The notes under the pieces were generated by a model that was not told the origin of the DNA, ran no database searches, and saw nothing but the letters and a program-made list of their open reading frames with translations. Made by a program: the position numbers and the translations under genes. Below, piece after piece: positions 1 to 61,808 of a DNA stretch of 61,808 bases (position 1 is its first letter; the number at the start of each line of letters is the position of its first letter). Location of the stretch: positions 1 to 61,808 of the forward strand of contig NZ_JACYVH010000001.1 of the NCBI RefSeq assembly GCF_014842255.1, read 5' to 3'. Origin of the DNA: Frigoribacterium sp. CFBP 13712. GTDB lineage: Bacteria; Actinomycetota; Actinomycetes; Actinomycetales; Microbacteriaceae.

Positions 1-141
1 ACCACGTTCAGCACCGCCAGCGTCGAGACCGTGCGCCTCGTAGCCGAGAGGAGATGGGGCGCTGGAATCGCCAGCGGCGCGGGCATGCTGCTGCTCGCCG
101 TCGCCGCCGGGCTCCTCGGCCTCACCATCGGAACGTCATGA
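1..141 (+). CDS. C-terminal end of a membrane protein (partial)
   Basis: The first frame is open from the window edge and ends at TGA. It gives 46 residues, of which about the last 18 are an uninterrupted hydrophobic run (MLLLAVAAGLLGLTIG), so the protein probably ends in a membrane helix. The upstream part lies outside the window, so the family cannot be named. It converges on the tRNA-Val gene. That this frame is a real gene is an inference from its codon character and the membrane-like tail. Confidence 0.5.
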   Translation, partial: TTFSTASVETVRLVAERRWGAGIASGAGMLLLAVAAGLLGLTIGTS

Positions 142-192
142 TCGGCCGTCGAGCGCCAGGCTGTGCCGAACGTCTCGTGAACGGGACTTCTC

Positions 193-268
193 TGGTGGGC
201 CCTACCGGGCTCGAACCGATGACATCCACGGTGTAAACGTGGCGCTCTACCAACTGAGCTAAAGGCCC
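193..268 (-). tRNA. tRNA-Val (anticodon TAC)
   Basis: On the minus strand the sequence folds into a full cloverleaf: acceptor GGGCCTT/AGGGCCC with one G-U pair, D stem GCTC/GAGC, anticodon stem CCACG/CGTGG with loop TTTACAC (anticodon TAC), and T arm ATCGG-TTCGAGC-CCGGT. The 3' CCA is encoded at 193-195. The gene lies downstream of the peroxiredoxin gene on the same strand, separated from it by a terminator hairpin. Confidence 0.95.
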
Positions 269-311
269 CTGCGCCGGTCTGGCCGGGCGGGTCGTATCAG
301 GTTAGCGGCTG

Positions 312-334
312 AGGAGGCGCGAGTCGCGCCTCCT
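312..334 (-). terminator. Hairpin after the peroxiredoxin gene
   Basis: AGGAGGCGCGA and its exact reverse complement are separated by a single base, so the practical stem is about 10 bp with a 3-nt loop. It lies 13 bp beyond the peroxiredoxin stop codon and before tRNA-Val. There is no clear U-tract. Both arms carry the GGAGGCGCG core that recurs through the window. Confidence 0.7.
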
Positions 335-347
335 GGGCGGTGTCGCG

Positions 348-821
348 TCAGACGGTGGCCGGCACCAGGGTGTCGAGGGAGGCGCGGTAGTCGTCGATCG
401 AGCGCTCCTGGCCGGGCTCGGTGACGAAGTGCTCGCGGATGATGCCGTCGACGTCGATCAGGAACGTGGCCCGCGTCGCGAAGCCCTTGTGCTCGAGGAA
501 CACGCCGTACTCCTTCGAGACCTCGCCGTGCGGCCAGAAGTCCGCGAGCAGCGTGAAGTCGTAGCCCTTCTCGTCGGCGAAGGCCCGGAGGGTCGCCTTC
601 GAGTCGACGGAGACGACGAGCAGCTCGACGCGGTGGTCCTGGAACATCGCCAGATTGTCGCGGAGCGTGCACAGCTCTTTCGTGCAGGTGCTCGAGAACG
701 CGAGGGGGAAGAACACGAGCGCGACGGGCTTCACACCCCGGTAGTCCGACAGCCTGACGTGCTCGCCGAACTGGTTCGGCAAATCGAAGTCGGGAGCCTG
801 GATGTCGTTCTCCAGTGCCAT
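348..821 (-). CDS. Thiol peroxidase of the peroxiredoxin family (AhpE/Bcp type)
   Basis: The 157-aa protein has the one-domain peroxiredoxin layout: a PDFDLPN start, then FFPLAFSSTC with the likely peroxidatic Cys46 and a second Cys51 that could be the resolving cysteine, as in Bcp-type enzymes. Such enzymes reduce H2O2 and organic hydroperoxides in the cytosol. The ATG is chosen because GGAAGGA precedes it at good spacing; a longer frame upstream adds a basic, non-conserved stretch. AhpE proper has only one of these cysteines, so the exact subfamily is left open. Confidence 0.9.
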   Translation of the reverse strand: MALENDIQAPDFDLPNQFGEHVRLSDYRGVKPVALVFFPLAFSSTCTKELCTLRDNLAMFQDHRVELLVVSVDSKATLRAFADEKGYDFTLLADFWPHGEVSKEYGVFLEHKGFATRATFLIDVDGIIREHFVTEPGQERSIDDYRASLDTLVPATV

Positions 822-873
822 GGTGCGATCCTTCCGCGTCGGCCCGGGCGGCCGGCGACAAACACGAGCAGTG

Positions 874-901
874 ATCCTACGCCGCACGGGGGCGAACGCA
901 A
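874..901 (-). promoter_or_regulatory. Promoter of the peroxiredoxin gene
   Basis: On the minus strand TTGCGT (-35) is followed after 16 nt by TAGGAT (-10). Transcription would start near 867, giving a leader of about 46 nt that contains the GGAAGGA ribosome-binding site. Confidence 0.5.
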
Positions 902-1092
902 GGACCGCTCTCAGCGCGTGCGGAGACTCCGTGGGGCAGGGTCGGTGTCAGTCGGGGTCACTAGACTCTGGCGAGTCAGGTGGCAACGTGTTCGGAACCC
1001 GGGCGCGGACGACCTGACACTCGTCTGTCCACCGCATACGGTGCGACCCACACACGGTGCTATCAACACCACGAGATTGATTGAGGTCAAGG

Positions 1093-3837
1093 GTGACGGT
1101 AAACGACCAGGACCCGTACACGGTCGACACGACCGATCGCGATCCCGAAGAGACCGCCGAATGGCGGGAGTCGCTCGACTCCCTCGTGGCGGCCCAGGGG
1201 CACGAACGGGCTCGCGAGATCATGAAGAGCCTGCTGAGCCGGTCGAGCGAACTCCACCTCGGCGTGCCGATGGTCCCCAAGACGGACTACGTCAACACCA
1301 TCGCCACCGAAGACGAGCCCGAGTTCCCCGGCGACGAAGAGCTCGAGCGCCGTTACCGCCGGTGGATCCGCTGGAACGCCGCGATCACCGTGCACCGCGC
1401 CCAGCGCCCCGGTGTCTCGGTCGGCGGTCACATCTCGACCTACGCCTCGTCCGCCGCCCTCTACGAGGTCGGCTACAACCACTTCTTCCGCGGCCAGGAC
1501 CACGCCGGCGGCGGAGACCAGATCTTCTTCCAGGGCCACGCCTCCCCCGGCATGTACGCCCGCGCGTACCTCGAGGGCCGCCTCGGCACCGACCAGCTCG
1601 ACGGGTTCCGTCAAGAGAAGTCGCATGCCTCGGGCGGGCTCAGCTCGTACCCGCACCCGCGGCTCATGCCGTCGTTCTGGCAGTTCCCGACCGTGTCGAT
1701 GGGTCTCGGCCCGATCAACGCGATCTACCAGGCGCAGGTCGCGAAGTACCTCACCAACCGCGGCATAAAAGACGCCTCCGACCAGCAGGTCTGGGCGTTC
1801 CTCGGCGACGGCGAGATGGACGAGGTCGAGAGCCGCGGTCAGCTGCAGGTCGCAGCCAACGAGGGTCTCGACAACCTGAACTTCGTCATCAACTGCAACC
1901 TGCAGCGACTCGACGGCCCGGTGCGCGGCAACGGCAAGATCATCCAGGAGCTCGAGAGCTTCTTCCGCGGTGCTGGCTGGAACGTCATCAAGGTCGTCTG
2001 GGGTCGCGAATGGGACGACCTGCTCGCCCGCGACACCGAGGGCGCGCTGCTCAACCTGATGAACACGACGCCCGACGGCGACTTCCAGACCTACAAGGCC
2101 GAGAGCGGCGCCTACGTCCGCGAGAACTTCTTCGGTCGCGACCCCCGCGCCCTCGAGCTCATCAAGGACTTCACCGACGACCAGGTCTGGAACCTCAAGC
2201 GCGGCGGGCACGACTACCGCAAGGTCTACGCCGCGTTCAAGGCCGCCGCCGAGCACAAGGGCCAGCCGACCGTCATCCTGGCGAAGACCGTCAAGGGCTA
2301 CGGTCTCGGGCCGTCGTTCGAGGGCCGCAACGCGACCCACCAGATGAAGAAGCTGACGCTCGACAACCTCAAGCAGTTCCGTGACGAGATGCGCATCCCG
2401 ATCTCCGACTCGCAGCTCGACGAGAACCCGTATCTGCCGCCGTACTACCACCCCGGCAACGACGACGAGGCGATCCAGTACCTCCACGAGCGTCGGCGCG
2501 CCCTCGGCGGCTACGTGCCCGAGCGTCGCTCGAAGTACACGCAGATCTCCGTCCCCGAGTCGACGTCGTACGACGTCGTCAAGAAGGGCTCCGGCAAGCA
2601 GGAGGTCGCCACCACGATGGCCTTCGCGCGACTGCTGAAAGACCTGCTGCGCTCGAAGGACTTCGGCCACCGCATCGTGCCGATCATCCCGGACGAGGCC
2701 CGCACGTTCGGCATGGACGCCTACTTCCCGACGTCCAAGATCTACAACCCCAACGGGCAGCACTACACCTCGGTCGACCGCGAGCTGCTGCTGGCGTACA
2801 AGGAGAGCCCCCAGGGTCAGCTCCTGCACGTCGGCATCAACGAGGCCGGCGCGTTCGCGGCGTTCACCGCGGTCGGCACGTCGTACTCGACGCAGGGCGA
2901 GCCGCTCATCCCGGTCTACGTCTTCTACTCGATGTTCGGCTTCCAGCGGACCGGAGACGCCATGTGGGCGGCCGGCGACCAGATGGCCCGCGGGTTCATC
3001 ATCGGCGCAACGGCCGGTCGCACGACGCTCACCGGCGAGGGCCTGCAGCACGCCGACGGCCACTCGCTGCTGCTCGCCTCGACGAACCCGGCGGTCGTCT
3101 CGTACGACCCCGCCTTCGGCTACGAGCTCGGTCACATCGTCAAGTCGGGCATGGACCGCATGTACGGCACCGACGAGAACGGCGCCCCGACGCACGCCGA
3201 CCCGAACGTCATGTACTACGTGACCGTCTACAACGAGCCGATGCAGCAACCGGTCGAGCCCGACGACGTCGACGTGGACGGCATCGTCCGCGGCATCTAC
3301 AAGCTCAAGGGCGCCGAGAACCTGGGCCCCCGCGCCCAGCTGCTCGCCTCGGGCGTCGGTGTGCCGTGGGTGCTCGAAGCCCAGCGTCTGCTCGCCGACG
3401 ACTGGAACGTCGCCGCTGACGTGTGGAGCGTCACCTCCTGGAACGAACTGCGACGCGACGGCCTCGCCGCCGAAGAGCACAACTTCCTCAACCCGGAGGC
3501 CGAGCAGCGCACGCCGTACGTCACCGAGAAGCTGCAGGGAGCCGAGGGTCCGTTCATCGCGACCAGCGACTTCATGGCCGCCGTGCCCGACCAGATCCGC
3601 GAGTACGTCCCCGGCGACTACCTCACGCTGGGCGCCGACGGCTTCGGCTTCTCCGACACCCGGGCCGCCGCTCGTCGATTCTTCAAGATCGACGGACCCT
3701 CGGTCGTCGTCCGCACGCTGCAGGCCCTGGCCCGCCGCGGCGACGTCGAGCCGGGCGTCGTCCAGCAGGCCATCGACAAGTACCGGCTGAACGACGTGAC
3801 CGCCGGCACCAGCGGCAACGCCGGCGGGGAGAGCTGA
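1093..3837 (+). CDS. aceE: Pyruvate dehydrogenase E1 component, homodimeric type
   Basis: This 914-aa protein is the thiamine-diphosphate-dependent E1 subunit that decarboxylates pyruvate and passes the acetyl group to E2. Seen in the sequence: the actinobacterial block WRESLDSLV with DYVNTI and [22 protein letters not shown], the [20 protein letters not shown] region, and the TPP-binding motif starting GDGEMDE and ending in INCN. Length fits single-chain AceE, not the two-chain type. The GTG start has GAGG six bases upstream; an in-frame TTG four codons earlier is less likely. It is followed nine bases later by fasR, so acetyl-CoA supply and fatty-acid synthesis are adjacent, as in other actinobacteria. 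Confidence 0.97.
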
Positions 3838-3845
3838 CCGGCCCC

Positions 3846-5081
3846 GTGAGCGCCGAGCGGGTTCCGAGCTCGCCCATGGAGCCGTCCGCAGCCACGAAAG
3901 AGCGCACGCTCGCGTGGCTGCGGACGGTCTCGGGCGAACTCTCGACCAAGACCATCAAGCGACTGGAAGAGACGCTGCCCTGGTACGGCGACATGCCCCC
4001 GGGGCGGCGCTCGGCCGTGGGTCTCGTCGCCCAGGCGGGCATCACGTCGTTCATCAGCTGGTTCGACGACCCTCGATCCACCCCGTGGATCGCGGCGGAC
4101 GTCTTCGGGGCCGCGCCCCGCGAGCTGCTTCGCTCGATCAGCCTCCAGCAGACGCTGCAGCTCATCCGCGTCACCGTCGAGGTCGTCGAAGAACGGGTCA
4201 AGGACGGCGACGACTCGCTGCGCGAGGCCATCCTGCTCTACTCGCGCGAGATCGCCTTCGCCTCGGCCGACGTCTACGCGCGTGCCGCCGAGGCGCGCGG
4301 TCTCTGGGACGCCCGTCTCGAGGCGCTGGTCGTCGACTCCATCCTCAGCGGCGAGTACGACGACGAGCTGCCCAGCCGCATCGCCGCGCTCGGGTGGCAC
4401 GGGCACGGCGAGGTGTCCGTCCTCGTCGGGACGACGCCGCGGATGCTCGACGTCGACATGCTCCGCCGCACGGCGCGCCACCTGGCCGCCGACGTGCTCA
4501 TCGGCGTCCAGGGTCGACGACTCGTGCTGGTGATCGGCCGAGCCGAAGAGACCCTCGACGAGAACGGCACCCCGACCTCCACCAGCCGACCCTCGTTCAC
4601 CGACATCGCGAAGGCCCTCGAGCCCGGCTTCGGCGACGGTCACCTCGTGCTCGGACACGAGGTGCCCAGCCTCGTCGACGCCTCGAAGAGCGCCAAGACC
4701 GCGTTGGCCGGCTTCTCGGTGGCCCGGTCGTGGCGGAACGCCCCCCGCCCCGCACTCGCCGACGACCTCCTGCCCGAACGCGCCCTCGCCGGCGACCCCG
4801 TCGCCCGCTCGACACTCGTCAACCGCGTGTACAAGCCGCTGAAGAACCATTCGACCGAGCTCCTGACCACGCTCTGGTGCTATCTCGACAACGGGCGATC
4901 CCTCGAGGCGACCGCTCGCGAGCTCTTCGTGCACCCGAACACCGTCCGCTACCGACTCAAGCGGGTCTCCGACGTCATCGGCTGGGACGCCACCGGCGCA
5001 CGGGAGGCGCTCATCCTGCAATCGGCGCTCATCCTGGGGTCGATAGCCGACCACGACGGGCAGGCGGGGCGGCGTCGCTGA
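3846..5081 (+). CDS. fasR: FasR, PucR-type regulator of fatty-acid synthesis
   Basis: The 411-aa protein ends with a PucR-type helix-turn-helix: ARELFVHPNTVRYRLKRVSDVIGWD, within the last 60 residues. A helical N-terminal region precedes it. FasR in Streptomyces and mycobacteria activates the adjacent fab operon and responds to long-chain acyl-CoA; the identical position directly before fabD is the main reason for the name. The GTG is chosen because GGGGAGAG precedes it; an ATG ten codons downstream is possible. The gene starts nine bases after the aceE stop and may be co-transcribed with it. Confidence 0.9.
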   Translation: MSAERVPSSPMEPSAATKERTLAWLRTVSGELSTKTIKRLEETLPWYGDMPPGRRSAVGLVAQAGITSFISWFDDPRSTPWIAADVFGAAPRELLRSISLQQTLQLIRVTVEVVEERVKDGDDSLREAILLYSREIAFASADVYARAAEARGLWDARLEALVVDSILSGEYDDELPSRIAALGWHGHGEVSVLVGTTPRMLDVDMLRRTARHLAADVLIGVQGRRLVLVIGRAEETLDENGTPTSTSRPSFTDIAKALEPGFGDGHLVLGHEVPSLVDASKSAKTALAGFSVARSWRNAPRPALADDLLPERALAGDPVARSTLVNRVYKPLKNHSTELLTTLWCYLDNGRSLEATARELFVHPNTVRYRLKRVSDVIGWDATGAREALILQSALILGSIADHDGQAGRRR

Positions 5082-5084
5082 GGC

Positions 5085-5098
5085 CGACCCGCGCCTCC
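5085..5098 (-). repeat. 14-mer repeat, reverse orientation
   Basis: This is an exact CGACCCGCGCCTCC, the reverse complement of the window-wide GGAGGCGCGGGTCG. It lies four bases after the fasR stop, in the 112-bp gap before fabD. No hairpin partner is adjacent. Confidence 0.6.
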
Positions 5099-5181
5099 GC
5101 GGCAGTCGTCCTGGCGAGAAGCGACAAGCCCCGCCCCGATCTTTGGTCGAGTTGCTACACCTGCGAGGCCCCTCGGGGCGG

Positions 5182-5193
5182 CATGATGGATCA
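5182..5193 (+). promoter_or_regulatory. Possible leaderless promoter of fabD
   Basis: CATGAT sits six bases before the fabD GTG, the spacing seen at many other starts in this window where transcription would begin on the start codon. The first base departs from the TANNNT consensus, and there is no good Shine-Dalgarno sequence. FasR would be expected to bind just upstream in the 5082-5181 gap. Confidence 0.4.
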
Positions 5194-6114
5194 GTGATCG
5201 TTGTCGTTGCGCCCGGCCAGGGCTCCCAGAAACCCGGATTCCTCGAACCGTGGCTCGCCGACCCGCAGCTCGCCGAGCTGCTCGGCAGCCTGTCGGCCGC
5301 CGCCGACGTCGACCTCGTCGCCCACGGCGCGACCTCCGACGCCGACACCATCCGCGACACCGCGGTGGCGCAGCCCCTCATCGTCGCCGCGGGCATCCTC
5401 ACGGCCCGCGCCCTCTTCGACCGCGTCGACCGCGCACGCGTGGCCGGTGTCGCCGGGCACTCCGTCGGCGAGTTCACCGCCGCCGCGGTCTCGGGGGTCC
5501 TCACCGACACCGACGCCGTCGCCCTCGTCGCCGAACGGGGCCGGGCCATGGCCGAAGCCGCCACGCAGGCCGAGACCGGCATGAGCGCCGTCCTCGGCGG
5601 AGACCAGGCCGAACTGCTCGCCCGCCTCGACGAGCTCGGACTCGAGCCGGCCAACTACAACGGCGGCGGTCAGATCGTCGTCGCCGGCGAGCTCACCGCC
5701 CTCGCTGCCCTAGCCGAGCAGCCGCCCGCCAAGGCGCGCGTCATCCCCCTGCAGGTCGCCGGCGCCTTCCACACCCGTCACATGCAGCCCGCGGTCGAGC
5801 GACTCCGCACCGCGGCCTCCGCCGTGACCACGGCCGACCCCGATCTGACGCTCTGGACGAACAACGACGGCAGCGTCGTCACCGAGGGCGCCCGATTCGT
5901 GGACCTCATGGTCGGTCAGGTGTCGTCGCCCGTCCGCTGGGACGCCACGATGGAGTCGTTCTCCGCCGCCGGCATCACGGGCCTGATCGAGCTGGCACCC
6001 GCCGGCGCCCTGACCGGACTCGCCAAGCGCGCGCTGAGGGGCGTCCCCTCCGTCGCCATCACGACACCCGACGACCTCCAGGCCGCCGTCGACCTCATCG
6101 AGGGAGCAGCATGA
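5194..6114 (+). CDS. fabD: Malonyl-CoA:ACP transacylase
   Basis: FabD moves malonyl groups from CoA to acyl carrier protein for the type II fatty-acid synthase. The 306-aa product begins with the family signature APGQGSQKPG and has the nucleophile elbow GHSVGEF with catalytic Ser90, then GAFHTRHM containing the expected catalytic His. Length is typical. The GTG is chosen because it places APGQGSQ at residue 6; a longer frame upstream adds an unrelated stretch. The stop overlaps the fabH start by ATGA, so the two are translationally coupled. Confidence 0.96.
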   Translation: MIVVVAPGQGSQKPGFLEPWLADPQLAELLGSLSAAADVDLVAHGATSDADTIRDTAVAQPLIVAAGILTARALFDRVDRARVAGVAGHSVGEFTAAAVSGVLTDTDAVALVAERGRAMAEAATQAETGMSAVLGGDQAELLARLDELGLEPANYNGGGQIVVAGELTALAALAEQPPAKARVIPLQVAGAFHTRHMQPAVERLRTAASAVTTADPDLTLWTNNDGSVVTEGARFVDLMVGQVSSPVRWDATMESFSAAGITGLIELAPAGALTGLAKRALRGVPSVAITTPDDLQAAVDLIEGAA

Positions 6115-7121
6115 CCACCCCCCAGCTCAGCCAGAACACCGGCGCGCAGTTCACCCGCATCTACGCCATCGGCGCCGCCCGCGGTGAGAACGTCGTGCCG
6201 AACGCCGACATCGTCGAGCCGATCAACTCGTCCGACGAGTGGATCCAGCAGCGCACCGGCGTCGTCACCCGCCGTCGGGCCGGCAAGGACGTCAAGGTCG
6301 TCGACCTCGCCGAGACCGCCGCGAAGGAGGCGATCGAGAAGTCGGGCATCCGCCCCGACCAGATCGGCGCCGTCCTCGTCTCCACCATCGGCGGCGGCGT
6401 GGCCACCCCGTCGGTGGCGTCGCTGCTCGCCGAGCGCGTCGGGGCCAACCCCGCGGCGGCCTACGACATCTCCGCCGCATGCGCCGGCTACACCTACGGC
6501 ATCGCGCAGGCCGACTCGTTCGTGAAGTCGGGTCTCGCCGAGTACGTGCTCGTGGTCGGCGCCGAGAAGCTCAGCGACGTCATCGACCCGACCGACCGCA
6601 CGATCTCGTTCCTCCTCGCCGACGGCGCGGGCGCGGCGATCGTCGGCCCCGCCGAATCGGCCGGGATCGGGCCGACCGTCTGGGGCTCCGACGGCTCCAA
6701 GTGGGACGCCATCGGCATGACGAACACGATGGTCGAGTACCGCGAGGGCAACGGGGACGTGCCGTGGCCCACCCTGCGCCAAGAGGGCCAGACCGTGTTC
6801 CGCTGGGCCGTCTGGGAGATGGTCAAGGTCGCGAAGCTCGCCCTCGAGCGTGCCGGCGTGACCTCCGACCAGCTGGCCGCGTTCGTGCCCCACCAGGCCA
6901 ACATGCGCATCATCGACGAGTTCGCGAAGCAGCTCGGTCTGCCCGAGTCGGTCGTCATCGGCCGAGACATCGCGACGATGGGCAACACGTCGGCCGCGAG
7001 CATCCCGCTGGCGACCCACCGCCTCCTCGACGAGCACCCCGAGCTCAGCGGCGGTCTCGCCCTGCAGATCGGCTTCGGCGCGGGCCTCGTCTTCGGCGCC
7101 CAGGTCGTCGTGCTCCCGTAG
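6111..7121 (+). CDS. fabH: 3-oxoacyl-ACP synthase III
   Basis: FabH starts fatty-acid synthesis by condensing an acyl-CoA primer with malonyl-ACP. The 336-aa protein has the catalytic triad of the family: Cys124 in ISAACAGY, His in PHQANMRI and Asn in GNTSAASIP, plus the C-terminal GFGAGL loop. GAGGGAGC precedes the ATG. In actinobacteria FabH often accepts branched primers; nothing seen here settles primer choice. It is second in the fab operon and overlaps fabD. Confidence 0.96.
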   Translation: MTTPQLSQNTGAQFTRIYAIGAARGENVVPNADIVEPINSSDEWIQQRTGVVTRRRAGKDVKVVDLAETAAKEAIEKSGIRPDQIGAVLVSTIGGGVATPSVASLLAERVGANPAAAYDISAACAGYTYGIAQADSFVKSGLAEYVLVVGAEKLSDVIDPTDRTISFLLADGAGAAIVGPAESAGIGPTVWGSDGSKWDAIGMTNTMVEYREGNGDVPWPTLRQEGQTVFRWAVWEMVKVAKLALERAGVTSDQLAAFVPHQANMRIIDEFAKQLGLPESVVIGRDIATMGNTSAASIPLATHRLLDEHPELSGGLALQIGFGAGLVFGAQVVVLP

Positions 7122-7199
7122 CGCGCCGCGCCTCCCCCAGCTTTCCGCCTGTATAGGCTTTACCCCGGTCAACCGACACCCCACAAGGAGAACAACACC

Positions 7200-7448
7200 A
7201 TGGCACTGTCCACCGAAGAAGTCCTCGCCGGCCTGGCCGAGCTCATCAACGACGAGACCGGCATCGCGACCGACACGGTCGAGATGGGCAAGTCGTTCAC
7301 CGACGACCTCGACATCGACTCGATCTCGATGATGACCATCGTCGTCAACGCTGAAGAGAAGTTCGACGTCAAGATCCCCGACGAAGAGGTCAAGAACCTC
7401 AAGACCGTCGGCGACGCCGTCACCTTCATCACCAAGGCACAGGACTAG
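7200..7448 (+). CDS. acpP: Acyl carrier protein
   Basis: This is an 82-aa acidic protein with the phosphopantetheine attachment site DLDIDSISMM, in which Ser41 carries the prosthetic group. It shuttles growing acyl chains between the fab enzymes. An AAGGAGAA ribosome-binding site lies at good spacing before the ATG. A 78-bp gap after fabH contains TAGGCT at 7154-7159, which could be an internal -10 element, though I see no matching -35. Hairpins follow the gene before fabF. Confidence 0.97.
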   Translation: MALSTEEVLAGLAELINDETGIATDTVEMGKSFTDDLDIDSISMMTIVVNAEEKFDVKIPDEEVKNLKTVGDAVTFITKAQD

Positions 7449-7458
7449 ACGTCAGCGG

Positions 7459-7514
7459 CCCGGTCGTTCCCTCCCGGGACCGACCGGGCGCCCACGTCGA
7501 CGGGACCGCCCGTC
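7459..7514 (+). terminator. Two intercistronic hairpins between acpP and fabF
   Basis: The first hairpin (7459-7488) pairs CCCGGTCG with CGACCGGG and extends inward with TCCC/GGGA across one mismatch. The second (7499-7514) is GACGGG-ACCG-CCCGTC. There is no U-tract, so they look like partial terminators or RNA-stability elements. They would raise acpP transcript over fabF, which fits the large amounts of carrier protein that cells need. Confidence 0.55.
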
Positions 7515-7561
7515 AGGCAGGCCGCACGCCCGTCCCGGGCAGTCCCTTCAGGAGAACAGTC

Positions 7562-8800
7562 ATGACCAAGAAGATCGTCGTCACCGGCCTCGGTGCCACC
7601 ACCCCCCTCGGCGGCACCGCCACCGAGAGCTGGCAGAACCTGCTGGCCGGCCAGTCGGGCATCACCACCCTCGAGCAGGAGTGGGTCGCCAAGTACGAGC
7701 TGCCCGTCACCTTCGCCGGGCAGGCCCGCGTGCCGTCCGCCGACGTGCTCGACCGTCGCGAGACCAAGCGCCTCGATCCCTCCAGCCAGTTCGCCCTCAC
7801 CGCGGCGCGCGAGGCCTGGGCCGACGCCGGTTCGCCCGAGGTCGTCCCCGAGCGGTTCATCGTCGACTGGGCCACCGGCATCGGCGGCGTCTGGACCCTC
7901 CTCGACGGCTGGGACACCCTCCGCGAGAAGGGGCCCCGCCGCGTCCTCCCGATGACCGTCCCCATGCTCATGCCGAACGGCCCCGCCGCCGCGATCTCGA
8001 TGACGCTCGGAGCCCGTGCCGGCGCCCGCACGGTCGTCTCGGCCTGCGCCTCCAGCACCGAGTCCATCGCGATGGCCTACGAGCACCTCCAGTCCGGTCT
8101 GGCCGACATCGCCATCGCCGGCGGCTCCGAGGCGGCCATCCACCCGATGCCGCTCGCCTCATTCGCCGCCATGCAGGCGCTCTCGAAGCGCAACGACGAC
8201 CCGGCCACCGCCTCCCGTCCCTACGACGTGACCCGTGACGGCTTCGTCCTCGCCGAAGGAGGCGCGGCGCTCGTCCTCGAGACGGAGGAGCACGCGCTCG
8301 CCCGCGGCGCCCGCATCTACGCCGAGCTGATCGGCGGCGCCGTCACCAGCGACTCGTACCACATCACCGCGCCCGACCCCGAGGGCAACGGTGCCGCCCG
8401 CGCCGTCATCACCACCCTCGAGAACGCCGGCGTCGACCGTGACCAGGTCGTGCATGTCAACGCCCACGCGACGAGCACCCCGGTGGGCGACATCGCCGAG
8501 TACCACGCCATCAAGCGCGTCTTCGGCGAGCACACCCCGAAGCTGATCGTCTCGGCGACGAAGGCGGCCACCGGGCACCTGCTCGGCGGCGCCGGCGGCA
8601 TCGAGGCCCTCTTCACCGTGAAGGCCCTGCACGAGCGCCTCGCTCCCCCGACGATCAACGTCACCCAGATGGACGACGAGATCGACATGGACGTCGTGGT
8701 CGGCGAGCCCCGTGCGCTGCCCGACGGCGAGATCGTCGCGCTGAGCAACTCGTTCGGCTTCGGCGGCCACAACGCCGTCATCGGGTTCCGTTCGGTCTGA
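7562..8800 (+). CDS. fabF: 3-oxoacyl-ACP synthase II
   Basis: FabF elongates acyl-ACP with malonyl-ACP. The 412-aa thiolase-fold protein has catalytic Cys162 in SACASSTES and the two histidines in NAHATSTPVGD and KAATGHLLGGAGG, then the C-terminal NSFGFGGHNA loop. CAGGAGAA precedes the ATG. It is the last gene of the fab operon and ends in a perfect hairpin shared with the convergent DUF3145 gene. A GGAGGCGCG core lies inside the gene near 8268. Confidence 0.97.
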   Translation: MTKKIVVTGLGATTPLGGTATESWQNLLAGQSGITTLEQEWVAKYELPVTFAGQARVPSADVLDRRETKRLDPSSQFALTAAREAWADAGSPEVVPERFIVDWATGIGGVWTLLDGWDTLREKGPRRVLPMTVPMLMPNGPAAAISMTLGARAGARTVVSACASSTESIAMAYEHLQSGLADIAIAGGSEAAIHPMPLASFAAMQALSKRNDDPATASRPYDVTRDGFVLAEGGAALVLETEEHALARGARIYAELIGGAVTSDSYHITAPDPEGNGAARAVITTLENAGVDRDQVVHVNAHATSTPVGDIAEYHAIKRVFGEHTPKLIVSATKAATGHLLGGAGGIEALFTVKALHERLAPPTINVTQMDDEIDMDVVVGEPRALPDGEIVALSNSFGFGGHNAVIGFRSV

Positions 8801-8805
8801 ACCAT

Positions 8806-8850
8806 CGAAGGAGGCGCGGGTCGTGACGATCACGACCCGCGCCTCCTTCG
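8806..8850. terminator. Bidirectional terminator built from two 14-mer copies
   Basis: A perfect 21-bp stem with a 3-nt loop separates convergent fabF and DUF3145. Each arm contains an exact copy of GGAGGCGCGGGTCG (8810-8823 forward, 8833-8846 reverse), so the repeat is used here as terminator material. No U-tract is obvious on either side. Confidence 0.8.
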
Positions 8851-8885
8851 TGCGCCGCGACCGCACCGACCGCCGCGCGCTCGGG

Positions 8886-9389
8886 TCAGCCGACCTTGTG
8901 CAGCCAGACGACGGGGTTGCCCTCGCCGCTGTAGCGGAACGGCTCGAGTTCGTCGTCCCACGCCTGACCGAGGGCGAGACGGAGCTCGCGGTGCAGCTCG
9001 AGGGCGTTCGATCCGGCGACCTCCATCGCGTAGCGGACGCGGTCTTCCGGGATGACGGTGTTGCCTGCGGTGTCGGTCTGGGCGAAGAAGATGCCGAGAT
9101 CGGGCGTGTGCATCCACCGACCGCCGTCGTGCTGCGAATCGGGGTCTTCGGTCACCTCGTAGCGGAGATGCTCCCAGCCGCGGAGGGCCGAGGCGATGCG
9201 GGCACCGGCACCGTCGTCGCCCTGCCACGAGAACTCCGTGCGCTGCGAACCGCCGAGCACGGGCTGGTCGACCCACGCGAAGTTGACGGCGTGCCCGAGG
9301 GCACGACCGACCGCCCACTCGACGTGTGGGCACAGTGCACGAGGGGACGAGTGCACGTAGAGCACTCCCCGAGTCATTGCAGCAGCCAC
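8886..9389 (-). CDS. DUF3145 family protein
   Basis: The 167-aa protein contains TRGVLYVHSSPRALCPHVEWA, which I recognise as the start of the actinobacterial DUF3145 family; its biochemical role is unknown to me. It has no signal peptide or membrane segment. The rest is acidic and Trp-rich, ending in GEGNPVVWLHKVG. The GTG start is supported by GGAG seven bases upstream. It faces the fab operon across a shared terminator. A link to lipid metabolism would be inference from position only. Confidence 0.85.
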   Translation of the reverse strand: MAAAMTRGVLYVHSSPRALCPHVEWAVGRALGHAVNFAWVDQPVLGGSQRTEFSWQGDDGAGARIASALRGWEHLRYEVTEDPDSQHDGGRWMHTPDLGIFFAQTDTAGNTVIPEDRVRYAMEVAGSNALELHRELRLALGQAWDDELEPFRYSGEGNPVVWLHKVG

Positions 9390-9561
9390 GATTACTCCAT
9401 TCGGTTAGGTGCGACTTCCCCATCGACCTGGTGAACGAGTGAAACGGTGGCTTCTCGTGCTGTATGAGATTGTGTGGGCGGACTGGTCCGCTCGCTGAAT
9501 CATCGCAGACGGATGCACGGGATCACAACTGTGTAACTCCTGCCAGTTCGCCCTGGCGCCC

Positions 9562-11211
9562 CTACTTGGCCTGCGAGTAGTCGTCGACGACCGCGATCGT
9601 CACCGGGAACCGCACGGGCGCCTGCCCGAAGAGCAGCCGACCGGCGGCGGCGGCGCTCCGCTCGACGATCGCCACGACCTCGTCGGCGACCTCGGCCGGC
9701 GAATGGACGACGATCTCGTCGTGGAGGAAGAACACCAGGTGCGGCGCCCCGTCGCCGAGCCCCGCGAACCGCGAGTGCAGCTCGGCGCGCGTGGCGCCCA
9801 TCCAGCAGAGCGCCCACTCGGCCGCGGTGCCCTGCACCACGAAGTTGCGCGTGAAGCGACCCCAGGCCCGGGCGTCACGACCCACCGGGCCCCGGTCCAT
9901 CTCCGGAGGGAGGTCTGCGGCGACATCGTCGCCCGGCCGCGGCGAGCTGCGCCCGAGCAGGGTGCTGACGACGCCCCCCGACTCGCCCGTGCGGGCGGCG
10001 GCCTCGACGTACTCCATCGCTCGGGGGAACCTCTTCGCCAGACGCGGGACCAGACGACCGCTCTCGCCCTGCGTCGCCCCGTACATGGCGCCCAGCATCG
10101 CCACCTTGGCCTCGGCGCGCGACGCCACCGCCCCGCTCGAGACGATGCCCTCGTACAGATCGCCGTCGCCGGCCGCGGCCATGGCCGCGTCGCGCGAGAG
10201 CCCCGTGAGGATGCGCGGCTCGAGCTGCGAGGCGTCGGCCACGACGAGCTTCCAGCCCGGGTCGGCCACGACGGCGGCGCGGACCGCCTTGGGCAGCTGC
10301 AGCGCGCCTCCGCCGCTCGTCGCCCACCGCCCGGTCACGACGCCGCCGGGCACGTAGTCGGGCCGGAACCTGCCCTGCCGCACCCAGGAGTCGACCCATG
10401 ACCAGCCGTTCGCGACGAGGAGGCGCTGGCGGCGTTTGTACCGCAGCAGCGGCTCGACGACGGAGTGCTCGAACCGCGAGACCTCCCACTTGCTCGTCGA
10501 CGCCACCGACAGCCCGGCCCGCTGCAGCGCCTTGAGCAGATCGGCCGGCGAGTCGGGGTTCAGGTCGGGCGCGTCGAGGGCCGCTCGGATCTCGACCACG
10601 TCGGCGCTCATCAGCGTGGGGCGGTCACCGCCACGAGGAGGCCTCGGCCCGAGCGCCTCGGTCAGCAGCCGGTCGTGGACGACCGCCGACCACGGGATGC
10701 CCCGGTGCTGCATCTCGCAGGCCACGAGGGCCCCGGTCGACTCGGCCGTCGTCAGCAGCTCGAGCCCGTCGCGAGCGGCGCTCGACTCGACGGCCCGGCG
10801 CTGCCGTACGAACTCGGCCACCGGATCGGGCAGCGACTCGGGCACCACGTCGAAGAGCCCGTCGGACTGCCCCAGTTCGGCCTGTGCGGTGTCGTACGGC
10901 CCGCGGGCCGCCCCGTGCAGCTCGCTGTCGACCGTGGCCGCCGATCGCCGCAGGATCGCGTGGCAGAGGCGCAGGTCGACGCAGCGGGCGACACGGACTC
11001 CGAGGCCGAGGAGGCGCGGGTACCATCGTCGGGTGTCGTCCCACACCCAGCGGGGCGACGCCTCCACCTCGCGCGTGGCGACGGCCATCGCCAGCTCGCC
11101 CTCGGCCACCACGACGGACTCCCCCGCGACCGGCGCGGCCCCGGGCGCCGGGCGGTCGACGGGCGTCAGCTCGACACGGCCGTCGGGCAGACGGTGGAGG
11201 ACGATGAACAC
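9562..11211 (-). CDS. Bifunctional 3'-5' exonuclease / family A DNA polymerase
   Basis: The 549-aa protein carries family A polymerase motifs: motif A DASQLEPRIL, motif B with Lys in AEAKVAMLGAMYG, and motif C HDEIVVH, so the catalytic acids are present. It is much shorter than PolA and lacks the 5' nuclease domain; the N-terminal third would be the exonuclease-like domain, whose active-site acids I cannot identify with certainty. In motif B a Leu occupies the position of E. coli Phe762. It is a second, non-essential-looking polymerase family known in actinobacteria. The GTG start is tentative; a frame 17 residues longer exists. Confidence 0.85.
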   Translation of the reverse strand: MFIVLHRLPDGRVELTPVDRPAPGAAPVAGESVVVAEGELAMAVATREVEASPRWVWDDTRRWYPRLLGLGVRVARCVDLRLCHAILRRSAATVDSELHGAARGPYDTAQAELGQSDGLFDVVPESLPDPVAEFVRQRRAVESSAARDGLELLTTAESTGALVACEMQHRGIPWSAVVHDRLLTEALGPRPPRGGDRPTLMSADVVEIRAALDAPDLNPDSPADLLKALQRAGLSVASTSKWEVSRFEHSVVEPLLRYKRRQRLLVANGWSWVDSWVRQGRFRPDYVPGGVVTGRWATSGGGALQLPKAVRAAVVADPGWKLVVADASQLEPRILTGLSRDAAMAAAGDGDLYEGIVSSGAVASRAEAKVAMLGAMYGATQGESGRLVPRLAKRFPRAMEYVEAAARTGESGGVVSTLLGRSSPRPGDDVAADLPPEMDRGPVGRDARAWGRFTRNFVVQGTAAEWALCWMGATRAELHSRFAGLGDGAPHLVFFLHDEIVVHSPAEVADEVVAIVERSAAAAGRLLFGQAPVRFPVTIAVVDDYSQAK

Positions 11212-11298
11212 CCGTCGATCATGCCACCGGCCACCGACGGTGACGGGCGCGGCCGCCGCCACCGGCCGCAGCCGCCGCCGCCGCCGGCCGCAGCCCGA

Positions 11299-11931
11299 TC
11301 AGGCCGGATCGTCGCCGGCCAGCCGACGCAGCTGCTGGTCGAAGGGCACGAGGTCGGCGAACGGATCGTCACGGGTCGTCGAGTGGCGTGAGACGAGGTC
11401 GGCGAACTCGTCGGCGGCACGGGTCACGCGCTCGGGCAGACCCGTCGTCGTCTCGTCGCCAGCGCCCCAGTCCTCCGACGCCGCGAAGACCGCGGTCGGG
11501 CTGACGACCGATCGCAGGTACGAGAACAGGGGGCGCAGGGCGTGGTCGAGCACCAGGGAGTGCCGGGCAGTCCCCGCGGTGGCGCCGAGGAGGACCGGGG
11601 TGCCGGCCAGCGCCTCCTTGTCCATCACGTCGAAGAACGACTTGAAGAGACCGCTGTACGAGGCGGTGAACACGGGTGTGACGGCGATCAGGCCGTCTGC
11701 GCGGGTGACCCGGTCGATAACGCCGGCCAGCGCCTCCGGAGCGAACCCCGTCAGCAGGGCGTCGGTGATCTCATGGGCGAGGTCGCGGAGCTCGACGACC
11801 TCGAACTCGGCCGGGACGCCCGACCCGAGCAGGCTGCGCGCCGTGGCCTCGGCCAGACGGTCGGCCAGGAGGCGCGTGGAGGAGGGCTGACCCAGCCCCG
11901 CGGAGACGACGACGATGCTCTTGGATGCCAT
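11299..11931 (-). CDS. FMN reductase partnered with an LLM monooxygenase (CE1759 type)
   Basis: The 210-aa flavodoxin-like protein starts with SIVVVSAGLGQPSSTRLLAD, the FMN phosphate-binding loop, and has the TPVFTASYSGLFKSFFDV block of NADPH-dependent FMN reductases. It begins 16 bp after the LLM monooxygenase stop and should supply reduced FMN to that enzyme. GAGGAGG lies just before the ATG, and that site also resembles the recurrent GGAGGCGC core. I recognise the pair as the CE1758/CE1759 families described from Corynebacterium; the substrate is unknown. Confidence 0.88.
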   Translation of the reverse strand: MASKSIVVVSAGLGQPSSTRLLADRLAEATARSLLGSGVPAEFEVVELRDLAHEITDALLTGFAPEALAGVIDRVTRADGLIAVTPVFTASYSGLFKSFFDVMDKEALAGTPVLLGATAGTARHSLVLDHALRPLFSYLRSVVSPTAVFAASEDWGAGDETTTGLPERVTRAADEFADLVSRHSTTRDDPFADLVPFDQQLRRLAGDDPA

Positions 11932-11947
11932 GGTGCGCCTCCTCGGC

Positions 11948-13063
11948 TCAGCGGGTGGCGACGGCCGGAGCCGCCGCGACGTCGACCGACCCGTCGGCAC
12001 GTGCCAGCCGGGCGGCGTGGGTCGGCGCGTCGGGCACGTGCTCAGGGCGGTTCGTCGCGAACTCGCGCCGCAGCACCGGGACGACCTCCTCGCCGAGGAT
12101 GTCCAGCTGATCGAGCACCGTCTGCAGGGGCAGCCCCGCGTGGTCGATCAGGAACAGCTGGCGCTGGTAGTCGCCCACGTAGTCGCGGAAGCCGAGTGTC
12201 TTGTCGATGACCTCCTGCGGGCTGCCGACCGTGAGGGGGGTCTGACTCGTGAAGTCCTCGAGGCTCGGACCGTGGCCGTAGACCGGCGCCTCGTCGAAGT
12301 ACGGACGGAAGGCGCGGACGGCGTCCTGGGAGTTCTTCGCCAGGAAGACCTGGCCGCCCAGGCCGACGATCGCCTGGTCGGCACGACCGTGACCGTGGTG
12401 CTCGTAGCGGGAGCGGTAGAGCTCGACCATCTGCTTCGTGTGCGAGGCCGGCCAGAAGATGTGGTTGGCGAAGAACCCGTCGCCGTAGTACGCGGCCTGC
12501 TCGGCGATCTCGGGGCTGCGGATCGACCCGTGCCAGACGAAGGGCGGCACGCCGTCGAGCGGGCGCGGCGTCGATGTGAAGCTCTGCAGCGGTGTGCGGA
12601 AATGGCCCTTCCAGTCGACGACGTCCTCGCGCCACAGGCGGTGAAGCAGCGCGTAGTTCTCGATGGCGAGGTTGATGCCCTGGCGGATGTCCTTGCCGAA
12701 CCAGGGGTAGACGGGGCCCGTGTTGCCGCGACCCAGCGTCAGGTCGACGCGGCCGCCGGCGAGGTGCTGGAGCAGCGCGAAGTCCTCGGCGATCTTGACC
12801 GGGTCGTTCGTCGTGATCAGCGTCGTCGCGGTGCTGAGGATGATCCGCTCGGTCTGCGCCGCGATGTAGGCGAGCAGCGTCGTGGGGCTCGAGTTGACGA
12901 AGGGCGGGTTGTGGTGCTCGCCCGCGGCGTAGACGTCGAGGCCGACCTCCTCGGCCTTCTTGGCGATCGCGACCATCGCGAGCAGGCGCTCGTGCTCGGT
13001 GGGCGTGCGGCCCGTGGTGGGATCTGGCGTGATGTCTCCGACGGAGAAGATTCCGAACTGCAT
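11948..13063 (-). CDS. LLM-class flavin-dependent oxidoreductase (CE1758 type)
   Basis: The 371-aa protein is a luciferase-like TIM-barrel monooxygenase: MQFGIFSVGDI at the start, GLDVYAAGEHHNPPF, then TLGRGNTGP and PPFVWHGS motifs. It would use reduced FMN from the adjacent reductase to oxygenate an unknown substrate. AAGGTGG at the right distance supports the ATG over a GTG three codons upstream. Immediately upstream begins an 820-bp repeat-filled gap, so its promoter must lie within or beside that region. Confidence 0.9.
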   Translation of the reverse strand: MQFGIFSVGDITPDPTTGRTPTEHERLLAMVAIAKKAEEVGLDVYAAGEHHNPPFVNSSPTTLLAYIAAQTERIILSTATTLITTNDPVKIAEDFALLQHLAGGRVDLTLGRGNTGPVYPWFGKDIRQGINLAIENYALLHRLWREDVVDWKGHFRTPLQSFTSTPRPLDGVPPFVWHGSIRSPEIAEQAAYYGDGFFANHIFWPASHTKQMVELYRSRYEHHGHGRADQAIVGLGGQVFLAKNSQDAVRAFRPYFDEAPVYGHGPSLEDFTSQTPLTVGSPQEVIDKTLGFRDYVGDYQRQLFLIDHAGLPLQTVLDQLDILGEEVVPVLRREFATNRPEHVPDAPTHAARLARADGSVDVAAAPAVATR

Positions 13064-13160
13064 GCGGACCACCTTACCTGTTGTTCATGCGTTTGTATGC
13101 ACTTGGGGGAACGGCGGGGCGCGGTGGAACATTCCCGCGGGTGCGTCGGCTGCGCTCCGG

Positions 13161-13245
13161 GTCGGCAACTCCTCACCTGTGCGCGCGGGCGGGGCTGGGC
13201 GGCCTGTGCTGGCGTGGTGCGCGGCACGGAGGAGGAGTTGCCGAC
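13161..13245. repeat. 85-bp framed inverted repeat, unit 1a
   Basis: GTCGGCAACTCCTC at the left end and its exact reverse complement at the right end enclose 57 bp. The interior can partly pair through GTGCGCGC against GCGCGGCAC. It is one of seven units with the same total length. Confidence 0.9.
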
Positions 13246-13344
13246 CGGGGCGGGCCACCGGGCTGCGCCGCGCGGAAGGATGAGCCGCCGACGCGCGGGG
13301 CCACGGGGCTGCGGCGCTCGGGAGGAGGAGCACTCACGCGCCGG

Positions 13345-13429
13345 GTCGGGAACTCCTCACCTGTGCGCGCGGGCGGGGCTGGGCGGCCTGTGCTGGCGTG
13401 GTGCGCGGCACGGAGGAGGAGTTGCCGAC
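13345..13429. repeat. 85-bp framed inverted repeat, unit 1b
   Basis: This is the duplicate of unit 1a with one substitution in the left end (GTCGGGAACTCCTC). The right end GAGGAGTTGCCGAC is unchanged. Confidence 0.9.
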
Positions 13430-13505
13430 CGGGGCGGGCCGACGGACTGCGCCAGGCGGGAAAGAGAGGAGGAGTCGCCGATGCGCCCGGTCGCGGGGCC
13501 GCGCC

Positions 13506-13590
13506 GTCGGGAACTCCTGCCCCGTACCGAGGCAGGGGTCGGGACCCGAGCGGATGCGGCGCCACGCGGCAAAGAGGAGGAGTTACCGAC
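13506..13590. repeat. 85-bp framed inverted repeat, unit 1c
   Basis: The ends are GTCGGGAACTCCTGC and GAGGAGTTACCGAC. The interior is unrelated to unit 1a apart from composition and contains a short GGGT-CGGG-ACCC hairpin. Total length is again exactly 85 bp. Confidence 0.88.
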
Positions 13591-13727
13591 CCCGGCAAGG
13601 CTGCAAGCAAGCGGGAGCGGGACGGGACACAGCTTGGACGGGCCCGACCGCGGGAGGGCGGGCCGGCGCGGGCGCAGGCGCGGGCCGGCGGGCCGGGCCA
13701 GCGCGGGCGCAGGCGCGGGCGCGGGCT

Positions 13728-13793
13728 GGCGCGGGCGCAGGCGCGGGCCGGCGCGGGCGCAGGCGCGGGCCGGCGCGGGCGCAGGCGCGGGCC
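13728..13793. repeat. Three perfect tandem 22-bp G+C repeats
   Basis: A unit starting GGCGCGGGCGCAGG and ending GCGGGCC is repeated three times without change, with further imperfect copies to the left near 13664 and 13699. It is part of the low-complexity tract that abuts the stop codon at 13884. Confidence 0.9.
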
Positions 13794-13883
13794 GGCGGGC
13801 CTGTCCAGCGCGGGCGCGGGCGCGGGCCGGCAGACGGCCAGCGAGCGGACCGGCGGGCCGGCGCGCGCGGGCCGCGGGCGCGC

Positions 13884-14216
13884 TCAGGCGAGGGGCGCCA
13901 GGCGGAGGAACTTCTCGGCGACGGAGGCCGAGCCGACGGGCCCCTCACCGTCGCGGTCCAGCTGTGGCGAGTCGAACTCCACGAGCCAGGTGCGCGCCGA
14001 GCCGCCGATCGCCGAGACGCCCTGCCAGGCCGAGCCCCCCGCGCGGACGATGATGCCGGTGGGCCCGTAGGGGAACGGCGTGCCCGCGTCTTCGTCGGAG
14101 TCGAGCACGTACACCTGGGCGCCCACACCGATGCGAGGAGCGGACGGCAATCCCCCCGGAGAGAAGGAGTCGTCGCCGGCAGGGGTGTCGCGTGTCCGTC
14201 GGGTGAACATGCACAC
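13884..14216 (-). CDS. Hypothetical protein, 110 aa
   Basis: I do not recognise this family. The middle reads like a small conserved cytosolic beta-rich protein (RIGVGAQVYVLDSDEDAG, GPTGIIVRAGGS, TWLVEFD), while the N-terminal 20 residues look poorly conserved. There is no signal peptide or membrane helix. A GTG is used here; an ATG two codons later is equally possible, and no clear ribosome-binding site decides between them. It follows the CAU-anticodon tRNA gene on the same strand and is followed by the repeat locus. Confidence 0.6.
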   Translation of the reverse strand: MCMFTRRTRDTPAGDDSFSPGGLPSAPRIGVGAQVYVLDSDEDAGTPFPYGPTGIIVRAGGSAWQGVSAIGGSARTWLVEFDSPQLDRDGEGPVGSASVAEKFLRLAPLA

Positions 14217-14265
14217 ATGGTGGCATGCCCGACCGGGTGCCGACCGACCGTCGGGGGTCGTGTCG

Positions 14266-14339
14266 TAGGGCGGACGGGACTTGAACCCGTGACCGATCGA
14301 TTATGAGTCGACTGCTCTAACCGGCTGAGCTACCGCCCC
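14266..14339 (-). tRNA. tRNA with CAT anticodon, probably tRNA-Ile2 (lysidine type)
   Basis: The cloverleaf is complete: acceptor GGGGCGG/CCGCCCT with a terminal G-U pair, D stem GCTC/GAGC, anticodon stem GTCGA/TCGAT with loop CTCATAA, and T arm ACGGG-TTCAAGT-CCCGT. No CCA is encoded. CTCATAA fits both elongator Met and the AUA-reading Ile tRNA. The GTC variable loop and TTCAAGT T loop match what I remember of E. coli tRNA-Ile2, so Ile2 is preferred but unproven. Confidence 0.85.
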
Positions 14340-14357
14340 GTGCCGACCGACCGCCCA

Positions 14358-14371
14358 GGAGGCGCGGGTCG
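14358..14371 (+). repeat. 14-mer repeat, forward orientation
   Basis: An exact GGAGGCGCGGGTCG lies between the glycosyltransferase stop codon and the 5' end of the CAT-anticodon tRNA. It ends two bases before the glycosyltransferase stop. Confidence 0.6.
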
Positions 14372-14372
14372 A

Positions 14373-15623
14373 TCAGGCGTCGGCGGCCGAGGCCACCGGT
14401 TCCCCACGATACAGCGACTCGAAGACGCTCACCGTCCGCTGGATGTCGTGTCCCTCGATGACCTGCAGGCTCGCCCGGCGCATCGCGAGGTACTCGTCGT
14501 CACCCGCCGTGAGCACGCGGGTCAGCTTGTCGGCCAGGTCGCGGCTGTCGCCCGGCCTGAAGAGGTAGCCATTGACCCCCTCGTCGACGAGGTGCGGCAG
14601 CGCCATGGCGTCGGCGACGACGAGCGGGAGACCGGACGCCATGGCCTCGAGGCTCGCGATGCTCTGCAGCTCGGCCACCGACGGCATGGCGAAGACGGTC
14701 GCATCCGTGAGGGTCCGCCGCAGCTCGGCGTCCGACAGGTAGCCAGCGAAGGTGACGCGCTCGGCGAGGCCCAGCTCGACGGTCATCAGCTGCAGCTGCT
14801 TGAGCAGGTCGCCGCCGCCCACGATGGTGAGTCGCGCGTCGAGTGCGGGGTCGAGCAGGGTCATTGCCTTCAGCAGCACGTCGATCTGCTTCTCGGCCGT
14901 GACCCGACCGACGAAGACCACCCGGTTCGCGGCGGGTCGGTCGTCGCGTGCCGTGTAGTCGGCGGCCTCGATGCCGCACGACACGGCCAGCACGCCGGTG
15001 ACGGCGACCGACCGCTCGAGGAACGCCGCGGCCCGCCTGGTCGGCGTCGTGATCGCCGCGACGTGCGTGTAGGTCTTCGCCGCGTCCCGCCAGGCGAGCT
15101 TGACGGCCGTCGCGCGGAGGAAGTGCGGCAGCCCGGTGTGCTCGAGGAGGTTCTCGGGCATGAAGTGGTTGGTGGCGATGACCCGGATGCCGCGGCGGTT
15201 AGCGACCCGGACGACGGCGCGACCGATCACGATGTGCGACTGGATGTGCACGACGTCGGGTCGGATCTGCTCGATGATGCGCTCGGCGTTGGGCTCGGCG
15301 CGCCACGGCGTCGCGAAGCGCAGCCAGTCGTGGAGGGGCCAGCGCGTCGAGTACAGCCGGTGGACGGTCAGGGTCACGCCGTCGTGCTGCTCCAGGAACG
15401 TCCCGTGGTGGCGGTCGGCCGCCGGGCAGATGACGTGCACGTCGTGCCCGCGGCCCGCCAGGCCGACGGCGAGTCGCTCGGCGAAGTTGGCGGCGCCGTT
15501 GACGTCGGGCGGGAACGTGTCCGCCGCGATCAGCACGGTGAGGCGCGGCGCGGTGTCGCCGCCGCCCGGACCGCTCGCGTTCTCGTCGCGGGGTTCGGGG
15601 GCGTGGTCTGGGGCGGGTGTCAC
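14373..15623 (-). CDS. GT4-family glycosyltransferase
   Basis: The 416-aa protein has the GT-B fold layout of family GT4: an N-terminal acceptor domain from about residue 40 (LIADTFPPDVNGAANFAERLA), a linker, then VVFVGRVTAEKQIDVLLKA and the donor-binding ELQSIASLEAMASGLPLV with the two family glutamates. Relatives include PimB-type mannosyltransferases that build phosphatidylinositol mannosides or lipoglycans at the inner membrane face; the substrate here is not provable. The GTG has AAGGA upstream at slightly long spacing, and the first 35 residues are Pro- and acid-rich. Confidence 0.85.
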   Translation of the reverse strand: MTPAPDHAPEPRDENASGPGGGDTAPRLTVLIAADTFPPDVNGAANFAERLAVGLAGRGHDVHVICPAADRHHGTFLEQHDGVTLTVHRLYSTRWPLHDWLRFATPWRAEPNAERIIEQIRPDVVHIQSHIVIGRAVVRVANRRGIRVIATNHFMPENLLEHTGLPHFLRATAVKLAWRDAAKTYTHVAAITTPTRRAAAFLERSVAVTGVLAVSCGIEAADYTARDDRPAANRVVFVGRVTAEKQIDVLLKAMTLLDPALDARLTIVGGGDLLKQLQLMTVELGLAERVTFAGYLSDAELRRTLTDATVFAMPSVAELQSIASLEAMASGLPLVVADAMALPHLVDEGVNGYLFRPGDSRDLADKLTRVLTAGDDEYLAMRRASLQVIEGHDIQRTVSVFESLYRGEPVASAADA

Positions 15624-15697
15624 GTGTCGTGGCGTCCTTGTGCTCGTGGTTCGCTGGTGCCCCGCCGATGGCGTCTGCGGCGCGGGACCACGGTAGC

Positions 15698-16612
15698 TCA
15701 GCTTCGCTTGGCGGGCTGGTATTTGGCGAGCTGGAACACGCCGTAGACGGCGATCGCGCCCGCGACGAGGAAGAGCGCGACGGCGTAGCCGGGTGCGTTC
15801 GCCGCCTCGCCGAGCACCACGATCCCGATGGTGACGGCGACGATGGGGTCGACCACCGTCAGCCCGGCGATCACGAGGTCGGGCGACCCCGACGAGTAGG
15901 CGTTCTGCACGAAGTACCCGCCGAGGGCCGCCGCCGCGAGGAGCATGACGATGCAGACGATGCTCAGACCGTCGAAGTTGCCGGCGAACACCCGGTTCAG
16001 CACGACCTTCGCGAGGGTGGCGACGAAGCCGTAGAGCACCCCGGCGCCGATGATGTAGAACAGCGCGCTGCGTCGGTGCCGCAGAGCGACGAAGGCGACG
16101 GCGAGGACGGCGCCCACGACGAGCAGGATGACGAGCACGGTGATCAGCTGATCGGTCGTGATCTCCGTCTCGATGGCGGTGAACGCGGCCACCGTGGCGA
16201 AGAGGCCGATGCCGCCGACGCAGATCGCGATCGACCGCTTGATGCGGCCCGACAGCCGCCGCCCGGTCGACCGGGCGTTGAGCACCGCGGTGATCACGAG
16301 CGCGACGGCCCCGAGCGGCTGCACCACGAGCAGCGGGGCGACCCGCAGACTCGTCAGCTGGAACACCACGGCCAGCCCCAGCATCAGCGTGCCCATCACC
16401 CACGACGGTCGACCGATGAGTGCGAGCACCTGGCGGACGCTCATCCCGCCGCGCGACGCCCCGAGTCGCGTCTCGACCTTGGCGACGCCGCGATGCTGCA
16501 GCTGCGCGCCGATCGAGAGGAACACGGCGCCGATCAGGGCGATGGGGATCCCCAGCGCCTGGAACGGGGTCAACGAGACCTGCTCGGTCAGATCGCTGAG
16601 GTTCGGGCTCAC
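15698..16612 (-). CDS. DMT-superfamily (EamA-like) membrane protein
   Basis: The 304-aa protein has about nine or ten hydrophobic segments in two halves, the layout of drug/metabolite transporters. Recognisable pieces are GIPIALIGAVFLSIGAQLQHRG early and GLTVVDPIVAVTIGIVVLGE late, the latter typical of EamA repeats. The transported compound is unknown. I place the start at the GTG lying seven bases after TACCGT, because this forms a leaderless promoter; a GTG three codons upstream overlaps that -10 box. It is divergent from def. Confidence 0.8.
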   Translation of the reverse strand: MSPNLSDLTEQVSLTPFQALGIPIALIGAVFLSIGAQLQHRGVAKVETRLGASRGGMSVRQVLALIGRPSWVMGTLMLGLAVVFQLTSLRVAPLLVVQPLGAVALVITAVLNARSTGRRLSGRIKRSIAICVGGIGLFATVAAFTAIETEITTDQLITVLVILLVVGAVLAVAFVALRHRRSALFYIIGAGVLYGFVATLAKVVLNRVFAGNFDGLSIVCIVMLLAAAALGGYFVQNAYSSGSPDLVIAGLTVVDPIVAVTIGIVVLGEAANAPGYAVALFLVAGAIAVYGVFQLAKYQPAKRS

Positions 16613-16625
16613 GGCGTCCACGGTA
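16613..16625 (-). promoter_or_regulatory. Leaderless promoter of the DMT gene
   Basis: On the minus strand TACCGT is followed by seven bases and then the GTG start codon, so transcription would begin at or next to the start codon. Confidence 0.55.
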
Positions 16626-16641
16626 GCGGGCCGCCGCTCAG

Positions 16642-16653
16642 TAGGCTGGACGA
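16642..16653 (+). promoter_or_regulatory. Leaderless promoter of def
   Basis: TAGGCT-GGACGA-ATG places the first base of the start codon at the expected transcription start. No Shine-Dalgarno sequence is present. Confidence 0.65.
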
Positions 16654-17220
16654 ATGGCCGTTCGCCCCATCACCATCACGGGTGACCCCGTGCTGCACTC
16701 CCCCGCCTCCGACATCGCCGAGATCGACGACGCGATCCGCACCCTCGTCGCCGACATGTTCGAGACCATGGACGCCGCCCCCGGCGTCGGACTCGCCGGT
16801 CCGCAGGTCGGTGTCGGCCTCCGGCTCTTCGTCTTCTCGTGGACGGACGACGACGGCGACGACTGGCGCGGCGTCGCGATCAACCCCACCCTCTGGCAGA
16901 CCCCCCTCTCGATCGAGCCGCTCGACGACGACGACGAGTCGGAGGGCTGCCTGTCGGTTCCCGGCGAGCGGTTCCCGCTGCGTCGAGCCGAGGGCGTGAT
17001 CCTCCGCGCGACCGACCTCGAGGGCGACGAGTACGAGATCGAGGCGCACGGCTGGCTCGCCCGCATCTTCCAGCACGAGTTCGACCACCTCGACGGTGTG
17101 CTGTACACCGACCGGCTCGAGCACCCGTTCCACAAGGCGGCCGCGAAGGCCGTCAAGAAGGCCGGCTGGGGCTCCCCCGGCCGGACCTGGCTGCCCGGCG
17201 TCGATCACCCCGAAGACTGA
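16654..17220 (+). CDS. def: Peptide deformylase
   Basis: Def removes the formyl group from nascent N-terminal methionine. All three family motifs are present in the 188-aa protein: GVGLAGPQVG (motif 1), EGCLSVPG with metal-binding Cys99 (motif 2) and QHEFDH with His141, catalytic Glu142 and His145 (motif 3). The C-terminal tail is basic. The gene is divergent from the DMT transporter with a very short gap and appears to be leaderless. A long hairpin follows its stop codon. Confidence 0.96.
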   Translation: MAVRPITITGDPVLHSPASDIAEIDDAIRTLVADMFETMDAAPGVGLAGPQVGVGLRLFVFSWTDDDGDDWRGVAINPTLWQTPLSIEPLDDDDESEGCLSVPGERFPLRRAEGVILRATDLEGDEYEIEAHGWLARIFQHEFDHLDGVLYTDRLEHPFHKAAAKAVKKAGWGSPGRTWLPGVDHPED

Positions 17221-17247
17221 TCGGCCGAGAACCACCGGGCGAGAGCC

Positions 17248-17291
17248 CCGAGGAGGCGCGCGACGGCACCAGCCGGACCGCGCCTCCTCGG
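17248..17291 (+). terminator. Hairpin after def
   Basis: CCGAGGAGGCGCG pairs with CGCGCCTCCTCGG across an 18-nt loop that has its own CGGC/GCCG pairing. Both arms again carry the GGAGGCGCG core. There is no U-tract. Confidence 0.75.
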
Positions 17292-17332
17292 CGTCGCCGG
17301 CTCGAGAACCCCGTCGTCGACTCAAGGGCATG

Positions 17333-17366
17333 AAAAAAGGCCCAGAGGGTGGAGCCTCTGGGCCTT
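17333..17366 (-). terminator. Intrinsic terminator after tRNA-Asn
   Basis: On the minus strand AAGGCCCAGAGG pairs with CCTCTGGGCCTT around a 6-nt loop, followed by a run of six T. This is the clearest classical rho-independent terminator in the window. Confidence 0.9.
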
Positions 17367-17368
17367 CG

Positions 17369-17441
17369 CTCCCCGACTTGGACTCGAACCAAGAACCTGC
17401 CGGTTAACAGCCGGCTGCTCTGCCAATTGAGCTATCGAGGA
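17369..17441 (-). tRNA. tRNA-Asn (anticodon GTT)
   Basis: The minus strand forms acceptor TCCTCGA/TCGGGGA, D stem GCTC/GAGC, anticodon stem GCCGG/CCGGC with loop CTGTTAA, and T arm CTTGG-TTCGAGT-CCAAG, with G as discriminator. CCA is not encoded. Confidence 0.96.
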
Positions 17442-17497
17442 ATGGCAACTGCCTCAGACCGGAGCCTTCGACAGCGGACCCAACTGTAGCAAAGATT

Positions 17498-17527
17498 CGG
17501 GGGCGCATCGAACACGACGCGCCCCCG
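17498..17527 (-). terminator. Terminator of the oligopeptide transport operon
   Basis: CGGGGGCGC and GCGCCCCCG pair across a 12-nt loop just after the dehydrogenase stop codon. On the minus strand the stem is followed by AATCTTTG, a weak U-rich tail. Confidence 0.7.
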
Positions 17528-17531
17528 GGTC

Positions 17532-18530
17532 TCAGTAGCCGTCGGCCGGGTCGACGACCCCGGCGAAATCGCCGTCGCCGAGCAGTGCCCGCACGTTGTG
17601 CGTGATGCGCTCGGCGAGCAGCGGTGCCGTCATCTCGGGCGTGTCCGCCTGGTGCGGCGTCACGATGACCCGGGGGTCGCCCCAGAGCGGGTGACCGTCG
17701 GGCAGCGGCTCGGGCGCGGTCACGTCGACGCCCGCACCCCAGATCCGCTCGGCGCGGACGGCCTCGACCAGCCCCTCCGTGTCGACCAGGTCGCCCCGCG
17801 CGATGTTGACGACCACCGCGGTCGGCTTGAGCGACGCGAGACGCCGGCCGTCGAGCAGCCGCGACGTGCCCGACGTCGCCGCCGCCGCCAGCACGACGAC
17901 GTCGGCCTCGGGCAGCACCTCGTCGATGCGGTCGACCGTGACGGTGCGTTCGACGCCCTCGACAGGCGTCTCGCCGCGACGGACGATCGTCACGCGGGTC
18001 TCGAAGGGCCCCAGCAGACGGACGAGTTCGAGCGCGATGCCTCCGGCGCCCACGATCACGACGTTCTTGCCGTAGAGCGACAGCCCGCGCTGCTCGGTCT
18101 GCCAGCTCGTCGCCTGCACGCGCGACGGCACGACCCGCAGCAGCGAGAGCACGAGCATGAGCGCGTGCTCGGCGACGGGCTCCGAGAAGGCGCCCTTCGC
18201 GCTCGTCCAGAGCGGTCGCGGCGAGTCGGCGTAGCGGGCGAGCAGCTCGGAGAACGCGTCGACACCCGCGTAGGGCAGCTGCACCCACTCGATGCCCGGG
18301 TGCCGCTCGAGGGCCGCGGCGAGACCCTCGGGGTCGGTGTACGAGAGCCAGATCAGCCCCCGCGTCTCATCGCCCAGGGGGACGACGGCGGCGCCCCCGG
18401 CGCGCACGGCGTCGACGAAGCGCGGATTCTCGCGCGGCGCCAGGCTGACGGGCCCGGGCGACGGTCGCCGGTCGGCCGAGAGGCTCACGGTGGTCGTCGT
18501 CGCCCGGTGACCCCGGGTCGGCGCCGTCAC
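17532..18530 (-). CDS. D-isomer-specific 2-hydroxyacid dehydrogenase
   Basis: The 332-aa protein has the NAD-binding core of this family: VVIVGAGGIALELVRLL (a GxGxxA variant of the dinucleotide motif), catalytic Arg in NIARGDLVD, Glu in VDVTAPEPLP and His in VTPHQADTPE. It would reduce a 2-keto acid or oxidise a D-2-hydroxy acid in the cytosol; the substrate is unknown. Its GTG overlaps the TGA of the preceding ABC ATPase gene (GTGA), so it is translationally coupled as the last gene of the transporter operon. That suggests a link to the imported compound. Confidence 0.88.
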   Translation of the reverse strand: MTAPTRGHRATTTTVSLSADRRPSPGPVSLAPRENPRFVDAVRAGGAAVVPLGDETRGLIWLSYTDPEGLAAALERHPGIEWVQLPYAGVDAFSELLARYADSPRPLWTSAKGAFSEPVAEHALMLVLSLLRVVPSRVQATSWQTEQRGLSLYGKNVVIVGAGGIALELVRLLGPFETRVTIVRRGETPVEGVERTVTVDRIDEVLPEADVVVLAAAATSGTSRLLDGRRLASLKPTAVVVNIARGDLVDTEGLVEAVRAERIWGAGVDVTAPEPLPDGHPLWGDPRVIVTPHQADTPEMTAPLLAERITHNVRALLGDGDFAGVVDPADGY

Positions 18531-19378
18531 GACTGATCCCGCTCGTCGGGGCGGATGATGTCGATCGGCGTTGTCGTCGAGAGGACCTTCACGTACGGGT
18601 CGACCCCGTCGCGCAGCACCTCGTCGATGGCCCCGAGCCCGACGACCCGCCCCGAGCGCATCACGGCGACGCGGTCGGTGATGGCCCGCGCCTCCGAGAC
18701 GGACGACGTGACGACCAGCGCCGAGAACCGCCGGTCGCCGTGCAGGTTCTTGATGACGTCCAGCACCGCCTGCCGCACGAGCACGTCGACCCCGCGCGCG
18801 GGTTCGTCGGCCACGAGGAGGCGCGGCTCGAGCACCAGGGACCGCGCCAGGGCCACCCGCTGCCGCTGCCCGGAGCTCAGCTCCCAGGTCTGCTTGAGCA
18901 TCGTGCCGAGCGGGAGGTGCACGGCGTCGATGAGGTCGGCGACGAGTCGGCCGGCCTCGGTGCGGTCGAACCGCTTGTCGCGCTGGTAGATGGGCTGGGC
19001 GATCGTCTCGCCGACGGTGAGGTCGGGGCTGAGCCGCTCGCCGTCGTCCTGGGCGAGATAGCCGACGGCACCCGAGAGACGGTCGCGCCGACGGGGCGAC
19101 GATCGCAGCAGGTCGAGCCCGAACACGCGCGCGGCTCCCCCGACGATGCGCGGTCGACCCTCCGCCGGTCGCTCGGTGCCGACGAGCCCGGCCAGCGCCA
19201 TGGCGAGCGTCGACTTGCCCGAGCCGCTCTCGCCGAGCACGGCCAGGATCTCGCCCGGCGCGATGGACAGCGTGACGCCGTCGACGGCCCGGACCGCCGG
19301 ATGCCCGCTGCGCGCCGGGTACTCCAGAGAGAGGTCGTCGGTGGCGACCGGCGCGCCCATGTCGAGGTCGACGGCCAT
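18527..19378 (-). CDS. ABC transporter ATP-binding protein (single domain)
   Basis: The 283-aa protein has Walker A GESGSGKST, signature LSSGQRQR and Walker B LLVADEPARGVD. The residues after the Walker B glutamate differ from the usual DEPTSALD. It is a third nucleotide-binding domain in an operon that already has a double-domain ATPase. Its ATG overlaps the TGA of that gene, and its own stop overlaps the next gene. It probably works with the same permeases, perhaps as an alternative or regulatory subunit; this is inference. Confidence 0.9.
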   Translation of the reverse strand: MAVDLDMGAPVATDDLSLEYPARSGHPAVRAVDGVTLSIAPGEILAVLGESGSGKSTLAMALAGLVGTERPAEGRPRIVGGAARVFGLDLLRSSPRRRDRLSGAVGYLAQDDGERLSPDLTVGETIAQPIYQRDKRFDRTEAGRLVADLIDAVHLPLGTMLKQTWELSSGQRQRVALARSLVLEPRLLVADEPARGVDVLVRQAVLDVIKNLHGDRRFSALVVTSSVSEARAITDRVAVMRSGRVVGLGAIDEVLRDGVDPYVKVLSTTTPIDIIRPDERDQS

Positions 19379-21156
19379 CAGGCGGCCCCTCCCGCGACGT
19401 CGCCGCGGGCCGCGGCGCGGTCGAGCTCGGCGAGCCGCTCGCGACGCGCGGCCTGCTCGATCGGATCGGGCACCGGCAGCGACGCCAGCAGGCGCTGCGT
19501 GTACGGGTGCTCGGGTGCGCCGAGCACCTGGTCGTTCGGCCCGCTCTCGATGAGGTCGCCGTGGTACAGCACGCCGATCCGGTCGGCGAGCATGTTGACG
19601 ACGGCGAGGTCGTGGCTGATGAACAGCGCGGCGAAGCCGAGGTCGGTCTGCAGCTCTCGGAAGAGCTCGAGCACGCGCGCCTGCACCGAGACGTCGAGCG
19701 CGCTCGTCGGCTCGTCCGCGATCAGCAGCGCCGGCTCGAGGGCCAGCGACCGGGCGAGGCTCGCCCGCTGGCGCTGCCCGCCGCTGAGCTCGTGCGGGTA
19801 GCGGTCGCCGAACGCCTTGGGCAGCTGGACGGCCTCGAGCAGCTCGTCGACCCTCCGCCTCGCCGCTCGGGCGTCGCCCGCCCGGCCGTGCACGATCAGC
19901 GGCTCGGCGACGCACTCGGCGATGGTCAGCAACGGGTTGAAGCTCGACGCAGGGTCCTGGAAGACGAAGCCGATCTCGGCGCGCTTGGGCTTGAAGTCGC
20001 GCTCGTGCACGCCGTTCATCTCGATGCCGAGCACGTCGAGCGAGCCGCCCGTCACCGGGGTGAGACCCGCGATGGCCCGGCCGATGGTGGTCTTGCCCGA
20101 GCCGCTCTCTCCGACCAGGCCCAGCACCTCGCCACGGGCGATCGAGAAGTCGACGCCCTTGACGGCCCGGAAGCCGCCGCGCCCGAGACGGCCGGGGTAC
20201 TCGATCTCGAGGCCCGTCGCCCGGACGACCACGTCACGGTCGGCCTCGGCGGCCTGGGTCTGCGCTCCGCGCGACTCGAGTCGGGGCACCGACCCGAGCA
20301 GTCGGCGCGTGTAGTCGTCCTTCGGCGACGCGAACAGCTCGGCCGACGACGCCTGCTCGACGACCTTGCCGAGGTACATGACCGCGACCCGGTCGGCGAG
20401 TTCGGCCACGACCCCCATGTTGTGGGTGATCAGCACGATCGCGGTGCCGAACTCGTCGCGCAGGTCGCGGAGCAGATCGAGGATCTCGGCCTGCACCGTG
20501 ACGTCGAGCGCGGTGGTCGGCTCGTCGGCCACGATGACCGAGGGGTTCAGCACGAGCGCCATCGCGATGACGACGCGCTGCTTCTGACCGCCCGAGAACT
20601 GGTGCGGGTAGTAGTCGACCCGCTTCTCGGGCTCGGGGATGCCGACGCGACGGAGGATGTCGATGGCCCGACGCCGCGCCTCCTTCTTCTTGATCGCCCC
20701 GTGGGCGCGCAGCCCCTCGATGATCTGCCAGCCCACCGTGTAGACGGGGTTGAGGGCCGTCGAGGGCTCCTGGAAGACCATGGCGACGTCGCGACCGCGC
20801 ATCGCGCGCATCGTCGACGGCGTCACCTCGAGGACGTTCCGCCCCGAGAGCAGCACCGCGCCGGTCGCGACGGCGGTCTCGGGCAGCAGACCCAGGATCG
20901 TCTTCGCGGTCACCGTCTTGCCGCTGCCGGACTCGCCGACGATGGCGAGCACCTCACCGGCGCGGACGTCGAGCGTGACGCCCTGCACGGCCGCGACGTC
21001 GCCGCCGTCGGTCGCGAAGGTGACCTCGAGGCCGCTGATGCCGACCGCGATGTCGCGGGCCTCGCGGGGCAGGCCGTGACCGGCGTGGCGGACCGGAGCC
21101 GCGCCTCCTCGGCCCGGACCGTCGGAGCGGCCCGTCGTGTCAGTCGTGTCGCTCAC
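19378..21156 (-). CDS. Oligopeptide ABC transporter ATPase with two fused domains (DppD-DppF type)
   Basis: This 592-aa protein contains two complete ABC domains. The first has Walker A VGESGSGKTVTAK, signature FSGGQKQR and Walker B VIVADEPTTALD, followed by the DYTRRLLGSVPRL tail typical of oligopeptide transporter ATPases. The second has VGESGSGKTTIG, LSGGQRQR, LLIADEPTSALD and the HPYTQRLLASLP tail. The GTG start is fixed by the GTGA overlap with the permease gene; longer frames read into that gene. It energises import through the two adjacent permeases. Confidence 0.95.
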   Translation of the reverse strand: MSDTTDTTGRSDGPGRGGAAPVRHAGHGLPREARDIAVGISGLEVTFATDGGDVAAVQGVTLDVRAGEVLAIVGESGSGKTVTAKTILGLLPETAVATGAVLLSGRNVLEVTPSTMRAMRGRDVAMVFQEPSTALNPVYTVGWQIIEGLRAHGAIKKKEARRRAIDILRRVGIPEPEKRVDYYPHQFSGGQKQRVVIAMALVLNPSVIVADEPTTALDVTVQAEILDLLRDLRDEFGTAIVLITHNMGVVAELADRVAVMYLGKVVEQASSAELFASPKDDYTRRLLGSVPRLESRGAQTQAAEADRDVVVRATGLEIEYPGRLGRGGFRAVKGVDFSIARGEVLGLVGESGSGKTTIGRAIAGLTPVTGGSLDVLGIEMNGVHERDFKPKRAEIGFVFQDPASSFNPLLTIAECVAEPLIVHGRAGDARAARRRVDELLEAVQLPKAFGDRYPHELSGGQRQRASLARSLALEPALLIADEPTSALDVSVQARVLELFRELQTDLGFAALFISHDLAVVNMLADRIGVLYHGDLIESGPNDQVLGAPEHPYTQRLLASLPVPDPIEQAARRERLAELDRAAARGDVAGGAA

Positions 21157-22193
21157 GCGGGGACCTCCTCGGCGGCGACCGCAGGGGTCGCCGTGTCGTT
21201 CTTCGTCTTGCGGCGGGCCCGACGGCGGGTCCGGAGGCGCGGGTCGGCCAGGTCGTTCAGGCTCTCGCCCACGAGGGTGATGCCGAGCACCATGAGCACG
21301 ATCGCGGCGCCCGGGAAGACGCCCGTCCACCAGATGCCGCTCGCGGTGTCGCTGAGCGCGCGGTTGAGGTCGTAGCCCCACTCGGCCGCCGAGGTCGGCC
21401 CGATGCCGAACCCGAGGAACCCCAGCGCGGCGAGCGTGAGGATCGCCTCGGACGCGTTCAGCGTGAGGATCAGCGGCAGGCTGCGCGTGGAGTTGCGCAG
21501 CACGTGCTTGAACATGATGCGCGGCGTGCTGCTGCCGACGACCTTCGCCGACTCGACGAAGGCCTCGCTCTTCAGCCGGACGGCCTCCGCCCGCACGACA
21601 CGGAAGTACTGCGGCACGTAGACGACCGTGATCGAGATGCCGGCCGAGACGATCCCGCCCCAGAGGCTCGACTGACCGCCGCTGATCACGATCGAGACGA
21701 CGATGGCGAGCAGCAGCGACGGGAAGGCGTAGACGGCGTCGGCGATGACGACGAGCACCCGGTCGAGCCAGCCGCCGAGGTAGCCCGAGACGAGACCGAG
21801 GGCCACGCCGATCGTGATCGAGAGCACGACGGCGACGACCACGACGGCGATCGCGGTGCGCGTGCCCCAGACCACCCGGCTGAAGACGTCGTAGCCGCCG
21901 ACGGTCGTGCCCCAGAGGTGCATGGCCGACGGCGGGGCCTGACGGGTGAAGGTGCCCGCGTCGTCGCCGAGCTGGCCGAAGCCGTACGGGGCGATGAGCG
22001 GGGCGAACACGGCCGTGAGCAGGAAGACGGCGCAGATGACCACGCCCGCGACGAGCATGCCGCGCTGCAGGCCGACCGACCGGCGCAGCTGCGCGACGAT
22101 CGGGAGGCGCTTCCAGAGCGGGGCGCGACGGTCGGCGAGGACGCCGGTTCCGGTGGTGCTGGTGGTGCTGGAGGTGCTGCCGGAGTCGGTCAT
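21153..22193 (-). CDS. Oligopeptide ABC transporter permease (DppC type)
   Basis: The 346-aa membrane protein has an N-terminal transmembrane segment near residues 45-67, a periplasm-type loop containing HLWGTTVGGYDVFSRVVWGTR typical of DppC, and five more helices. The conserved inner-membrane loop EAFVESAKVVGSSTPRIMFKHVLRN contacts the ATPase. The C-terminal tail is basic and long. It follows the DppB-type gene after two bases and overlaps the ATPase gene by four. Confidence 0.94.
   Translation of the reverse strand: MTDSGSTSSTTSTTGTGVLADRRAPLWKRLPIVAQLRRSVGLQRGMLVAGVVICAVFLLTAVFAPLIAPYGFGQLGDDAGTFTRQAPPSAMHLWGTTVGGYDVFSRVVWGTRTAIAVVVVAVVLSITIGVALGLVSGYLGGWLDRVLVVIADAVYAFPSLLLAIVVSIVISGGQSSLWGGIVSAGISITVVYVPQYFRVVRAEAVRLKSEAFVESAKVVGSSTPRIMFKHVLRNSTRSLPLILTLNASEAILTLAALGFLGFGIGPTSAAEWGYDLNRALSDTASGIWWTGVFPGAAIVLMVLGITLVGESLNDLADPRLRTRRRARRKTKNDTATPAVAAEEVPA
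21233..21246 (+). repeat. 14-mer repeat inside the DppC-type gene
   Basis: An exact GGAGGCGCGGGTCG lies in the 3' part of the permease gene and is translated on the opposite strand as part of LADPRLRT, showing that the repeat can be accommodated in protein. Confidence 0.6.
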
Positions 22194-22195
22194 GG

Positions 22196-23293
22196 TCAGT
22201 ACCTCACACGGGGGTCGATCAGGGCCGCGATGACGTCGACCAGGAAGTTCGTGACGGCGACGATCACCGCCAGGACGGCGACGATGCCCTGCACCGCGAT
22301 GAAGTCGCGGGCCGAGAGGTACTGCTGCAGCTGGAAGCCGAGCCCGCGCCAGCCGAACGTCGTCTCGGTCAGCACCGAGCCGCCGAGCAGCATCGCGATC
22401 TGCAGACCCATCACCGTGATGATCGGGATCAGCGCGGGCTTCAGGGCGTGCTTCCGCACCAGGCGGAGCTCGCTGACGCCCCGCGAACGGGCGGCGTCGA
22501 TGTAGTCGGAGCCCAGGGTGCCGATCACGTTCGTGCGCACCAGACGCAGGAAGATGCCGGCGGTGAGCAGTCCGAGGGTGAGGGCCGGGAGCACCGCGTG
22601 CGAGAGCACGTCGACGATGATCGTGCTGTTGCCGGTGCGTAGGGCGTCGATCAGGTAGATGCCCGTCGGGCTCTCGATCCGTCCGAGGGCGATGCCGACG
22701 CGCGTCGAGGCGCGACCGCCCAGCGGGAACCAGCCCAGCCAGACCGAGAACGTGAGCTTCAGCAGCAGACCCGCGAAGAACACCGGGGTGGCGTAGGCGA
22801 GGATCGCGAGGATGCGGAGGATCGCGTCGGGCCAGCGGTCGCGCACGTACGCGGCCAGCATGCCGAGCGGGATGCCGATCACCAGCGCGATGATCAGCGC
22901 GTAGAAGACGAGCTCGACGGTCGCCGAGCCGTAGGTCACGATGACCTCGCTGATCTGGCGGTTGTCGGTCGCGGTGGTGCCGAAGTCGAGCCGGACGATC
23001 TGCCCGAGGTACTCGAGGTACTGGACGATGATCGGGCGGTCGTAGCCTGCGGCGGCGAGGCGCTCCTGCAGCTGGGCCTCGGTGAGGCGGCCCCCGACGG
23101 AGGCGGTGATCGGGTTCCCGACGACCCGCATCAGGAAGAAGACCAGGGTGACCAGGATGAAGACGGTAGGGATGATGAGGAGCGCGCGGACCACGAGGTA
23201 GCGACCGAATCCTCCGCCGGGACGACGTCGTCGCACGGTGGGGTCGGGGGTGGGCGGCCCGCTCGCGAGGGGGGCCTCGATGAGCGACGTCAC
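22196..23293 (-). CDS. Oligopeptide ABC transporter permease (DppB type)
   Basis: The 365-aa protein starts with a cytosolic segment and a first helix (YLVVRALLIIPTVFILVTLVFFLMRV), then the DppB features: QYLEYLGQIVRLDFGTT in the external loop, four or five further helices, and the ATPase-contact loop SDYIDAARSRGVSELRLVRKHALKPA. It forms the heterodimeric channel with the DppC-type protein. A strong hairpin lies between this gene and the upstream binding-protein gene. Confidence 0.94.
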   Translation of the reverse strand: MTSLIEAPLASGPPTPDPTVRRRRPGGGFGRYLVVRALLIIPTVFILVTLVFFLMRVVGNPITASVGGRLTEAQLQERLAAAGYDRPIIVQYLEYLGQIVRLDFGTTATDNRQISEVIVTYGSATVELVFYALIIALVIGIPLGMLAAYVRDRWPDAILRILAILAYATPVFFAGLLLKLTFSVWLGWFPLGGRASTRVGIALGRIESPTGIYLIDALRTGNSTIIVDVLSHAVLPALTLGLLTAGIFLRLVRTNVIGTLGSDYIDAARSRGVSELRLVRKHALKPALIPIITVMGLQIAMLLGGSVLTETTFGWRGLGFQLQQYLSARDFIAVQGIVAVLAVIVAVTNFLVDVIAALIDPRVRY

Positions 23294-23337
23294 GGGGGGT
23301 GCCTTTCAGGGGTGAGGGCGACGCACGACGCGCGAAA

Positions 23338-23365
23338 GGGCGTCCCGCACCATGGCGGGACGCCC
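23338..23365 (-). terminator. Intercistronic hairpin between binding-protein and permease genes
   Basis: GGGCGTCCCGC and GCGGGACGCCC pair perfectly across a 6-nt loop. Such hairpins between binding-protein and permease genes are well known to stabilise or attenuate transcripts so that the binding protein is made in excess. There is no U-tract, so read-through is expected. Confidence 0.7.
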
Positions 23366-23413
23366 CTCGCGTGTCAGGCGTCGTGGAACATGTTCGCTCG
23401 CGCGATCAACCGG

Positions 23414-25036
23414 TCAGCGGCTGAGCGCTGCGTAGCGGAACTTGAACGACGGGTCGAGCGTGTCGTCGACACCCTGCACGTCGCTCTGCGAGACGACGAC
23501 CTGCGTGCCCTGCAGCAGCGGCAGCGTGGGCAGGTCGTTCGCGACGACGTCCTGGATCTGACCGATGATCTCGGTGCGGGCGGCCTCGTCGGACTCCGCG
23601 ATCTCGGCGGCGAGCAGACCCTGCACCTGGGCGGAGTCGTAGTGGTTGCCCACGAAGTTGTCCTTCACGAAGAACGGCGACAGGTAGTTGTCGGCGTCCG
23701 AGAAGTCCGGGAACCAGCCGAGCTGGTACACGGGGTAGGCGTCTTCGCGGCGCTCGGTGCTGTAGGTGTCCCACAGGGTCGACTGCAGGTTGACCTCGAA
23801 CAGGCCGCTGGCCTGCAGCTGCGTCTGGATCAACGCGTACTCCTCGTCGCTCGAGGCGCCGTAGTGGTCGGGGCTGTACTGAAGGTCGATCGAGACCGGG
23901 GTCTCGATGCCGGCCGCCGAGAGCTTCTCGGTCGCGGCGTCGACGTCGGGCCCGCCCTCGCCGTCGCCGTAGAGCGACTCGAGCGGCTTCGTCGCGCCGG
24001 TCAGGCCGTCGGGGACGACCGAGTAGAGCGGCGTGTACGTGTCGTTGTAGACCTCGCTCGCGAGAGCGTCGCGGTCGACCGTGTCGGCGATGGCCTGACG
24101 GACGGCCAGGGCCTTCTCGGCGTCGGCGTCGGTCTGCGTGGCACCGAAGGGCATCGTGTTCAGGTTGAACACCAGGTAGCGGATCTCGCCGCCGGGGCCG
24201 TTGTGCACCGTCAGAGCGTCGTCCTTCGCCAGGTCGGCGAGGTCGGTCGGGCTGAGGCTGCGGTTGGCGACGTCGACGTCGCCCTCCTGCACAGCGAGCT
24301 TCAGATCGGTCTCTTCGGTGTAGTAGGTCGCGAGGATCGAATCGGTCTTCGCCGCGCCGAGCACGCCGTCGTACGCGTCGTTCGCCTCGTAGGCGATCGT
24401 CTCGTTCTCGGAGTAGTCGGTGATCGAGTACTGACCCGAGAACGCGTCGGCCGCGACGATGTCGTCGGCGGGCGTCAGCTCGGTGGCCGAGAAGACCTCT
24501 TCGTCGACGATCGGCGAGGCCGGGCTCGACAGGATCTGGGGCCAGGTCTGATCGGCGCCGTTCAGCGTGAAGACGACGGTGCTGTCGTCGGGGGTCTCGA
24601 CGCTCGCCAGGTTGCCGAGCAGCGACGACGGCCCGTTGGGGTCGGCGATCGCCAGCTGGCGGTCGAACGTGAACTTGACGTCGCTCGCGGACAGCTCGTT
24701 GCCGTTCGCGAAGGTCAGGTCGGGCTTCATCGTGACCGTGTACGTGACCGGGTCGGTGAACTCGGCCGACTCGGCGAGGTCGGGCTCGACGTCGGGGCTG
24801 CCGTAGGGCGAGTTCATGAGGAACCCGAAGACCTGGTTCTGCACGGCGAACGAGCCGTTGTCGTACGAGCCGGCCGGGTCGAGGGAGGTGATGACGTCGG
24901 TCGTGCCGACGCTGATGCCGTCGAGAGCAGAGTCGGCGTCACCGCCCGAGGCGCAGCCGGCGAGGATGAGGGTGGTGGCAGCGGCGCCACCGACGACGGC
25001 GAGTGCGCGTCGTCCGAGCTTGGAGTCGGATGTCAT
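23414..25036 (-). CDS. Oligopeptide-binding lipoprotein of the ABC transporter (SBP family 5)
   Basis: The 540-aa protein has a lipoprotein signal: basic LGRRALAVVGG, a hydrophobic core and the lipobox LILAGC with Cys28 as lipidation site. The mature part shows family 5 features, including SPYGSPDVEPDLAESAEFTDP, LTFANGNELSASDVKFTFDR and a C-terminal NLPTLPLLQG-like segment. It captures peptides outside the membrane and delivers them to the permeases. AGAGG precedes the ATG. It is the first gene of the five-protein transport operon and is separated from the permeases by a hairpin. Confidence 0.94.
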   Translation of the reverse strand: MTSDSKLGRRALAVVGGAAATTLILAGCASGGDADSALDGISVGTTDVITSLDPAGSYDNGSFAVQNQVFGFLMNSPYGSPDVEPDLAESAEFTDPVTYTVTMKPDLTFANGNELSASDVKFTFDRQLAIADPNGPSSLLGNLASVETPDDSTVVFTLNGADQTWPQILSSPASPIVDEEVFSATELTPADDIVAADAFSGQYSITDYSENETIAYEANDAYDGVLGAAKTDSILATYYTEETDLKLAVQEGDVDVANRSLSPTDLADLAKDDALTVHNGPGGEIRYLVFNLNTMPFGATQTDADAEKALAVRQAIADTVDRDALASEVYNDTYTPLYSVVPDGLTGATKPLESLYGDGEGGPDVDAATEKLSAAGIETPVSIDLQYSPDHYGASSDEEYALIQTQLQASGLFEVNLQSTLWDTYSTERREDAYPVYQLGWFPDFSDADNYLSPFFVKDNFVGNHYDSAQVQGLLAAEIAESDEAARTEIIGQIQDVVANDLPTLPLLQGTQVVVSQSDVQGVDDTLDPSFKFRYAALSR

Positions 25037-25286
25037 ATCCGGTTACCTCTTTCTCTGTGTGCAAGGAGACCCCGCGGGCACGGCTGTGTTCGCGCCCGAT
25101 TCGGGGTGGATCCATTGGTAACACACACCGGACTCGCGGCCCTACTCCTCGCGGAAGTGTTTACAGGCCCGCAATGAACCTTTGCCACGTGGTCCGCGTC
25201 GTGCTTTTCGGCCTGTTCAGAGCGTGGTTCGACGGGCGGGCGGATGTATGCGCATCCATGCTGCTGCCGCTGCCGCTGCCGTCGGG

Positions 25287-27194
25287 CTACTCCTGCCGGA
25301 CGACCCGGCGCTCGTCCTCGAGCTGGACGATGCGCAGCTGGATCTCGCGGTGACGCGCGGGGTCGGCCTTCGCGTCGGTGCGCAGCAGCTGGCCCATCGC
25401 CTCGGCCTTCTCTCGGAGGATGTCGCGCTCGACCAGCGACGAGACGATGCCGCGGCAGTACGTGGTGATCTCGCGACCCTCCCGCTCGGGGATCGGCGCG
25501 ACGGCCAGCTCCTTCGCGAGGACGTCGAACGGCGCCGGCGTCTGGTCGAGCACGGCGTCCAGCCAGTCGCTCGCCTCGAGCCGGTCGAGACTGACGCCGA
25601 TGGCGTCGCGGACCACCGAGAGCGCGCTGTTCTCGAGCCGGGCCCGGGCCGCACGCTGCATCAGCGTCAGACCGACGGCGGCCGGCTGCTGCAGCATCGC
25701 CATCAGGGCGTCGCGTTCGGTGCGGGTCGTCAGGTCGGACGGCAGAGTCAGCAGGGTCGGGCCCGCGGGCTCATCAGGCAGCGGCGGAAGACTCGTGATC
25801 GACTGCGGTCCGTCGGAGGCGTCGTGCGGCTTGGCGCGCTCGAGGGAGTTCTGGCTCGCCGTCGCCTTCGCGACCTCCTGATACGCCGCCACGACCTCGT
25901 CGGTGTCGACGCCCACCCACTTCGCCAGCATCCGCGCGTAGCCGCGCTGCAGCGACTGCTCGCGCATCGTCGCCAGCACCGGGGCACCGGCCCGGACCGC
26001 ACCGGCACGACCTTCGACGGTCTCGAGGTCGAACTCGTCGATCACCCGACGGATCATGAACTCGAACAGCGGGCGCTTCGTCTCGACCAGACGGCGGACG
26101 GCGTCGTCGCCACGGTTGAGTCGCAGGTCGCACGGGTCGAGGCCGTCGGGGGCGACCGCGACGAACGTCTGGGCCGAGAAGCGCTGCTCTTCGGCGTAGG
26201 CCCGCGAGGCGGCGCGCTGCCCCGCCTCGTCGGGGTCGAACGTGAAGATGACCTCGCCGCTCGCCGAGGTGTGGGCCCCGCCGACGTCGCCCAGCATCGG
26301 CCGCAACAGCTTGATGTGGTCGACGCCGAACGACGTGCCGCAGGTCGCGACGGCCGTCGTCACCCCCGCCAGATGGCAGGCCATCACGTCGGTGTAGCCC
26401 TCGACGATGACGACCTGCTTGCCCTTCGAGATGTCCCGGCGGGCAAGATCGAGACCGTAGAGCACCTGCGACTTGTGGTAGATCGGCGTCTCGGGTGTGT
26501 TGAGGTACTTGGGGCCCTTGTCGTCGTCGAGCAGACGCCTCGCCCCGAAGCCGATCGTCGAGCCCGTGACATCGCGGATCGGCCAGAGCAGACGACCCCT
26601 GAACCGGTCGTACGGACTGCGGTCGCCGCTGCTCAGCAGACCGGCCGCCACGAGCTCGTCGTCGCTGAAGCCGCGGCCCTTGAGGTGGCCGCGCAGGGCG
26701 TCGAACGACTTCGGCGCGAAACCGACCCCGAAGCGCTCCGCCGCGGCGGGGTCGAAGCCCCTCTCGCCGAGGAACCGCCTCGCGGGGTCGGCGTCGGACG
26801 CCGTCAGGTGCTCGACGAAGAACTCGCGCGCGCCCTCGTTCGCGGCGATGAGGCGCGCCCGGTTGCCGTGGTCGCTGGCCTGACCACCGTCTTCGTAGTG
26901 CAGCTCGAAGCCGATCTTCGACGCCAGACGCTCGACGGCCTCCTGGAAGGTCGTGTGGTCCATCTTCTGGACGAAGCTGAAGACGTCGCCGTCCTCACCG
27001 CAGCCGAAGCAGTGATATCGACCCACCTGCGGACGCACGTGGAAGCTGGGGCTGCGCTCGTCGTGGAACGGGCAGAGGCCCTTCATCGACCCGACACCGG
27101 CACCCTTCAGGGTGACGTGATCGGAGACCACGTCGACGATGTTCGTGCGCGAGCGGACCTCGTCGATGTCGTTTCGTTTGATCAGGCCGGGCAC
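25287..27194 (-). CDS. dnaG: DNA primase
   Basis: DnaG makes RNA primers at the replication fork. The 635-aa protein has the N-terminal zinc ribbon (Cys41, His44, Cys62, Cys65), the RNA polymerase core with YLNTPETPIYHKSQVLYGL, and the Toprim acids in VEGYTDVMA and FDPDEAG. The C-terminal helicase-binding domain from about residue 480 is divergent, as is usual. The GTG start follows TACAAT by six bases, so dnaG appears to have its own leaderless promoter although dgt lies 75 bp upstream on the same strand. Confidence 0.96.
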   Translation of the reverse strand: MPGLIKRNDIDEVRSRTNIVDVVSDHVTLKGAGVGSMKGLCPFHDERSPSFHVRPQVGRYHCFGCGEDGDVFSFVQKMDHTTFQEAVERLASKIGFELHYEDGGQASDHGNRARLIAANEGAREFFVEHLTASDADPARRFLGERGFDPAAAERFGVGFAPKSFDALRGHLKGRGFSDDELVAAGLLSSGDRSPYDRFRGRLLWPIRDVTGSTIGFGARRLLDDDKGPKYLNTPETPIYHKSQVLYGLDLARRDISKGKQVVIVEGYTDVMACHLAGVTTAVATCGTSFGVDHIKLLRPMLGDVGGAHTSASGEVIFTFDPDEAGQRAASRAYAEEQRFSAQTFVAVAPDGLDPCDLRLNRGDDAVRRLVETKRPLFEFMIRRVIDEFDLETVEGRAGAVRAGAPVLATMREQSLQRGYARMLAKWVGVDTDEVVAAYQEVAKATASQNSLERAKPHDASDGPQSITSLPPLPDEPAGPTLLTLPSDLTTRTERDALMAMLQQPAAVGLTLMQRAARARLENSALSVVRDAIGVSLDRLEASDWLDAVLDQTPAPFDVLAKELAVAPIPEREGREITTYCRGIVSSLVERDILREKAEAMGQLLRTDAKADPARHREIQLRIVQLEDERRVVRQE

Positions 27195-27206
27195 GTGTCG
27201 ATTGTA
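27195..27206 (-). promoter_or_regulatory. Leaderless promoter of dnaG
   Basis: On the minus strand TACAAT-CGACAC-GTG matches the -10 consensus in five of six positions and places the start codon at the predicted transcription start. Confidence 0.7.
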
Positions 27207-27234
27207 GGTCGCGCGGCTGACACCGGCGGTCGCT

Positions 27235-27252
27235 CACGGGTGCCGACCCGTG
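27235..27252 (-). terminator. Hairpin between dgt and dnaG
   Basis: CACGGGT-GCCG-ACCCGTG is a 7-bp stem with a 4-nt loop, immediately followed by a degenerate copy of the recurring core (GTGCCTCCTCGG). It lies 18 bp beyond the dgt stop. Confidence 0.5.
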
Positions 27253-27269
27253 CCTCCTCGGCTCGGGGG

Positions 27270-28556
27270 TCAGCTGGGGAGGACGAGTCGCGCATGCCAG
27301 GCGGTGGCGCTCTGGTCGGTCAGCGAGGCCACCTGGTCGACGACGACGCGACGACGGGCGGAGTCGTCGGCGGCTGCAGCCCAGTCGGCCGCGAACCCGG
27401 GGTCGAGCTCGGATGGCCCGGCCGCCCAGAGCGCGTCGGCGAGACCCGTCAGCAGCTCGCGCTGGTTCTGGTAGATCGGCTGCCGCGTGCCGTGCGTCAT
27501 GACGAAGGCCGCGACGATCCCCTTGAGGACGGCGATCTCGCCGATCACCTCGGGCGGCACCACCATGCTCGCGCTGAACCGGGTCAGACTCTTCTCGGAG
27601 TACGACTCGCGAGTCGACTGGGTCGCCGCACCGGCGAAACGACCGATCAGCTGGCTGGTCAGGTTCTTCAGCCGCGCCTGGTCGAGGCGCCCGCCGTCGT
27701 AGGAGTCGACCCAGAACGGCTGCGCGCGGAGGCGGTCGAACGCCTCGACGAGCTCGTCGCGACTGAGTTCGCCGCCGACCCACTCGTGCATGGCCGTCAC
27801 GAGATCGTCGTGCCCGTCGCTCGAACCGAGCGTCGCGACGTCGACGTAGCCGTTCACCACGGCGTCCTCCAGGTCGTGCACCGAGTAGGCGATGTCGTCG
27901 CTGAGATCCATCACCTGGGCCTCGATGCAGCGGCGGCGGCGCGGCGCACCGGCCCGCAGCCAGCCGAACGCCTCGGTGTCGTCGTCGTAGAAGCCGAACT
28001 TCATCCGCCCGCCGGGGTCGGGCACGCCCTGCGCGGCGGGCCACGGGTACTTGCAGCTCGCGTCGAGGCTCGCCCGCGTCAGGTTCAACCCGTAGCTGCG
28101 GCCGGACCCGTCGATGACCTTCGGCTCGATGCGCGTCAGCAGTCGCAGGGTCTGGGCGTTGCCCTCGAAGCCGCCGATGCCGACGGACCAGTCGTTCAGC
28201 GCCTTCTCGCCGTTGTGCCCGAACGGCGGGTGCCCGAGGTCGTGCGCGAGGCAGGCCGTGTCGACCACGTCGGGGTCGAGACCGAGACTGGTCGCCAGCT
28301 CGCGACCGACCTGCGCGACCTCGAGCGAGTGGGTCAGCCGGTTGCGCGCGAAGTCGAGACCCGCGGTCGGGCTGAGCACCTGCGTCTTCGCCGCCAGACG
28401 CCGGAGCGCACTCGAATGCAGCAGCCGCGCCCGATCACGCGCGAAGTCGCTGCGCCGGTTCGAGTGCTGCTCGGGCAGCCACCGCTCGGAGTCGGCGGGC
28501 TCGTACCCCGCGGACGTGCTCGGGGCGGACTCGGTGGACGCGGCTTCGGTGGACAC
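27270..28556 (-). CDS. dgt: Deoxyguanosinetriphosphate triphosphohydrolase-like protein
   Basis: The 428-aa HD-domain protein has NRLTHSLEVAQVGR and CLAHDLGHPPFGHNGE, the metal-binding HD motif, and DLSDDIAYSVHDLEDA later. Members hydrolyse dNTPs to deoxynucleosides and triphosphate; the actinobacterial branch is usually annotated as Dgt-like without firm substrate proof. The GTG start follows AAAGG at five bases, and the first 20 residues are low complexity (Ser, Thr, Ala). Position between dusB and dnaG is usual for related genomes. Confidence 0.92.
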   Translation of the reverse strand: MSTEAASTESAPSTSAGYEPADSERWLPEQHSNRRSDFARDRARLLHSSALRRLAAKTQVLSPTAGLDFARNRLTHSLEVAQVGRELATSLGLDPDVVDTACLAHDLGHPPFGHNGEKALNDWSVGIGGFEGNAQTLRLLTRIEPKVIDGSGRSYGLNLTRASLDASCKYPWPAAQGVPDPGGRMKFGFYDDDTEAFGWLRAGAPRRRRCIEAQVMDLSDDIAYSVHDLEDAVVNGYVDVATLGSSDGHDDLVTAMHEWVGGELSRDELVEAFDRLRAQPFWVDSYDGGRLDQARLKNLTSQLIGRFAGAATQSTRESYSEKSLTRFSASMVVPPEVIGEIAVLKGIVAAFVMTHGTRQPIYQNQRELLTGLADALWAAGPSELDPGFAADWAAAADDSARRRVVVDQVASLTDQSATAWHARLVLPS

Positions 28557-28589
28557 CGGGGCCTTTCGATCGGGAGGGGCGGAGGCGAA

Positions 28590-28603
28590 GGAGGCGCGGG
28601 TCG
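28590..28603 (+). repeat. 14-mer repeat between dusB and dgt
   Basis: An exact GGAGGCGCGGGTCG lies 14 bp beyond the dusB stop codon, preceded by other purine-rich copies of GGAGG. The last bases form a small GGGT-CGGG-ACCC hairpin with the following sequence. Confidence 0.6.
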
Positions 28604-28617
28604 GGACCCTGCGCGGG

Positions 28618-29775
28618 TCACCCCCCGCTGTGGTGCAGCTCGGCTGCCGCCAGCTCGGCCTTGAACGCCTCGTCGAGGTCGCGGCTCTCGAGCCAGCGGT
28701 CAGGCAGCGCCGGACGCTTGGGGCTGCCGGCTCGACCCCGAGGGCCCTCCGCCGCTGCGCCCGGGTAGAGCTCGGCGGCGTCCATGGTGGCCAGAAGGTC
28801 GTCGATCTCGGCCAGCGAGTCGGCGAGAGCGAGCGCGGAGCGCACCTCGCCGCCGACGGGATAGCCCTTGAAGTACCACGCGACGTGCTTCCGCATGTCG
28901 CGGCAGGCGCGGCCCTCGTCGCCCGACCAGAACTCGACCATGAGCTCGGCATGACGCCGGAAGGCCCGGCCGACCTCGCCGAGCGTGGGCTCGGCCTTCA
29001 GATCTTCGCCCCGGAACGCCGCGGCCAAGTCGCCGAACAGCCACGGACGCCCGAGGCAGCCGCGCCCCACGACGACCCCGTCGCACCCGGTCTCGTCGAC
29101 CATGCGGAGGGCGTCGGCGGCCGACCAGATGTCGCCGTTGCCGAGGATCGGGACGTCGGTGACGGTCTCCTTCAACGTGGCGATGGCCGACCAGTCGGCC
29201 GTGCCCGAGTAGAAGTCGGCCGCCGTGCGAGCGTGCAGGGCGATGCTCGCCACGCCGGCGCCCTGAGCGGCCTTCGCGGCCTCCAGGTACGTGAGGTGGT
29301 CGGAGTCGATGCCCTTGCGCATCTTGATGGTCAGCGGGATGTCGCCCGCCGCCGACACCGCCCGCTCGACGATCTCGCGGAACAGACCCGTCTTCCAGGG
29401 GAGAGCGGAACCGCCGCCCTTGCGTGTGACCTTCGGGACGGGGCAGCCGAAGTTCAGATCGATGTGATCGGCGCGGTCTTCGGCCACGAGCATCGTGACA
29501 GCCTCGGCGACGGTGTTCGGCTCGACACCGTAGAGCTGGATGCTGCGCGGCGTCTCGGACTCGTGGTGCTGGATGAGACGCATCGACTCGGGCGTCCGCT
29601 CGACGAGCGCACGACTGGTGATCATCTCGCTGACGTAGAGACCGGCACCGTACTCGCGGCACAGACGGCGATAGGCCGTGTTCGTGATGCCCGCCATCGG
29701 AGCGAGCACGACGGGCGAGGCGACCTCGATCGGACCGATCGACAGGCCACGGGAGGGCAGAGTGGAAATGGACAT
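28618..29775 (-). CDS. dusB: tRNA dihydrouridine synthase
   Basis: Dus enzymes use FMN and NADPH to reduce uridine in tRNA D loops. The 385-aa TIM-barrel protein begins VVLAPMAGITNTAYRRLCREYGAGLYVSEM and has the active-site segment DLNFGCPVPKV with the catalytic Cys, then LTIKMRKG, ALHARTAADFYSG and VVVGRGCLGRPWLF. The ATG is chosen because only 15 bp separate it from the divergent YbaK-type gene; a longer frame would run into that gene. Confidence 0.94.
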   Translation of the reverse strand: MSISTLPSRGLSIGPIEVASPVVLAPMAGITNTAYRRLCREYGAGLYVSEMITSRALVERTPESMRLIQHHESETPRSIQLYGVEPNTVAEAVTMLVAEDRADHIDLNFGCPVPKVTRKGGGSALPWKTGLFREIVERAVSAAGDIPLTIKMRKGIDSDHLTYLEAAKAAQGAGVASIALHARTAADFYSGTADWSAIATLKETVTDVPILGNGDIWSAADALRMVDETGCDGVVVGRGCLGRPWLFGDLAAAFRGEDLKAEPTLGEVGRAFRRHAELMVEFWSGDEGRACRDMRKHVAWYFKGYPVGGEVRSALALADSLAEIDDLLATMDAAELYPGAAAEGPRGRAGSPKRPALPDRWLESRDLDEAFKAELAAAELHHSGG

Positions 29776-29790
29776 CGGTACGATTCTCCC
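29776..29790. promoter_or_regulatory. Two overlapping start regions in a 15-bp divergent gap
   Basis: On the plus strand TACGAT-TCTCCC-ATG, and on the minus strand GAGAAT followed by seven bases and ATG, share the same 15 bp. With so little space both genes must be leaderless or nearly so, and each -35 region must lie inside the other gene. Confidence 0.65.
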
Positions 29791-30267
29791 ATGAGCGACG
29801 GCGGACCGACAGGACGACAGCGGGTCGAGGTGGATGCCGCGGCGCACGGCGTGGCTGTGGAGGTCGTGTCGCGACCGGAGGCCGACAGTCTCGAGGCGGC
29901 GGCGGATCTACTCGGGCTGACCCCGTCGGACATCGTCAAGAGCCTCGTCGTGAAACGACACGACGGCTCGTTCCTCTTCGCCCTGGTGCCCGGCGACCGT
30001 CAGATCTCGTGGTCGAAGCTGCGCGCCGTCGTCGGCGTCAACAAGCTGTCGCTCCCCCGCCCCGAGATCGCCCTCGAGGCCACCGGTTACGAACGCGGAA
30101 CCATCACCCCGCTCGGCAGCACGACGGCCTGGCCCGTCTACGCCGACGAGCGCATCGTCGGACTCCGCGTCGCCCTGGGCGCGGGCGAGCACGGCTACAG
30201 CGCGTTCGTCGACGCCGACGCCCTGATAGCCGGGTACGACGCGACCGTGGCGGACATCAGCGACTGA
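29791..30267 (+). CDS. YbaK-type aminoacyl-tRNA deacylase family protein
   Basis: The 158-aa protein has the YbaK/ProX fold signature: SDIVKSLVVKRHDGSFLFALVPGDRQISWSKL, then GYERGTITPLGSTTAWPVYADERI and a C-terminal GAGEHGYSAFVDADALI. Family members hydrolyse mischarged tRNAs such as Cys-tRNA-Pro or Ala-tRNA-Pro; the exact substrate is not determined here. The ATG is preceded by TACGAT at six bases and no Shine-Dalgarno sequence, indicating a leaderless message. A CGCGCCTCC core follows the stop. Confidence 0.88.
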   Translation: MSDGGPTGRQRVEVDAAAHGVAVEVVSRPEADSLEAAADLLGLTPSDIVKSLVVKRHDGSFLFALVPGDRQISWSKLRAVVGVNKLSLPRPEIALEATGYERGTITPLGSTTAWPVYADERIVGLRVALGAGEHGYSAFVDADALIAGYDATVADISD

Positions 30268-30306
30268 CGCCGCGCCTCCTCGGCTGGCGACCTGGTCTCG
30301 TGCCGG

Positions 30307-30486
30307 TCAGCGGACGGGCAGCAGGCAGGCATCACCCTCGCAGGCCACCGCGTCGGGGGCGCCCAGCATCGTGAACATCGGCGCGGGGGCGGCCGCCGCT
30401 GGGGTGGCCGCCGCTGGGGTGGCCGCCGCAGCAGACGGCTCCCCGCTCGACTGCGACTGCGGGGCTGCAGTGGCGCGGTCGGTCAC
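30307..30486 (-). CDS. Small 59-aa protein coupled to the DsbA-like gene
   Basis: The GTG start overlaps the TGA of the DsbA-like gene in the arrangement GTGA. The product has an Ala/Pro-rich linker with two copies of AAATP and a distinct C-terminal end containing MFTMLGAPDAVACEGDACLLP with a Cys-x4-Cys pair. The composition and four-base coupling argue that it is a real gene, although it is short. The paired cysteines beside a thiol oxidoreductase suggest a redox link; that is inference. I do not know a named family. Confidence 0.6.
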   Translation of the reverse strand: MTDRATAAPQSQSSGEPSAAAATPAAATPAAAAPAPMFTMLGAPDAVACEGDACLLPVR

Positions 30487-31142
30487 GCTGAGACCTCCGC
30501 GCCCACCTGCTGGAGGGCCTGGAGGAACATCTCGGGCGCCTGGGCCCCCGAGATGCCGTACTTGCCCTCGAGCACGAAGAACGGGACCCCCGTGATGCCG
30601 AACGCCTGCGCCTGGGCCTGGTCGGCTCGGACGTCGGGTTCGAAGCGCCCGTCGTCGAGGGCGGCACGGGCGGCGTCGGCGTCGAGACCGACCTCCGTGG
30701 CGAGGTCGACCAGCTCGTCGATGCGCCCGAGGTGGCGGCCCTCCTCGAAGTAGGCGGCGAGCAGGCGCTCCTTCATCTCGCGCTGCAGGCCGTTCGCCTT
30801 CGCGAAGTGCAGGAGCTCGTGCGCCTTGACGGTGTTCGTATGACGCAGCTTGCCGAAGTCATACCGGAGACCCACCTCGGCGGCGATCCGGGTGACGTTG
30901 TCGAGCATCCCCTGCACCTGATCGGCGGGCATGCCCTTGTGGTCGGCGAGGAACTGCACCTCGTCGCCCTCGAAGTCGACGGGGGTGTCGGGCGAGAGCT
31001 CGAACGAGTGGTACACGACCTCGACGGGGCCGCCGTAGCGCGCCACCGCGTCTTCGAACTTGCGCTTGCCGATGAAGCACCAGGGGCAGGCGATGTCGGA
31101 CCAGATGTCGACCTTCACGGCCCGGTTCTGCGTATCAGTCAC
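30483..31142 (-). CDS. DsbA-family (FrnE-like) thiol oxidoreductase
   Basis: The 219-aa protein is a thioredoxin-fold protein with active site Cys19-Pro-Trp-Cys22 in VDIWSDIACPWCFIGKRKFE, a helical insertion, and the cis-proline region GITGVPFFVLEGKYGISGAQ. No signal peptide is present, so it acts in the cytosol like other FrnE-type proteins, probably on disulfides or glutathione/mycothiol-type adducts. Its GTG overlaps the TGA of the DUF559 gene, and its TGA overlaps the start of the 59-aa gene, so three genes form one coupled operon. Confidence 0.92.
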   Translation of the reverse strand: MTDTQNRAVKVDIWSDIACPWCFIGKRKFEDAVARYGGPVEVVYHSFELSPDTPVDFEGDEVQFLADHKGMPADQVQGMLDNVTRIAAEVGLRYDFGKLRHTNTVKAHELLHFAKANGLQREMKERLLAAYFEEGRHLGRIDELVDLATEVGLDADAARAALDDGRFEPDVRADQAQAQAFGITGVPFFVLEGKYGISGAQAPEMFLQALQQVGAEVSA

Positions 31143-32278
31143 ACGGGCCGAACCATCGGGCCGCGCCCTGCATTCCCGCGCCGGGGCGCGCCCTGCTGCG
31201 GCTGCGCGCCCGGTGTCGGCTGCGCGCCCTGCTCCGGCTGCGCGCCCTGCTCCGGCTGCGCGCCCGGTGTCGCCGCCCTTGGCGCCGAGAGTCGCGCCGC
31301 CACCGGCCGCACCTGTCTCCCGTGGGGCGACGGTTGCCGTCTGCGGCGCCTCGGGCTCCTGCCGAGGCGCCACTTCCTCCGGCCTCTCCCCGGCAGCACC
31401 CGCGGCAGAGAGGCCTCACCGACCTCGAAGCCATCGGGTGCCCGGAGGGGCTGCGACGTCAACGCGTCGACGACAGCGGCGACCAGCGGCCACCGGTCTC
31501 GAACCATCGAGGTGCTGGCACGCATCGGGAGGAATCCCGCGAGGATCATGGTCGCGTCTTTCAGGCGGTCCTTGTCGAAACGGGATGCGTGGGTCTCGCG
31601 ACCGTCCGTCTCGAGCGCCACCACCCCGTCGACGACGATGTCGATGCGCTCCCCACGGGGGCCCACCGGCACCTGCCTCCGGATCTCTCGCCCGGCGAGC
31701 CGCAGTCGCGTCCCCGCGGCGCTCTCCAGGATGCTCTCCGCCCGGCCATCGCTCCATTCGGCCAGACCGGCTGCGTCGGCTCTCCTGCGCGAGAGCACCT
31801 CTCGGGCGTCGTCGTCGTCGACGAGAACGCCTCGCTGACGTGCCCAGTCGACGAGGATGACGGCGTCCTCCAGGCTGTCGGCCTCGACCACGGCCCGCGC
31901 GAGCGCGTCTCGGGGGTCCACCGACCAGGTCGTCCCGCGCGTCGAGAGCTCGACGGGATCCCAGGCCACCCTCACGCCCCTTCTGCGACGGAGTCGAGAG
32001 GCGGACTCTGGGACCGAGACGGTGATCTTCGGCCGATGCCACATCCACGCACCCAGTTGATGGAGCGCCGAGGCGCCGGTGAGTCGACCGCCTACGGCGA
32101 CCGCGATGTACCGCGGGTCGTCCGGCTTCCAGGTCGAGTACCAGCCGCGCCTCGGTCTGCGGACTCCGCCGAAGCGGACAGCGGCGGTCAGGTGCCGGTC
32201 GGTGGCCCCTTCGGCGACGAGGGCGTCTTTGTGGAGTAGCCCGCCGTGAGCGGAGACGAGTTCGGCGATCGTGGTCAT
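31139..32278 (-). CDS. DUF559 / AbiEi-like domain protein with a repetitive tail
   Basis: The 379-aa protein starts with an AbiEi-like winged-helix region (MTTIAELVSAHGGLLHKDAL) and ends its core with a Vsr-like PD-(D/E)xK segment: ESILESAAGTRLRLAG, then IDIVVDGVVALETDG with plausible catalytic Asp and Glu. Such proteins are common singletons in actinobacteria and have been called antitoxin-like or endonuclease-like without proof. The last 80 residues are unusual: a basic stretch, then repeats of GAQP(E/T/Q) units encoded by an 18-bp tandem repeat. The gene is coupled to the DsbA-like gene. Its upstream region is repeat locus 2. Confidence 0.75.
   Translation of the reverse strand: MTTIAELVSAHGGLLHKDALVAEGATDRHLTAAVRFGGVRRPRRGWYSTWKPDDPRYIAVAVGGRLTGASALHQLGAWMWHRPKITVSVPESASRLRRRRGVRVAWDPVELSTRGTTWSVDPRDALARAVVEADSLEDAVILVDWARQRGVLVDDDDAREVLSRRRADAAGLAEWSDGRAESILESAAGTRLRLAGREIRRQVPVGPRGERIDIVVDGVVALETDGRETHASRFDKDRLKDATMILAGFLPMRASTSMVRDRWPLVAAVVDALTSQPLRAPDGFEVGEASLPRVLPGRGRRKWRLGRSPRRRRRQPSPHGRQVRPVAARLSAPRAATPGAQPEQGAQPEQGAQPTPGAQPQQGAPRRGNAGRGPMVRPV
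31202..31273 (-). repeat. 18-bp coding tandem repeat
   Basis: Four 18-bp units starting CTGCGCGCCC on the plus strand, plus a partial fifth at 31186, encode GAQPxx repeats in the DUF559 protein tail. Two middle units are identical. Copy number could vary between strains. Confidence 0.9.
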
Positions 32279-32414
32279 GACGCGATGCTGCTGCCGTGGC
32301 GGGCCTCAGTGCCCCGACTCAGCCCACAGCTGTGGACGGAGTGCCGGGATGGGCGACTGTGGAGGAATCTCCGCCAAAGCCGCTCAGCGACGCGACCCCG
32401 ATCCCGACCCGCCG

Positions 32415-32499
32415 GTCGGCAACTCCTGCTCGCTGCCGCTCGCCGGGGCGACACGCCGTTCGGCTGCGGCGTGAGCTGCACACAGGAGGAGTTGCCGAC
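32415..32499. repeat. 85-bp framed inverted repeat, unit 2a
   Basis: The ends are GTCGGCAACTCCTGC and GAGGAGTTGCCGAC, pairing over 13 bp. The interior holds a perfect CACGCCG/CGGCGTG hairpin. Total length is 85 bp. Confidence 0.9.
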
Positions 32500-32629
32500 G
32501 CGAGATGCCGTCTCGGCGGACGGGGCCGGACGCTCGCCCGGGGCTGTCGTTCGAGTTGCAGGTTCGTGCGCCCACTGCGCGGTCGGGATTCGGTTGGAAA
32601 GGGTTGCCGCCGCTCCGACAGCCTCCGCC

Positions 32630-32714
32630 GTCGGCAACTCCTGCGTGTCGCGCCCGAAGCGCCGTCCTCGGTGGCTCGAGAGGCGCCGCGGCGCAGCAAG
32701 CAGGAGTTGCCGAC
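32630..32714. repeat. 85-bp framed inverted repeat, unit 2b
   Basis: The ends GTCGGCAACTCCTGC and GCAGGAGTTGCCGAC are perfect 15-bp reverse complements. The interior contains GCGCC/GGCGC pairing and no similarity to unit 2a. Total length is 85 bp. Confidence 0.92.
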
Positions 32715-32892
32715 ACACGGGGCGGCGCCGGGCGGGGGTGGCGCCGGCAGCGGGCAGCGCTGCGCCGGCCGGAGGGCGGCGGGGCACGGGCCGCAGGGGC
32801 GACAGGGCCGCGGGGGCGGCAGGGCCGCGGGGGCGCCGGCCGCGGGGGCGGCAGGGCGGCGGGGGCGGGCCGGGCCCGCCCCCGCGCGACCG

Positions 32893-34278
32893 CTAGCTGC
32901 CGAGCAGCTGCTCGGCCAGGTACCCGCGCAGCTGCGCCAGCGGCATCCGCTGCTGCTCCATGGTGTCGCGCTCGCGCACCGTGACCGCGTCGTCGTCCAG
33001 CGAGTCGAAGTCGACGGTGACGCAGAACGGCGTGCCGATCTCGTCTTGACGGCGATAGCGGCGACCGATGGCGCCGGCGTCGTCGAAGTCGATGTTCCAG
33101 TACTTGCGCAGGTCGGCGGCGAGCTCGCGTGCCAGCGGCGAGAGCCGTTCGTTGCGGCTCAGCGGCAGCACGGCGACCTTGATCGGCGCCAGCCGGCGGT
33201 CGAGCTTCAGCACGGTGCGCTTGTCGACGCCGCCCTTGGCGTTGGGCGCCTCGTCTTCGGTGTACGCGTCGACCAGGAACGCCATGAGCGAGCGGGTCAG
33301 ACCGGCCGCCGGCTCGATGACGAACGGGGTCCAGCGCTCGTTCTTGGCCTGGTCGAAGTACGAGAGGTCTTTGCCCGAGGCGGCGGCGTGGGTCTTGAGG
33401 TCGTAGTCGGTGCGGTTCGCGACGCCCTCGAGCTCGCCGAACTCGCCGCCCGCGAAGCGGAAGCGGTACTCGATGTCGACGGTGCGCTTGGAGTAGTGCG
33501 ACAGCTTCTCGGCGGCGTGCTCGTACAGGCGGAGGTTCTCGGGGTCGATGCCGAGGTCGACGTACCACTGGAAGCGCTGGTCGATCCAGTACTGGTGCCA
33601 CTCTTCATCCGTGCCGGGCTCGACGAAGAACTCCATCTCCATCTGCTCGAACTCGCGGGTGCGGAAGATGAAGTTGCCGGGGGTGATCTCGTTGCGGAAG
33701 CTCTTGCCGATCTGGCCGATGCCGAACGGGGGCTTGATGCGCGACGACTGCAGGATGTTGTCGAAGTTCGTGAAGATGCCCTGAGCAGTCTCGGGGCGAA
33801 GGTACGCCATCCCCTGCTCGTTGTCGACCGGGCCGAGGAACGTCTTGAGCAGACCCGAGAAGTTCTGCGGCTCCGTCCACGAGCCGGGCTGGCCGGTCTC
33901 GGGGTCGCGGACGTCGGCGAGGCCGTTCTCGGGCGGGTGTCCGTGCTTGGCCTCGTAGGCCTCGAGCAGGTGGTCGGCCCGGTAGCGCTTGTGGGTGTGC
34001 AGCGATTCGACGAGCGGGTCGCTGAAGACCTCGACGTGCCCCGAGGCCTCCCACACCTGGCGCGGCAGGATGACGGCCGAGTCGAGACCGACCACGTCGT
34101 CGCGCCCCTGCACCATCGTCTGCCACCACTGGCGCTTGATGTTCTCCTTCAGTGCCACGCCGAGGGGCCCGTAGTCCCACGCCGACCGGGACCCGCCGTA
34201 GATCTCTCCCGACTGGAAGACGAACCCGCGGCGTTTGGCCAGGGCGATGACGGAATCGAGACGGTTGGGTGCTGCCAC
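32893..34278 (-). CDS. glyS: Glycine--tRNA ligase (single-chain class II)
   Basis: The 461-aa protein is the dimeric eukaryote-like glycyl-tRNA synthetase. Seen are the N-terminal [25 protein letters not shown], motif 2 region [25 protein letters not shown], motif 3 [14 protein letters not shown] and the anticodon-binding domain from about residue 350 ([11 protein letters not shown]). The GTG start has GGAG eight bases upstream, and TAGAGT upstream gives a short leader of about 56 nt. That is too short for a T-box, and none was seen. Confidence 0.96.
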
Positions 34279-34340
34279 GTGTGATGCTCCGATTGTGTTG
34301 AGGCCCGAGCTGGATGCCCGGTCGGCCGAGGTACCCGGCA

Positions 34341-34346
34341 ACTCTA
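34341..34346 (-). promoter_or_regulatory. -10 element of glyS
   Basis: TAGAGT on the minus strand would start transcription near 34334. No convincing -35 is visible in the G+C-rich sequence upstream. Confidence 0.4.
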
Positions 34347-34357
34347 GCCGCCGCCCC

Positions 34358-35428
34358 TCAGGCGCGGAGCGCCCGCACGACCGCCTCGACGTCCTCCTCA
34401 TCGTTCCAGAGGTGGAACGCGATCCGCACCCGACCGGCGCGCCCCGACGCCGTCAGCCCCGCCGCGGCGAGCGACACGAGGTCGGCCCCCGGGTCCACCC
34501 AGGTGACGATCGCCTGGCCCTGCCGCGGGAGGTCGAGTCGGTCGCAGAGCAGATCGCCCAGGCCGGAGGCGCGGCGCCAGACCTCGGCCGTGTCGAGCGA
34601 CGCGAGGGCCCGCAGCGCCGGCAGAGCCCCGACCCACGCGGGCCAGGCCGGCGACACGTCGAATGCGCGGGCGTCCGACGCGAGCTCCATGGTCGGCCCG
34701 TAGCAGGACCCCCAGACCGACTCCCCCGCGTACCACCCCGCCTGGACCGGCCGGAGGCGCGGCGCGGCGCTCTCGGACACCGTCAGGAACGCCGCCCCTC
34801 GCGGACTGCACAGCCACTTGTACCCGTGGCACACCGTCAGGTCGTACCGCCCGGCGTCGATCGGCAGCACCCCTGCGGCCTGGGTCGTGTCGCAGAGCGT
34901 GAGCGCACCGTGCCGCCCCGCCGCGGCGACGATCGCCCGGTCGTCGGCCACGGCGCCCGTCGCCGACTGGATCGCCGACCAGGCCACCAGCCAGGTCGCC
35001 GCCGAGACCGACGACGCGAGCTCGGCGAGCGGCACGCTCCGCACCCGCACGCCGCGATGCCGCTGCTGCAGGAAGGGGAAGACCATCGAGCTGAAGTCGC
35101 CGTCGACGCAGAGCACCTCGGCGCCGTCGGGCACGGCGGCCGCGACGACGGCGACCATCGCCGACGTCTGGGAGCCGATGGCGACGCGAGCGGCGGGGAC
35201 GGCGACGAGCGCGGCGTAGGCGACCCGCGCCTCCTCGACGACCGCTCCGTACTCGATCGGCGAGGTGCCGCCCGTCCGCCACGACTCGAGGTCGAGGCGC
35301 TGGGCCTCGAGCGTCGCGAGCATCGGCAGACCCATCGTGCACGCCGCGAGGTAGCCGGTGCGGGGCGCGAACGACCGCGTCGCCTCGACGAGAGCGGGCG
35401 ACCAGGAGGAGCGGGTCGAGTCGGTCAT
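34358..35428 (-). CDS. Class V aminotransferase family protein
   Basis: The 356-aa PLP-fold protein has the family's lysine loop, [12 protein letters not shown], with Lys204 as the expected PLP-binding residue, preceded by [15 protein letters not shown] with the conserved Asp and Gln. The class includes cysteine desulfurases, kynureninases and isopenicillin epimerase-like enzymes. No active-site cysteine loop typical of desulfurases is evident, so the reaction is open. It is divergent from a LysR regulator, which probably controls it. A GAGGAG ribosome-binding site precedes the ATG. Two GGAGGCGCG cores lie within the gene. Confidence 0.85.
35221..35234 (-). repeat. 14-mer repeat inside the aminotransferase gene
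   Basis: An exact CGACCCGCGCCTCC lies within the coding sequence and is read on the minus strand as part of VEEARVAY. Confidence 0.6.
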
Positions 35429-35484
35429 GCCCCCAGACTCCTCGCCCCGCACCCCCAAGACAACCACCGACGTCGTTCCGATCT

Positions 35485-35509
35485 CATAACCCCGGGTTAT
35501 GGTTCGGAC
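35485..35509 (+). promoter_or_regulatory. Palindromic operator and leaderless promoter of the LysR gene
   Basis: CATAACCC-C-GGGTTATG is a perfect 8-bp dyad around one base. Its right arm overlaps TATGGT, which is followed by six bases and the ATG. A regulator bound to the dyad would block this promoter. The dyad has the T-N11-A shape expected for LysR-type proteins and lies between the two divergent genes. Confidence 0.7.
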
Positions 35510-36460
35510 ATGAGCGACGACCTCGATCTGCAGACGCTCCGCGTGGTGCGGGCCCTCGCCGACACGGGCACGATCACCGCCGCGGCCGCCCGGCTGGGCT
35601 ACAGCCAGCCCGCCGTGAGTCAGCATCTGCGCCGCGCCGAGGCCCGTGTCGGGCACCCGCTGGTGCTCCGCACGGGACGCGGCGTCACCCTCACCGAGGC
35701 CGGCGCCCGTCTCGCCGAGCACGCCGTGCACGTGCAGGCCGCCCTCGACGCCGCCCGGCAGGAGCTCGACCGGCTCGGCGGGGCCGCCTCGGGACGCGTG
35801 CGACTGACCGGGTTCCCCAGCGCCTCCTCGACGATCGTGCCCGACGTGCTCGCGCGACTCCGGCACGAGCACCCGGGTCTGCAGGTGACCTACGTCGAGG
35901 CCGAGCCGCCCGAGGCCCTCGCGGCGCTCCGCGACGGCAGGGCCGACGTCGCCCTGGTCTTCAGCCACCCCGGGTCGACCACCGCCGGCCGCGATCTCGA
36001 CGGGCTCAGCGAACGCGACGTGTACCTCGACCGCACCGTGCTGGTGCTGCCCGCCGACCACCCGTTCGCCGACGGGTCGCCCTTCGCCGACCTCGCCGAC
36101 GAGCGGTGGATCGGCGGCTGCCCCCGGTGCCGCGGGCACCTCCTCGCGACCTGCGCGGCCGAGGGCTTCACGCCCGAGATCGTGCTGGAGACCGACAACG
36201 CGCTGGCCGTGCTCGGGCTCGTCGCCGCGCGCATGGGCGTCGCCCTGCTGCCGAGGCTCTCGCTGCAGGCGGCGGCGCTGCCGAGCGCCGTCCGCGTGGT
36301 CGACCTGCCCGACCAGATGGGGCGTCGCATCGCCGTCGTGCACCGGTCCGGTGCCCGGCGGGTGCCCAGCGTCCGTGCGCTCACCGGGGCGATCGCGGCT
36401 CTCGACCCGCGCCTCCACGGCCTCACCGCCCTGAGCGGCCCCCGATCGGACGCGGGTTAG
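35510..36460 (+). CDS. LysR-family transcriptional regulator
   Basis: The 316-aa protein has the LysR N-terminal helix-turn-helix (DLQTLRVVRALADTGTITAAAARLGYSQPAVSQHLRRAE) and the effector-binding domain from about residue 85 (GRVRLTGFPSASSTIVPDVLARL). A Cys-x2-Cys pair (GGCPRCRGH) in the effector domain is unusual and could sense metal or redox state. It is divergent from the class V aminotransferase gene, with a dyad operator between them that points to autoregulation and control of that gene. Confidence 0.92.
   Translation: MSDDLDLQTLRVVRALADTGTITAAAARLGYSQPAVSQHLRRAEARVGHPLVLRTGRGVTLTEAGARLAEHAVHVQAALDAARQELDRLGGAASGRVRLTGFPSASSTIVPDVLARLRHEHPGLQVTYVEAEPPEALAALRDGRADVALVFSHPGSTTAGRDLDGLSERDVYLDRTVLVLPADHPFADGSPFADLADERWIGGCPRCRGHLLATCAAEGFTPEIVLETDNALAVLGLVAARMGVALLPRLSLQAAALPSAVRVVDLPDQMGRRIAVVHRSGARRVPSVRALTGAIAALDPRLHGLTALSGPRSDAG
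36403..36416 (-). repeat. 14-mer repeat inside the LysR gene
   Basis: An exact CGACCCGCGCCTCC encodes DPRLH near the C-terminus of the regulator. Confidence 0.6.
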
Positions 36461-36463
36461 GCT
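36458..36463 (+). promoter_or_regulatory. -10 element of the lipoprotein gene
   Basis: TAGGCT overlaps the LysR stop codon. Transcription would start near 36470 and give a 24-nt leader that includes the ribosome-binding site GGGAAGG. Confidence 0.45.
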
Positions 36464-36493
36464 GACCGGACGACTTCGGGAAGGTGTCTGCAC

Positions 36494-37147
36494 GTGCGGA
36501 GAAGAGTGCTCGCCTCGGCGGCCGTGGTCGTCACCACGCTCGTGGCCCTGACCGGCTGCTTCGCCGACCTCGACTCGCTCGAGCCCGTCGGCGGCGGACC
36601 CTCCGGAGGCGCGGCGACGGCTCCCCCGCAGCCCCAGGTCACCGGGGCGCCCGGCACCGGCGGCGGCACCGCACCCGACGACCTCGCGCCCGGCGGCACG
36701 CTGCTCAACCAGGTCAACTACAGCGACCTGACGATCTACATCTACGACGTCGGCCGCCTGACGACGGAGGCGCCGTCGATCTACGCGCGCCCCGACGGCA
36801 CCGACCCCTACCCGACCGGCACGGAGGTCGTCGCGACCGCCTACGTGCTGACGAACAACTCGCAGCAGCGTCTCGACCTCACCGATCTCAGCGCCGACTA
36901 CTCGTCGTACGGCAACGACCTCGCCACCCAGGACGTCTTCGCGGGCCGCGACCTGCTCACCGGCCTCGGGTACGAGACCGAGCTCGACGCGCAGTTCCCC
37001 GCCGATGCGGCGACCTGGTACCTGCTGCCGGGCGAGTCAGTCGTGTTCGCCAACGCGTGGTTCCACCGCGACGCCGACGGGCCGTTGACGCTGCAGTTCC
37101 TCTGGCCGGCCGAGCGGATCTTCCTGGGCGCGAACATCCAGTTCTGA
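36494..37147 (+). CDS. Putative lipoprotein
   Basis: The 217-aa protein has a clear lipoprotein signal: MRRRVLASAAVVVTTLVALTGC with Cys22 in the lipobox. A Gly/Pro/Ala-rich linker (about residues 33-68) tethers a beta-rich domain beginning NQVNYSDLTIYIYDVGRL and ending in LFLGANIQF-like strands. I do not recognise a specific family, though the domain resembles small extracellular beta-sandwich proteins. It would be anchored to the outer face of the membrane. Confidence 0.8.
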   Translation: MRRRVLASAAVVVTTLVALTGCFADLDSLEPVGGGPSGGAATAPPQPQVTGAPGTGGGTAPDDLAPGGTLLNQVNYSDLTIYIYDVGRLTTEAPSIYARPDGTDPYPTGTEVVATAYVLTNNSQQRLDLTDLSADYSSYGNDLATQDVFAGRDLLTGLGYETELDAQFPADAATWYLLPGESVVFANAWFHRDADGPLTLQFLWPAERIFLGANIQF

Positions 37148-37212
37148 GCTCGGGTGGTCGGGGTGCCGGGCGGTCGGGGCGCCGGGCTTCAGGTCGTCGG
37201 CGCGTCGGCGCG

Positions 37213-38007
37213 TCAGGCGGTCGGCGCGTCGATCGCCCCGCCGAAGCGCCGCGACCGGGCGGCGTAGGTCGTGACGGCCTCCCACAGGTCGGTGCGCGTG
37301 AAATCGGGCCACAACCGGTCGAGGAACACCATCTCGGCGTAGGCCGACTGCCAGAGCAGGAAGTTGCTCGTCCGCTGCTCGCCCGAGCTGCGGACGAAGA
37401 GGTCGACGTCGGGCAGATCGGCCGTGTAGAGGTGCTTCTGGATGAGCTTCTCGCTCACGCCGGAGGGCTTGATGCGACCGGCGGCCACGTCTTCGGCGAT
37501 GGCCCGGACGGCGTCGGCGATCTCCGTACGACCGCCGTAGTTGACGCACATCGTGAGCGTCAGCACGTCGTTGCCGCGGGTGAGCTCCTCGGCGTACTGC
37601 AGCTCTTTGATGACCGAGCCCCAGAGCCGGGGTCTGCGGCCGGCCCAGCGGACACGGACGCCCCAGGCGTTCAGCTGGTCGCGCCTCCTGTGCAGGACGT
37701 CGCGGTTGAACCCCATCAGGAACCGCACCTCGTCGGGCGAGCGCTTCCAGTTCTCGGTCGAGAACGCGTAGACGCTGAGGTGCTTGACGCCCATCTGGAT
37801 CGCCCCGGCGACGACGTCGAGCAGCGACATCTCGCCCGCCTTGTGGCCCTCCACCCGGGTGAGGCCCCTGCCGTTCGCCCACCGGCCGTTGCCGTCCATG
37901 ACGATGGCCACGTGCCCGGGCACCGCTCCCTTCGGCAGCTCGGGAGGGTGGACGCCCGTCCAGTCGAGGGGTCGGTAGTCGGCCGCGTCGCGGTGCGTCT
38001 TCTTCAC
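37213..38007 (-). CDS. uppS: Isoprenyl transferase (undecaprenyl diphosphate synthase family)
   Basis: The 264-aa cis-prenyltransferase makes polyprenyl diphosphate carrier lipid for cell-wall synthesis. It has [18 protein letters not shown] with catalytic Asp38, the [11 protein letters not shown] segment and the C-terminal [28 protein letters not shown]. The GTG overlaps the TGA of recO (GTGA), so both are translated from one message. The 60 bp after the stop codon are imperfect GTCGGGGCGCCGGG repeats. Confidence 0.95.
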
Positions 38008-38795
38008 GGATGCCCTCCTGGGAGCGGGGTGCGGCCCGTCGGGGCCGAGGCGGTCACGGCGGCTCTCGCCGGCTCGCGATCGACGTGCTGGAGCGAACGG
38101 AGTCCCCGTTCGAGATGCCACTGGGTGTAGGCCGCCACGACGCCGCTGGCCTGGTTGCGCGTGCCCTCGGGCGCGGCGTCGGCGACCGCCCAGTCTCCCG
38201 TGAGCAGCGCCGACAACAGGGCCAGCGCCTCCTGGGTCAATCTGGGCGACCCGGGAGGCGCGTGGTCGTCCGCCACCACCCCGCCCAGCTGCACGACGAA
38301 CGCCGAATGCGGCCCCGGCGCGCCCGTGACAGCGCAGTCGCCGAAGCTGGGCGACCACCCCGCCACGCTCAGTGCCCGGAGGAGGTACGAGTCGAGCGTC
38401 AGCTGCGGCGCGTGCTCGGCGCGCGACAACGACCGGAGCGCGCCGACCAGCAGGAGGTACTGCTGCAGACCCGCCTCGGCCTCCGTCAGCTTGTCGGCGG
38501 TCTCGACCATGACGCTGCCCGCCGTGTAGCTCGCGTAGTCACCCGCGATCACCGCCCCGTACGAGCCCAGCGACTCGGCCTGCTGCACGATGTCGAGCGA
38601 ACGGCCCTCGTAGAGCTGCAGGTCGGCTACCATCATCGGCTCGAGACGGGCGCCGAACTTCGAGGCCGTGCGGCGGACGCCCTTCGCGACGGCCCGGATC
38701 TTGCCGTGGTTGCGGCTGAGCATCGTGAGGATGCGGTCGGCCTCGCCCAGCTTGTGGGTGCGCAGGATGACGCATTCATCGCGGTAGACGGGCAC
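38004..38795 (-). CDS. recO: DNA repair protein RecO
   Basis: RecO anneals single strands and loads RecA in the RecFOR pathway. The 263-aa protein has the OB-fold start [51 protein letters not shown], followed by the helical domain; the zinc-binding cysteines of some RecO proteins are only partly present ([11 protein letters not shown]). The GTG has GGAGGG directly upstream and also GATACT six bases before it, so either a leadered or a leaderless message is possible. Confidence 0.95.
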
Positions 38796-38829
38796 CCCTC
38801 CAGTATCCCCCGCGTGGTACAAACGTCGG
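38796..38829. promoter_or_regulatory. Divergent promoter region recO / TRIC-type gene
   Basis: Only 34 bp separate the two starts. On the plus strand TACAAA-CGTCGG-ATG and on the minus strand GATACT-GGAGGG-GTG show the leaderless spacing, each one base away from TANNNT. Confidence 0.4.
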
Positions 38830-39492
38830 ATGCACGCCACAGCCTTCGCCGTACCTCTGTGGGTGGATCTTCTCGCGGTGGGCATCGGGAGCCTGCAGGG
38901 CGCCATGTTCGCCTCCGAGTTCAAAGACCGACGTCTCGATCTGCTCGGCGTCGCCATCATCGGCATCGCGACCGGGCTCGGCGGCGGCGTGCTGCGCGAC
39001 GTGCTGCTCGGCGTCGTGCCCCGTGCCATGTCGAGCAACTGGTACCTGCTGGTGGCCGTGCTGGCGGCGATCCTCGGCATGGCGCTGCAACGCGTGTTCG
39101 ACCGGCTGGCGGGCGTCATCACGGTGCTGGACGCCCTCACGATCGGGCTGCTGGGGGCCATCGGGTCGACCAAGGCGCTCGCCATGGGGATTCCGGAGAT
39201 CCCCGCCGTGTTCGTGGGGGTGATCGCAGCCGTGGGCGGGTCGGTGCTGCGCGACCTCCTGATGAACCTCACGATCGCGATGATGCACGTGGGGTCGCTC
39301 TACGCGGTCGCGGCGGCCGCGGGCACCGGAGTGCTCGTCGTCGCCGTGAGCTTCGGCGCCCCCGTCGCCGTCGCCGCCGTCGTGGGCACCTCGGTGACGC
39401 TGGTCATCCGCATGCTCGCGGTGCGATTCGGCTGGACCCTGCCCGAGCAGCGCGCCCTCAGCAGGCTGCCCCGCTGGCGCCGCCCCCGCTGA
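38830..39492 (+). CDS. TRIC-type (UPF0126) cation channel family protein
   Basis: The 220-aa membrane protein has the duplicated three-helix layout of prokaryotic trimeric intracellular cation channels, with the two glycine motifs [15 protein letters not shown] (near residue 50) and [13 protein letters not shown] (near residue 135). About seven hydrophobic segments are visible. Members conduct potassium; direct function here is inferred from the family. The basic C-terminal tail is short. The gene runs into repeat locus 3. Confidence 0.9.
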
Positions 39493-39620
39493 GGCCCAGG
39501 GCCCGCCGGTCCCCCGCCGCCCCGCCGCCCTGCTGCCCTGCGGCACCGCGGCCCCGCCGCCGACCCGCGCCGCTACCCCGCTGCGTCGCCCCGCTACCCC
39601 GCGGCCCCGGTGCCCCGCGC

Positions 39621-39634
39621 CGACCCGCGCCTCC
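39621..39634 (-). repeat. 14-mer repeat in repeat locus 3
   Basis: An exact CGACCCGCGCCTCC lies between the low-complexity tract and the first 85-bp unit, the only place where both repeat families are adjacent. Confidence 0.6.
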
Positions 39635-39667
39635 TCTCATAGCCTCGCGGGACAGCTACCCCGCGGC

Positions 39668-39752
39668 GTCGGCAACTCCTGCTCCTCGCGTCGGTCGACG
39701 TCAGCACCTCGGCGTGTCGGCGTCTCGACCGCAGCCGGCAGGAGTTGCCGAC
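39668..39752. repeat. 85-bp framed inverted repeat, unit 3a
   Basis: The ends GTCGGCAACTCCTGC and GCAGGAGTTGCCGAC are perfect reverse complements. The interior can pair GGTCGA with TCGACC. Total length is 85 bp. Confidence 0.92.
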
Positions 39753-39829
39753 CGTGGCCGAACACCGAGGGACGCCGCGCGGCGTGCCGCAGCCCCGAGC
39801 GACGCATCCGCCGCCGGGCGGGCCCACGC

Positions 39830-39914
39830 GCCGACAACTCCTGCTCCGTGCAGCGATCCAGCCGCAGAGGCACCGTACGGGGCGGTGCATCCGCAGGAGG
39901 CAGGAGTTGCCGAC
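39830..39914. repeat. 85-bp framed inverted repeat, unit 3b
   Basis: The left end GCCGACAACTCCTGC has two changes; the right end GCAGGAGTTGCCGAC is exact. The interior holds GCACCG/CGGTGC pairing. Total length is 85 bp. Confidence 0.9.
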
Positions 39915-39978
39915 ACGGGAGCGTGCGACGGCAGGGTGGACCGACGACGAGCGGTGCGGCGGCGGAGAAGGGGGCGAC

Positions 39979-41766
<1,788 letters not shown>

Positions 41767-41798
41767 TCAGCGCTTCGTTGGTCAGCCGACGACGAACT

Positions 41799-41835
41799 CC
41801 GCGACGAGGGAGGCCTGGGCTAGGACTCGTCGCGG
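41799..41835 (-). promoter_or_regulatory. Stem-loop of the leuA attenuator
   Basis: CCGCGACGAG, inside the end of the leader-peptide gene, pairs perfectly with CTCGTCGCGG across 17 nt. A ribosome stalled on the leucine codons would affect this stem, while one that reaches the stop codon would cover it. There is no U-tract, so control may act through another structure nearer to the leuA ribosome-binding site. Confidence 0.7.
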
Positions 41836-41864
41836 CAGCTAAGGAGGAGCAGACCGAACAGCAC
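41820..41864 (-). CDS. leuL: leuA leader peptide, 14 aa
   Basis: On the minus strand a GTG opens the frame MLFGLLLLSCRDES with four consecutive leucine codons (CTG, CTC, CTC, CTT) and a fifth at position 2. It ends in TAG 83 bp before leuA. TAGCCT lies six bases before the GTG, so the message probably starts with the peptide itself. Leucine-run leader peptides before leuA are an established attenuation device, including in actinobacteria. Confidence 0.85.
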   Translation of the reverse strand: MLFGLLLLSCRDES

Positions 41865-41876
41865 AGGTCGAGGCTA
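41865..41876 (-). promoter_or_regulatory. Leaderless promoter of the leuL-leuA transcript
   Basis: TAGCCT-CGACCT-GTG on the minus strand gives the same -10-to-start spacing as other leaderless starts in this window. Confidence 0.65.
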
Positions 41877-41947
41877 GCACCGCCGCCCGGATCGGAGAGA
41901 CCGAGGAGGCGCGCGATGGTCCGCCCGCCGCCCCGGTCTCGAGGCCG

Positions 41948-42616
41948 TCACTTCGTCAGGCCGTGCTCGTAGGCGTAGACGACGAGCTGCACGCGGTCGC
42001 GCAGCGACAGCTTCGACAGGACCCGGCTGATGTGCGTCTTGACGGTGGCCTCGCTGAGGAACTCGCGCGTGGCGATCTCGGAGTTGCTGAGGCCGCGGGA
42101 TGCGAGGTCGAAGATGTCCCGCTCGCGCGTCGTCAACGAGCGGAACGCCTCGGGCACGGCCCGGGAGCCACGGCCGTCGAAGTGCTCGAAGAGCTCCCGC
42201 GTGGCCGAGGCGGCGATGACGGCGTTGCCCGAGTGGACGGTGCGGATGGCGGCGAGGAGGAACTCGGGATCGGCGTCTTTCAGGACGAAGCCGCTCGCGC
42301 CTCCTCGGATCGCCCTGGTCGCGGCCTCGTCGAGGTCGAAGGTCGTCAGGACGATGATGCGCGGGGGCTTGCGGACGGCCTGCTCGGCCTGGGCCAGCAC
42401 GGCCGACGTCGCGGCGATGCCGTCCATGACGGGCATGCGGATGTCCATGAGGACGACGTCGGGCGTGGTCTCGGCGACCATGGCCACGCCCTCTTCGCCG
42501 TTGCTCGCCTCGCCGACGAAGACCAGGTCGGGCTGCGACCCCACGAGCATCTTGATGCCGGCACGGAACAGGGCCTGGTCGTCGACGAGCGCGACGCGGA
42601 TGGGAGTGGGAGTCAC
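41948..42616 (-). CDS. NarL/LuxR-type response regulator
   Basis: The 222-aa protein has a receiver domain (VALVDDQALFRAGI, phosphoacceptor Asp58 in VVLMDIRMPVMDG, conserved Thr and Lys in VLTTFD and FVLKDA) and a C-terminal LuxR-type helix-turn-helix (LTTRERDIFDLASRGLSNSEIATREFLSEATVKTHISRVLSKL). Its GTG overlaps the kinase stop (GTGA). The regulon is unknown, and the nearest gene on the other side is leuA. Confidence 0.94.
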   Translation of the reverse strand: MTPTPIRVALVDDQALFRAGIKMLVGSQPDLVFVGEASNGEEGVAMVAETTPDVVLMDIRMPVMDGIAATSAVLAQAEQAVRKPPRIIVLTTFDLDEAATRAIRGGASGFVLKDADPEFLLAAIRTVHSGNAVIAASATRELFEHFDGRGSRAVPEAFRSLTTRERDIFDLASRGLSNSEIATREFLSEATVKTHISRVLSKLSLRDRVQLVVYAYEHGLTK

Positions 42617-43881
42617 CGGGCGAGACCTACTTCTTGTGTGAGTGCCGAGGTCGGCACGATGGCGTGGACGACGAAGCGGCCGTCGGCGTTCTGGGTGGTC
42701 AGCGAGCCGCCGGCGAGCGTCGCGCGCTCGCGCATGCCGTCGAGTCCGTGGCCGCCGCGGCGCTCTTCGCCGGGTGGCGTCGTGGGCACCGGACGGGTCA
42801 GGGGCCGCACCACGTTGCTGATGAGCAGGTGGAGGGACTCGTACCGCCAGTCGAAGACCAGCTCGACGACCTCGTCGACCGCCCCGTGCCGCAGCACGTT
42901 GGTCAGAGACTCCTGCACGATGCGGAAGACGGCCAGCTGCCGGTTCGTCCCGAGCTGCTGCGGCTCCCCCACGACCCGGTGGTCGATGCGGAGTCCGGAG
43001 GCGCGCATCTGCTCGAGCAGCCTGTCGAGGTCGCCGAGAGCGGGCTGCGGCGCCTCGTCCTGGCTGTGGCGCAGCTGCCCGAGGAGGACGCGGACGTCGC
43101 CGAGGGCCTCGCGCGCCGTCGAGGCGATCGTCGTCAGCGCGTCGTCGACGCTCGTGGGGTCGACCTTGGCGGCGTACCGAGCGCCGTCCGCCTGAGCGAT
43201 GACGACCGCGAGGGAGTGCGCCACGACGTCGTGCATGTCACGCGCGATCCGGTTGCGCTCCTGTTCGACGGCGATGTCGCGCTCGGCTCGGGCCGCCTCC
43301 CGCTCAGCTCGAGCGGCGTCCCCCTCGGCGCGGATGGTCTCGCGCTCGGCGACCAGGCGGGCCTCGCGGCTCGTGCGCTCGGCGGAGCGCGAGCGGGCGA
43401 GCAGACCGCCGGCCCACGGAAGCCCCAGCAGCGCGAGCAGCCCGAGGAACGTGATGCCGACCTGCAGCATGATGCGGACGACGTCCGTGATGCCGCTCAC
43501 GTCGTAGGAGACTCCGAAGATCGTCGTCTGCACGAAGGTCAGGTAGAACGTGCCGACGGCCGCGCCCACCACGAGCGACACCAGACCCAGCCACTTGAGC
43601 CGGTCGGTGCCGTACGCGGCGACCGTGTAGAGGATCACGCAGATGGCGATGTTGCTGACGTCGGGGGTCGTCCGCGCGAGCATCTCGCCGATGGCGACCA
43701 CCCAGGCGATCGAGAGAGCGAGACTCGGCGACAACCGGCGCACGGCGAGGGCCACCGCGAGCCCGAGTGCCACGACGCCGGTGAACGAGTCGTTGGAGAT
43801 GAGCAGCGCCGCACCGAAGAGCACGACCCCCGACGCGGCGTCCACCACCAGCTGGTAGGGGGCGAGGCGACGGAAGAGCAC
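42613..43881 (-). CDS. Sensor histidine kinase (NarX-like, HisKA_3)
   Basis: The 422-aa protein has about six N-terminal membrane helices, a coiled-coil of RAE repeats (about residues 165-205), then the dimerisation block ERNRIARDMHDVVAHSLAVV with phospho-acceptor His217, and the ATPase domain with VFRIVQESLTNVLRHG and GGHGLDGMRERA. The start is placed at the GTG that lies six bases after TACGGT; an earlier in-frame GTG would add 15 non-conserved residues upstream of that promoter. It pairs with the following response regulator. Confidence 0.92.
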   Translation of the reverse strand: MLFRRLAPYQLVVDAASGVVLFGAALLISNDSFTGVVALGLAVALAVRRLSPSLALSIAWVVAIGEMLARTTPDVSNIAICVILYTVAAYGTDRLKWLGLVSLVVGAAVGTFYLTFVQTTIFGVSYDVSGITDVVRIMLQVGITFLGLLALLGLPWAGGLLARSRSAERTSREARLVAERETIRAEGDAARAEREAARAERDIAVEQERNRIARDMHDVVAHSLAVVIAQADGARYAAKVDPTSVDDALTTIASTAREALGDVRVLLGQLRHSQDEAPQPALGDLDRLLEQMRASGLRIDHRVVGEPQQLGTNRQLAVFRIVQESLTNVLRHGAVDEVVELVFDWRYESLHLLISNVVRPLTRPVPTTPPGEERRGGHGLDGMRERATLAGGSLTTQNADGRFVVHAIVPTSALTQEVGLAR

Positions 43882-43893
43882 GGGACTACCGTA
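43882..43893 (-). promoter_or_regulatory. Leaderless promoter of the two-component operon
   Basis: TACGGT-AGTCCC-GTG on the minus strand decides the start codon of the kinase. Confidence 0.6.
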
Positions 43894-43977
43894 CGGCCCG
43901 TCGGGTCGCTTCACGAGCGGGCGCACGGACCTCGCGACGGGCGACGGAGGCGGGTCATCCTGTGGAGGGACCTCCGA

Positions 43978-44922
43978 TCAGAAGCCGAGGCGCCCGAGCA
44001 GCTTCGGGTCGCGCTGCCAGTCTTTGGCCACCTTGACCCGGATGGACAGGAACACCTGCTTGCCGACGAGCGGCTCGATCTGGGCTCGAGCCCGTTCGCC
44101 CACCTCGCGGAGACGCTGACCGCCCTTGCCGATGACGATGGCCTTCTGGCTGTCGCGCTCGACGAAGAGGTTCGCGTAGATCTCGAGCAGGTCTTTGTCG
44201 TCGCGCTCGACCATGTCGTCGATCGTGACGGCCAGCGAGTGCGGCAGCTCGTCTTGGACGCCCTCGAGCGCCGCCTCACGGACGTACTCCGCGACGCGAT
44301 CCTCCAGTCCCTCTTCGGTGACCGCGTCGGAGGGGTAGAGCGGCTGCGATCGGGGCATCAGCTTGATCAGCTCCGTCGCGAGGACGTCGAGCTGCACGTC
44401 GGTGACGGCCGACAGCGGGATGATGGCCTCCCAGTCGCGGAGACGGCTGACGGCGAGGAGCTGCTCTGCCACCGCCGGCCGGGAGGTCGTGTCCACCTTG
44501 GTGACGATGGCCACCTTCTTGGCCCGCGGGAACGCGTCGAGCTGCTCGTTGATGTACTTGTCGCCGGGTCCGATCTTCTCGTCGGCGGGCACGCAGAAGC
44601 CGATGACGTCGACGTCGCCGAGGGTGGTCTGCACCACGTCGTTGAGACGCTCGCCGAGCAGGGTGCGGGGTCGGTGCATGCCCGGGGTGTCGACGAGCAC
44701 CAGTTGACCGTCGGCGTGGTGGACGATGCCTCGGATCGCTCGACGGGTCGTCTGCGGCTTGGACGAGGTGATCGCGACCTTCTGACCGACCAGCGCGTTC
44801 GTCAGCGTGGACTTCCCGACGTTGGGGCGACCGACGAAGGAGACGAAGCCCGCCCGGTAGTTCGAGCCGGGCTCGGGCCTGGTGGGGTCGATGGCCTGTG
44901 TCGGGTCGTCGGGGGTCGTCAT
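43978..44922 (-). CDS. era: GTPase Era
   Basis: Era is a ribosome-assembly GTPase that binds 16S rRNA. The 314-aa protein has G1 GRPNVGKST, G2 region with TTRRAIRG, G3 DTPGM, G4 TKVD, and a C-terminal KH domain containing VIGKGGQRLREVGERAR. The ATG overlaps the stop of the CorC-like gene (ATGA). It closes the operon phoH-ybeY-corC-era, where YbeY is also a ribosome-maturation factor. Confidence 0.97.
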   Translation of the reverse strand: MTTPDDPTQAIDPTRPEPGSNYRAGFVSFVGRPNVGKSTLTNALVGQKVAITSSKPQTTRRAIRGIVHHADGQLVLVDTPGMHRPRTLLGERLNDVVQTTLGDVDVIGFCVPADEKIGPGDKYINEQLDAFPRAKKVAIVTKVDTTSRPAVAEQLLAVSRLRDWEAIIPLSAVTDVQLDVLATELIKLMPRSQPLYPSDAVTEEGLEDRVAEYVREAALEGVQDELPHSLAVTIDDMVERDDKDLLEIYANLFVERDSQKAIVIGKGGQRLREVGERARAQIEPLVGKQVFLSIRVKVAKDWQRDPKLLGRLGF

Positions 44923-46274
44923 GCGGTTTCCTTCGCGGAGCGGTTCGAGATGCGGTGCGGGGTGAGGTCGGGGTCGTGCTCGACGAGACCGGAGGTAGGA
45001 TCCGTGCCGTCGGAGGCGACGACCGGGTTCCGTTCGACGAGGACCGTCTGGAGGTCGTGTCGGCGCCCCTCGGTGCGGTCGGCCGTCAGTGTCAGCCCGG
45101 AGACGGTCACGACGGACCCCTTCTCGGGCAGTCGCCCGAGCGTCTTGGTGAGCAGCCCGCCGACCGAGTCGACGTCGTCGTCGTCGAGGTCGAGGCCGAA
45201 GAGGTCGCCGAGCTCGTCGACGGGCATGCGGGCGCTGACGCGGAAGACGCCGTCGGCCACCTCGCGGTGCGGTGCGACCTCGCGGTCGTACTCGTCGCTG
45301 ATGTCGCCCACGAGCTCCTCGATGAGATCTTCGAGGGTGACCAGGCCGGCGATTCCGCCGTACTCGTCGACGACCATCGCGAGGTGGTTCTTGTCGAGCT
45401 GCATCTGCCGCAGGGTGTCGTCGGCCTTCTTCGACTCGGGGACGAACGCAGCGGGCCGGGCGAGGGAGCCGACGAGGGCGTCGTCGTCGCCCACGTGCTC
45501 GTGCAGCCGACGGGCGAGATCGCGCAGGTAGACGACGCCCACGACGTCGTCGTTGTCGCGACCGACGACGGGCACCCGGGAGACGCCGCGACCGAGGAAC
45601 AGACTCATCGCGGAGCCGACGGTGGCCGTCGCCTCGATGGTGACCATGTCGGTGCGGGGCACCATGACCTCGCGGACGACGGTGTCGCTGAACTCGAAGA
45701 TCGAGTGGATGAGCTCGCGGTCGTCCTCTTCGAGCACGTCGAGCTCGGTCGCCTCGTCGACCATGCTGAGCAGCTGCTCTTCGGACGAGAACGACGAGCT
45801 GGCCGGACGACCCGGGGTGACACGGTTGCCGACGGCGACGAGCGCGTCGGCGACGGGGCCGAGCACCACTCGCACGAGGCGCACGAACCCCGCCGTCGCG
45901 ACGACCAGACCGCGTGCGTGGGCCCTCCCGACGCTGCGCGGGCTGGAGCCGACGAGCACGAACGACACCACGGTCATGATGAGAGCGGAGAGCAGCAACG
46001 CCACCCACCAGCGATCGACGCTGAAGGCGAAGGCCAGCGACACCAGGACCGCAGCGGACGTCTCGGCGACGACCCGGACGAAGTTGACGGCGTTGACGTG
46101 CGCACCGGTGTCGACCGCGATCGCCAGCAGCGCCGTGCGACTGCGGGGCGACTGCTCGGCCTCGTCGGTGAGATCGGCCCGGCTGAGGACGCCGAGGGCC
46201 GAGTCGATGGCGGCGAGGAGACCGCCGGCGACCACCAGGACGACGGCCACGATGACGAACACGGTGACCATCAC
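44919..46274 (-). CDS. CNNM/CorC-type membrane protein with CBS domains
   Basis: The 451-aa protein has a DUF21 membrane region (about four helices in residues 1-150), a pair of CBS domains (VMVPRTDMVTIEATATVG... and VPESKKADDTLRQMQ...), the conserved VVDEYGGIAGLVTLEDLIEELVGDI, and a C-terminal CorC_HlyC domain. Relatives take part in magnesium or cobalt transport. The GTG is used here; an ATG one codon downstream is as likely. It lies four bases after ybeY. Confidence 0.92.
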   Translation of the reverse strand: MMVTVFVIVAVVLVVAGGLLAAIDSALGVLSRADLTDEAEQSPRSRTALLAIAVDTGAHVNAVNFVRVVAETSAAVLVSLAFAFSVDRWWVALLLSALIMTVVSFVLVGSSPRSVGRAHARGLVVATAGFVRLVRVVLGPVADALVAVGNRVTPGRPASSSFSSEEQLLSMVDEATELDVLEEDDRELIHSIFEFSDTVVREVMVPRTDMVTIEATATVGSAMSLFLGRGVSRVPVVGRDNDDVVGVVYLRDLARRLHEHVGDDDALVGSLARPAAFVPESKKADDTLRQMQLDKNHLAMVVDEYGGIAGLVTLEDLIEELVGDISDEYDREVAPHREVADGVFRVSARMPVDELGDLFGLDLDDDDVDSVGGLLTKTLGRLPEKGSVVTVSGLTLTADRTEGRRHDLQTVLVERNPVVASDGTDPTSGLVEHDPDLTPHRISNRSAKETA

Positions 46275-46278
46275 CGGG

Positions 46279-46740
46279 TCACCGCCGCTCGTCTGCGCCG
46301 GCGAAGGCGGCGAGGATCTCGCGTTGCAGGCCGAACATCTCGCGCTCGTCGTCCGGTTCGGCGTGATCGAAGCCGAGCAGGTGGAGGATGCCGTGGCAGG
46401 TCAGCAGCTGCATCTCGTCGAGCGGGCTGTGACCCGCGGTCGCCGCCTGGGCGACGGCGACCTGCGGGCAGACCACGATGTCGCCGAGCAGACCGGCCGG
46501 GGTCGGGTCCTCTTCGGTGCCGGGCCGCAGTTCGTCCATCGGGAAGCTGAGGACGTCGGTGGGGCCGGGCTCGTCCATCCACTGGACGTGCAGCTGCTCC
46601 ATCGCCGCCTCGTCGACGAAGACGATCGCGAGCTCGGCCTCGGGGTGGACGTGCATCTGATCGAGTGCGAACGTCGCCAGACGCTGGATGGCGGCCTCGT
46701 CGACCTCGACACCCGACTCGTTGTTGACCTCGATGCTCAT
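46279..46740 (-). CDS. ybeY: Endoribonuclease YbeY
   Basis: YbeY is a metal-dependent RNase needed for 16S rRNA 3' maturation. The 153-aa protein has [11 protein letters not shown] with metal ligands His116, His120 and His126. [11 protein letters not shown] and [10 protein letters not shown] are also characteristic. Its ATG overlaps the phoH stop codon (ATGA). Confidence 0.96.
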
Positions 46741-47792
46741 CGGGTTCCTCTCTCGGACGGACGGTTCTCGGAGCGGGCGAACTGCTGCGCCTGCCGTTCG
46801 GCGTCGAACGTCGTGTACGCGTCGACGATGCGACCCACGAGGGTGTGCCGCACGACGTCGTCGCTGGTCAGCCGGGAGAAGTGGATGTCGTCGATCCGAT
46901 CGAGCACCCGCGTGACCAGCTGCAGGCCGCTCGCCCCGGTGGGCAGGTCGATCTGCGTGACATCGCCGGTGATGACCATCTTGGAGCCGAAGCCGAGTCG
47001 GGTCAGGAACATCTTCATCTGCTCGGGCGTGGTGTTCTGGGCCTCGTCGAGCACGACGAAGGCGTCGTTGAGCGTGCGCCCGCGCATGTACGCCAGCGGA
47101 GCCACCTCGACGGTGCCCGCTGCGAGCAGCTTGGGCACGATCTCAGGGTCCATCATCTCGTTCAGGGCGTCGTAGAGCGGCCGGAGGTACGGGTCGATCT
47201 TGTCGGTGAGCGTGCCGGGGAGGAACCCGAGCCGCTCGCCCGCCTCGACGGCCGGCCGGGTGAGGATGATGCGCTGCACCTCGCGGCGCTGCAGGGCCTG
47301 CACCGCCTTCGCCATCGCCAGGTAGGTCTTGCCGGTGCCGGCCGGACCGATGCCGAACGTGATCGTGTGCTCGTCGATCGCGTCGACGTACTCGCGCTGA
47401 CCGGGGGTCTTGGCGCGGATCGGCTTGCCCTTGCCCGACACGATGGGGTCGCCGAACATGGCGGAGGGCGTGCTCTGACCGGCATCGAGCACCCGCGCGG
47501 AGGTCTCGACCTCGGCGGGAGCGAGATCGTGCCCGCCGCGCACCATGGCCACGAGCTCGTCGACCAGACCGCGCGCACGGCGGACCGGGTCCGCGGGGCC
47601 CTCGAGCACGACCTCGTTGCCTCGGACGAGCACGCGCACGTCGGGGTACTGCTTCTCGACGGTCTTGAGCAGGCGGTCTTGCGGACCGAGCAGCTGCACC
47701 ATGGCCACGCCGTCGACCTGCATGTCGACGCGGACGATGTCGGCGGCGTCGTCGCCGCGGGGCTCGGAGGGGCGAGTGTCGCTAGTGGGCAA
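46737..47792 (-). CDS. phoH: PhoH-like ATPase
   Basis: The 351-aa protein has an N-terminal KH-like region, then Walker [32 protein letters not shown] and Walker [23 protein letters not shown]. PhoH proteins are thought to act on RNA together with YbeY. No good ATG or GTG is available; I choose TTG because AGGAAGG lies exactly five bases upstream. That start overlaps the end of hinT by 11 bp. A later in-frame ATG would cut the conserved N-terminal domain. Confidence 0.9.
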
Positions 47793-48183
47793 GGGTGCCT
47801 TCCTGGAGGGGGCCGCCCAGGACGTGGGCGTGGACATGGAAAACGGTCTGGCCGGCGGACTCGCCGGTGTTGAAGATCAGTCGGAACGACGAGCCGTCGA
47901 ACCGCCGACCCTCGGCGTCATGGAACACCGCCGGGTCGGCGGCGAGGGCGGACGCGGTCGAGACGAGCTCGGCGAGAAGGGCGGGATCGCCCGCAGCGAG
48001 CTCGACGACGTCTCGGTACGACGACGTCTTGGGGACGACCAGGAGGTGCACCGGCGCCTGGGGCTGGATGTCTCGGAAGGCGATGAGCCGGTCGTTCTCG
48101 AAGACGATGTCTGCGGGGATCTCACGCGAGACGATGCGGCTGAAGACGCTCGGCTCGGCGTCGGGGTTCTGCTGATCGGACAT
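47782..48183 (-). CDS. hinT: HIT-family nucleotide-binding protein
   Basis: The 133-aa protein has the histidine triad HVHAHVLGG (His116, His118, His120) and the SVFSRIVSREIPADIVFEND start of HINT-type AMP-lysine/phosphoramidate hydrolases. It is the first gene of the hinT-phoH-ybeY-corC-era operon. TACGAT lies seven bases before the ATG, suggesting a leaderless transcript. Confidence 0.95.
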   Translation of the reverse strand: MSDQQNPDAEPSVFSRIVSREIPADIVFENDRLIAFRDIQPQAPVHLLVVPKTSSYRDVVELAAGDPALLAELVSTASALAADPAVFHDAEGRRFDGSSFRLIFNTGESAGQTVFHVHAHVLGGPLQEGTLAH

Positions 48184-48196
48184 GGACGCCATCGTA
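48184..48196 (-). promoter_or_regulatory. Leaderless promoter of the hinT operon
   Basis: TACGAT-GGCGTCC-ATG on the minus strand has a seven-base gap and no Shine-Dalgarno sequence. Confidence 0.6.
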
Positions 48197-48231
48197 CCGG
48201 CGACCCCCGACACTTCGCCGGTCGAGGGGAC

Positions 48232-48287
48232 GGCCGCAGCCGCAGGCACGGCCACGGTCCTGGCCGCAGCCGCAGGCACGGCCACGG
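48232..48287. repeat. 26-bp direct repeat, period 30 bp
   Basis: GGCCGCAGCCGCAGGCACGG and the next six bases occur twice, at 48232-48257 and 48262-48287, with a partial third GGCCGCAGG after. It fills the gap between the rsmE stop and the hinT promoter. Confidence 0.85.
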
Positions 48288-48299
48288 GCGGCCGCAGGC

Positions 48300-49031
48300 C
48301 TACCAGCGCCCGAGCCGAACGCTGAGCACGGCGATCGCCGCCGGCCCGGCCGTCGACGTGCGCAGCACGGAGTCGCCCAGCCGCACCGGGGTCGCCCCCG
48401 CGGCCGCGAGCGTCTCGAGCTCGCCGGGCGAGATCCCGCCCTCGGGCCCGACGACCACCAGCACCGAGGAGGCGCCGGTCAGGTCGACCGCGGAGAGCGC
48501 GACCTCGGCGCTCGGCTCGAGCACGAGCACCCGCGCGCCGCCGGCCCGGGCCGCGATCGCCTTCGTCGTGGCGAGGCCGCCGACCTCGGGGCCCCAGGCG
48601 CGGACGGCCTGCTTGGTGGCCTCGCGGGTGATGGCGCGCCACCGGGTCAGCCCCTTCTCGATCTTGGGGCCCTCCCAGCGCGAGACGCTGCGCGCCGCCG
48701 CCCAGGGCACGACCTCGTCGACCCCGAGCTCCGTCGCCGCCTGGACGGCGAGCTCGTCGCGGTCCCCCTTGGCGAGGGCCTGCACGAGACCGAGCGTCAC
48801 CACGGGGCGCGGGTGGTGCGTGACGGACTCGGTGAGCATGACGACGAGGTCGGCCCGCGCCTCCTGCACGATCCCCTCGGCGACGAGCCCTCGACCGTTG
48901 CCGACCCGCAGCGGGTCGCCGACCCGCAGGCGGCTGACGGTCACCGCGTGCCGCGCCTCCGCGCCGGTCAGGACGACGTCGCCGCCGACCGACGCGTCGT
49001 CGAGCGACTCGACGAGGTACGAGTGCGCCAC
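48300..49031 (-). CDS. rsmE: 16S rRNA (uracil1498-N3)-methyltransferase
   Basis: RsmE methylates U1498 in the decoding centre. The 243-aa SPOUT protein has the N-terminal PUA-like part (GGDVVLTGAEARHAVTVSRLRVGD), then the knot motifs VLVVVGPEGGISPGELE and RLGDSVLRTSTAGPAAIAVL. The GTG lies two bases after the dnaJ stop, so the genes are coupled, an order typical of actinobacteria. Confidence 0.95.
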   Translation of the reverse strand: MAHSYLVESLDDASVGGDVVLTGAEARHAVTVSRLRVGDPLRVGNGRGLVAEGIVQEARADLVVMLTESVTHHPRPVVTLGLVQALAKGDRDELAVQAATELGVDEVVPWAAARSVSRWEGPKIEKGLTRWRAITREATKQAVRAWGPEVGGLATTKAIAARAGGARVLVLEPSAEVALSAVDLTGASSVLVVVGPEGGISPGELETLAAAGATPVRLGDSVLRTSTAGPAAIAVLSVRLGRW

Positions 49032-49033
49032 GA

Positions 49034-50149
49034 TCAGAAGTTCAGGAACCGGTCGCGCAGCTTGCCGAAGAGCCCCTGCTGGAACTGCGACAGCTCGGGC
49101 CCCTGACCGCGGCGACCCGACGCGAACTTCTCGATGAGCTCGCGCTCTTTGTGGCTGAGCTTGGTCGGGGTCACCACCTGGACGCCGATCTTCAGGTCGC
49201 CCCGGCCGGTGCCGCGCAGCTTGGTGATGCCGCGGTCGCGGATGGTGATGATGTCGGCGCTCTGGGTGCCGGGCTTGATCTCGAGCTCGACCTCGCCGTC
49301 GATGCCGGTCAGCGTCGTCGACGTGCCGAGGATCGCGTCGGCCATCTGCACCTCGAGCGTCGCCAGCAGGTCGTCGCCGTCGCGGCTGTAGGTGTCGTGG
49401 TGCTTCACCTTGACCTCGAGGTAGAGGTCTCCGTTCGGACCGCCGGCCTGACCGACCTCGCCCTGGCCGGGCAGCTGCAGTCGGAGCCCCGTGTCGACGC
49501 CCGCGGGGATGTCGATCGGGATGGTGCGGCGGGCACGGACGCGACCCTGCCCCTGGCAGGTGGCGCAGGGGTTGGGGATGACCGTGCCGTAGCCGCGGCA
49601 GGTACCGCAGGGGCTCGACGTCATGACGTTGCCGAGCAGCGAGCGGACGGTGCGCTGGATCTGACCCGATCCGTTGCAGATGTCGCAGGTCTGCGGCGAG
49701 GTGCCGGGCGCACAGCATGAGCCGTTGCAGGTCTCGCAGAGCACGGCCGTGTCGACCTCGATGTCGCGCTGCGTGCCGAAGACGATGTCGTCGAGCTCGA
49801 CCTCGAGGCGCAGCAGCGCGTCCTGACCGCGCTCGCGCCGCGATCGCGGACCCTGCCGCTGACCGCCGCCCCCGCCGCCGAAGAACGCGTCGAAGATGTC
49901 GCCGAAGCCCGCGGCCCCGCCGCCGCCCCCGCCGCCGAACCCGGCCTGCGGGCCGAGGTCGTAGCGCTCACGCTGCTGCGGGTCGCTCAGGACGTCGTAG
50001 GCGTGCGTGACGTCTTTGAAGCGCTCGGACGCGTCGGCGCTCGGGTTCACGTCGGGGTGCAGCTCGCGGGCGAGTCTGCGGTACGCCTTCTTGATCTCTT
50101 CGGGCGTCGCCGACCGGTCGACTCCGAGCACGTCGTAATGATCTGCCAC
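49034..50149 (-). CDS. dnaJ: Chaperone protein DnaJ (DnaJ2 type)
   Basis: The 371-aa protein has the J domain with HPD motif (residues 1-65), a Gly/Phe-rich linker with two runs of glycine, four zinc-finger repeats ([32 protein letters not shown]; the first lacks the final Gly), and the substrate-binding C-terminal domains. In actinobacteria this copy lies with hrcA and is heat-regulated. GAGGTAG precedes the GTG. Confidence 0.96.
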
Positions 50150-50208
50150 TTGTTTCGTCTACCTCTTGGTGTCGTAGCTGGAAGTTGGGGGGAAGAAGGG
50201 GAGGCCGA

Positions 50209-50222
50209 GGAGGCGCGGGTCG
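50209..50222 (+). repeat. 14-mer repeat between dnaJ and hrcA
   Basis: An exact GGAGGCGCGGGTCG ends five bases before the hrcA stop codon, within the 77-bp gap to dnaJ. Confidence 0.6.
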
Positions 50223-50226
50223 GGTC

Positions 50227-51249
50227 TCAGCGCTCGGCTAGCGTCGACGACAGGTAGCGGGCCACCGCGCGGACGGCCGCCATGTTCGACGAGTAGTCCA
50301 TCCGCAGGGGGCCGAGCACGCCGATGCGGGCGATCTCGCTGCCCGACGAGGTGTAGCCGCTCGCCAGGACCGAGGTCTGCGCGAGCCCGAACGAGGCGTT
50401 CTCGCGACCGATGCTGGCCACCACGTCGACGGCGTCGAGTTGCATCTCGCCGAAGAGCCGGAGCAGCGCGACCTGTTCTTCGATGGCCTCGAGCACAGGA
50501 TAGAGGTTGCCGCTGAAGTCGTCGCCGGTACGGACGAGATTCGCCGCGCCCGACATGACGAGACGGTCTTGGCGGCCCGCGGCCAGCTGTTCGACGAGGC
50601 TCGCGACGACGCGACGCACGATGGCCGCGAGGTCGGGCCGGAAGCGCTCCGGCAGGTCGCTGAGCGATCGGGCGGCGTCGCTGAGCGCGGCGCCCCCGAC
50701 GACGGCGTTGACCGACGCCCGCAGCTCGGAGAGGAACACCTCGTCGACGGGCGTGGGCAGATCGATCAGGCGCTGCTCGACCTGGCCGCTGTCGGTGATG
50801 AGGACGGTCATCACCCGCGTCTCGCCGAGGCTGACCAGCTCGATGTGCCGCACGCGTGCCCGCGAGAACGAGGGGTACTGCACGAGCGCGACCTGGTTGG
50901 TCAGCTGCGAGAGGAGTCGGACCGTGCGCCCGAGGACCTCGTCGAGATCGGTCGAGTCGCCGAGGAAGGTCTCGATGGCCTGACGCTGCGCCGAGGTGAG
51001 CGGACGCAGATCGGCCAGCTCGTTGACGAAGAGGCGGTAGCCCTTGTCGGTCGGGACCCGGCCCGACGACGTGTGAGGCGCCGTGATCAGCTCCTCCTCT
51101 TCGAGGAGGGCCATGTCGTTGCGGATCGTCGCGGCCGACACGCCGAACTGGTGCCGCTCGACGATCGACTTCGAGCCGACGGGCTCACGGGAGGCGACGT
51201 AGTCGTGCACGATGACACGGAGGACTTCGAGTCCGCGTTCCGAGACCAC
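50227..51249 (-). CDS. hrcA: Heat-inducible transcription repressor HrcA
   Basis: HrcA represses heat-shock operons by binding CIRCE operators. The 340-aa protein has the winged helix at its N-terminus (SERGLEVLRVIVHDYVASREPVGSKSIVERHQFGVSAATIRNDMALLEEEELI) and the conserved HTSSGRVPTDKGYRLFV. The GTG has AGAGAGG upstream. A CIRCE element lies just before the gene, so hrcA and dnaJ are autoregulated. Confidence 0.97.
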   Translation of the reverse strand: MVSERGLEVLRVIVHDYVASREPVGSKSIVERHQFGVSAATIRNDMALLEEEELITAPHTSSGRVPTDKGYRLFVNELADLRPLTSAQRQAIETFLGDSTDLDEVLGRTVRLLSQLTNQVALVQYPSFSRARVRHIELVSLGETRVMTVLITDSGQVEQRLIDLPTPVDEVFLSELRASVNAVVGGAALSDAARSLSDLPERFRPDLAAIVRRVVASLVEQLAAGRQDRLVMSGAANLVRTGDDFSGNLYPVLEAIEEQVALLRLFGEMQLDAVDVVASIGRENASFGLAQTSVLASGYTSSGSEIARIGVLGPLRMDYSSNMAAVRAVARYLSSTLAER

Positions 51250-51271
51250 GACGCACCTCTCTTCCGACTGT

Positions 51272-51298
51272 CTGGCACTCGCCGTACCAGACTGCCAA
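51272..51298 (-). promoter_or_regulatory. CIRCE operator of hrcA-dnaJ
   Basis: On the minus strand TTGGCAGTC-N9-GAGTGCCAG follows the CIRCE consensus (TTAGCACTC-N9-GAGTGCTAA) with the GC-type changes common in actinobacteria and one arm mismatch. A -10 candidate TAGGAT at 51298-51303 touches the operator, so HrcA binding would block initiation. Confidence 0.9.
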
Positions 51299-51380
51299 TC
51301 CTACGTCACGTGCGCCACGCGACCTACACCCGGCGTACTCGGCATCCGGAGCTCCCTACTGCCCGCGGGGTGGTCTGCCC

Positions 51381-51392
51381 TAGGGTGAGGCC
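51381..51392 (+). promoter_or_regulatory. Leaderless promoter of the DUF4870 gene
   Basis: TAGGGT-GAGGCC-ATG gives the six-base spacing. The GAGG within the spacer could alternatively serve as a very close Shine-Dalgarno sequence. Confidence 0.55.
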
Positions 51393-51866
51393 ATGACCGA
51401 CATGCCTCCTTCGCAACCGAACGACCCCCGCGCGGGCCAGCAGCCCTTCGGCCAGCAGCCGAACGGCCAGCCGCCCTACAGCCAGCAGCCGAACGGCCAG
51501 CCGCCCTACGGTCACCAGGGGCAGCCGTCCGTCCCGCCGATGCGTCCGGAGGACGAGAAGCTCTGGGCCACGCTGATCCACCTCGGCGGCATCCTGTTCT
51601 GGATCGTCCCCGCACTGGTGGGTTACCTCGTCCTGAAGGACCGCGGCCCGTTCATCCGCGAGCACACCCGTGCCGCCCTGAACTTCCAGATCACCATGGC
51701 CATCGTGCTGGTCGCGTCGGGTCTGCTCAGCGTCATCGTGATCGGCGCCATCACCGGCTTCGCCGCCGGCGTCGTCATCGTGATCTTCTCGATCATCGCC
51801 GCCGTCGCCGCCAACCGCGGCCAGTACTACAAGTACCCGCTGACGTTCGAGTTCATCAAGAACTGA
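51393..51866 (+). CDS. DUF4870 domain membrane protein
   Basis: The 157-aa protein has a Gln/Pro/Asn-rich N-terminal tail with two perfect QQPNGQPPY repeats, then the DUF4870 core: EDEKLWATLIHLGGILFWIVPALVGYLVLKDRGPFIREHTRAALNFQ, with two or three membrane helices. Function is unknown. The tail repeat is encoded by two identical 29-base blocks (51451 and 51481). A strong hairpin follows. Confidence 0.88.
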   Translation: MTDMPPSQPNDPRAGQQPFGQQPNGQPPYSQQPNGQPPYGHQGQPSVPPMRPEDEKLWATLIHLGGILFWIVPALVGYLVLKDRGPFIREHTRAALNFQITMAIVLVASGLLSVIVIGAITGFAAGVVIVIFSIIAAVAANRGQYYKYPLTFEFIKN

Positions 51867-51880
51867 CGCACGGCACCGAA

Positions 51881-51916
51881 CGAAGGGCGCACCTCCTGAA
51901 GGAGGCGCGCCCTTCG
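51881..51916. terminator. Hairpin between DUF4870 gene and hemW
   Basis: CGAAGGGCGC pairs with GCGCCCTTCG, continuing inward through CCTCC/GGAGG to a TGAA loop. The genes are convergent, so it may serve both. It contains the GGAGGCGCG core. Confidence 0.8.
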
Positions 51917-51952
51917 TCGTCCGTCGAGCTCGCGACGGTCACGGGGCCCGCT

Positions 51953-53179
51953 CTACGACGGCAGGAGTCGGCGGACGACCGCGTCGGCCATGAGGCGGCC
52001 CTCACGGGTGAGGACGACCCGACCCTGCAGGGCGGGGCGCCCCTCGACCCAGCCGTCGGCGATGAGCCCGGCGACGGCCTGGCGACCGTCGTGGTCGAGC
52101 TCGGACACCGGCAGACCCTCGCGGATGCGGACGCCGAGGAGGACCCGCTCGACCCGACGCGTCTCGTCGTCGAGGGTCTCGCGACCGGCGCCCGGCGACT
52201 GCTCGGCCGCCATGCGCTGCTGGTAGGCGGCCGGGTGCTTGACGTTCCACCAGCGGACTCCCCCGACGTGACTGTGCGCGCCCGGGCCGACGCCCCACCA
52301 GTCGTGGCCTTGCCAATAGGCGAGATTGTGCCGCGAGCGGTGGTCGACCCCGCGCGACCAGTTGCTCACCTCGTACCAGTCGTAGCCGTCGGCCGCCAGG
52401 CGGTCGTCGGCCACCTCGTACATGTCGGCCGCTAGGTCGTCGTCGGGCGTCGCGACCTCGCCGCGGCGGATCTGGCGGGCCAGCTTCGTGCCGTCCTCGA
52501 CGATGAGCGCGTACGCCGAGAGGTGGTCGGGCTGCTGCGCGATCGCGACGTCGAGCGAGCGCTTCCAGTCGTCGAGCGTCTCGCCGGGGGTGCCGTAGAT
52601 CAGGTCGAGGCTGACGTCGAGGCCCGCATCACGCGCCCACTCGACGACCAGCGGGATGCGTTCGGGGTCGTGGGTGCGCTCTAGGGTCGCCAGCACGCTC
52701 GGCACGGCCGACTGCATGCCGAAGCTGACCCGGGTGAAGCCGGACGCCTTGAGCGCCCGCAGGTAGTCGGCGTCGACGCTGTCCGGATTCGCCTCGGTGG
52801 TCACCTCGGCGCCGTCGACGAGACCCCAGGTGTCGACGACCGCGTGCAGCATCTCGGCCAGATCGGACTGCGGCAGCATCGTCGGCGTCCCGCCGCCGAA
52901 GAAGACGGTCGACGCGGGTCGCGCCGGCAGACCCGCCTCGGCGAGGACGCGACCGCCGAGCGCGACCTCGGCGACGGCCTGCCCGGCGTAGTCGTCGCGC
53001 TTGGCGCCCCGCAGCTCGTCGCCGGTGTACGTGTTGAAGTCGCAGTAGCCGCAGCGGACACGGCAGAACGGGACGTGCAGGTAGACGCCGAAGTTGCGCT
53101 GGTCGGCCCCTGCGACGACCGACGACGGGAGACCGCCGTCGACGGGCGCGGGGTCGCCGAGCGGGAGGGTGCTCGGCAC
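51953..53179 (-). CDS. hemW: Radical SAM family heme chaperone HemW
   Basis: The 408-aa protein has the iron-sulfur motif FCRVRCGYCDF with Cys39, Cys43 and Cys46, then FFGGGTPTMLP and the C-terminal HemW domain. This family resembles coproporphyrinogen dehydrogenase HemN but delivers heme rather than oxidising a porphyrin. The N-terminal segment LPLGDPAPVDGGLP matches actinobacterial relatives. The GTG lies two bases after the DUF1990 stop, consistent with coupling. Confidence 0.94.
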   Translation of the reverse strand: MPSTLPLGDPAPVDGGLPSSVVAGADQRNFGVYLHVPFCRVRCGYCDFNTYTGDELRGAKRDDYAGQAVAEVALGGRVLAEAGLPARPASTVFFGGGTPTMLPQSDLAEMLHAVVDTWGLVDGAEVTTEANPDSVDADYLRALKASGFTRVSFGMQSAVPSVLATLERTHDPERIPLVVEWARDAGLDVSLDLIYGTPGETLDDWKRSLDVAIAQQPDHLSAYALIVEDGTKLARQIRRGEVATPDDDLAADMYEVADDRLAADGYDWYEVSNWSRGVDHRSRHNLAYWQGHDWWGVGPGAHSHVGGVRWWNVKHPAAYQQRMAAEQSPGAGRETLDDETRRVERVLLGVRIREGLPVSELDHDGRQAVAGLIADGWVEGRPALQGRVVLTREGRLMADAVVRRLLPS

Positions 53180-53181
53180 CC

Positions 53182-53937
53182 TCAGTCGTCCAGCCGACGG
53201 AGGGTCGGGTCTTCGGGAGCGGTCTCGGGCGACTCGGCCGCCGTGATCGCCGCGGCGTCGAGGTCCGTCTCGGGCTCGGGGCCGGGCTCGCTGATCGACA
53301 GCGCCCGGAGATAGCGACGCGTGTACAGGGCCTGGGTGCGCTTCATGAACGGCTCGACGAGCTTCCAGCGCAGCGACGACGGGCGCGAGAACGAGCGGAT
53401 CGAGAGCCAGACCGAGCCGTCGTCGGTCTGATCGACGATCCACGACTCCTCCCCGCTCTCGGGGTGCCCGTCGAGGGTGCCGTAGGCGAAGCCCTTGCGC
53501 TTGGGCTCGTCGATCACGTAGACCACCCGGACCGGTGCCTCCACCTTGCGCCCGTAGGCCTCGATGGTGAGCGTCGCAGTCGTCCCGGCCGTGAGCAGGG
53601 GCGTGCCGTCGGGGGCGAAGCGCGCCTCGTCGGGCGAGCGCGACCAGTGCGCCGGGTCGATCGGGGCGCCGTTCTCGTCGAAGGTGACGGGCGTGTAGCC
53701 GCCCTCCTCGAGGGGCGGGACGGCGTCGACCCGGACCTCGATGCCGCTGCGGCGCTGGATCTGCCAGGTCATCGTCGCGATCCAGGCCGCCTCGAACCGG
53801 GCATCGCCGTGACCGACGCGGGTGCGGTACTCGGCGGGCGTGAAGCCCGTCGGCGGGTACTGCATCAGGTCGGGAGCCTGCGTGGCCCCGACCTCGCCGT
53901 ACGTCGTGCGGGTCTCGGTGTACGTCGCGCGTCTCAT
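53182..53937 (-). CDS. DUF1990 family protein
   Basis: The 251-aa protein begins RRATYTETRTTYGEVGATQ and contains GFTPAEYRTRVGHGDARFEAAWIATMTWQIQRRSGIEV and PVRVVYVIDEPKRKGFAYGTLDGHPESGEESW, the hallmarks of DUF1990 proteins. Function is unknown. An acidic tail follows. It lies between lepA and hemW on the same strand with very short gaps and is probably co-transcribed with them. Confidence 0.88.
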   Translation of the reverse strand: MRRATYTETRTTYGEVGATQAPDLMQYPPTGFTPAEYRTRVGHGDARFEAAWIATMTWQIQRRSGIEVRVDAVPPLEEGGYTPVTFDENGAPIDPAHWSRSPDEARFAPDGTPLLTAGTTATLTIEAYGRKVEAPVRVVYVIDEPKRKGFAYGTLDGHPESGEESWIVDQTDDGSVWLSIRSFSRPSSLRWKLVEPFMKRTQALYTRRYLRALSISEPGPEPETDLDAAAITAAESPETAPEDPTLRRLDD

Positions 53938-53941
53938 GCGA

Positions 53942-55792
53942 CTACTTCTTGTCTTTCTTCTCGGTGTCGCCCGAGAGGGCGGCGATGAACGCCTCTTGCG
54001 GCACCTCCACGCGACCGATGGTCTTCATGCGCTTCTTGCCCTCCTTCTGCTTCTCGAGCAGCTTGCGCTTTCGAGAGATGTCGCCGCCGTAGCACTTCGC
54101 GAGGACGTCCTTCCGCATGGCGCGGATGCTCTCGCGCGCGATGATGCGCGCTCCGATGGCGGCCTGGATGGGGACCTCGAACTGCTGACGAGGGATCAGC
54201 TCGCGGAGGCGACCGGTCATGAGCACCCCGTAGGCGTACGCCTTGTCGCGGTGCACGATCGCGCTGAAGGCGTCGACCGTCTCGCCCTGCAGCAGGATGT
54301 CGACCTTGACGAGGTCCGCCTCCTGGTCGCCGATGGGCTCGTAGTCGAGGCTCGCGTAACCGGCCGTCTTCGACTTGAGGCTGTCGAAGAAGTCGAAGAC
54401 GATCTCGCCGAGCGGGATCGAGTAGCGGATCTCGACCCGGTCTTCGCCGAGGTACTCCATGCCGAGCAGATTGCCCCGGCGCTGCTGGCAGAGCTCCATG
54501 ATGACGCCGACGTAGTCTTTCGGCGCCAGGATCGCGGCCTTCACCATGGGCTCGCTGACGCTCGCGATCTTGCCCCCGGGGAACTCGCTCGGGTTCGTCA
54601 CGGTGATGGTCTTCTTGTCGTCGGTCATGACCTCGTAGACGACGCTCGGGGCCGTGGTGATGAGGTCGAGGCCGAACTCGCGCTCGAGGCGCTCGGTGAT
54701 GATCTCGAGGTGCAGCAGCCCCAGGAACCCGCAGCGGAAGCCGAAGCCGAGCGCGACGGACGTCTCGGGCTCGTAGACCAGCGCGGCGTCAGACAGCTTC
54801 AGCTTGTCGAGCGCCTCGCGGAGGTCTGGGTAGTCGCTGCCGTCGATCGGGTAGAGGCCCGAGTAGACCATCGGGAGGGGCTCGACGTAGCCGGCCAGCG
54901 CCTCCGTCGCGGGCTTCGCCGCCGTCGTGACGGTGTCGCCCACCTTCGAGAGCCGCACGTCTTTGACACCGGTGATGAGATAGCCGACCTCGCCGACCGA
55001 GAGCCCCTGGCTCGGCGTGGGCTCGGGCGACGACACCCCGATCTCGAGGATCTCGTGCGTCGACTTCGTCGACATCATCTGGACCTTCTCGCGCGGGTTC
55101 AGCGTGCCATCGATCATGCGGATGTAGGTCACGACCCCGCGGTAGCTGTCGTAGACCGAGTCGAAGATCATGGCGCGCGGCGAGGCGTCGAAGTCGCCCG
55201 TCGGCGACGGGATGCGGTCGACGACGCGGTCGAGCAGCTCTTCGACGCCCATGCCCGTCTTGCCGCTGACCCGCAGGACGTCGTCGGGGTCGCCGCCGAT
55301 CAGACCGGCCAGCTCGGCCGCGTACTTCTCGGGGTCGGCGGCGGGGAGGTCGATCTTGTTCAGGACGGGGATGATCTCGAGATCGTTCTCGAGGGCGAGG
55401 TACAGGTTCGCGAGCGTCTGCGCCTCGATACCCTGCGCCGCGTCGACGAGGAGGATCGCGCCCTCGCAGGCCGCGAGCGATCGGCTGACCTCGTAGCTGA
55501 AGTCGACGTGCCCGGGGGTGTCGATCATGTTCAGGGCGAAGGTCTCGCCGTTGCGCTCCCACGGCATGCGGACGGCCTGGCTCTTGATCGTGATGCCGCG
55601 CTCGCGCTCGATGTCCATGCGGTCGAGGTACTGGGCGCGCATCGCGCGGTCTTCGACGACGCCGGTGATGCCCAGCATGCGGTCGGCCAGCGTCGACTTG
55701 CCGTGGTCGATGTGGGCGATGATGCAGAAGTTGCGGAGCGACGCGGGCGGTGTCGACGCCGGTTGCAGTGCACGGGAGGCTAGGGGGCTCAC
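53942..55792 (-). CDS. lepA: Elongation factor 4 (LepA)
   Basis: LepA is a ribosome-dependent GTPase that acts on stalled or back-translocated complexes. The 616-aa protein has G1 AHIDHGKST, the switch I block [15 protein letters not shown]3 DTPGHVDF, G4 NKID, domains II, III and V, and the LepA-specific C-terminal domain ending in [19 protein letters not shown]. The GTG has GAGG five bases upstream. Confidence 0.97.
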
Positions 55793-55858
55793 ACGATCCT
55801 CAGGGGGTGTTGGGCGGGGGGCGCGTCGATTCTCCCACGCCGGGGCGGGAAACCGGGT

Positions 55859-57004
55859 CTAGGCGGTCGGCGCCGGGAGCTTCGACAGGCCGCGGGTGAG
55901 CACCTCGGGCTCCGTCGCGAGGCAGACGCGGATCCAGCCCTCGCCGCTCCGGCCGAAGGCGCTGCCCGGTGCGACGGCCACGCGCTCGGTCAGCAGCAGC
56001 CGCTCGGCCCACGAGGCCACGTCCCCGCCGGAGGCGTGCGACATGTCGATCCACAGGTAGAAGGCGCCGGTCGGCTCGAGGTAGCGGATGCCCCGCTCGT
56101 CGAGCAGGGAGGTCGCGAGCTCGAGGTTCTGGCGGTAGTGGTCGCGGGCGTCGGCGACCGGCTGATGATCGCCCACGACGGCGGCGAGGGCCGCGTGCTG
56201 GTCGGGTTCGGCGACGCAGCTGATCTGCGCCTCCTGCACGGTCCGCATCGTGTCGGCCAGCCCCTTCGGGGTCACGAGGTAGCCGACCCGGACACCGGTC
56301 ATGGCGTACGTCTTGCTCAGCGAGAAGACGCTGAAGACGCGGTCGTCGTGATCGAGCGAGGCGAGGCTGACGTGCTTCGACCCGTAGGTGAAGTACTCGT
56401 AGACCTCGTCGCTGATCACCCAGAGGTCGTGCCGACGGGCGAAGTCGAGGAGGCGCACCAGGGTCTCTTCCGAGTACACGACGCCGAGCGGATTGGAGGG
56501 CGAGTTGACCACGATCGCGCGCGTCCGGTCGCCGACCAGCCGGTCGAGCTCGTCGTTGTCGGGCACGAAGTCGGCGGCGGGGGCGAGCGTGTAGGGCACC
56601 GGGACCGCGTCGAGCATGTGGGCGTTCATCGTGAAGGTCGTGTAACCCGGGTCGGGCACGAGCACCTCGTCGCCGGCGGCGAGCAGCAGCCCCATGGTCT
56701 GGTGCAGCGCCTGCGTGCCGCCGATCGTCACCCAGACCTGCTCGACGTCGACGTGGATGTCGTTCTCGCGGGCGAGCTTCGCGACCAGCGCCTCGCGCAG
56801 CGGCGCGATGCCGCCGTTCGGCGTGTAGTTCGTGCGGTCTTCTGACCACGCCCGGCGGGCGGCGTCGCCGATGTGCCGGGCGACCGGCACGTCGGGCTCG
56901 CCGATCACGAGCATGTCGACGTCGTCGAGCTGCGCGGCGATCTCGAAGACGCGACGGATGCCGGAGGCGGGGACGGAGGTCATGTGCGGGGCGAGCTGCG
57001 GCAT
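55859..57004 (-). CDS. Class I/II pyridoxal-phosphate aminotransferase
   Basis: The 381-aa protein has a fold-type I aminotransferase pattern: [24 protein letters not shown] with the conserved Asn, [10 protein letters not shown], the PLP lysine Lys231 in [15 protein letters not shown] and a C-terminal RVCLA with the substrate-binding Arg. Substrate is not clear; aspartate or aromatic types are similar. TACCGT lies six bases before the ATG, so the transcript is probably leaderless. Confidence 0.88.
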
Positions 57005-57016
57005 GATGGCACGGTA
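57005..57016 (-). promoter_or_regulatory. Leaderless promoter of the aminotransferase gene
   Basis: TACCGT-GCCATC-ATG on the minus strand. It lies back to back with the rpsT promoter. Confidence 0.65.
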
Positions 57017-57053
57017 CTACGCACGACACGGCGCGCCGCCCGACGGCTGTTCG

Positions 57054-57082
57054 TTGAGACTCGGGCCGCCTGCTGGTAACGT
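57054..57082 (+). promoter_or_regulatory. Promoter of rpsT
   Basis: TTGAGA, 17 nt, TAACGT: the best sigma-70-type -35/-10 pair in the window. Transcription would start near 57089, about 160 nt before the rpsT start. Confidence 0.75.
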
Positions 57083-57143
57083 TGCCTGTTGGCTTACGCG
57101 TTACGTCTGCACGGGCGGAACGCGATCGCAGCCGAGAGCCGCT

Positions 57144-57194
57144 CCGGTGGCCATCACCGGCGGCAGCACCGGGTCGATCGACGAGAGTCGATCG
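57144..57194 (+). promoter_or_regulatory. Structured 5' leader of rpsT
   Basis: Two hairpins lie in the long leader: CCGGTG-GCCAT-CACCGG (57144-57160) and CGATCGAC-GAGA-GTCGATCG (57175-57194). Ribosomal-protein leaders often bind their own product; whether S20 binds this one is not shown. Confidence 0.5.
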
Positions 57195-57248
57195 GTCGCT
57201 CGGCTGGCGCACATCCGTCCGAGACACAGAATCCAGAAAGTAGTTCAC

Positions 57249-57509
57249 GTGGCAAACATCAAGTCGCAGATCAAGCGCATCGGCACCAACAAGAAGGCCC
57301 AGGACCGCAACCGCGCGGTCAAGAGCGAGCTCAAGACCGCCGTCCGCGCGACGCGCGAGGCGATCACCGCCGGCGACAAGGACAAGGCCACCTCGGCCCT
57401 CCTCGTCGCGTCGAAGAAGCTCGACAAGGCCGCCAGCAAGGGTGTCATCCACCAGAACCAGGCCGCGAACCGCAAGTCGTCGATCGCGAAGCAGGTCGGC
57501 GCTCTCTGA
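57249..57509 (+). CDS. rpsT: 30S ribosomal protein S20
   Basis: The 86-aa, lysine-rich helical protein has [21 protein letters not shown] at the start and [21 protein letters not shown] near the end, typical of S20. It binds the 5' domain of 16S rRNA. The GTG start has a weak AGAAAG upstream. A perfect palindromic terminator follows. Confidence 0.97.
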
Positions 57510-57523
57510 GTCGCTCCCCCCGT

Positions 57524-57559
57524 ACGAAGGCCCCGTCTCGATCGAGACGGGGCCTTCGT
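57524..57559. terminator. Perfect palindromic terminator after rpsT
   Basis: Two 18-bp arms starting ACGAAGGCCCCGTCTCGA meet without a loop, so the hairpin closes on a few unpaired bases. It faces both rpsT and the convergent holA gene. Confidence 0.85.
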
Positions 57560-57609
57560 CGTTCTCGGGGGCCGCACCGCCGCCGAGGCGGGGCCACAGG
57601 GGCGGGGCC

Positions 57610-57649
57610 GGGTCAGCGGGGCCGGGTCAGCGGGGGCGGGTCAGCGGGG
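57610..57649. repeat. Three 14-bp repeats covering the holA stop codon
   Basis: GGGTCAGCGGGG occurs at 57610, 57624 and 57638. The holA stop codon lies in the last copy, so the gene end has been duplicated in tandem downstream. Confidence 0.85.
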
Positions 57650-58675
57650 GCGGTCGCCTCGCATCGAGATGACCGTGACCATGCGCTCCAGCGCGTAGAC
57701 GGCGTCGCGTTCGGCGCCCTTGACGGCCGCATCGGTCTCGGCGACGACCTCGATGCAGCGCCCGAGGCCGTCCTCGCTCCAGCCCCGCACCTCCCGCTGG
57801 GCCCGCTCGACCTGCCACGGCGCCATGCCGAGTCGCGACGCGAGCTGACCCGACGGGCCGTAGGCCCCGTGCACCTTGGCCATGCCGCGGATCTTCATCG
57901 CGAAGGCCGCGACGACGGGCACCGGGTCGGCGCCCGATGCGAGCGCGTGGCGCAGCAGCACGAGCGCCTCGCCCTGCCTCCCGGCGACGGCCATGTCGGC
58001 GACCTTGAACGAGTTCGTCTCGACGCGCCCCTCGTAGTACTTCTCGACCGTGGCCTCGGTGATCTCCTCCGCCGCGTCCGAGATGAGCTGCTGGCAGGCG
58101 CTGGCCAGCTCGGCGAGATCGTCGGAGAACGCCGTGACGAGCGCACGCAGCGCCCCCGAGGTGACGCGTCGACGTTCGGCCGCGAACTCGGCGGCGGCGA
58201 AGTCGAGCTTCTCGGTGTCCTTCTTCAGCTCGGCGCAGACGACCTCGAGCCCTTGGCCGGTGCCGCCGCGGATCGTGTCGAGCAGCTTCTTGCCGCGCAC
58301 TCCCCCGCCGTGCCGCAGCACGAGGTAGGTGTCGTCGGCCGGCGATTCGAGGTACCGCAGGGTCTCGGTGAGGAACGCGTCGGTGCACTTCTCGACGTTG
58401 GCCACACGGATGAGACGAGGCTCGGCGAACAGCGACGGGCTCGCGAGGGTGATCAGCTCGCCCGGCTGGTAGTGATCGGCCTCGAGGTCGTTGACCTCGA
58501 GACTGGGGTCTTCGGCGGTGAGCTGATCGCGCAGCTGCCGCACGGCGCGGTCGGCCAGGAACTGCTCGGGCCCGCTGACGAGGATCACGGCGGCGGGCCG
58601 GATTCTGTCCCATCCGACCTGATCGATGGCGACACCGGTCTTCTTCGCCGGCTTGGCACTCGCTCGCGCGGCCAC
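57641..58675 (-). CDS. holA: DNA polymerase III subunit delta
   Basis: HolA is the clamp-loader subunit that opens the beta clamp. The 344-aa protein has the degenerate ATPase start VILVSGPEQFLADRAVRQLRDQL and the conserved GLEVVCAELKKDTEKL, LISDAAEEITEATVEKYYEGR and AGRQGEALVLLRHAL segments. GGAGGA precedes the GTG. Its 5' end overlaps the tail of the comEC reading frame by about 91 bp in another frame. Confidence 0.95.
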   Translation of the reverse strand: MAARASAKPAKKTGVAIDQVGWDRIRPAAVILVSGPEQFLADRAVRQLRDQLTAEDPSLEVNDLEADHYQPGELITLASPSLFAEPRLIRVANVEKCTDAFLTETLRYLESPADDTYLVLRHGGGVRGKKLLDTIRGGTGQGLEVVCAELKKDTEKLDFAAAEFAAERRRVTSGALRALVTAFSDDLAELASACQQLISDAAEEITEATVEKYYEGRVETNSFKVADMAVAGRQGEALVLLRHALASGADPVPVVAAFAMKIRGMAKVHGAYGPSGQLASRLGMAPWQVERAQREVRGWSEDGLGRCIEVVAETDAAVKGAERDAVYALERMVTVISMRGDRPR

Positions 58676-61077
58676 GGTCCTCCTCCGGCGACCGGATGCG
58701 GAACGGACGCCGCGACCAGCGTAGACGAGGCCTCCGACGAGGAGGCGCGCTCACGCCACAGACGGAGCCCGCCGTCGTCGACCACCACCGCCGTCGAGCC
58801 GTCCAGGTCGGATCGGGCCACGGCGGACGCGGTCTCGTCGAGCACGGCGAGCAGCGAGTCGGTCGGATGCCCGTAGGTGTTGTCGGCCCCCACCCCGACG
58901 AGCGCCACGGACGCGCCGAGCGACCGGTAGAGAGCGGGGTCCTGATCGGCCGAACCGTGATGGGCCACCTTCACGACGTCGACCCGCCCGGGCGGCCCAC
59001 CGGTCGCGGACAACCGACGTTGAGCCTCCGCCCCGAGATCGCCGAGGGCCACGAGATCGAGGCACCCCGCTCGGCAGTGAGTCGTCGGACGAAAGCGCAT
59101 GACGAGACTCGCGTCGTTGCCCGGCGGCGGCGAGGCACCCTCGAGGGGCGGCCACAGCACCTCCCAGCTCGACTCGCCCAGCACGCCCGAGGTGCCCGCC
59201 CGGGTGTCGACGACCTCGACCCCGGCGGCGACGAGCCGCTCGACGACGCGCTCGTCGGCGCTCCGCCCGGTCGGGCCGACGAGCGCGGCGTCGACGCGGC
59301 GCTCGACGGCCGCGACGGCCCCCACGTGATCGGTGTCGAAATGGGTGAGCACGAGCAGGTCGACGCGGTCGACACCGAACAGGTCGAGGCAGCGGTCGAG
59401 GGCCGCCTCGTCGTCGCCCGTGTCGATCAGTGCGACGCTCGCCGCACTGCGGACGAGCACGGCGTCCCCCTGCCCGACGTCGCACTGCGCGACGGTCCAG
59501 TCGTCGGGGATGCTGCCGCGGGAGCCGATCCCCGATCCCAGCACCGCGCCTCCGGCGATCACCACGACGCCGACCAGCCCCGCGGCGGCGACCCGGCGCG
59601 CCCTGCTCCGCCGCCCCGCGAGCACGAGCACGACGACGAGCCCGGTCAGGGTCGCGAGCAGCCCGACGGCCACGACCCCCTGCCCCCACTCCACCCGGGC
59701 CGCCGGCCAGTCGGCGACGGAGCGGGCGACCGCCGCGACCCACGAGGCCGGAGCCCAGGCCACCCCGGCCACGAGACCGGCCGCCCCCGGCGCCCACCCC
59801 GCCAGCACGCAGACCAGCAGCCCGAGGACGGTCGCCACCGGAGCGGCGGGCTCGGCGAGCACGTTGGCCGCCACGCCGTGCAGAGGCAGCCCGGGGTCGA
59901 GGAGGAGCAGCACCGGGCCGCAGGCGAGCTGAGCCGCGATCGGCACGGCCAGCACGAGGGCGAGCGGTTCGGGCATCACCCGGGCGAGCAGACGGGCCAG
60001 CGGCGCCGCGAGCACGACCAGACCCGCCGTCGCGAGCACCGACAGCGCGAACCCGATGTCGCGGGAGATCCACGGGTCGGCCATCAGCATGCCCGTCACC
60101 GCGACGGCGACGACCGGAAGCCCCGAGACGGGCCTCGACCCGGCCAGGTGCCCGAGCACGACGAGGGCCATCACCGTGGCCCGGACGATGCTCGCATCGG
60201 GGGTCACCAGCACGAGGAACGCGAGCAGCACGACGGACGCCGCGACGACCCGCACCGCCCGAGGCACCCCGAGCGCGCCGCCGACCAGCATGGTCAGCGC
60301 CACGAGCACCGCGCAGTTCGAGCCCGACACCGCCGTGAGGTGCGAGAGCGACGACGTGCGCATCGCGTCTCGCAGGTCGTCGGGCACGGCCGAGGTGTCG
60401 CCGATCGTCAGGCCGGGCAGCAGTGCACCGCCGTCGCCCGGCAGATCCGCTGCGACGGCTCGGAAGGAGGCGCGCATCGCCTCCGCCCGCCCGGCCGCTC
60501 CCGAGGCGGGCGCCCCGGGTCGCAGCTCGCCCCGCGCCGCGACCACGAACGCGGCGTCGCCACCCGGCTCGACGGGCAGCACCGTCGCCCGGAGCGCGAC
60601 GCGCTGCCCCACCTCGACGGCGCCGGAGACCCGAGGCGCCAGCACCAGCATCGAGACGCGCCCCTGCCACATCCGCTCGCCGCTCGTCACCGACCGGACG
60701 TCGAGGGACGCGACCTGCGACGCCGCCGTCAGTCGCTCGGACGCCGTGGCGTCGAGCTCGACCGTGTGCCCGACGAGGGCGGTGAGCTCGGGCGGGTACC
60801 GGACGTCGTGACGGACGGCGGCGCCGGCGAGCAGGAGGCCGGCCAGGCCGACGCTCACGGCCACGGCGGTCGCGGCACCCACCGCCCGCGAGGAGGACGA
60901 CCGCCCGCCGCGCGACCACGTGCGGGCCGCGACGAGCGCCGCGAGCGAGACGGCCCCCGCCACCGCGGCCGCGAGACCGAGCCGGTCGGGGCTCGGCAGC
61001 AGGACGACCAGCGCGATCCACCCGACGGCGGCGGGCAGCGCCCAGCGTACGTCGAGCACGGGCCGCTCGTCGATCAC
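58585..61077 (-). CDS. comEC: ComEC/Rec2-family DNA uptake channel protein
   Basis: The 830-aa protein has N-terminal membrane helices, the Competence domain in the middle (DLRDAMRTSSLSHLTAVSGSNCAVLVAL and following helices), and a metallo-beta-lactamase-like domain with LTHFDTDHVGAV and VKVAHHGS. Such proteins carry single-stranded DNA across the membrane in transformation. The last 35 residues after RLWRE have no family character and overlap holA; the natural end may have been near 58745, where a GGAGGCGCG core lies. The GTG overlaps the comEA stop (GTGA). Confidence 0.92.
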   Translation of the reverse strand: MIDERPVLDVRWALPAAVGWIALVVLLPSPDRLGLAAAVAGAVSLAALVAARTWSRGGRSSSSRAVGAATAVAVSVGLAGLLLAGAAVRHDVRYPPELTALVGHTVELDATASERLTAASQVASLDVRSVTSGERMWQGRVSMLVLAPRVSGAVEVGQRVALRATVLPVEPGGDAAFVVAARGELRPGAPASGAAGRAEAMRASFRAVAADLPGDGGALLPGLTIGDTSAVPDDLRDAMRTSSLSHLTAVSGSNCAVLVALTMLVGGALGVPRAVRVVAASVVLLAFLVLVTPDASIVRATVMALVVLGHLAGSRPVSGLPVVAVAVTGMLMADPWISRDIGFALSVLATAGLVVLAAPLARLLARVMPEPLALVLAVPIAAQLACGPVLLLLDPGLPLHGVAANVLAEPAAPVATVLGLLVCVLAGWAPGAAGLVAGVAWAPASWVAAVARSVADWPAARVEWGQGVVAVGLLATLTGLVVVLVLAGRRSRARRVAAAGLVGVVVIAGGAVLGSGIGSRGSIPDDWTVAQCDVGQGDAVLVRSAASVALIDTGDDEAALDRCLDLFGVDRVDLLVLTHFDTDHVGAVAAVERRVDAALVGPTGRSADERVVERLVAAGVEVVDTRAGTSGVLGESSWEVLWPPLEGASPPPGNDASLVMRFRPTTHCRAGCLDLVALGDLGAEAQRRLSATGGPPGRVDVVKVAHHGSADQDPALYRSLGASVALVGVGADNTYGHPTDSLLAVLDETASAVARSDLDGSTAVVVDDGGLRLWRERASSSEASSTLVAASVPHPVAGGGPWPRERVPSRRRRPVSPSIRSDGTESGPPP

Positions 61078-61784
61078 ACCGTCACCTGCGGACGCAGCTT
61101 CTCGAGGGTCTTCTCGCCGATGCCGGGGACGCCGAGCAGATCGTCGACGGAACGGAAGGCGCCGTTCTGCTCCCGCCAGTCGAGGATCGCCGCGGCCGTC
61201 GCCGGGCCCACCCCGGGCAGGGTCTGCAGCGCGGCGTCGTCGGCGAGGTTGAGGTCGACGGCCGCGGCACCACCGGCACCCGCCCCGCCGACACCCGCTC
61301 CGCCCGCGGCCCCGCCGGCACCCGCCGCTCCCCCGCCGCCGTCCCCCACGGCCGCCGCGGGCTCCCCCACGGCCGGCACCCGCAGCTGCTCGCCGTCGAC
61401 GAGCGGTCGCGCCAGGTTGACCCCCGCCTGGTCGGCGCCGTCGGCGAACCCGCCGGCGGCGGCCACGACGTCGACGACCCTCGCCCCCGCCGCCAGCTCG
61501 TAGAGACCGGGCGAGACGACGGCGCCGTGCACGTGCACGAACAGCGCGCCGTCCGCGTCGCCGGCCGACGCCCCCGCCCCGCCGGGCGCACCCGGGTCGG
61601 ACGACGCACCGGTCGACGGAGGCGAGGTGATCGTGGTCGTCCCCGCGCCTCCTGCGGTCGAGAGGGCCGACACCACGACGGTCACGACCAGCGCGGCGAG
61701 CACGAGCACGACCGCCGCCCCGACCCCCGTCCGCCAGCGCGGCCCCCGCGACGGGTCGGGTGCGGTGCTGAACGAGACGGTCAT
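61074..61784 (-). CDS. comEA: ComEA-family DNA-binding protein
   Basis: The 236-aa protein has one membrane helix (about residues 20-44), a linker, an SLBB domain (LFVHVHGAVVSPGLYELAAGARVVDVVAAAGG), a Gly/Ala-rich linker of about 35 residues and two C-terminal helix-hairpin-helix motifs (LQTLPGVGPATAAAIL, LLGVPGIGEKTLEKLRP). It would bind incoming DNA outside the membrane for ComEC. TAGCCT lies six bases before the ATG. Whether this organism is transformable cannot be judged from this window. Confidence 0.94.
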   Translation of the reverse strand: MTVSFSTAPDPSRGPRWRTGVGAAVVLVLAALVVTVVVSALSTAGGAGTTTITSPPSTGASSDPGAPGGAGASAGDADGALFVHVHGAVVSPGLYELAAGARVVDVVAAAGGFADGADQAGVNLARPLVDGEQLRVPAVGEPAAAVGDGGGGAAGAGGAAGGAGVGGAGAGGAAAVDLNLADDAALQTLPGVGPATAAAILDWREQNGAFRSVDDLLGVPGIGEKTLEKLRPQVTV

Positions 61785-61796
61785 GGCGGCAGGCTA
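61785..61796 (-). promoter_or_regulatory. Leaderless promoter of comEA-comEC
   Basis: TAGCCT-GCCGCC-ATG on the minus strand; the same -10 hexamer as at the leuA leader peptide. Confidence 0.65.
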
Positions 61797-61808
61797 CGAG
61801 CCGCCCGA

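What the first reader, a model, noticed from the sequence alone, without database searches (positions are those of the whole stretch)
13161..39914. A family of seven intergenic elements, each exactly 85 bp, framed by GTCGGCAACTCCTGC inverted repeats
Units at 13161-13245, 13345-13429, 13506-13590, 32415-32499, 32630-32714, 39668-39752 and 39830-39914 all measure 85 bp end to end. The framing 14-15-mers are strongly conserved while the 55-57 bp interiors are unrelated in sequence (apart from the 1a/1b duplicate); several hold their own short hairpin. All are between genes and occur in groups of two or three. Conserved ends with conserved length but free interior argues for a structural or protein-spacing constraint: 85 bp is close to eight helical turns, so two bound proteins would face the same side. 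A small non-autonomous mobile element or a structured 3' RNA are the alternatives. I know no named element with this design.
Basis: seen in the sequence. Interest (0 to 1): 0.9.

Follow-up and report, generated by a model that had tools for sequence, protein, structure and literature searches.

The report
Twin-ended DNA elements paired with nuclease
Short intergenic DNA elements with mirrored ends and a free middle, whose lengths differ by about whole turns of the double helix, accompany a probable nuclease gene in a bacterial family and look like the docking sites of an undescribed nuclease-linked genetic system.

Summary
In detail: seven 85-bp units at the stated places. The genus is Frigoribacterium; 16 of 16 held genomes carry the element. 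Interiors diverge like flanking DNA while ends and net length are kept, and I found no consistent interior pairing: the spacing of two half-sites on double-stranded DNA is constrained, not a hairpin. The likely partner is gene X (window 31139-32278, -): AbiEi-like N-terminus plus Vsr-fold nuclease domain. Many X genes are bracketed by palindromes of shared end word; a second X type and a second word are present together in 3 and absent together in 4 of 7 genomes; many solo elements lie near X, not in every genome. It resembles REPIN-RAYT systems, but no RAYT was found and the hairpin rule fails. Binding, cutting and movement are inferred; no clean insertion was seen.

The parts
13161..13245 (.). 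element 1a, 85 bp
13345..13429 (.). element 1b, 85 bp, near-identical interior to 1a (local duplication)
13506..13590 (.). element 1c, 85 bp, one mismatch in each 13-bp end
32415..32499 (.). element 2a, 85 bp, the element nearest the start of gene X (about 137 bp)
32630..32714 (.). element 2b, 85 bp
39668..39752 (.). element 3a, 85 bp, beside leuA; elements at the orthologous place in several other Frigoribacterium genomes
39830..39914 (.). element 3b, 85 bp
31139..32278 (-). gene X: AbiEi-like N-terminus plus Vsr-fold (MTES_1575/DUF559-type) nuclease C-terminus
31326..31423 (-). decayed right-end element at the 3' end of gene X (peptide VGEASLPRVLPGRGRRKWRL where relatives read VGNSCLPRVLGPRGRRxWRL); end words no longer recognisable
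   Evidence: the extent is inferred from the 98-bp class of relatives

Best explanation
Each element is a pair of inverted half-sites of about 25 bp (end word plus a second contact about one turn further in) that one protein complex holds together. Because the DNA between them is short and stiff, the half-sites must face the same side, so lengths differ by about whole helical turns while the interior drifts. The protein is most likely gene X, which would read the half-site with its AbiEi-like winged helix and carries a Vsr-fold nuclease domain. X and its elements would form a REPIN-RAYT-like intragenomic system: many X genes are bracketed by their own elements, and solo elements accumulate often nearby, probably by nicking or cutting at elements followed by local duplication or gene conversion. 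Shown: anatomy, length classes, lack of consistent interior pairing, association of X with shared end words, co-occurrence of one word with one X type, local clustering in several genomes, purifying selection on X. Inferred: that X binds, loops and cuts the elements, and how copies arise.
For: Length classes. No consistent pairing: (61 elements). Ends and net length kept, interior not: (67 aligned pairs: outer 14 bp 0.889, centre 0.712, flank 0.701) and (net change of at most 1 bp in 26 of 39 elements against 9 of 33 flank windows under the same 25-bp cut-off, 9 of 48 without it). X bracketed: inverted-repeat score of 12 or more upstream in 21 of 25 and at the 3' end in 13 of 25 X loci of other genera, against 5 of 125 control windows and 0 of 300 shuffles; end words shared across X within a locus (16 loci, mean match 13.4 against 9.0 between loci, permutation p 0.0002; own partner best or tied in 10 of 16). 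Specificity: the CAACTCAGG word in both ends occurs in 3 of 7 Frigoribacterium genomes, the three with an X type that groups apart by sequence alone (64-85% identity within, 41-49% to the second X of the other four), and it is in the 74-76-bp class while the CAACTCCTGC word in those genomes is 85-98 bp. Occurrence: 24 of 30 element-positive against 12 of 90 element-negative genomes have X at E<=1e-20 (see evidence against). Clustering: 41 of 59 sites not adjacent to X lie within 100 kb of an X, 9.0 expected. E185, D213, H230 and D237 invariant in 34 homologues; dN/dS 0.10-0.19 in 8 pairs. Fold links: 3hrl, E 1.1e-6 by profile.
Against: No biochemistry. No target-site duplication or clean empty site; the only change seen directly is tandem copy number and apparent array turnover. 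Each group in the window stands shortly before the start of the next gene, which fits plain regulation too. Clustering is not universal: in G055 8 elements lie on four contigs and its X is on a fifth and flanked by another word; in G053 8 of 26 and in G064 2 of 9 elements lie within 100 kb of an X. One search scored at most 16 candidates a genome and missed X genes that the profile then found at E 1e-58 to 1e-80 in all six element-positive 'X-negative' genomes, so its X-absences, and the Fisher test, are unreliable; the profile was not run on the element-negative genomes. Less regular for divergent X: upstream 8 and downstream 7 of 17 loci; same word on both sides in 2 of 17. G015, without the second X type, has one element with CAACTCAGG at one end and CAATTCAGG at the other. 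Two elements on G000 contig C4 have no X on that contig. The 98-bp class lies about 2 bp off the 10.5-bp register and the best period for Frigoribacterium alone is 11.45. Arm identity is slightly above the between-element value at positions 14, 21 and 36 (z 2.2, 4.4, 2.0), and other-genera interiors fold a little better than chimeras (mean z -0.66 against -0.32, p 0.23). AlphaFold model mediocre (pLDDT 69.6); no Foldseek match reaches E 0.001 and the top one is a mitoribosomal protein. Window X scores below the PF18741 cut-off and does not match the Pfam AbiEi_4 model.
Confidence: 0.57

Rival explanations
1. Host regulation or chromosome organisation: X is an AbiEi-type regulator that autoregulates through the upstream element and acts, by looping, at further operators nearby; the nuclease fold is a relic or has another role.
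For: N-terminus resembles AbiEi; an element lies about 100-150 bp before the X start in many loci; each group in the window lies about 90-140 bp before the called start of the next gene; elements at the same places across the genus; purifying selection on X; the arrangement with glyS and dsbA homologues on either side is seen in 17 of 27 non-home X loci.
Against: Catalytic-type residues invariant or nearly so in 34 homologues; a matching element at the 3' end of the X frame in many loci; up to 33 copies per genome, tandem arrays and changing copy number.
Confidence: 0.26
2. A REPIN or other palindromic element moved by a RAYT or another transposase acting on single-stranded hairpins.
For: Same gross design: two inverted end words, variable spacer of defined length, tandem clusters, partner gene flanked by the words (PMC3116915, passages seen); six of the seven elements were folded and all form arm hairpins, z -1.9 to -6.9.
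Against: No Y1_Tnp match in 8 of 8 genomes searched; no consistent compensatory change or significant excess of interior folding; length classes follow the DNA helix.
Confidence: 0.05
3. A defence or self-marking system in which X cuts DNA and chromosomal elements titrate or restrain it.
For: PADLOC AbiEi models match 29 of 34 members; X orthologues are 59-75% identical to window X while glyS is 92-97%, though the DsbA-like neighbour is also only 71-80%.
Against: No defence gene recognised by Pfam among the 8 window proteins scanned, three of which matched no family; the locus arrangement is shared by many genera; AbiEi hits are to the DNA-binding part.
Confidence: 0.08
4. Transcription terminators or structured 3' RNAs.
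For: Each group lies downstream of a gene; whole-element folding energies below shuffles; one terminator-like site overlaps the end of element 1c on the - strand.
Against: No Rfam family at gathering score; of the three regions scanned one further terminator-like site lies outside the elements and the third region has none; large interior without consistent pairing; length classes.
Confidence: 0.03

Closest known systems
REPINs and RAYTs (REP doublets with REP-associated tyrosine transposases; PMC3116915, passages seen)
   Same: Two inverted conserved end words of about 16 bp, less conserved spacer of defined length, tandem clusters, partner gene flanked by the words; [quoted passage not shown]
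   Different: Candidate partner is an AbiEi-like/Vsr-fold protein and no RAYT was found in 8 genomes; no consistent compensatory pairing in the interior; length set by the double helix; solo elements often cluster near the gene; end words bear no REP hairpin of their own (inspection only).
EDxHD homing endonucleases (I-Bth0305I, PDB 3r3p)
   Same: Distant similarity of the C-terminal domain (profile E 0.16; Foldseek E above 1, TM 0.65-0.68 by target).
   Different: No intron or intein seen around X; large paired palindromic sites and many chromosomal copies.
AbiEi antitoxin/transcriptional regulators
   Same: N-terminal domain (PF13338 in 18 of 34, PADLOC AbiEi in 29 of 34; 6y8q as a weak fold match).
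   Different: Fused to a nuclease domain; the two window neighbours match tRNA-synthetase and DSBA families.
MITEs
   Same: Small, non-coding, inverted ends.
   Different: Interiors in the window unrelated apart from 1a/1b; no target-site duplication seen; no related transposase identified.

Membership tests
REPIN-RAYT | two inverted conserved end words with variable spacer | tested here: met
REPIN-RAYT | RAYT (Y1_Tnp, HUH) gene in the genome | tested here: not met
   0 of 8 genomes searched (7 Frigoribacterium and G150); control rings in 5 of 14 known genomes
REPIN-RAYT | spacer forms a hairpin with compensatory changes | tested here: not met
   with small exceptions told in the report; definition from passages of PMC3116915
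REPIN-RAYT | partner gene flanked by the same words | tested here: met
   for many loci, though the gene is not a RAYT; the window copy has lost its right end
REPIN-RAYT | excision or transposition | tested here: inconclusive
   copy-number change and apparent array turnover only
MITE | related interiors among copies of one genome | tested here: not met
   among the seven window elements only 1a and 1b are alike
MITE | target-site duplication | tested here: inconclusive
   flanks too diverged between most genomes; between G005 and G006 no difference of 20 bp or more at elements other than in the leuA array
EDxHD homing endonuclease | EDxHD-type catalytic residues on a Vsr fold | tested here: inconclusive
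   E185, D213, H230, D237 invariant, E223 and D225 at 90% or more of 34; fold matches weak
EDxHD homing endonuclease | residence in an intron, intein or intervening gene with homing into its target | not tested
   X lies between glyS and dsbA in the window; no empty target site was identified
AbiE toxin-antitoxin | AbiEii nucleotidyltransferase toxin next to the gene | tested here: not met
   window only: flanking genes match HGTP_anticodon/tRNA-synt_2b and DSBA; other genomes not checked

The most novel reading that the evidence does not exclude
A new class of intragenomic element system: a Vsr-fold nuclease with an AbiEi-type winged helix maintains and spreads, often in its own neighbourhood, elements that consist only of two inverted half-sites held in helical register, with each X lineage owning its own end word. 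It would be a dsDNA-loop counterpart of the REPIN-RAYT systems, in Microbacteriaceae and possibly in another order of the class (L239).
Probability: 0.47. Interest if true: 0.92.

Novelty: categorically new. Interest (0 to 1): 0.88.

Why it matters
Quantised length with a drifting interior is an unusually clean, purely genomic signature of a DNA loop held by a protein, readable here in many genera of one family. It would give a function to a poorly characterised nuclease family (AbiEi-like plus MTES_1575/DUF559), and would show that REPIN-like populations can be run by a protein other than a RAYT. It is directly testable with one purified protein and spacing mutants.

Tried and rejected
Rejected: structured RNA or terminator; RAYT-driven REPIN; a link to the replication terminus: by dnaA position the G015 cluster is about half-way round, but one G006 cluster is about three quarters round and the G150 elements found lie nearer the origin, and in G006 each cluster lies by an X copy. 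Most of the Streptomyces and Actinomadura hits are one conserved coding-like stretch (GH32 is my recall, no family search). The single viral hit L127 looks like chance.

Led nowhere: clean empty sites between Frigoribacterium genomes; the plasmid search. Paper searches on this theme gave listings with nothing on the association (two searches returned no paper); passages were seen of PMC3710099 and PMC3116915, no paper was read whole. That it is not in print rests on these searches of an open-access library only.

Rows dropped and limits: one search leaves out the five Frigoribacterium pairs of 149-273 bp and one 137-bp pair. One search uses 25 of the 27 loci L157-L183 (L173 and L178 left out). 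One search looks at 17 of 20 new loci, at 17 of 21. speak of 80 elements of 'other genera', but 3 are from Frigoribacterium (L210, L211); one search gives the 77. Of these 77, 38 come from loci brought in by a pattern limited to 63-93 bp, 39 from loci fetched by gene X. One search drops pairs with more than 25 gap letters, counts near-identical G005 and G006 apart and includes the coding 98-bp class; one search dropped elements, not flanks, beyond 25 bp, mended. One search was a first version biased by regions fetched around X; one search replaces it. One search lists were typed. Counts are over distinct sequences, not independent events.
Full report
What was checked first. The seven units are real, each 85 bp, at the stated coordinates. 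Ends match GTCGGCAACTCCTGC far above chance (19 hits with up to 3 mismatches against 4.4 expected; 14 of them the element ends). The window is the first 61.8 kb of contig C1 of a 3.16-Mb genome. The genus is Frigoribacterium: contigs of the same lengths bear that name (the 1,588,767-base contig of G001 is listed as F. endophyticum); NCBI places it in Microbacteriaceae. 16 of 16 held genus genomes have elements by a strict pattern, 0 in the reversed control. All groups lie between genes that run the same way, after one gene and about 90, 140 and 120 bp before the called start of the next.

Length is quantised. In the fetched stretches, pairs allowed to span 40-140 bp gave 76 pairs: 69 at 75-76, 85-88, 95-96 and 98 bp, and 7 other lengths that each share a half-site with one of those. 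Of 68 exact half-sites with an opposite one within 300 bp, 62 fall at core lengths 69-70, 78-82, 89-90 and 92; one is 115 and five are 149-273. The class tends to go with the genome: those found in G001 are 75-76 bp and in G010 75 bp; in G000, G006, G009, G012 and G015 mostly 85-88 with some of 95-98. In other genera, 77 distinct elements with end word (A/C)AA(C/T)TCAGG, matched over 56-111 bp, lie at 63-64 (5), 72-76 (39), 83-86 (30) and 94-96 (3); class means 63.80, 74.13, 84.93 and 95.33, steps 10.33, 10.81 and 10.40. Loci fetched by gene X alone, without a length-limited pattern, give 39 of these in the same classes. This is the pitch of B-DNA. Against a perfect fit: the Rayleigh peak is broad, and for Frigoribacterium alone the best period is 11.45, the 98-bp class being about 2 bp off.

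The interior drifts and is not consistently paired. Across 67 aligned element pairs from stretches with 84-97% identity the outer 14 bp are 88.9% identical, positions 20-25 75.1%, the centre 71.2% and the flanks 70.1%. Net length changes by at most 1 bp in 26 of 39 elements; among flanking windows of the same length in 9 of 48, or 9 of 33 under the same 25-bp cut-off. In 61 elements with dissimilar interiors the left arm resembles its own right arm no more than that of other elements at most positions; exceptions are positions 14, 21 and 36 (z 2.2, 4.4, 2.0), and 21 is the conserved second contact. In other genera an unstratified test gave an excess at positions 16-22 (0.58 against 0.33) that nearly vanished when shuffled within genome (0.590 against 0.565, 102 of 1000 shuffles as high), because each genome has its own extended word. 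Interiors fold about as well as chimeras of mismatched halves (mean z -0.39 against -0.35 in Frigoribacterium; -0.66 against -0.32, p 0.23, in the 80). Six whole elements fold as arm hairpins, as inverted repeats would. This points to two half-sites read on double-stranded DNA in helical register.

The partner gene. Between glyS and a DsbA-like gene the window has gene X (31139-32278, -). All 11 close X copies found in seven Frigoribacterium genomes (at least 56% identical) have at least one element of the CAACTCCTGC word, allowing 6 mismatches in all, within the fetched 1.5-kb flanks, mostly 100-350 bp upstream. In 6 of the 11 a 98-bp element overlaps the 3' end of the frame and encodes a (V/A)GNS...QE(L/F)P peptide; in the window copy this right end has decayed. 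Searching the family with X (36 of 120 genomes, 29 of 85 genera at E<=1e-20) showed a general design in many loci: palindrome, X, palindrome, the first about 100-150 bp before the start, the second overlapping or just after the 3' end. Scores of 12 or more occur upstream in 21 of 25 loci and downstream in 13 of 25, against 5 of 125 control windows (some of them further elements) and 0 of 300 shuffles. The sides share their end word (16 loci, permutation p 0.0002, own partner best or tied in 10 of 16). In 17 of 27 non-home loci X lies beside homologues of both window neighbours, glyS and dsbA.

Specificity. Divergent X paralogues have other words: CAACTCAGG beside L145, L146 and L151, GTGCACAAATGCAGGAC on both sides of L153. 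By sequence alone the second X of G000, G006 and G009 form one type (64-85% identical) and those of G001, G010, G012 and G015 another (60-87%; 41-49% between types). The CAACTCAGG word at both ends is found in G000 (3), G006 (2) and G009 (4) and in none of the other four, in the 74-76-bp class, while the CAACTCCTGC word in those genomes is 85-98 bp. A looser pattern finds one mixed-word element in G015. In 120 family genomes, elements of the (A/C)AA(C/T)TCAGG word occur in 30 (26 of 85 genera, up to 33 copies; the reversed pattern gave 1 hit in 120 genomes). 24 of the 30 have X at E<=1e-20 against 12 of 90 others (Fisher 3e-11), but one search was insensitive: the six exceptions all have X by profile, and the element-negative genomes were not searched that way. 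One of the six, G055, has an X flanked by a different word.

Local clustering. Using genome-wide hits only, 41 of 59 sites not adjacent to X lie within 100 kb of an X, 9.0 expected; with one Frigoribacterium genome plus five others, 25 of 42, 3.6 expected. In G044, 23 of 24 elements lie on one contig within about 70 kb of X. Against: G053 8 of 26, G064 2 of 9, G055 0 of 8.

What X is. PF18741 (MTES_1575 REase) matches 28 of 34 homologues, AbiEi_4 18 and DUF559 9 at E<=0.01; PADLOC AbiEi 29 and its homing-endonuclease model 3. Window X itself scores 19 bits for PF18741 (cut-off 38), does not match AbiEi_4, and matches PADLOC AbiEi at E 0.0011. PMC3710099 describes the MTES_1575 domain as a Vsr-fold REase (passages). 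A profile search of the PDB gives 3hrl (E 1.1e-6) and I-Bth0305I 3r3p (E 0.16). The AlphaFold model (pLDDT 69.6) gives no match at E 0.001; a mitoribosomal protein ranks first, AbiEi 6y8q second, 3r3p eighth. E185, D213, H230 and D237 are invariant in 34 homologues. dN/dS of the main X is 0.10-0.19 in 8 pairs.

Movement. G005 and G006 (98.5% over 90 kb) differ at elements, among indels of 20 bp or more, by one 89-bp tandem unit and a 35-bp gap in the leuA array. More distant genomes appear to have or lack arrays at one place, but flanks are too diverged for boundaries. No target-site duplication was found. Tandem copy change is the only shown mode.

Outside the family. A profile search finds X in 12 of 246 genomes of the phylum at E<=1e-15, with a limited first look. 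Of 17 loci examined, same-word palindromes on both sides occur in two: L252 (same family) and L239 (same class, another order; 50-bp elements with 22-bp arms); six show none near the gene.

Reading. What is shown is an association, over many genera, of a probable nuclease with helically phased twin half-sites. That X binds and cuts them is inference, as is the selfish nature; host regulation is the main rival. By anatomy it works like REPIN-RAYT, but two defining features of that family were tested and not met, so I do not file it there.

Noticed in passing
window 13660-13800 and 32720-32880: G+C-rich short repeats (GGGCGCAGGCGCGGGCC-like, GCCGCGGGGGCGGCAGG-like) directly beside two of the element groups.
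   Followed up: no
window 13468-13482 (-): A lone degenerate half-site (ATCGGCGACTCCTCC, 3 mismatches) between elements 1b and 1c, possibly a decayed element end.
   Followed up: no
L055 10196, 10230, 10264: Left half-sites repeated in tandem at 34-bp spacing before one element, suggesting partial-unit duplication.
   Followed up: no
Element interiors in several genera; G053 and G064: A central CGGCGTGTCG-like word, in G053 and G064 often as its own inverted pair; within 1 mismatch in 10 of 61 Frigoribacterium interiors and 10 of 80 of the other set (3 of the 80 are Frigoribacterium), 0.8 in shuffles of each. Possibly a site for a second protein.
   Followed up: partly
L239 (G457), 1382-1431 and 2375-2424 on the gene's strand: X homologue from another order bracketed by two 50-bp palindromes with 22-bp arms.
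   Followed up: partly
L147, L149, L150: Divergent X-like genes with no palindrome of score 10 or more close to the gene, so not all relatives show the association.
   Followed up: no
L123 (Kurthia) 2918-2997 and L119 (Hymenobacter) 4086-4161: Pattern matches in other phyla whose ends extend into longer palindromes; probably unrelated.
   Followed up: no
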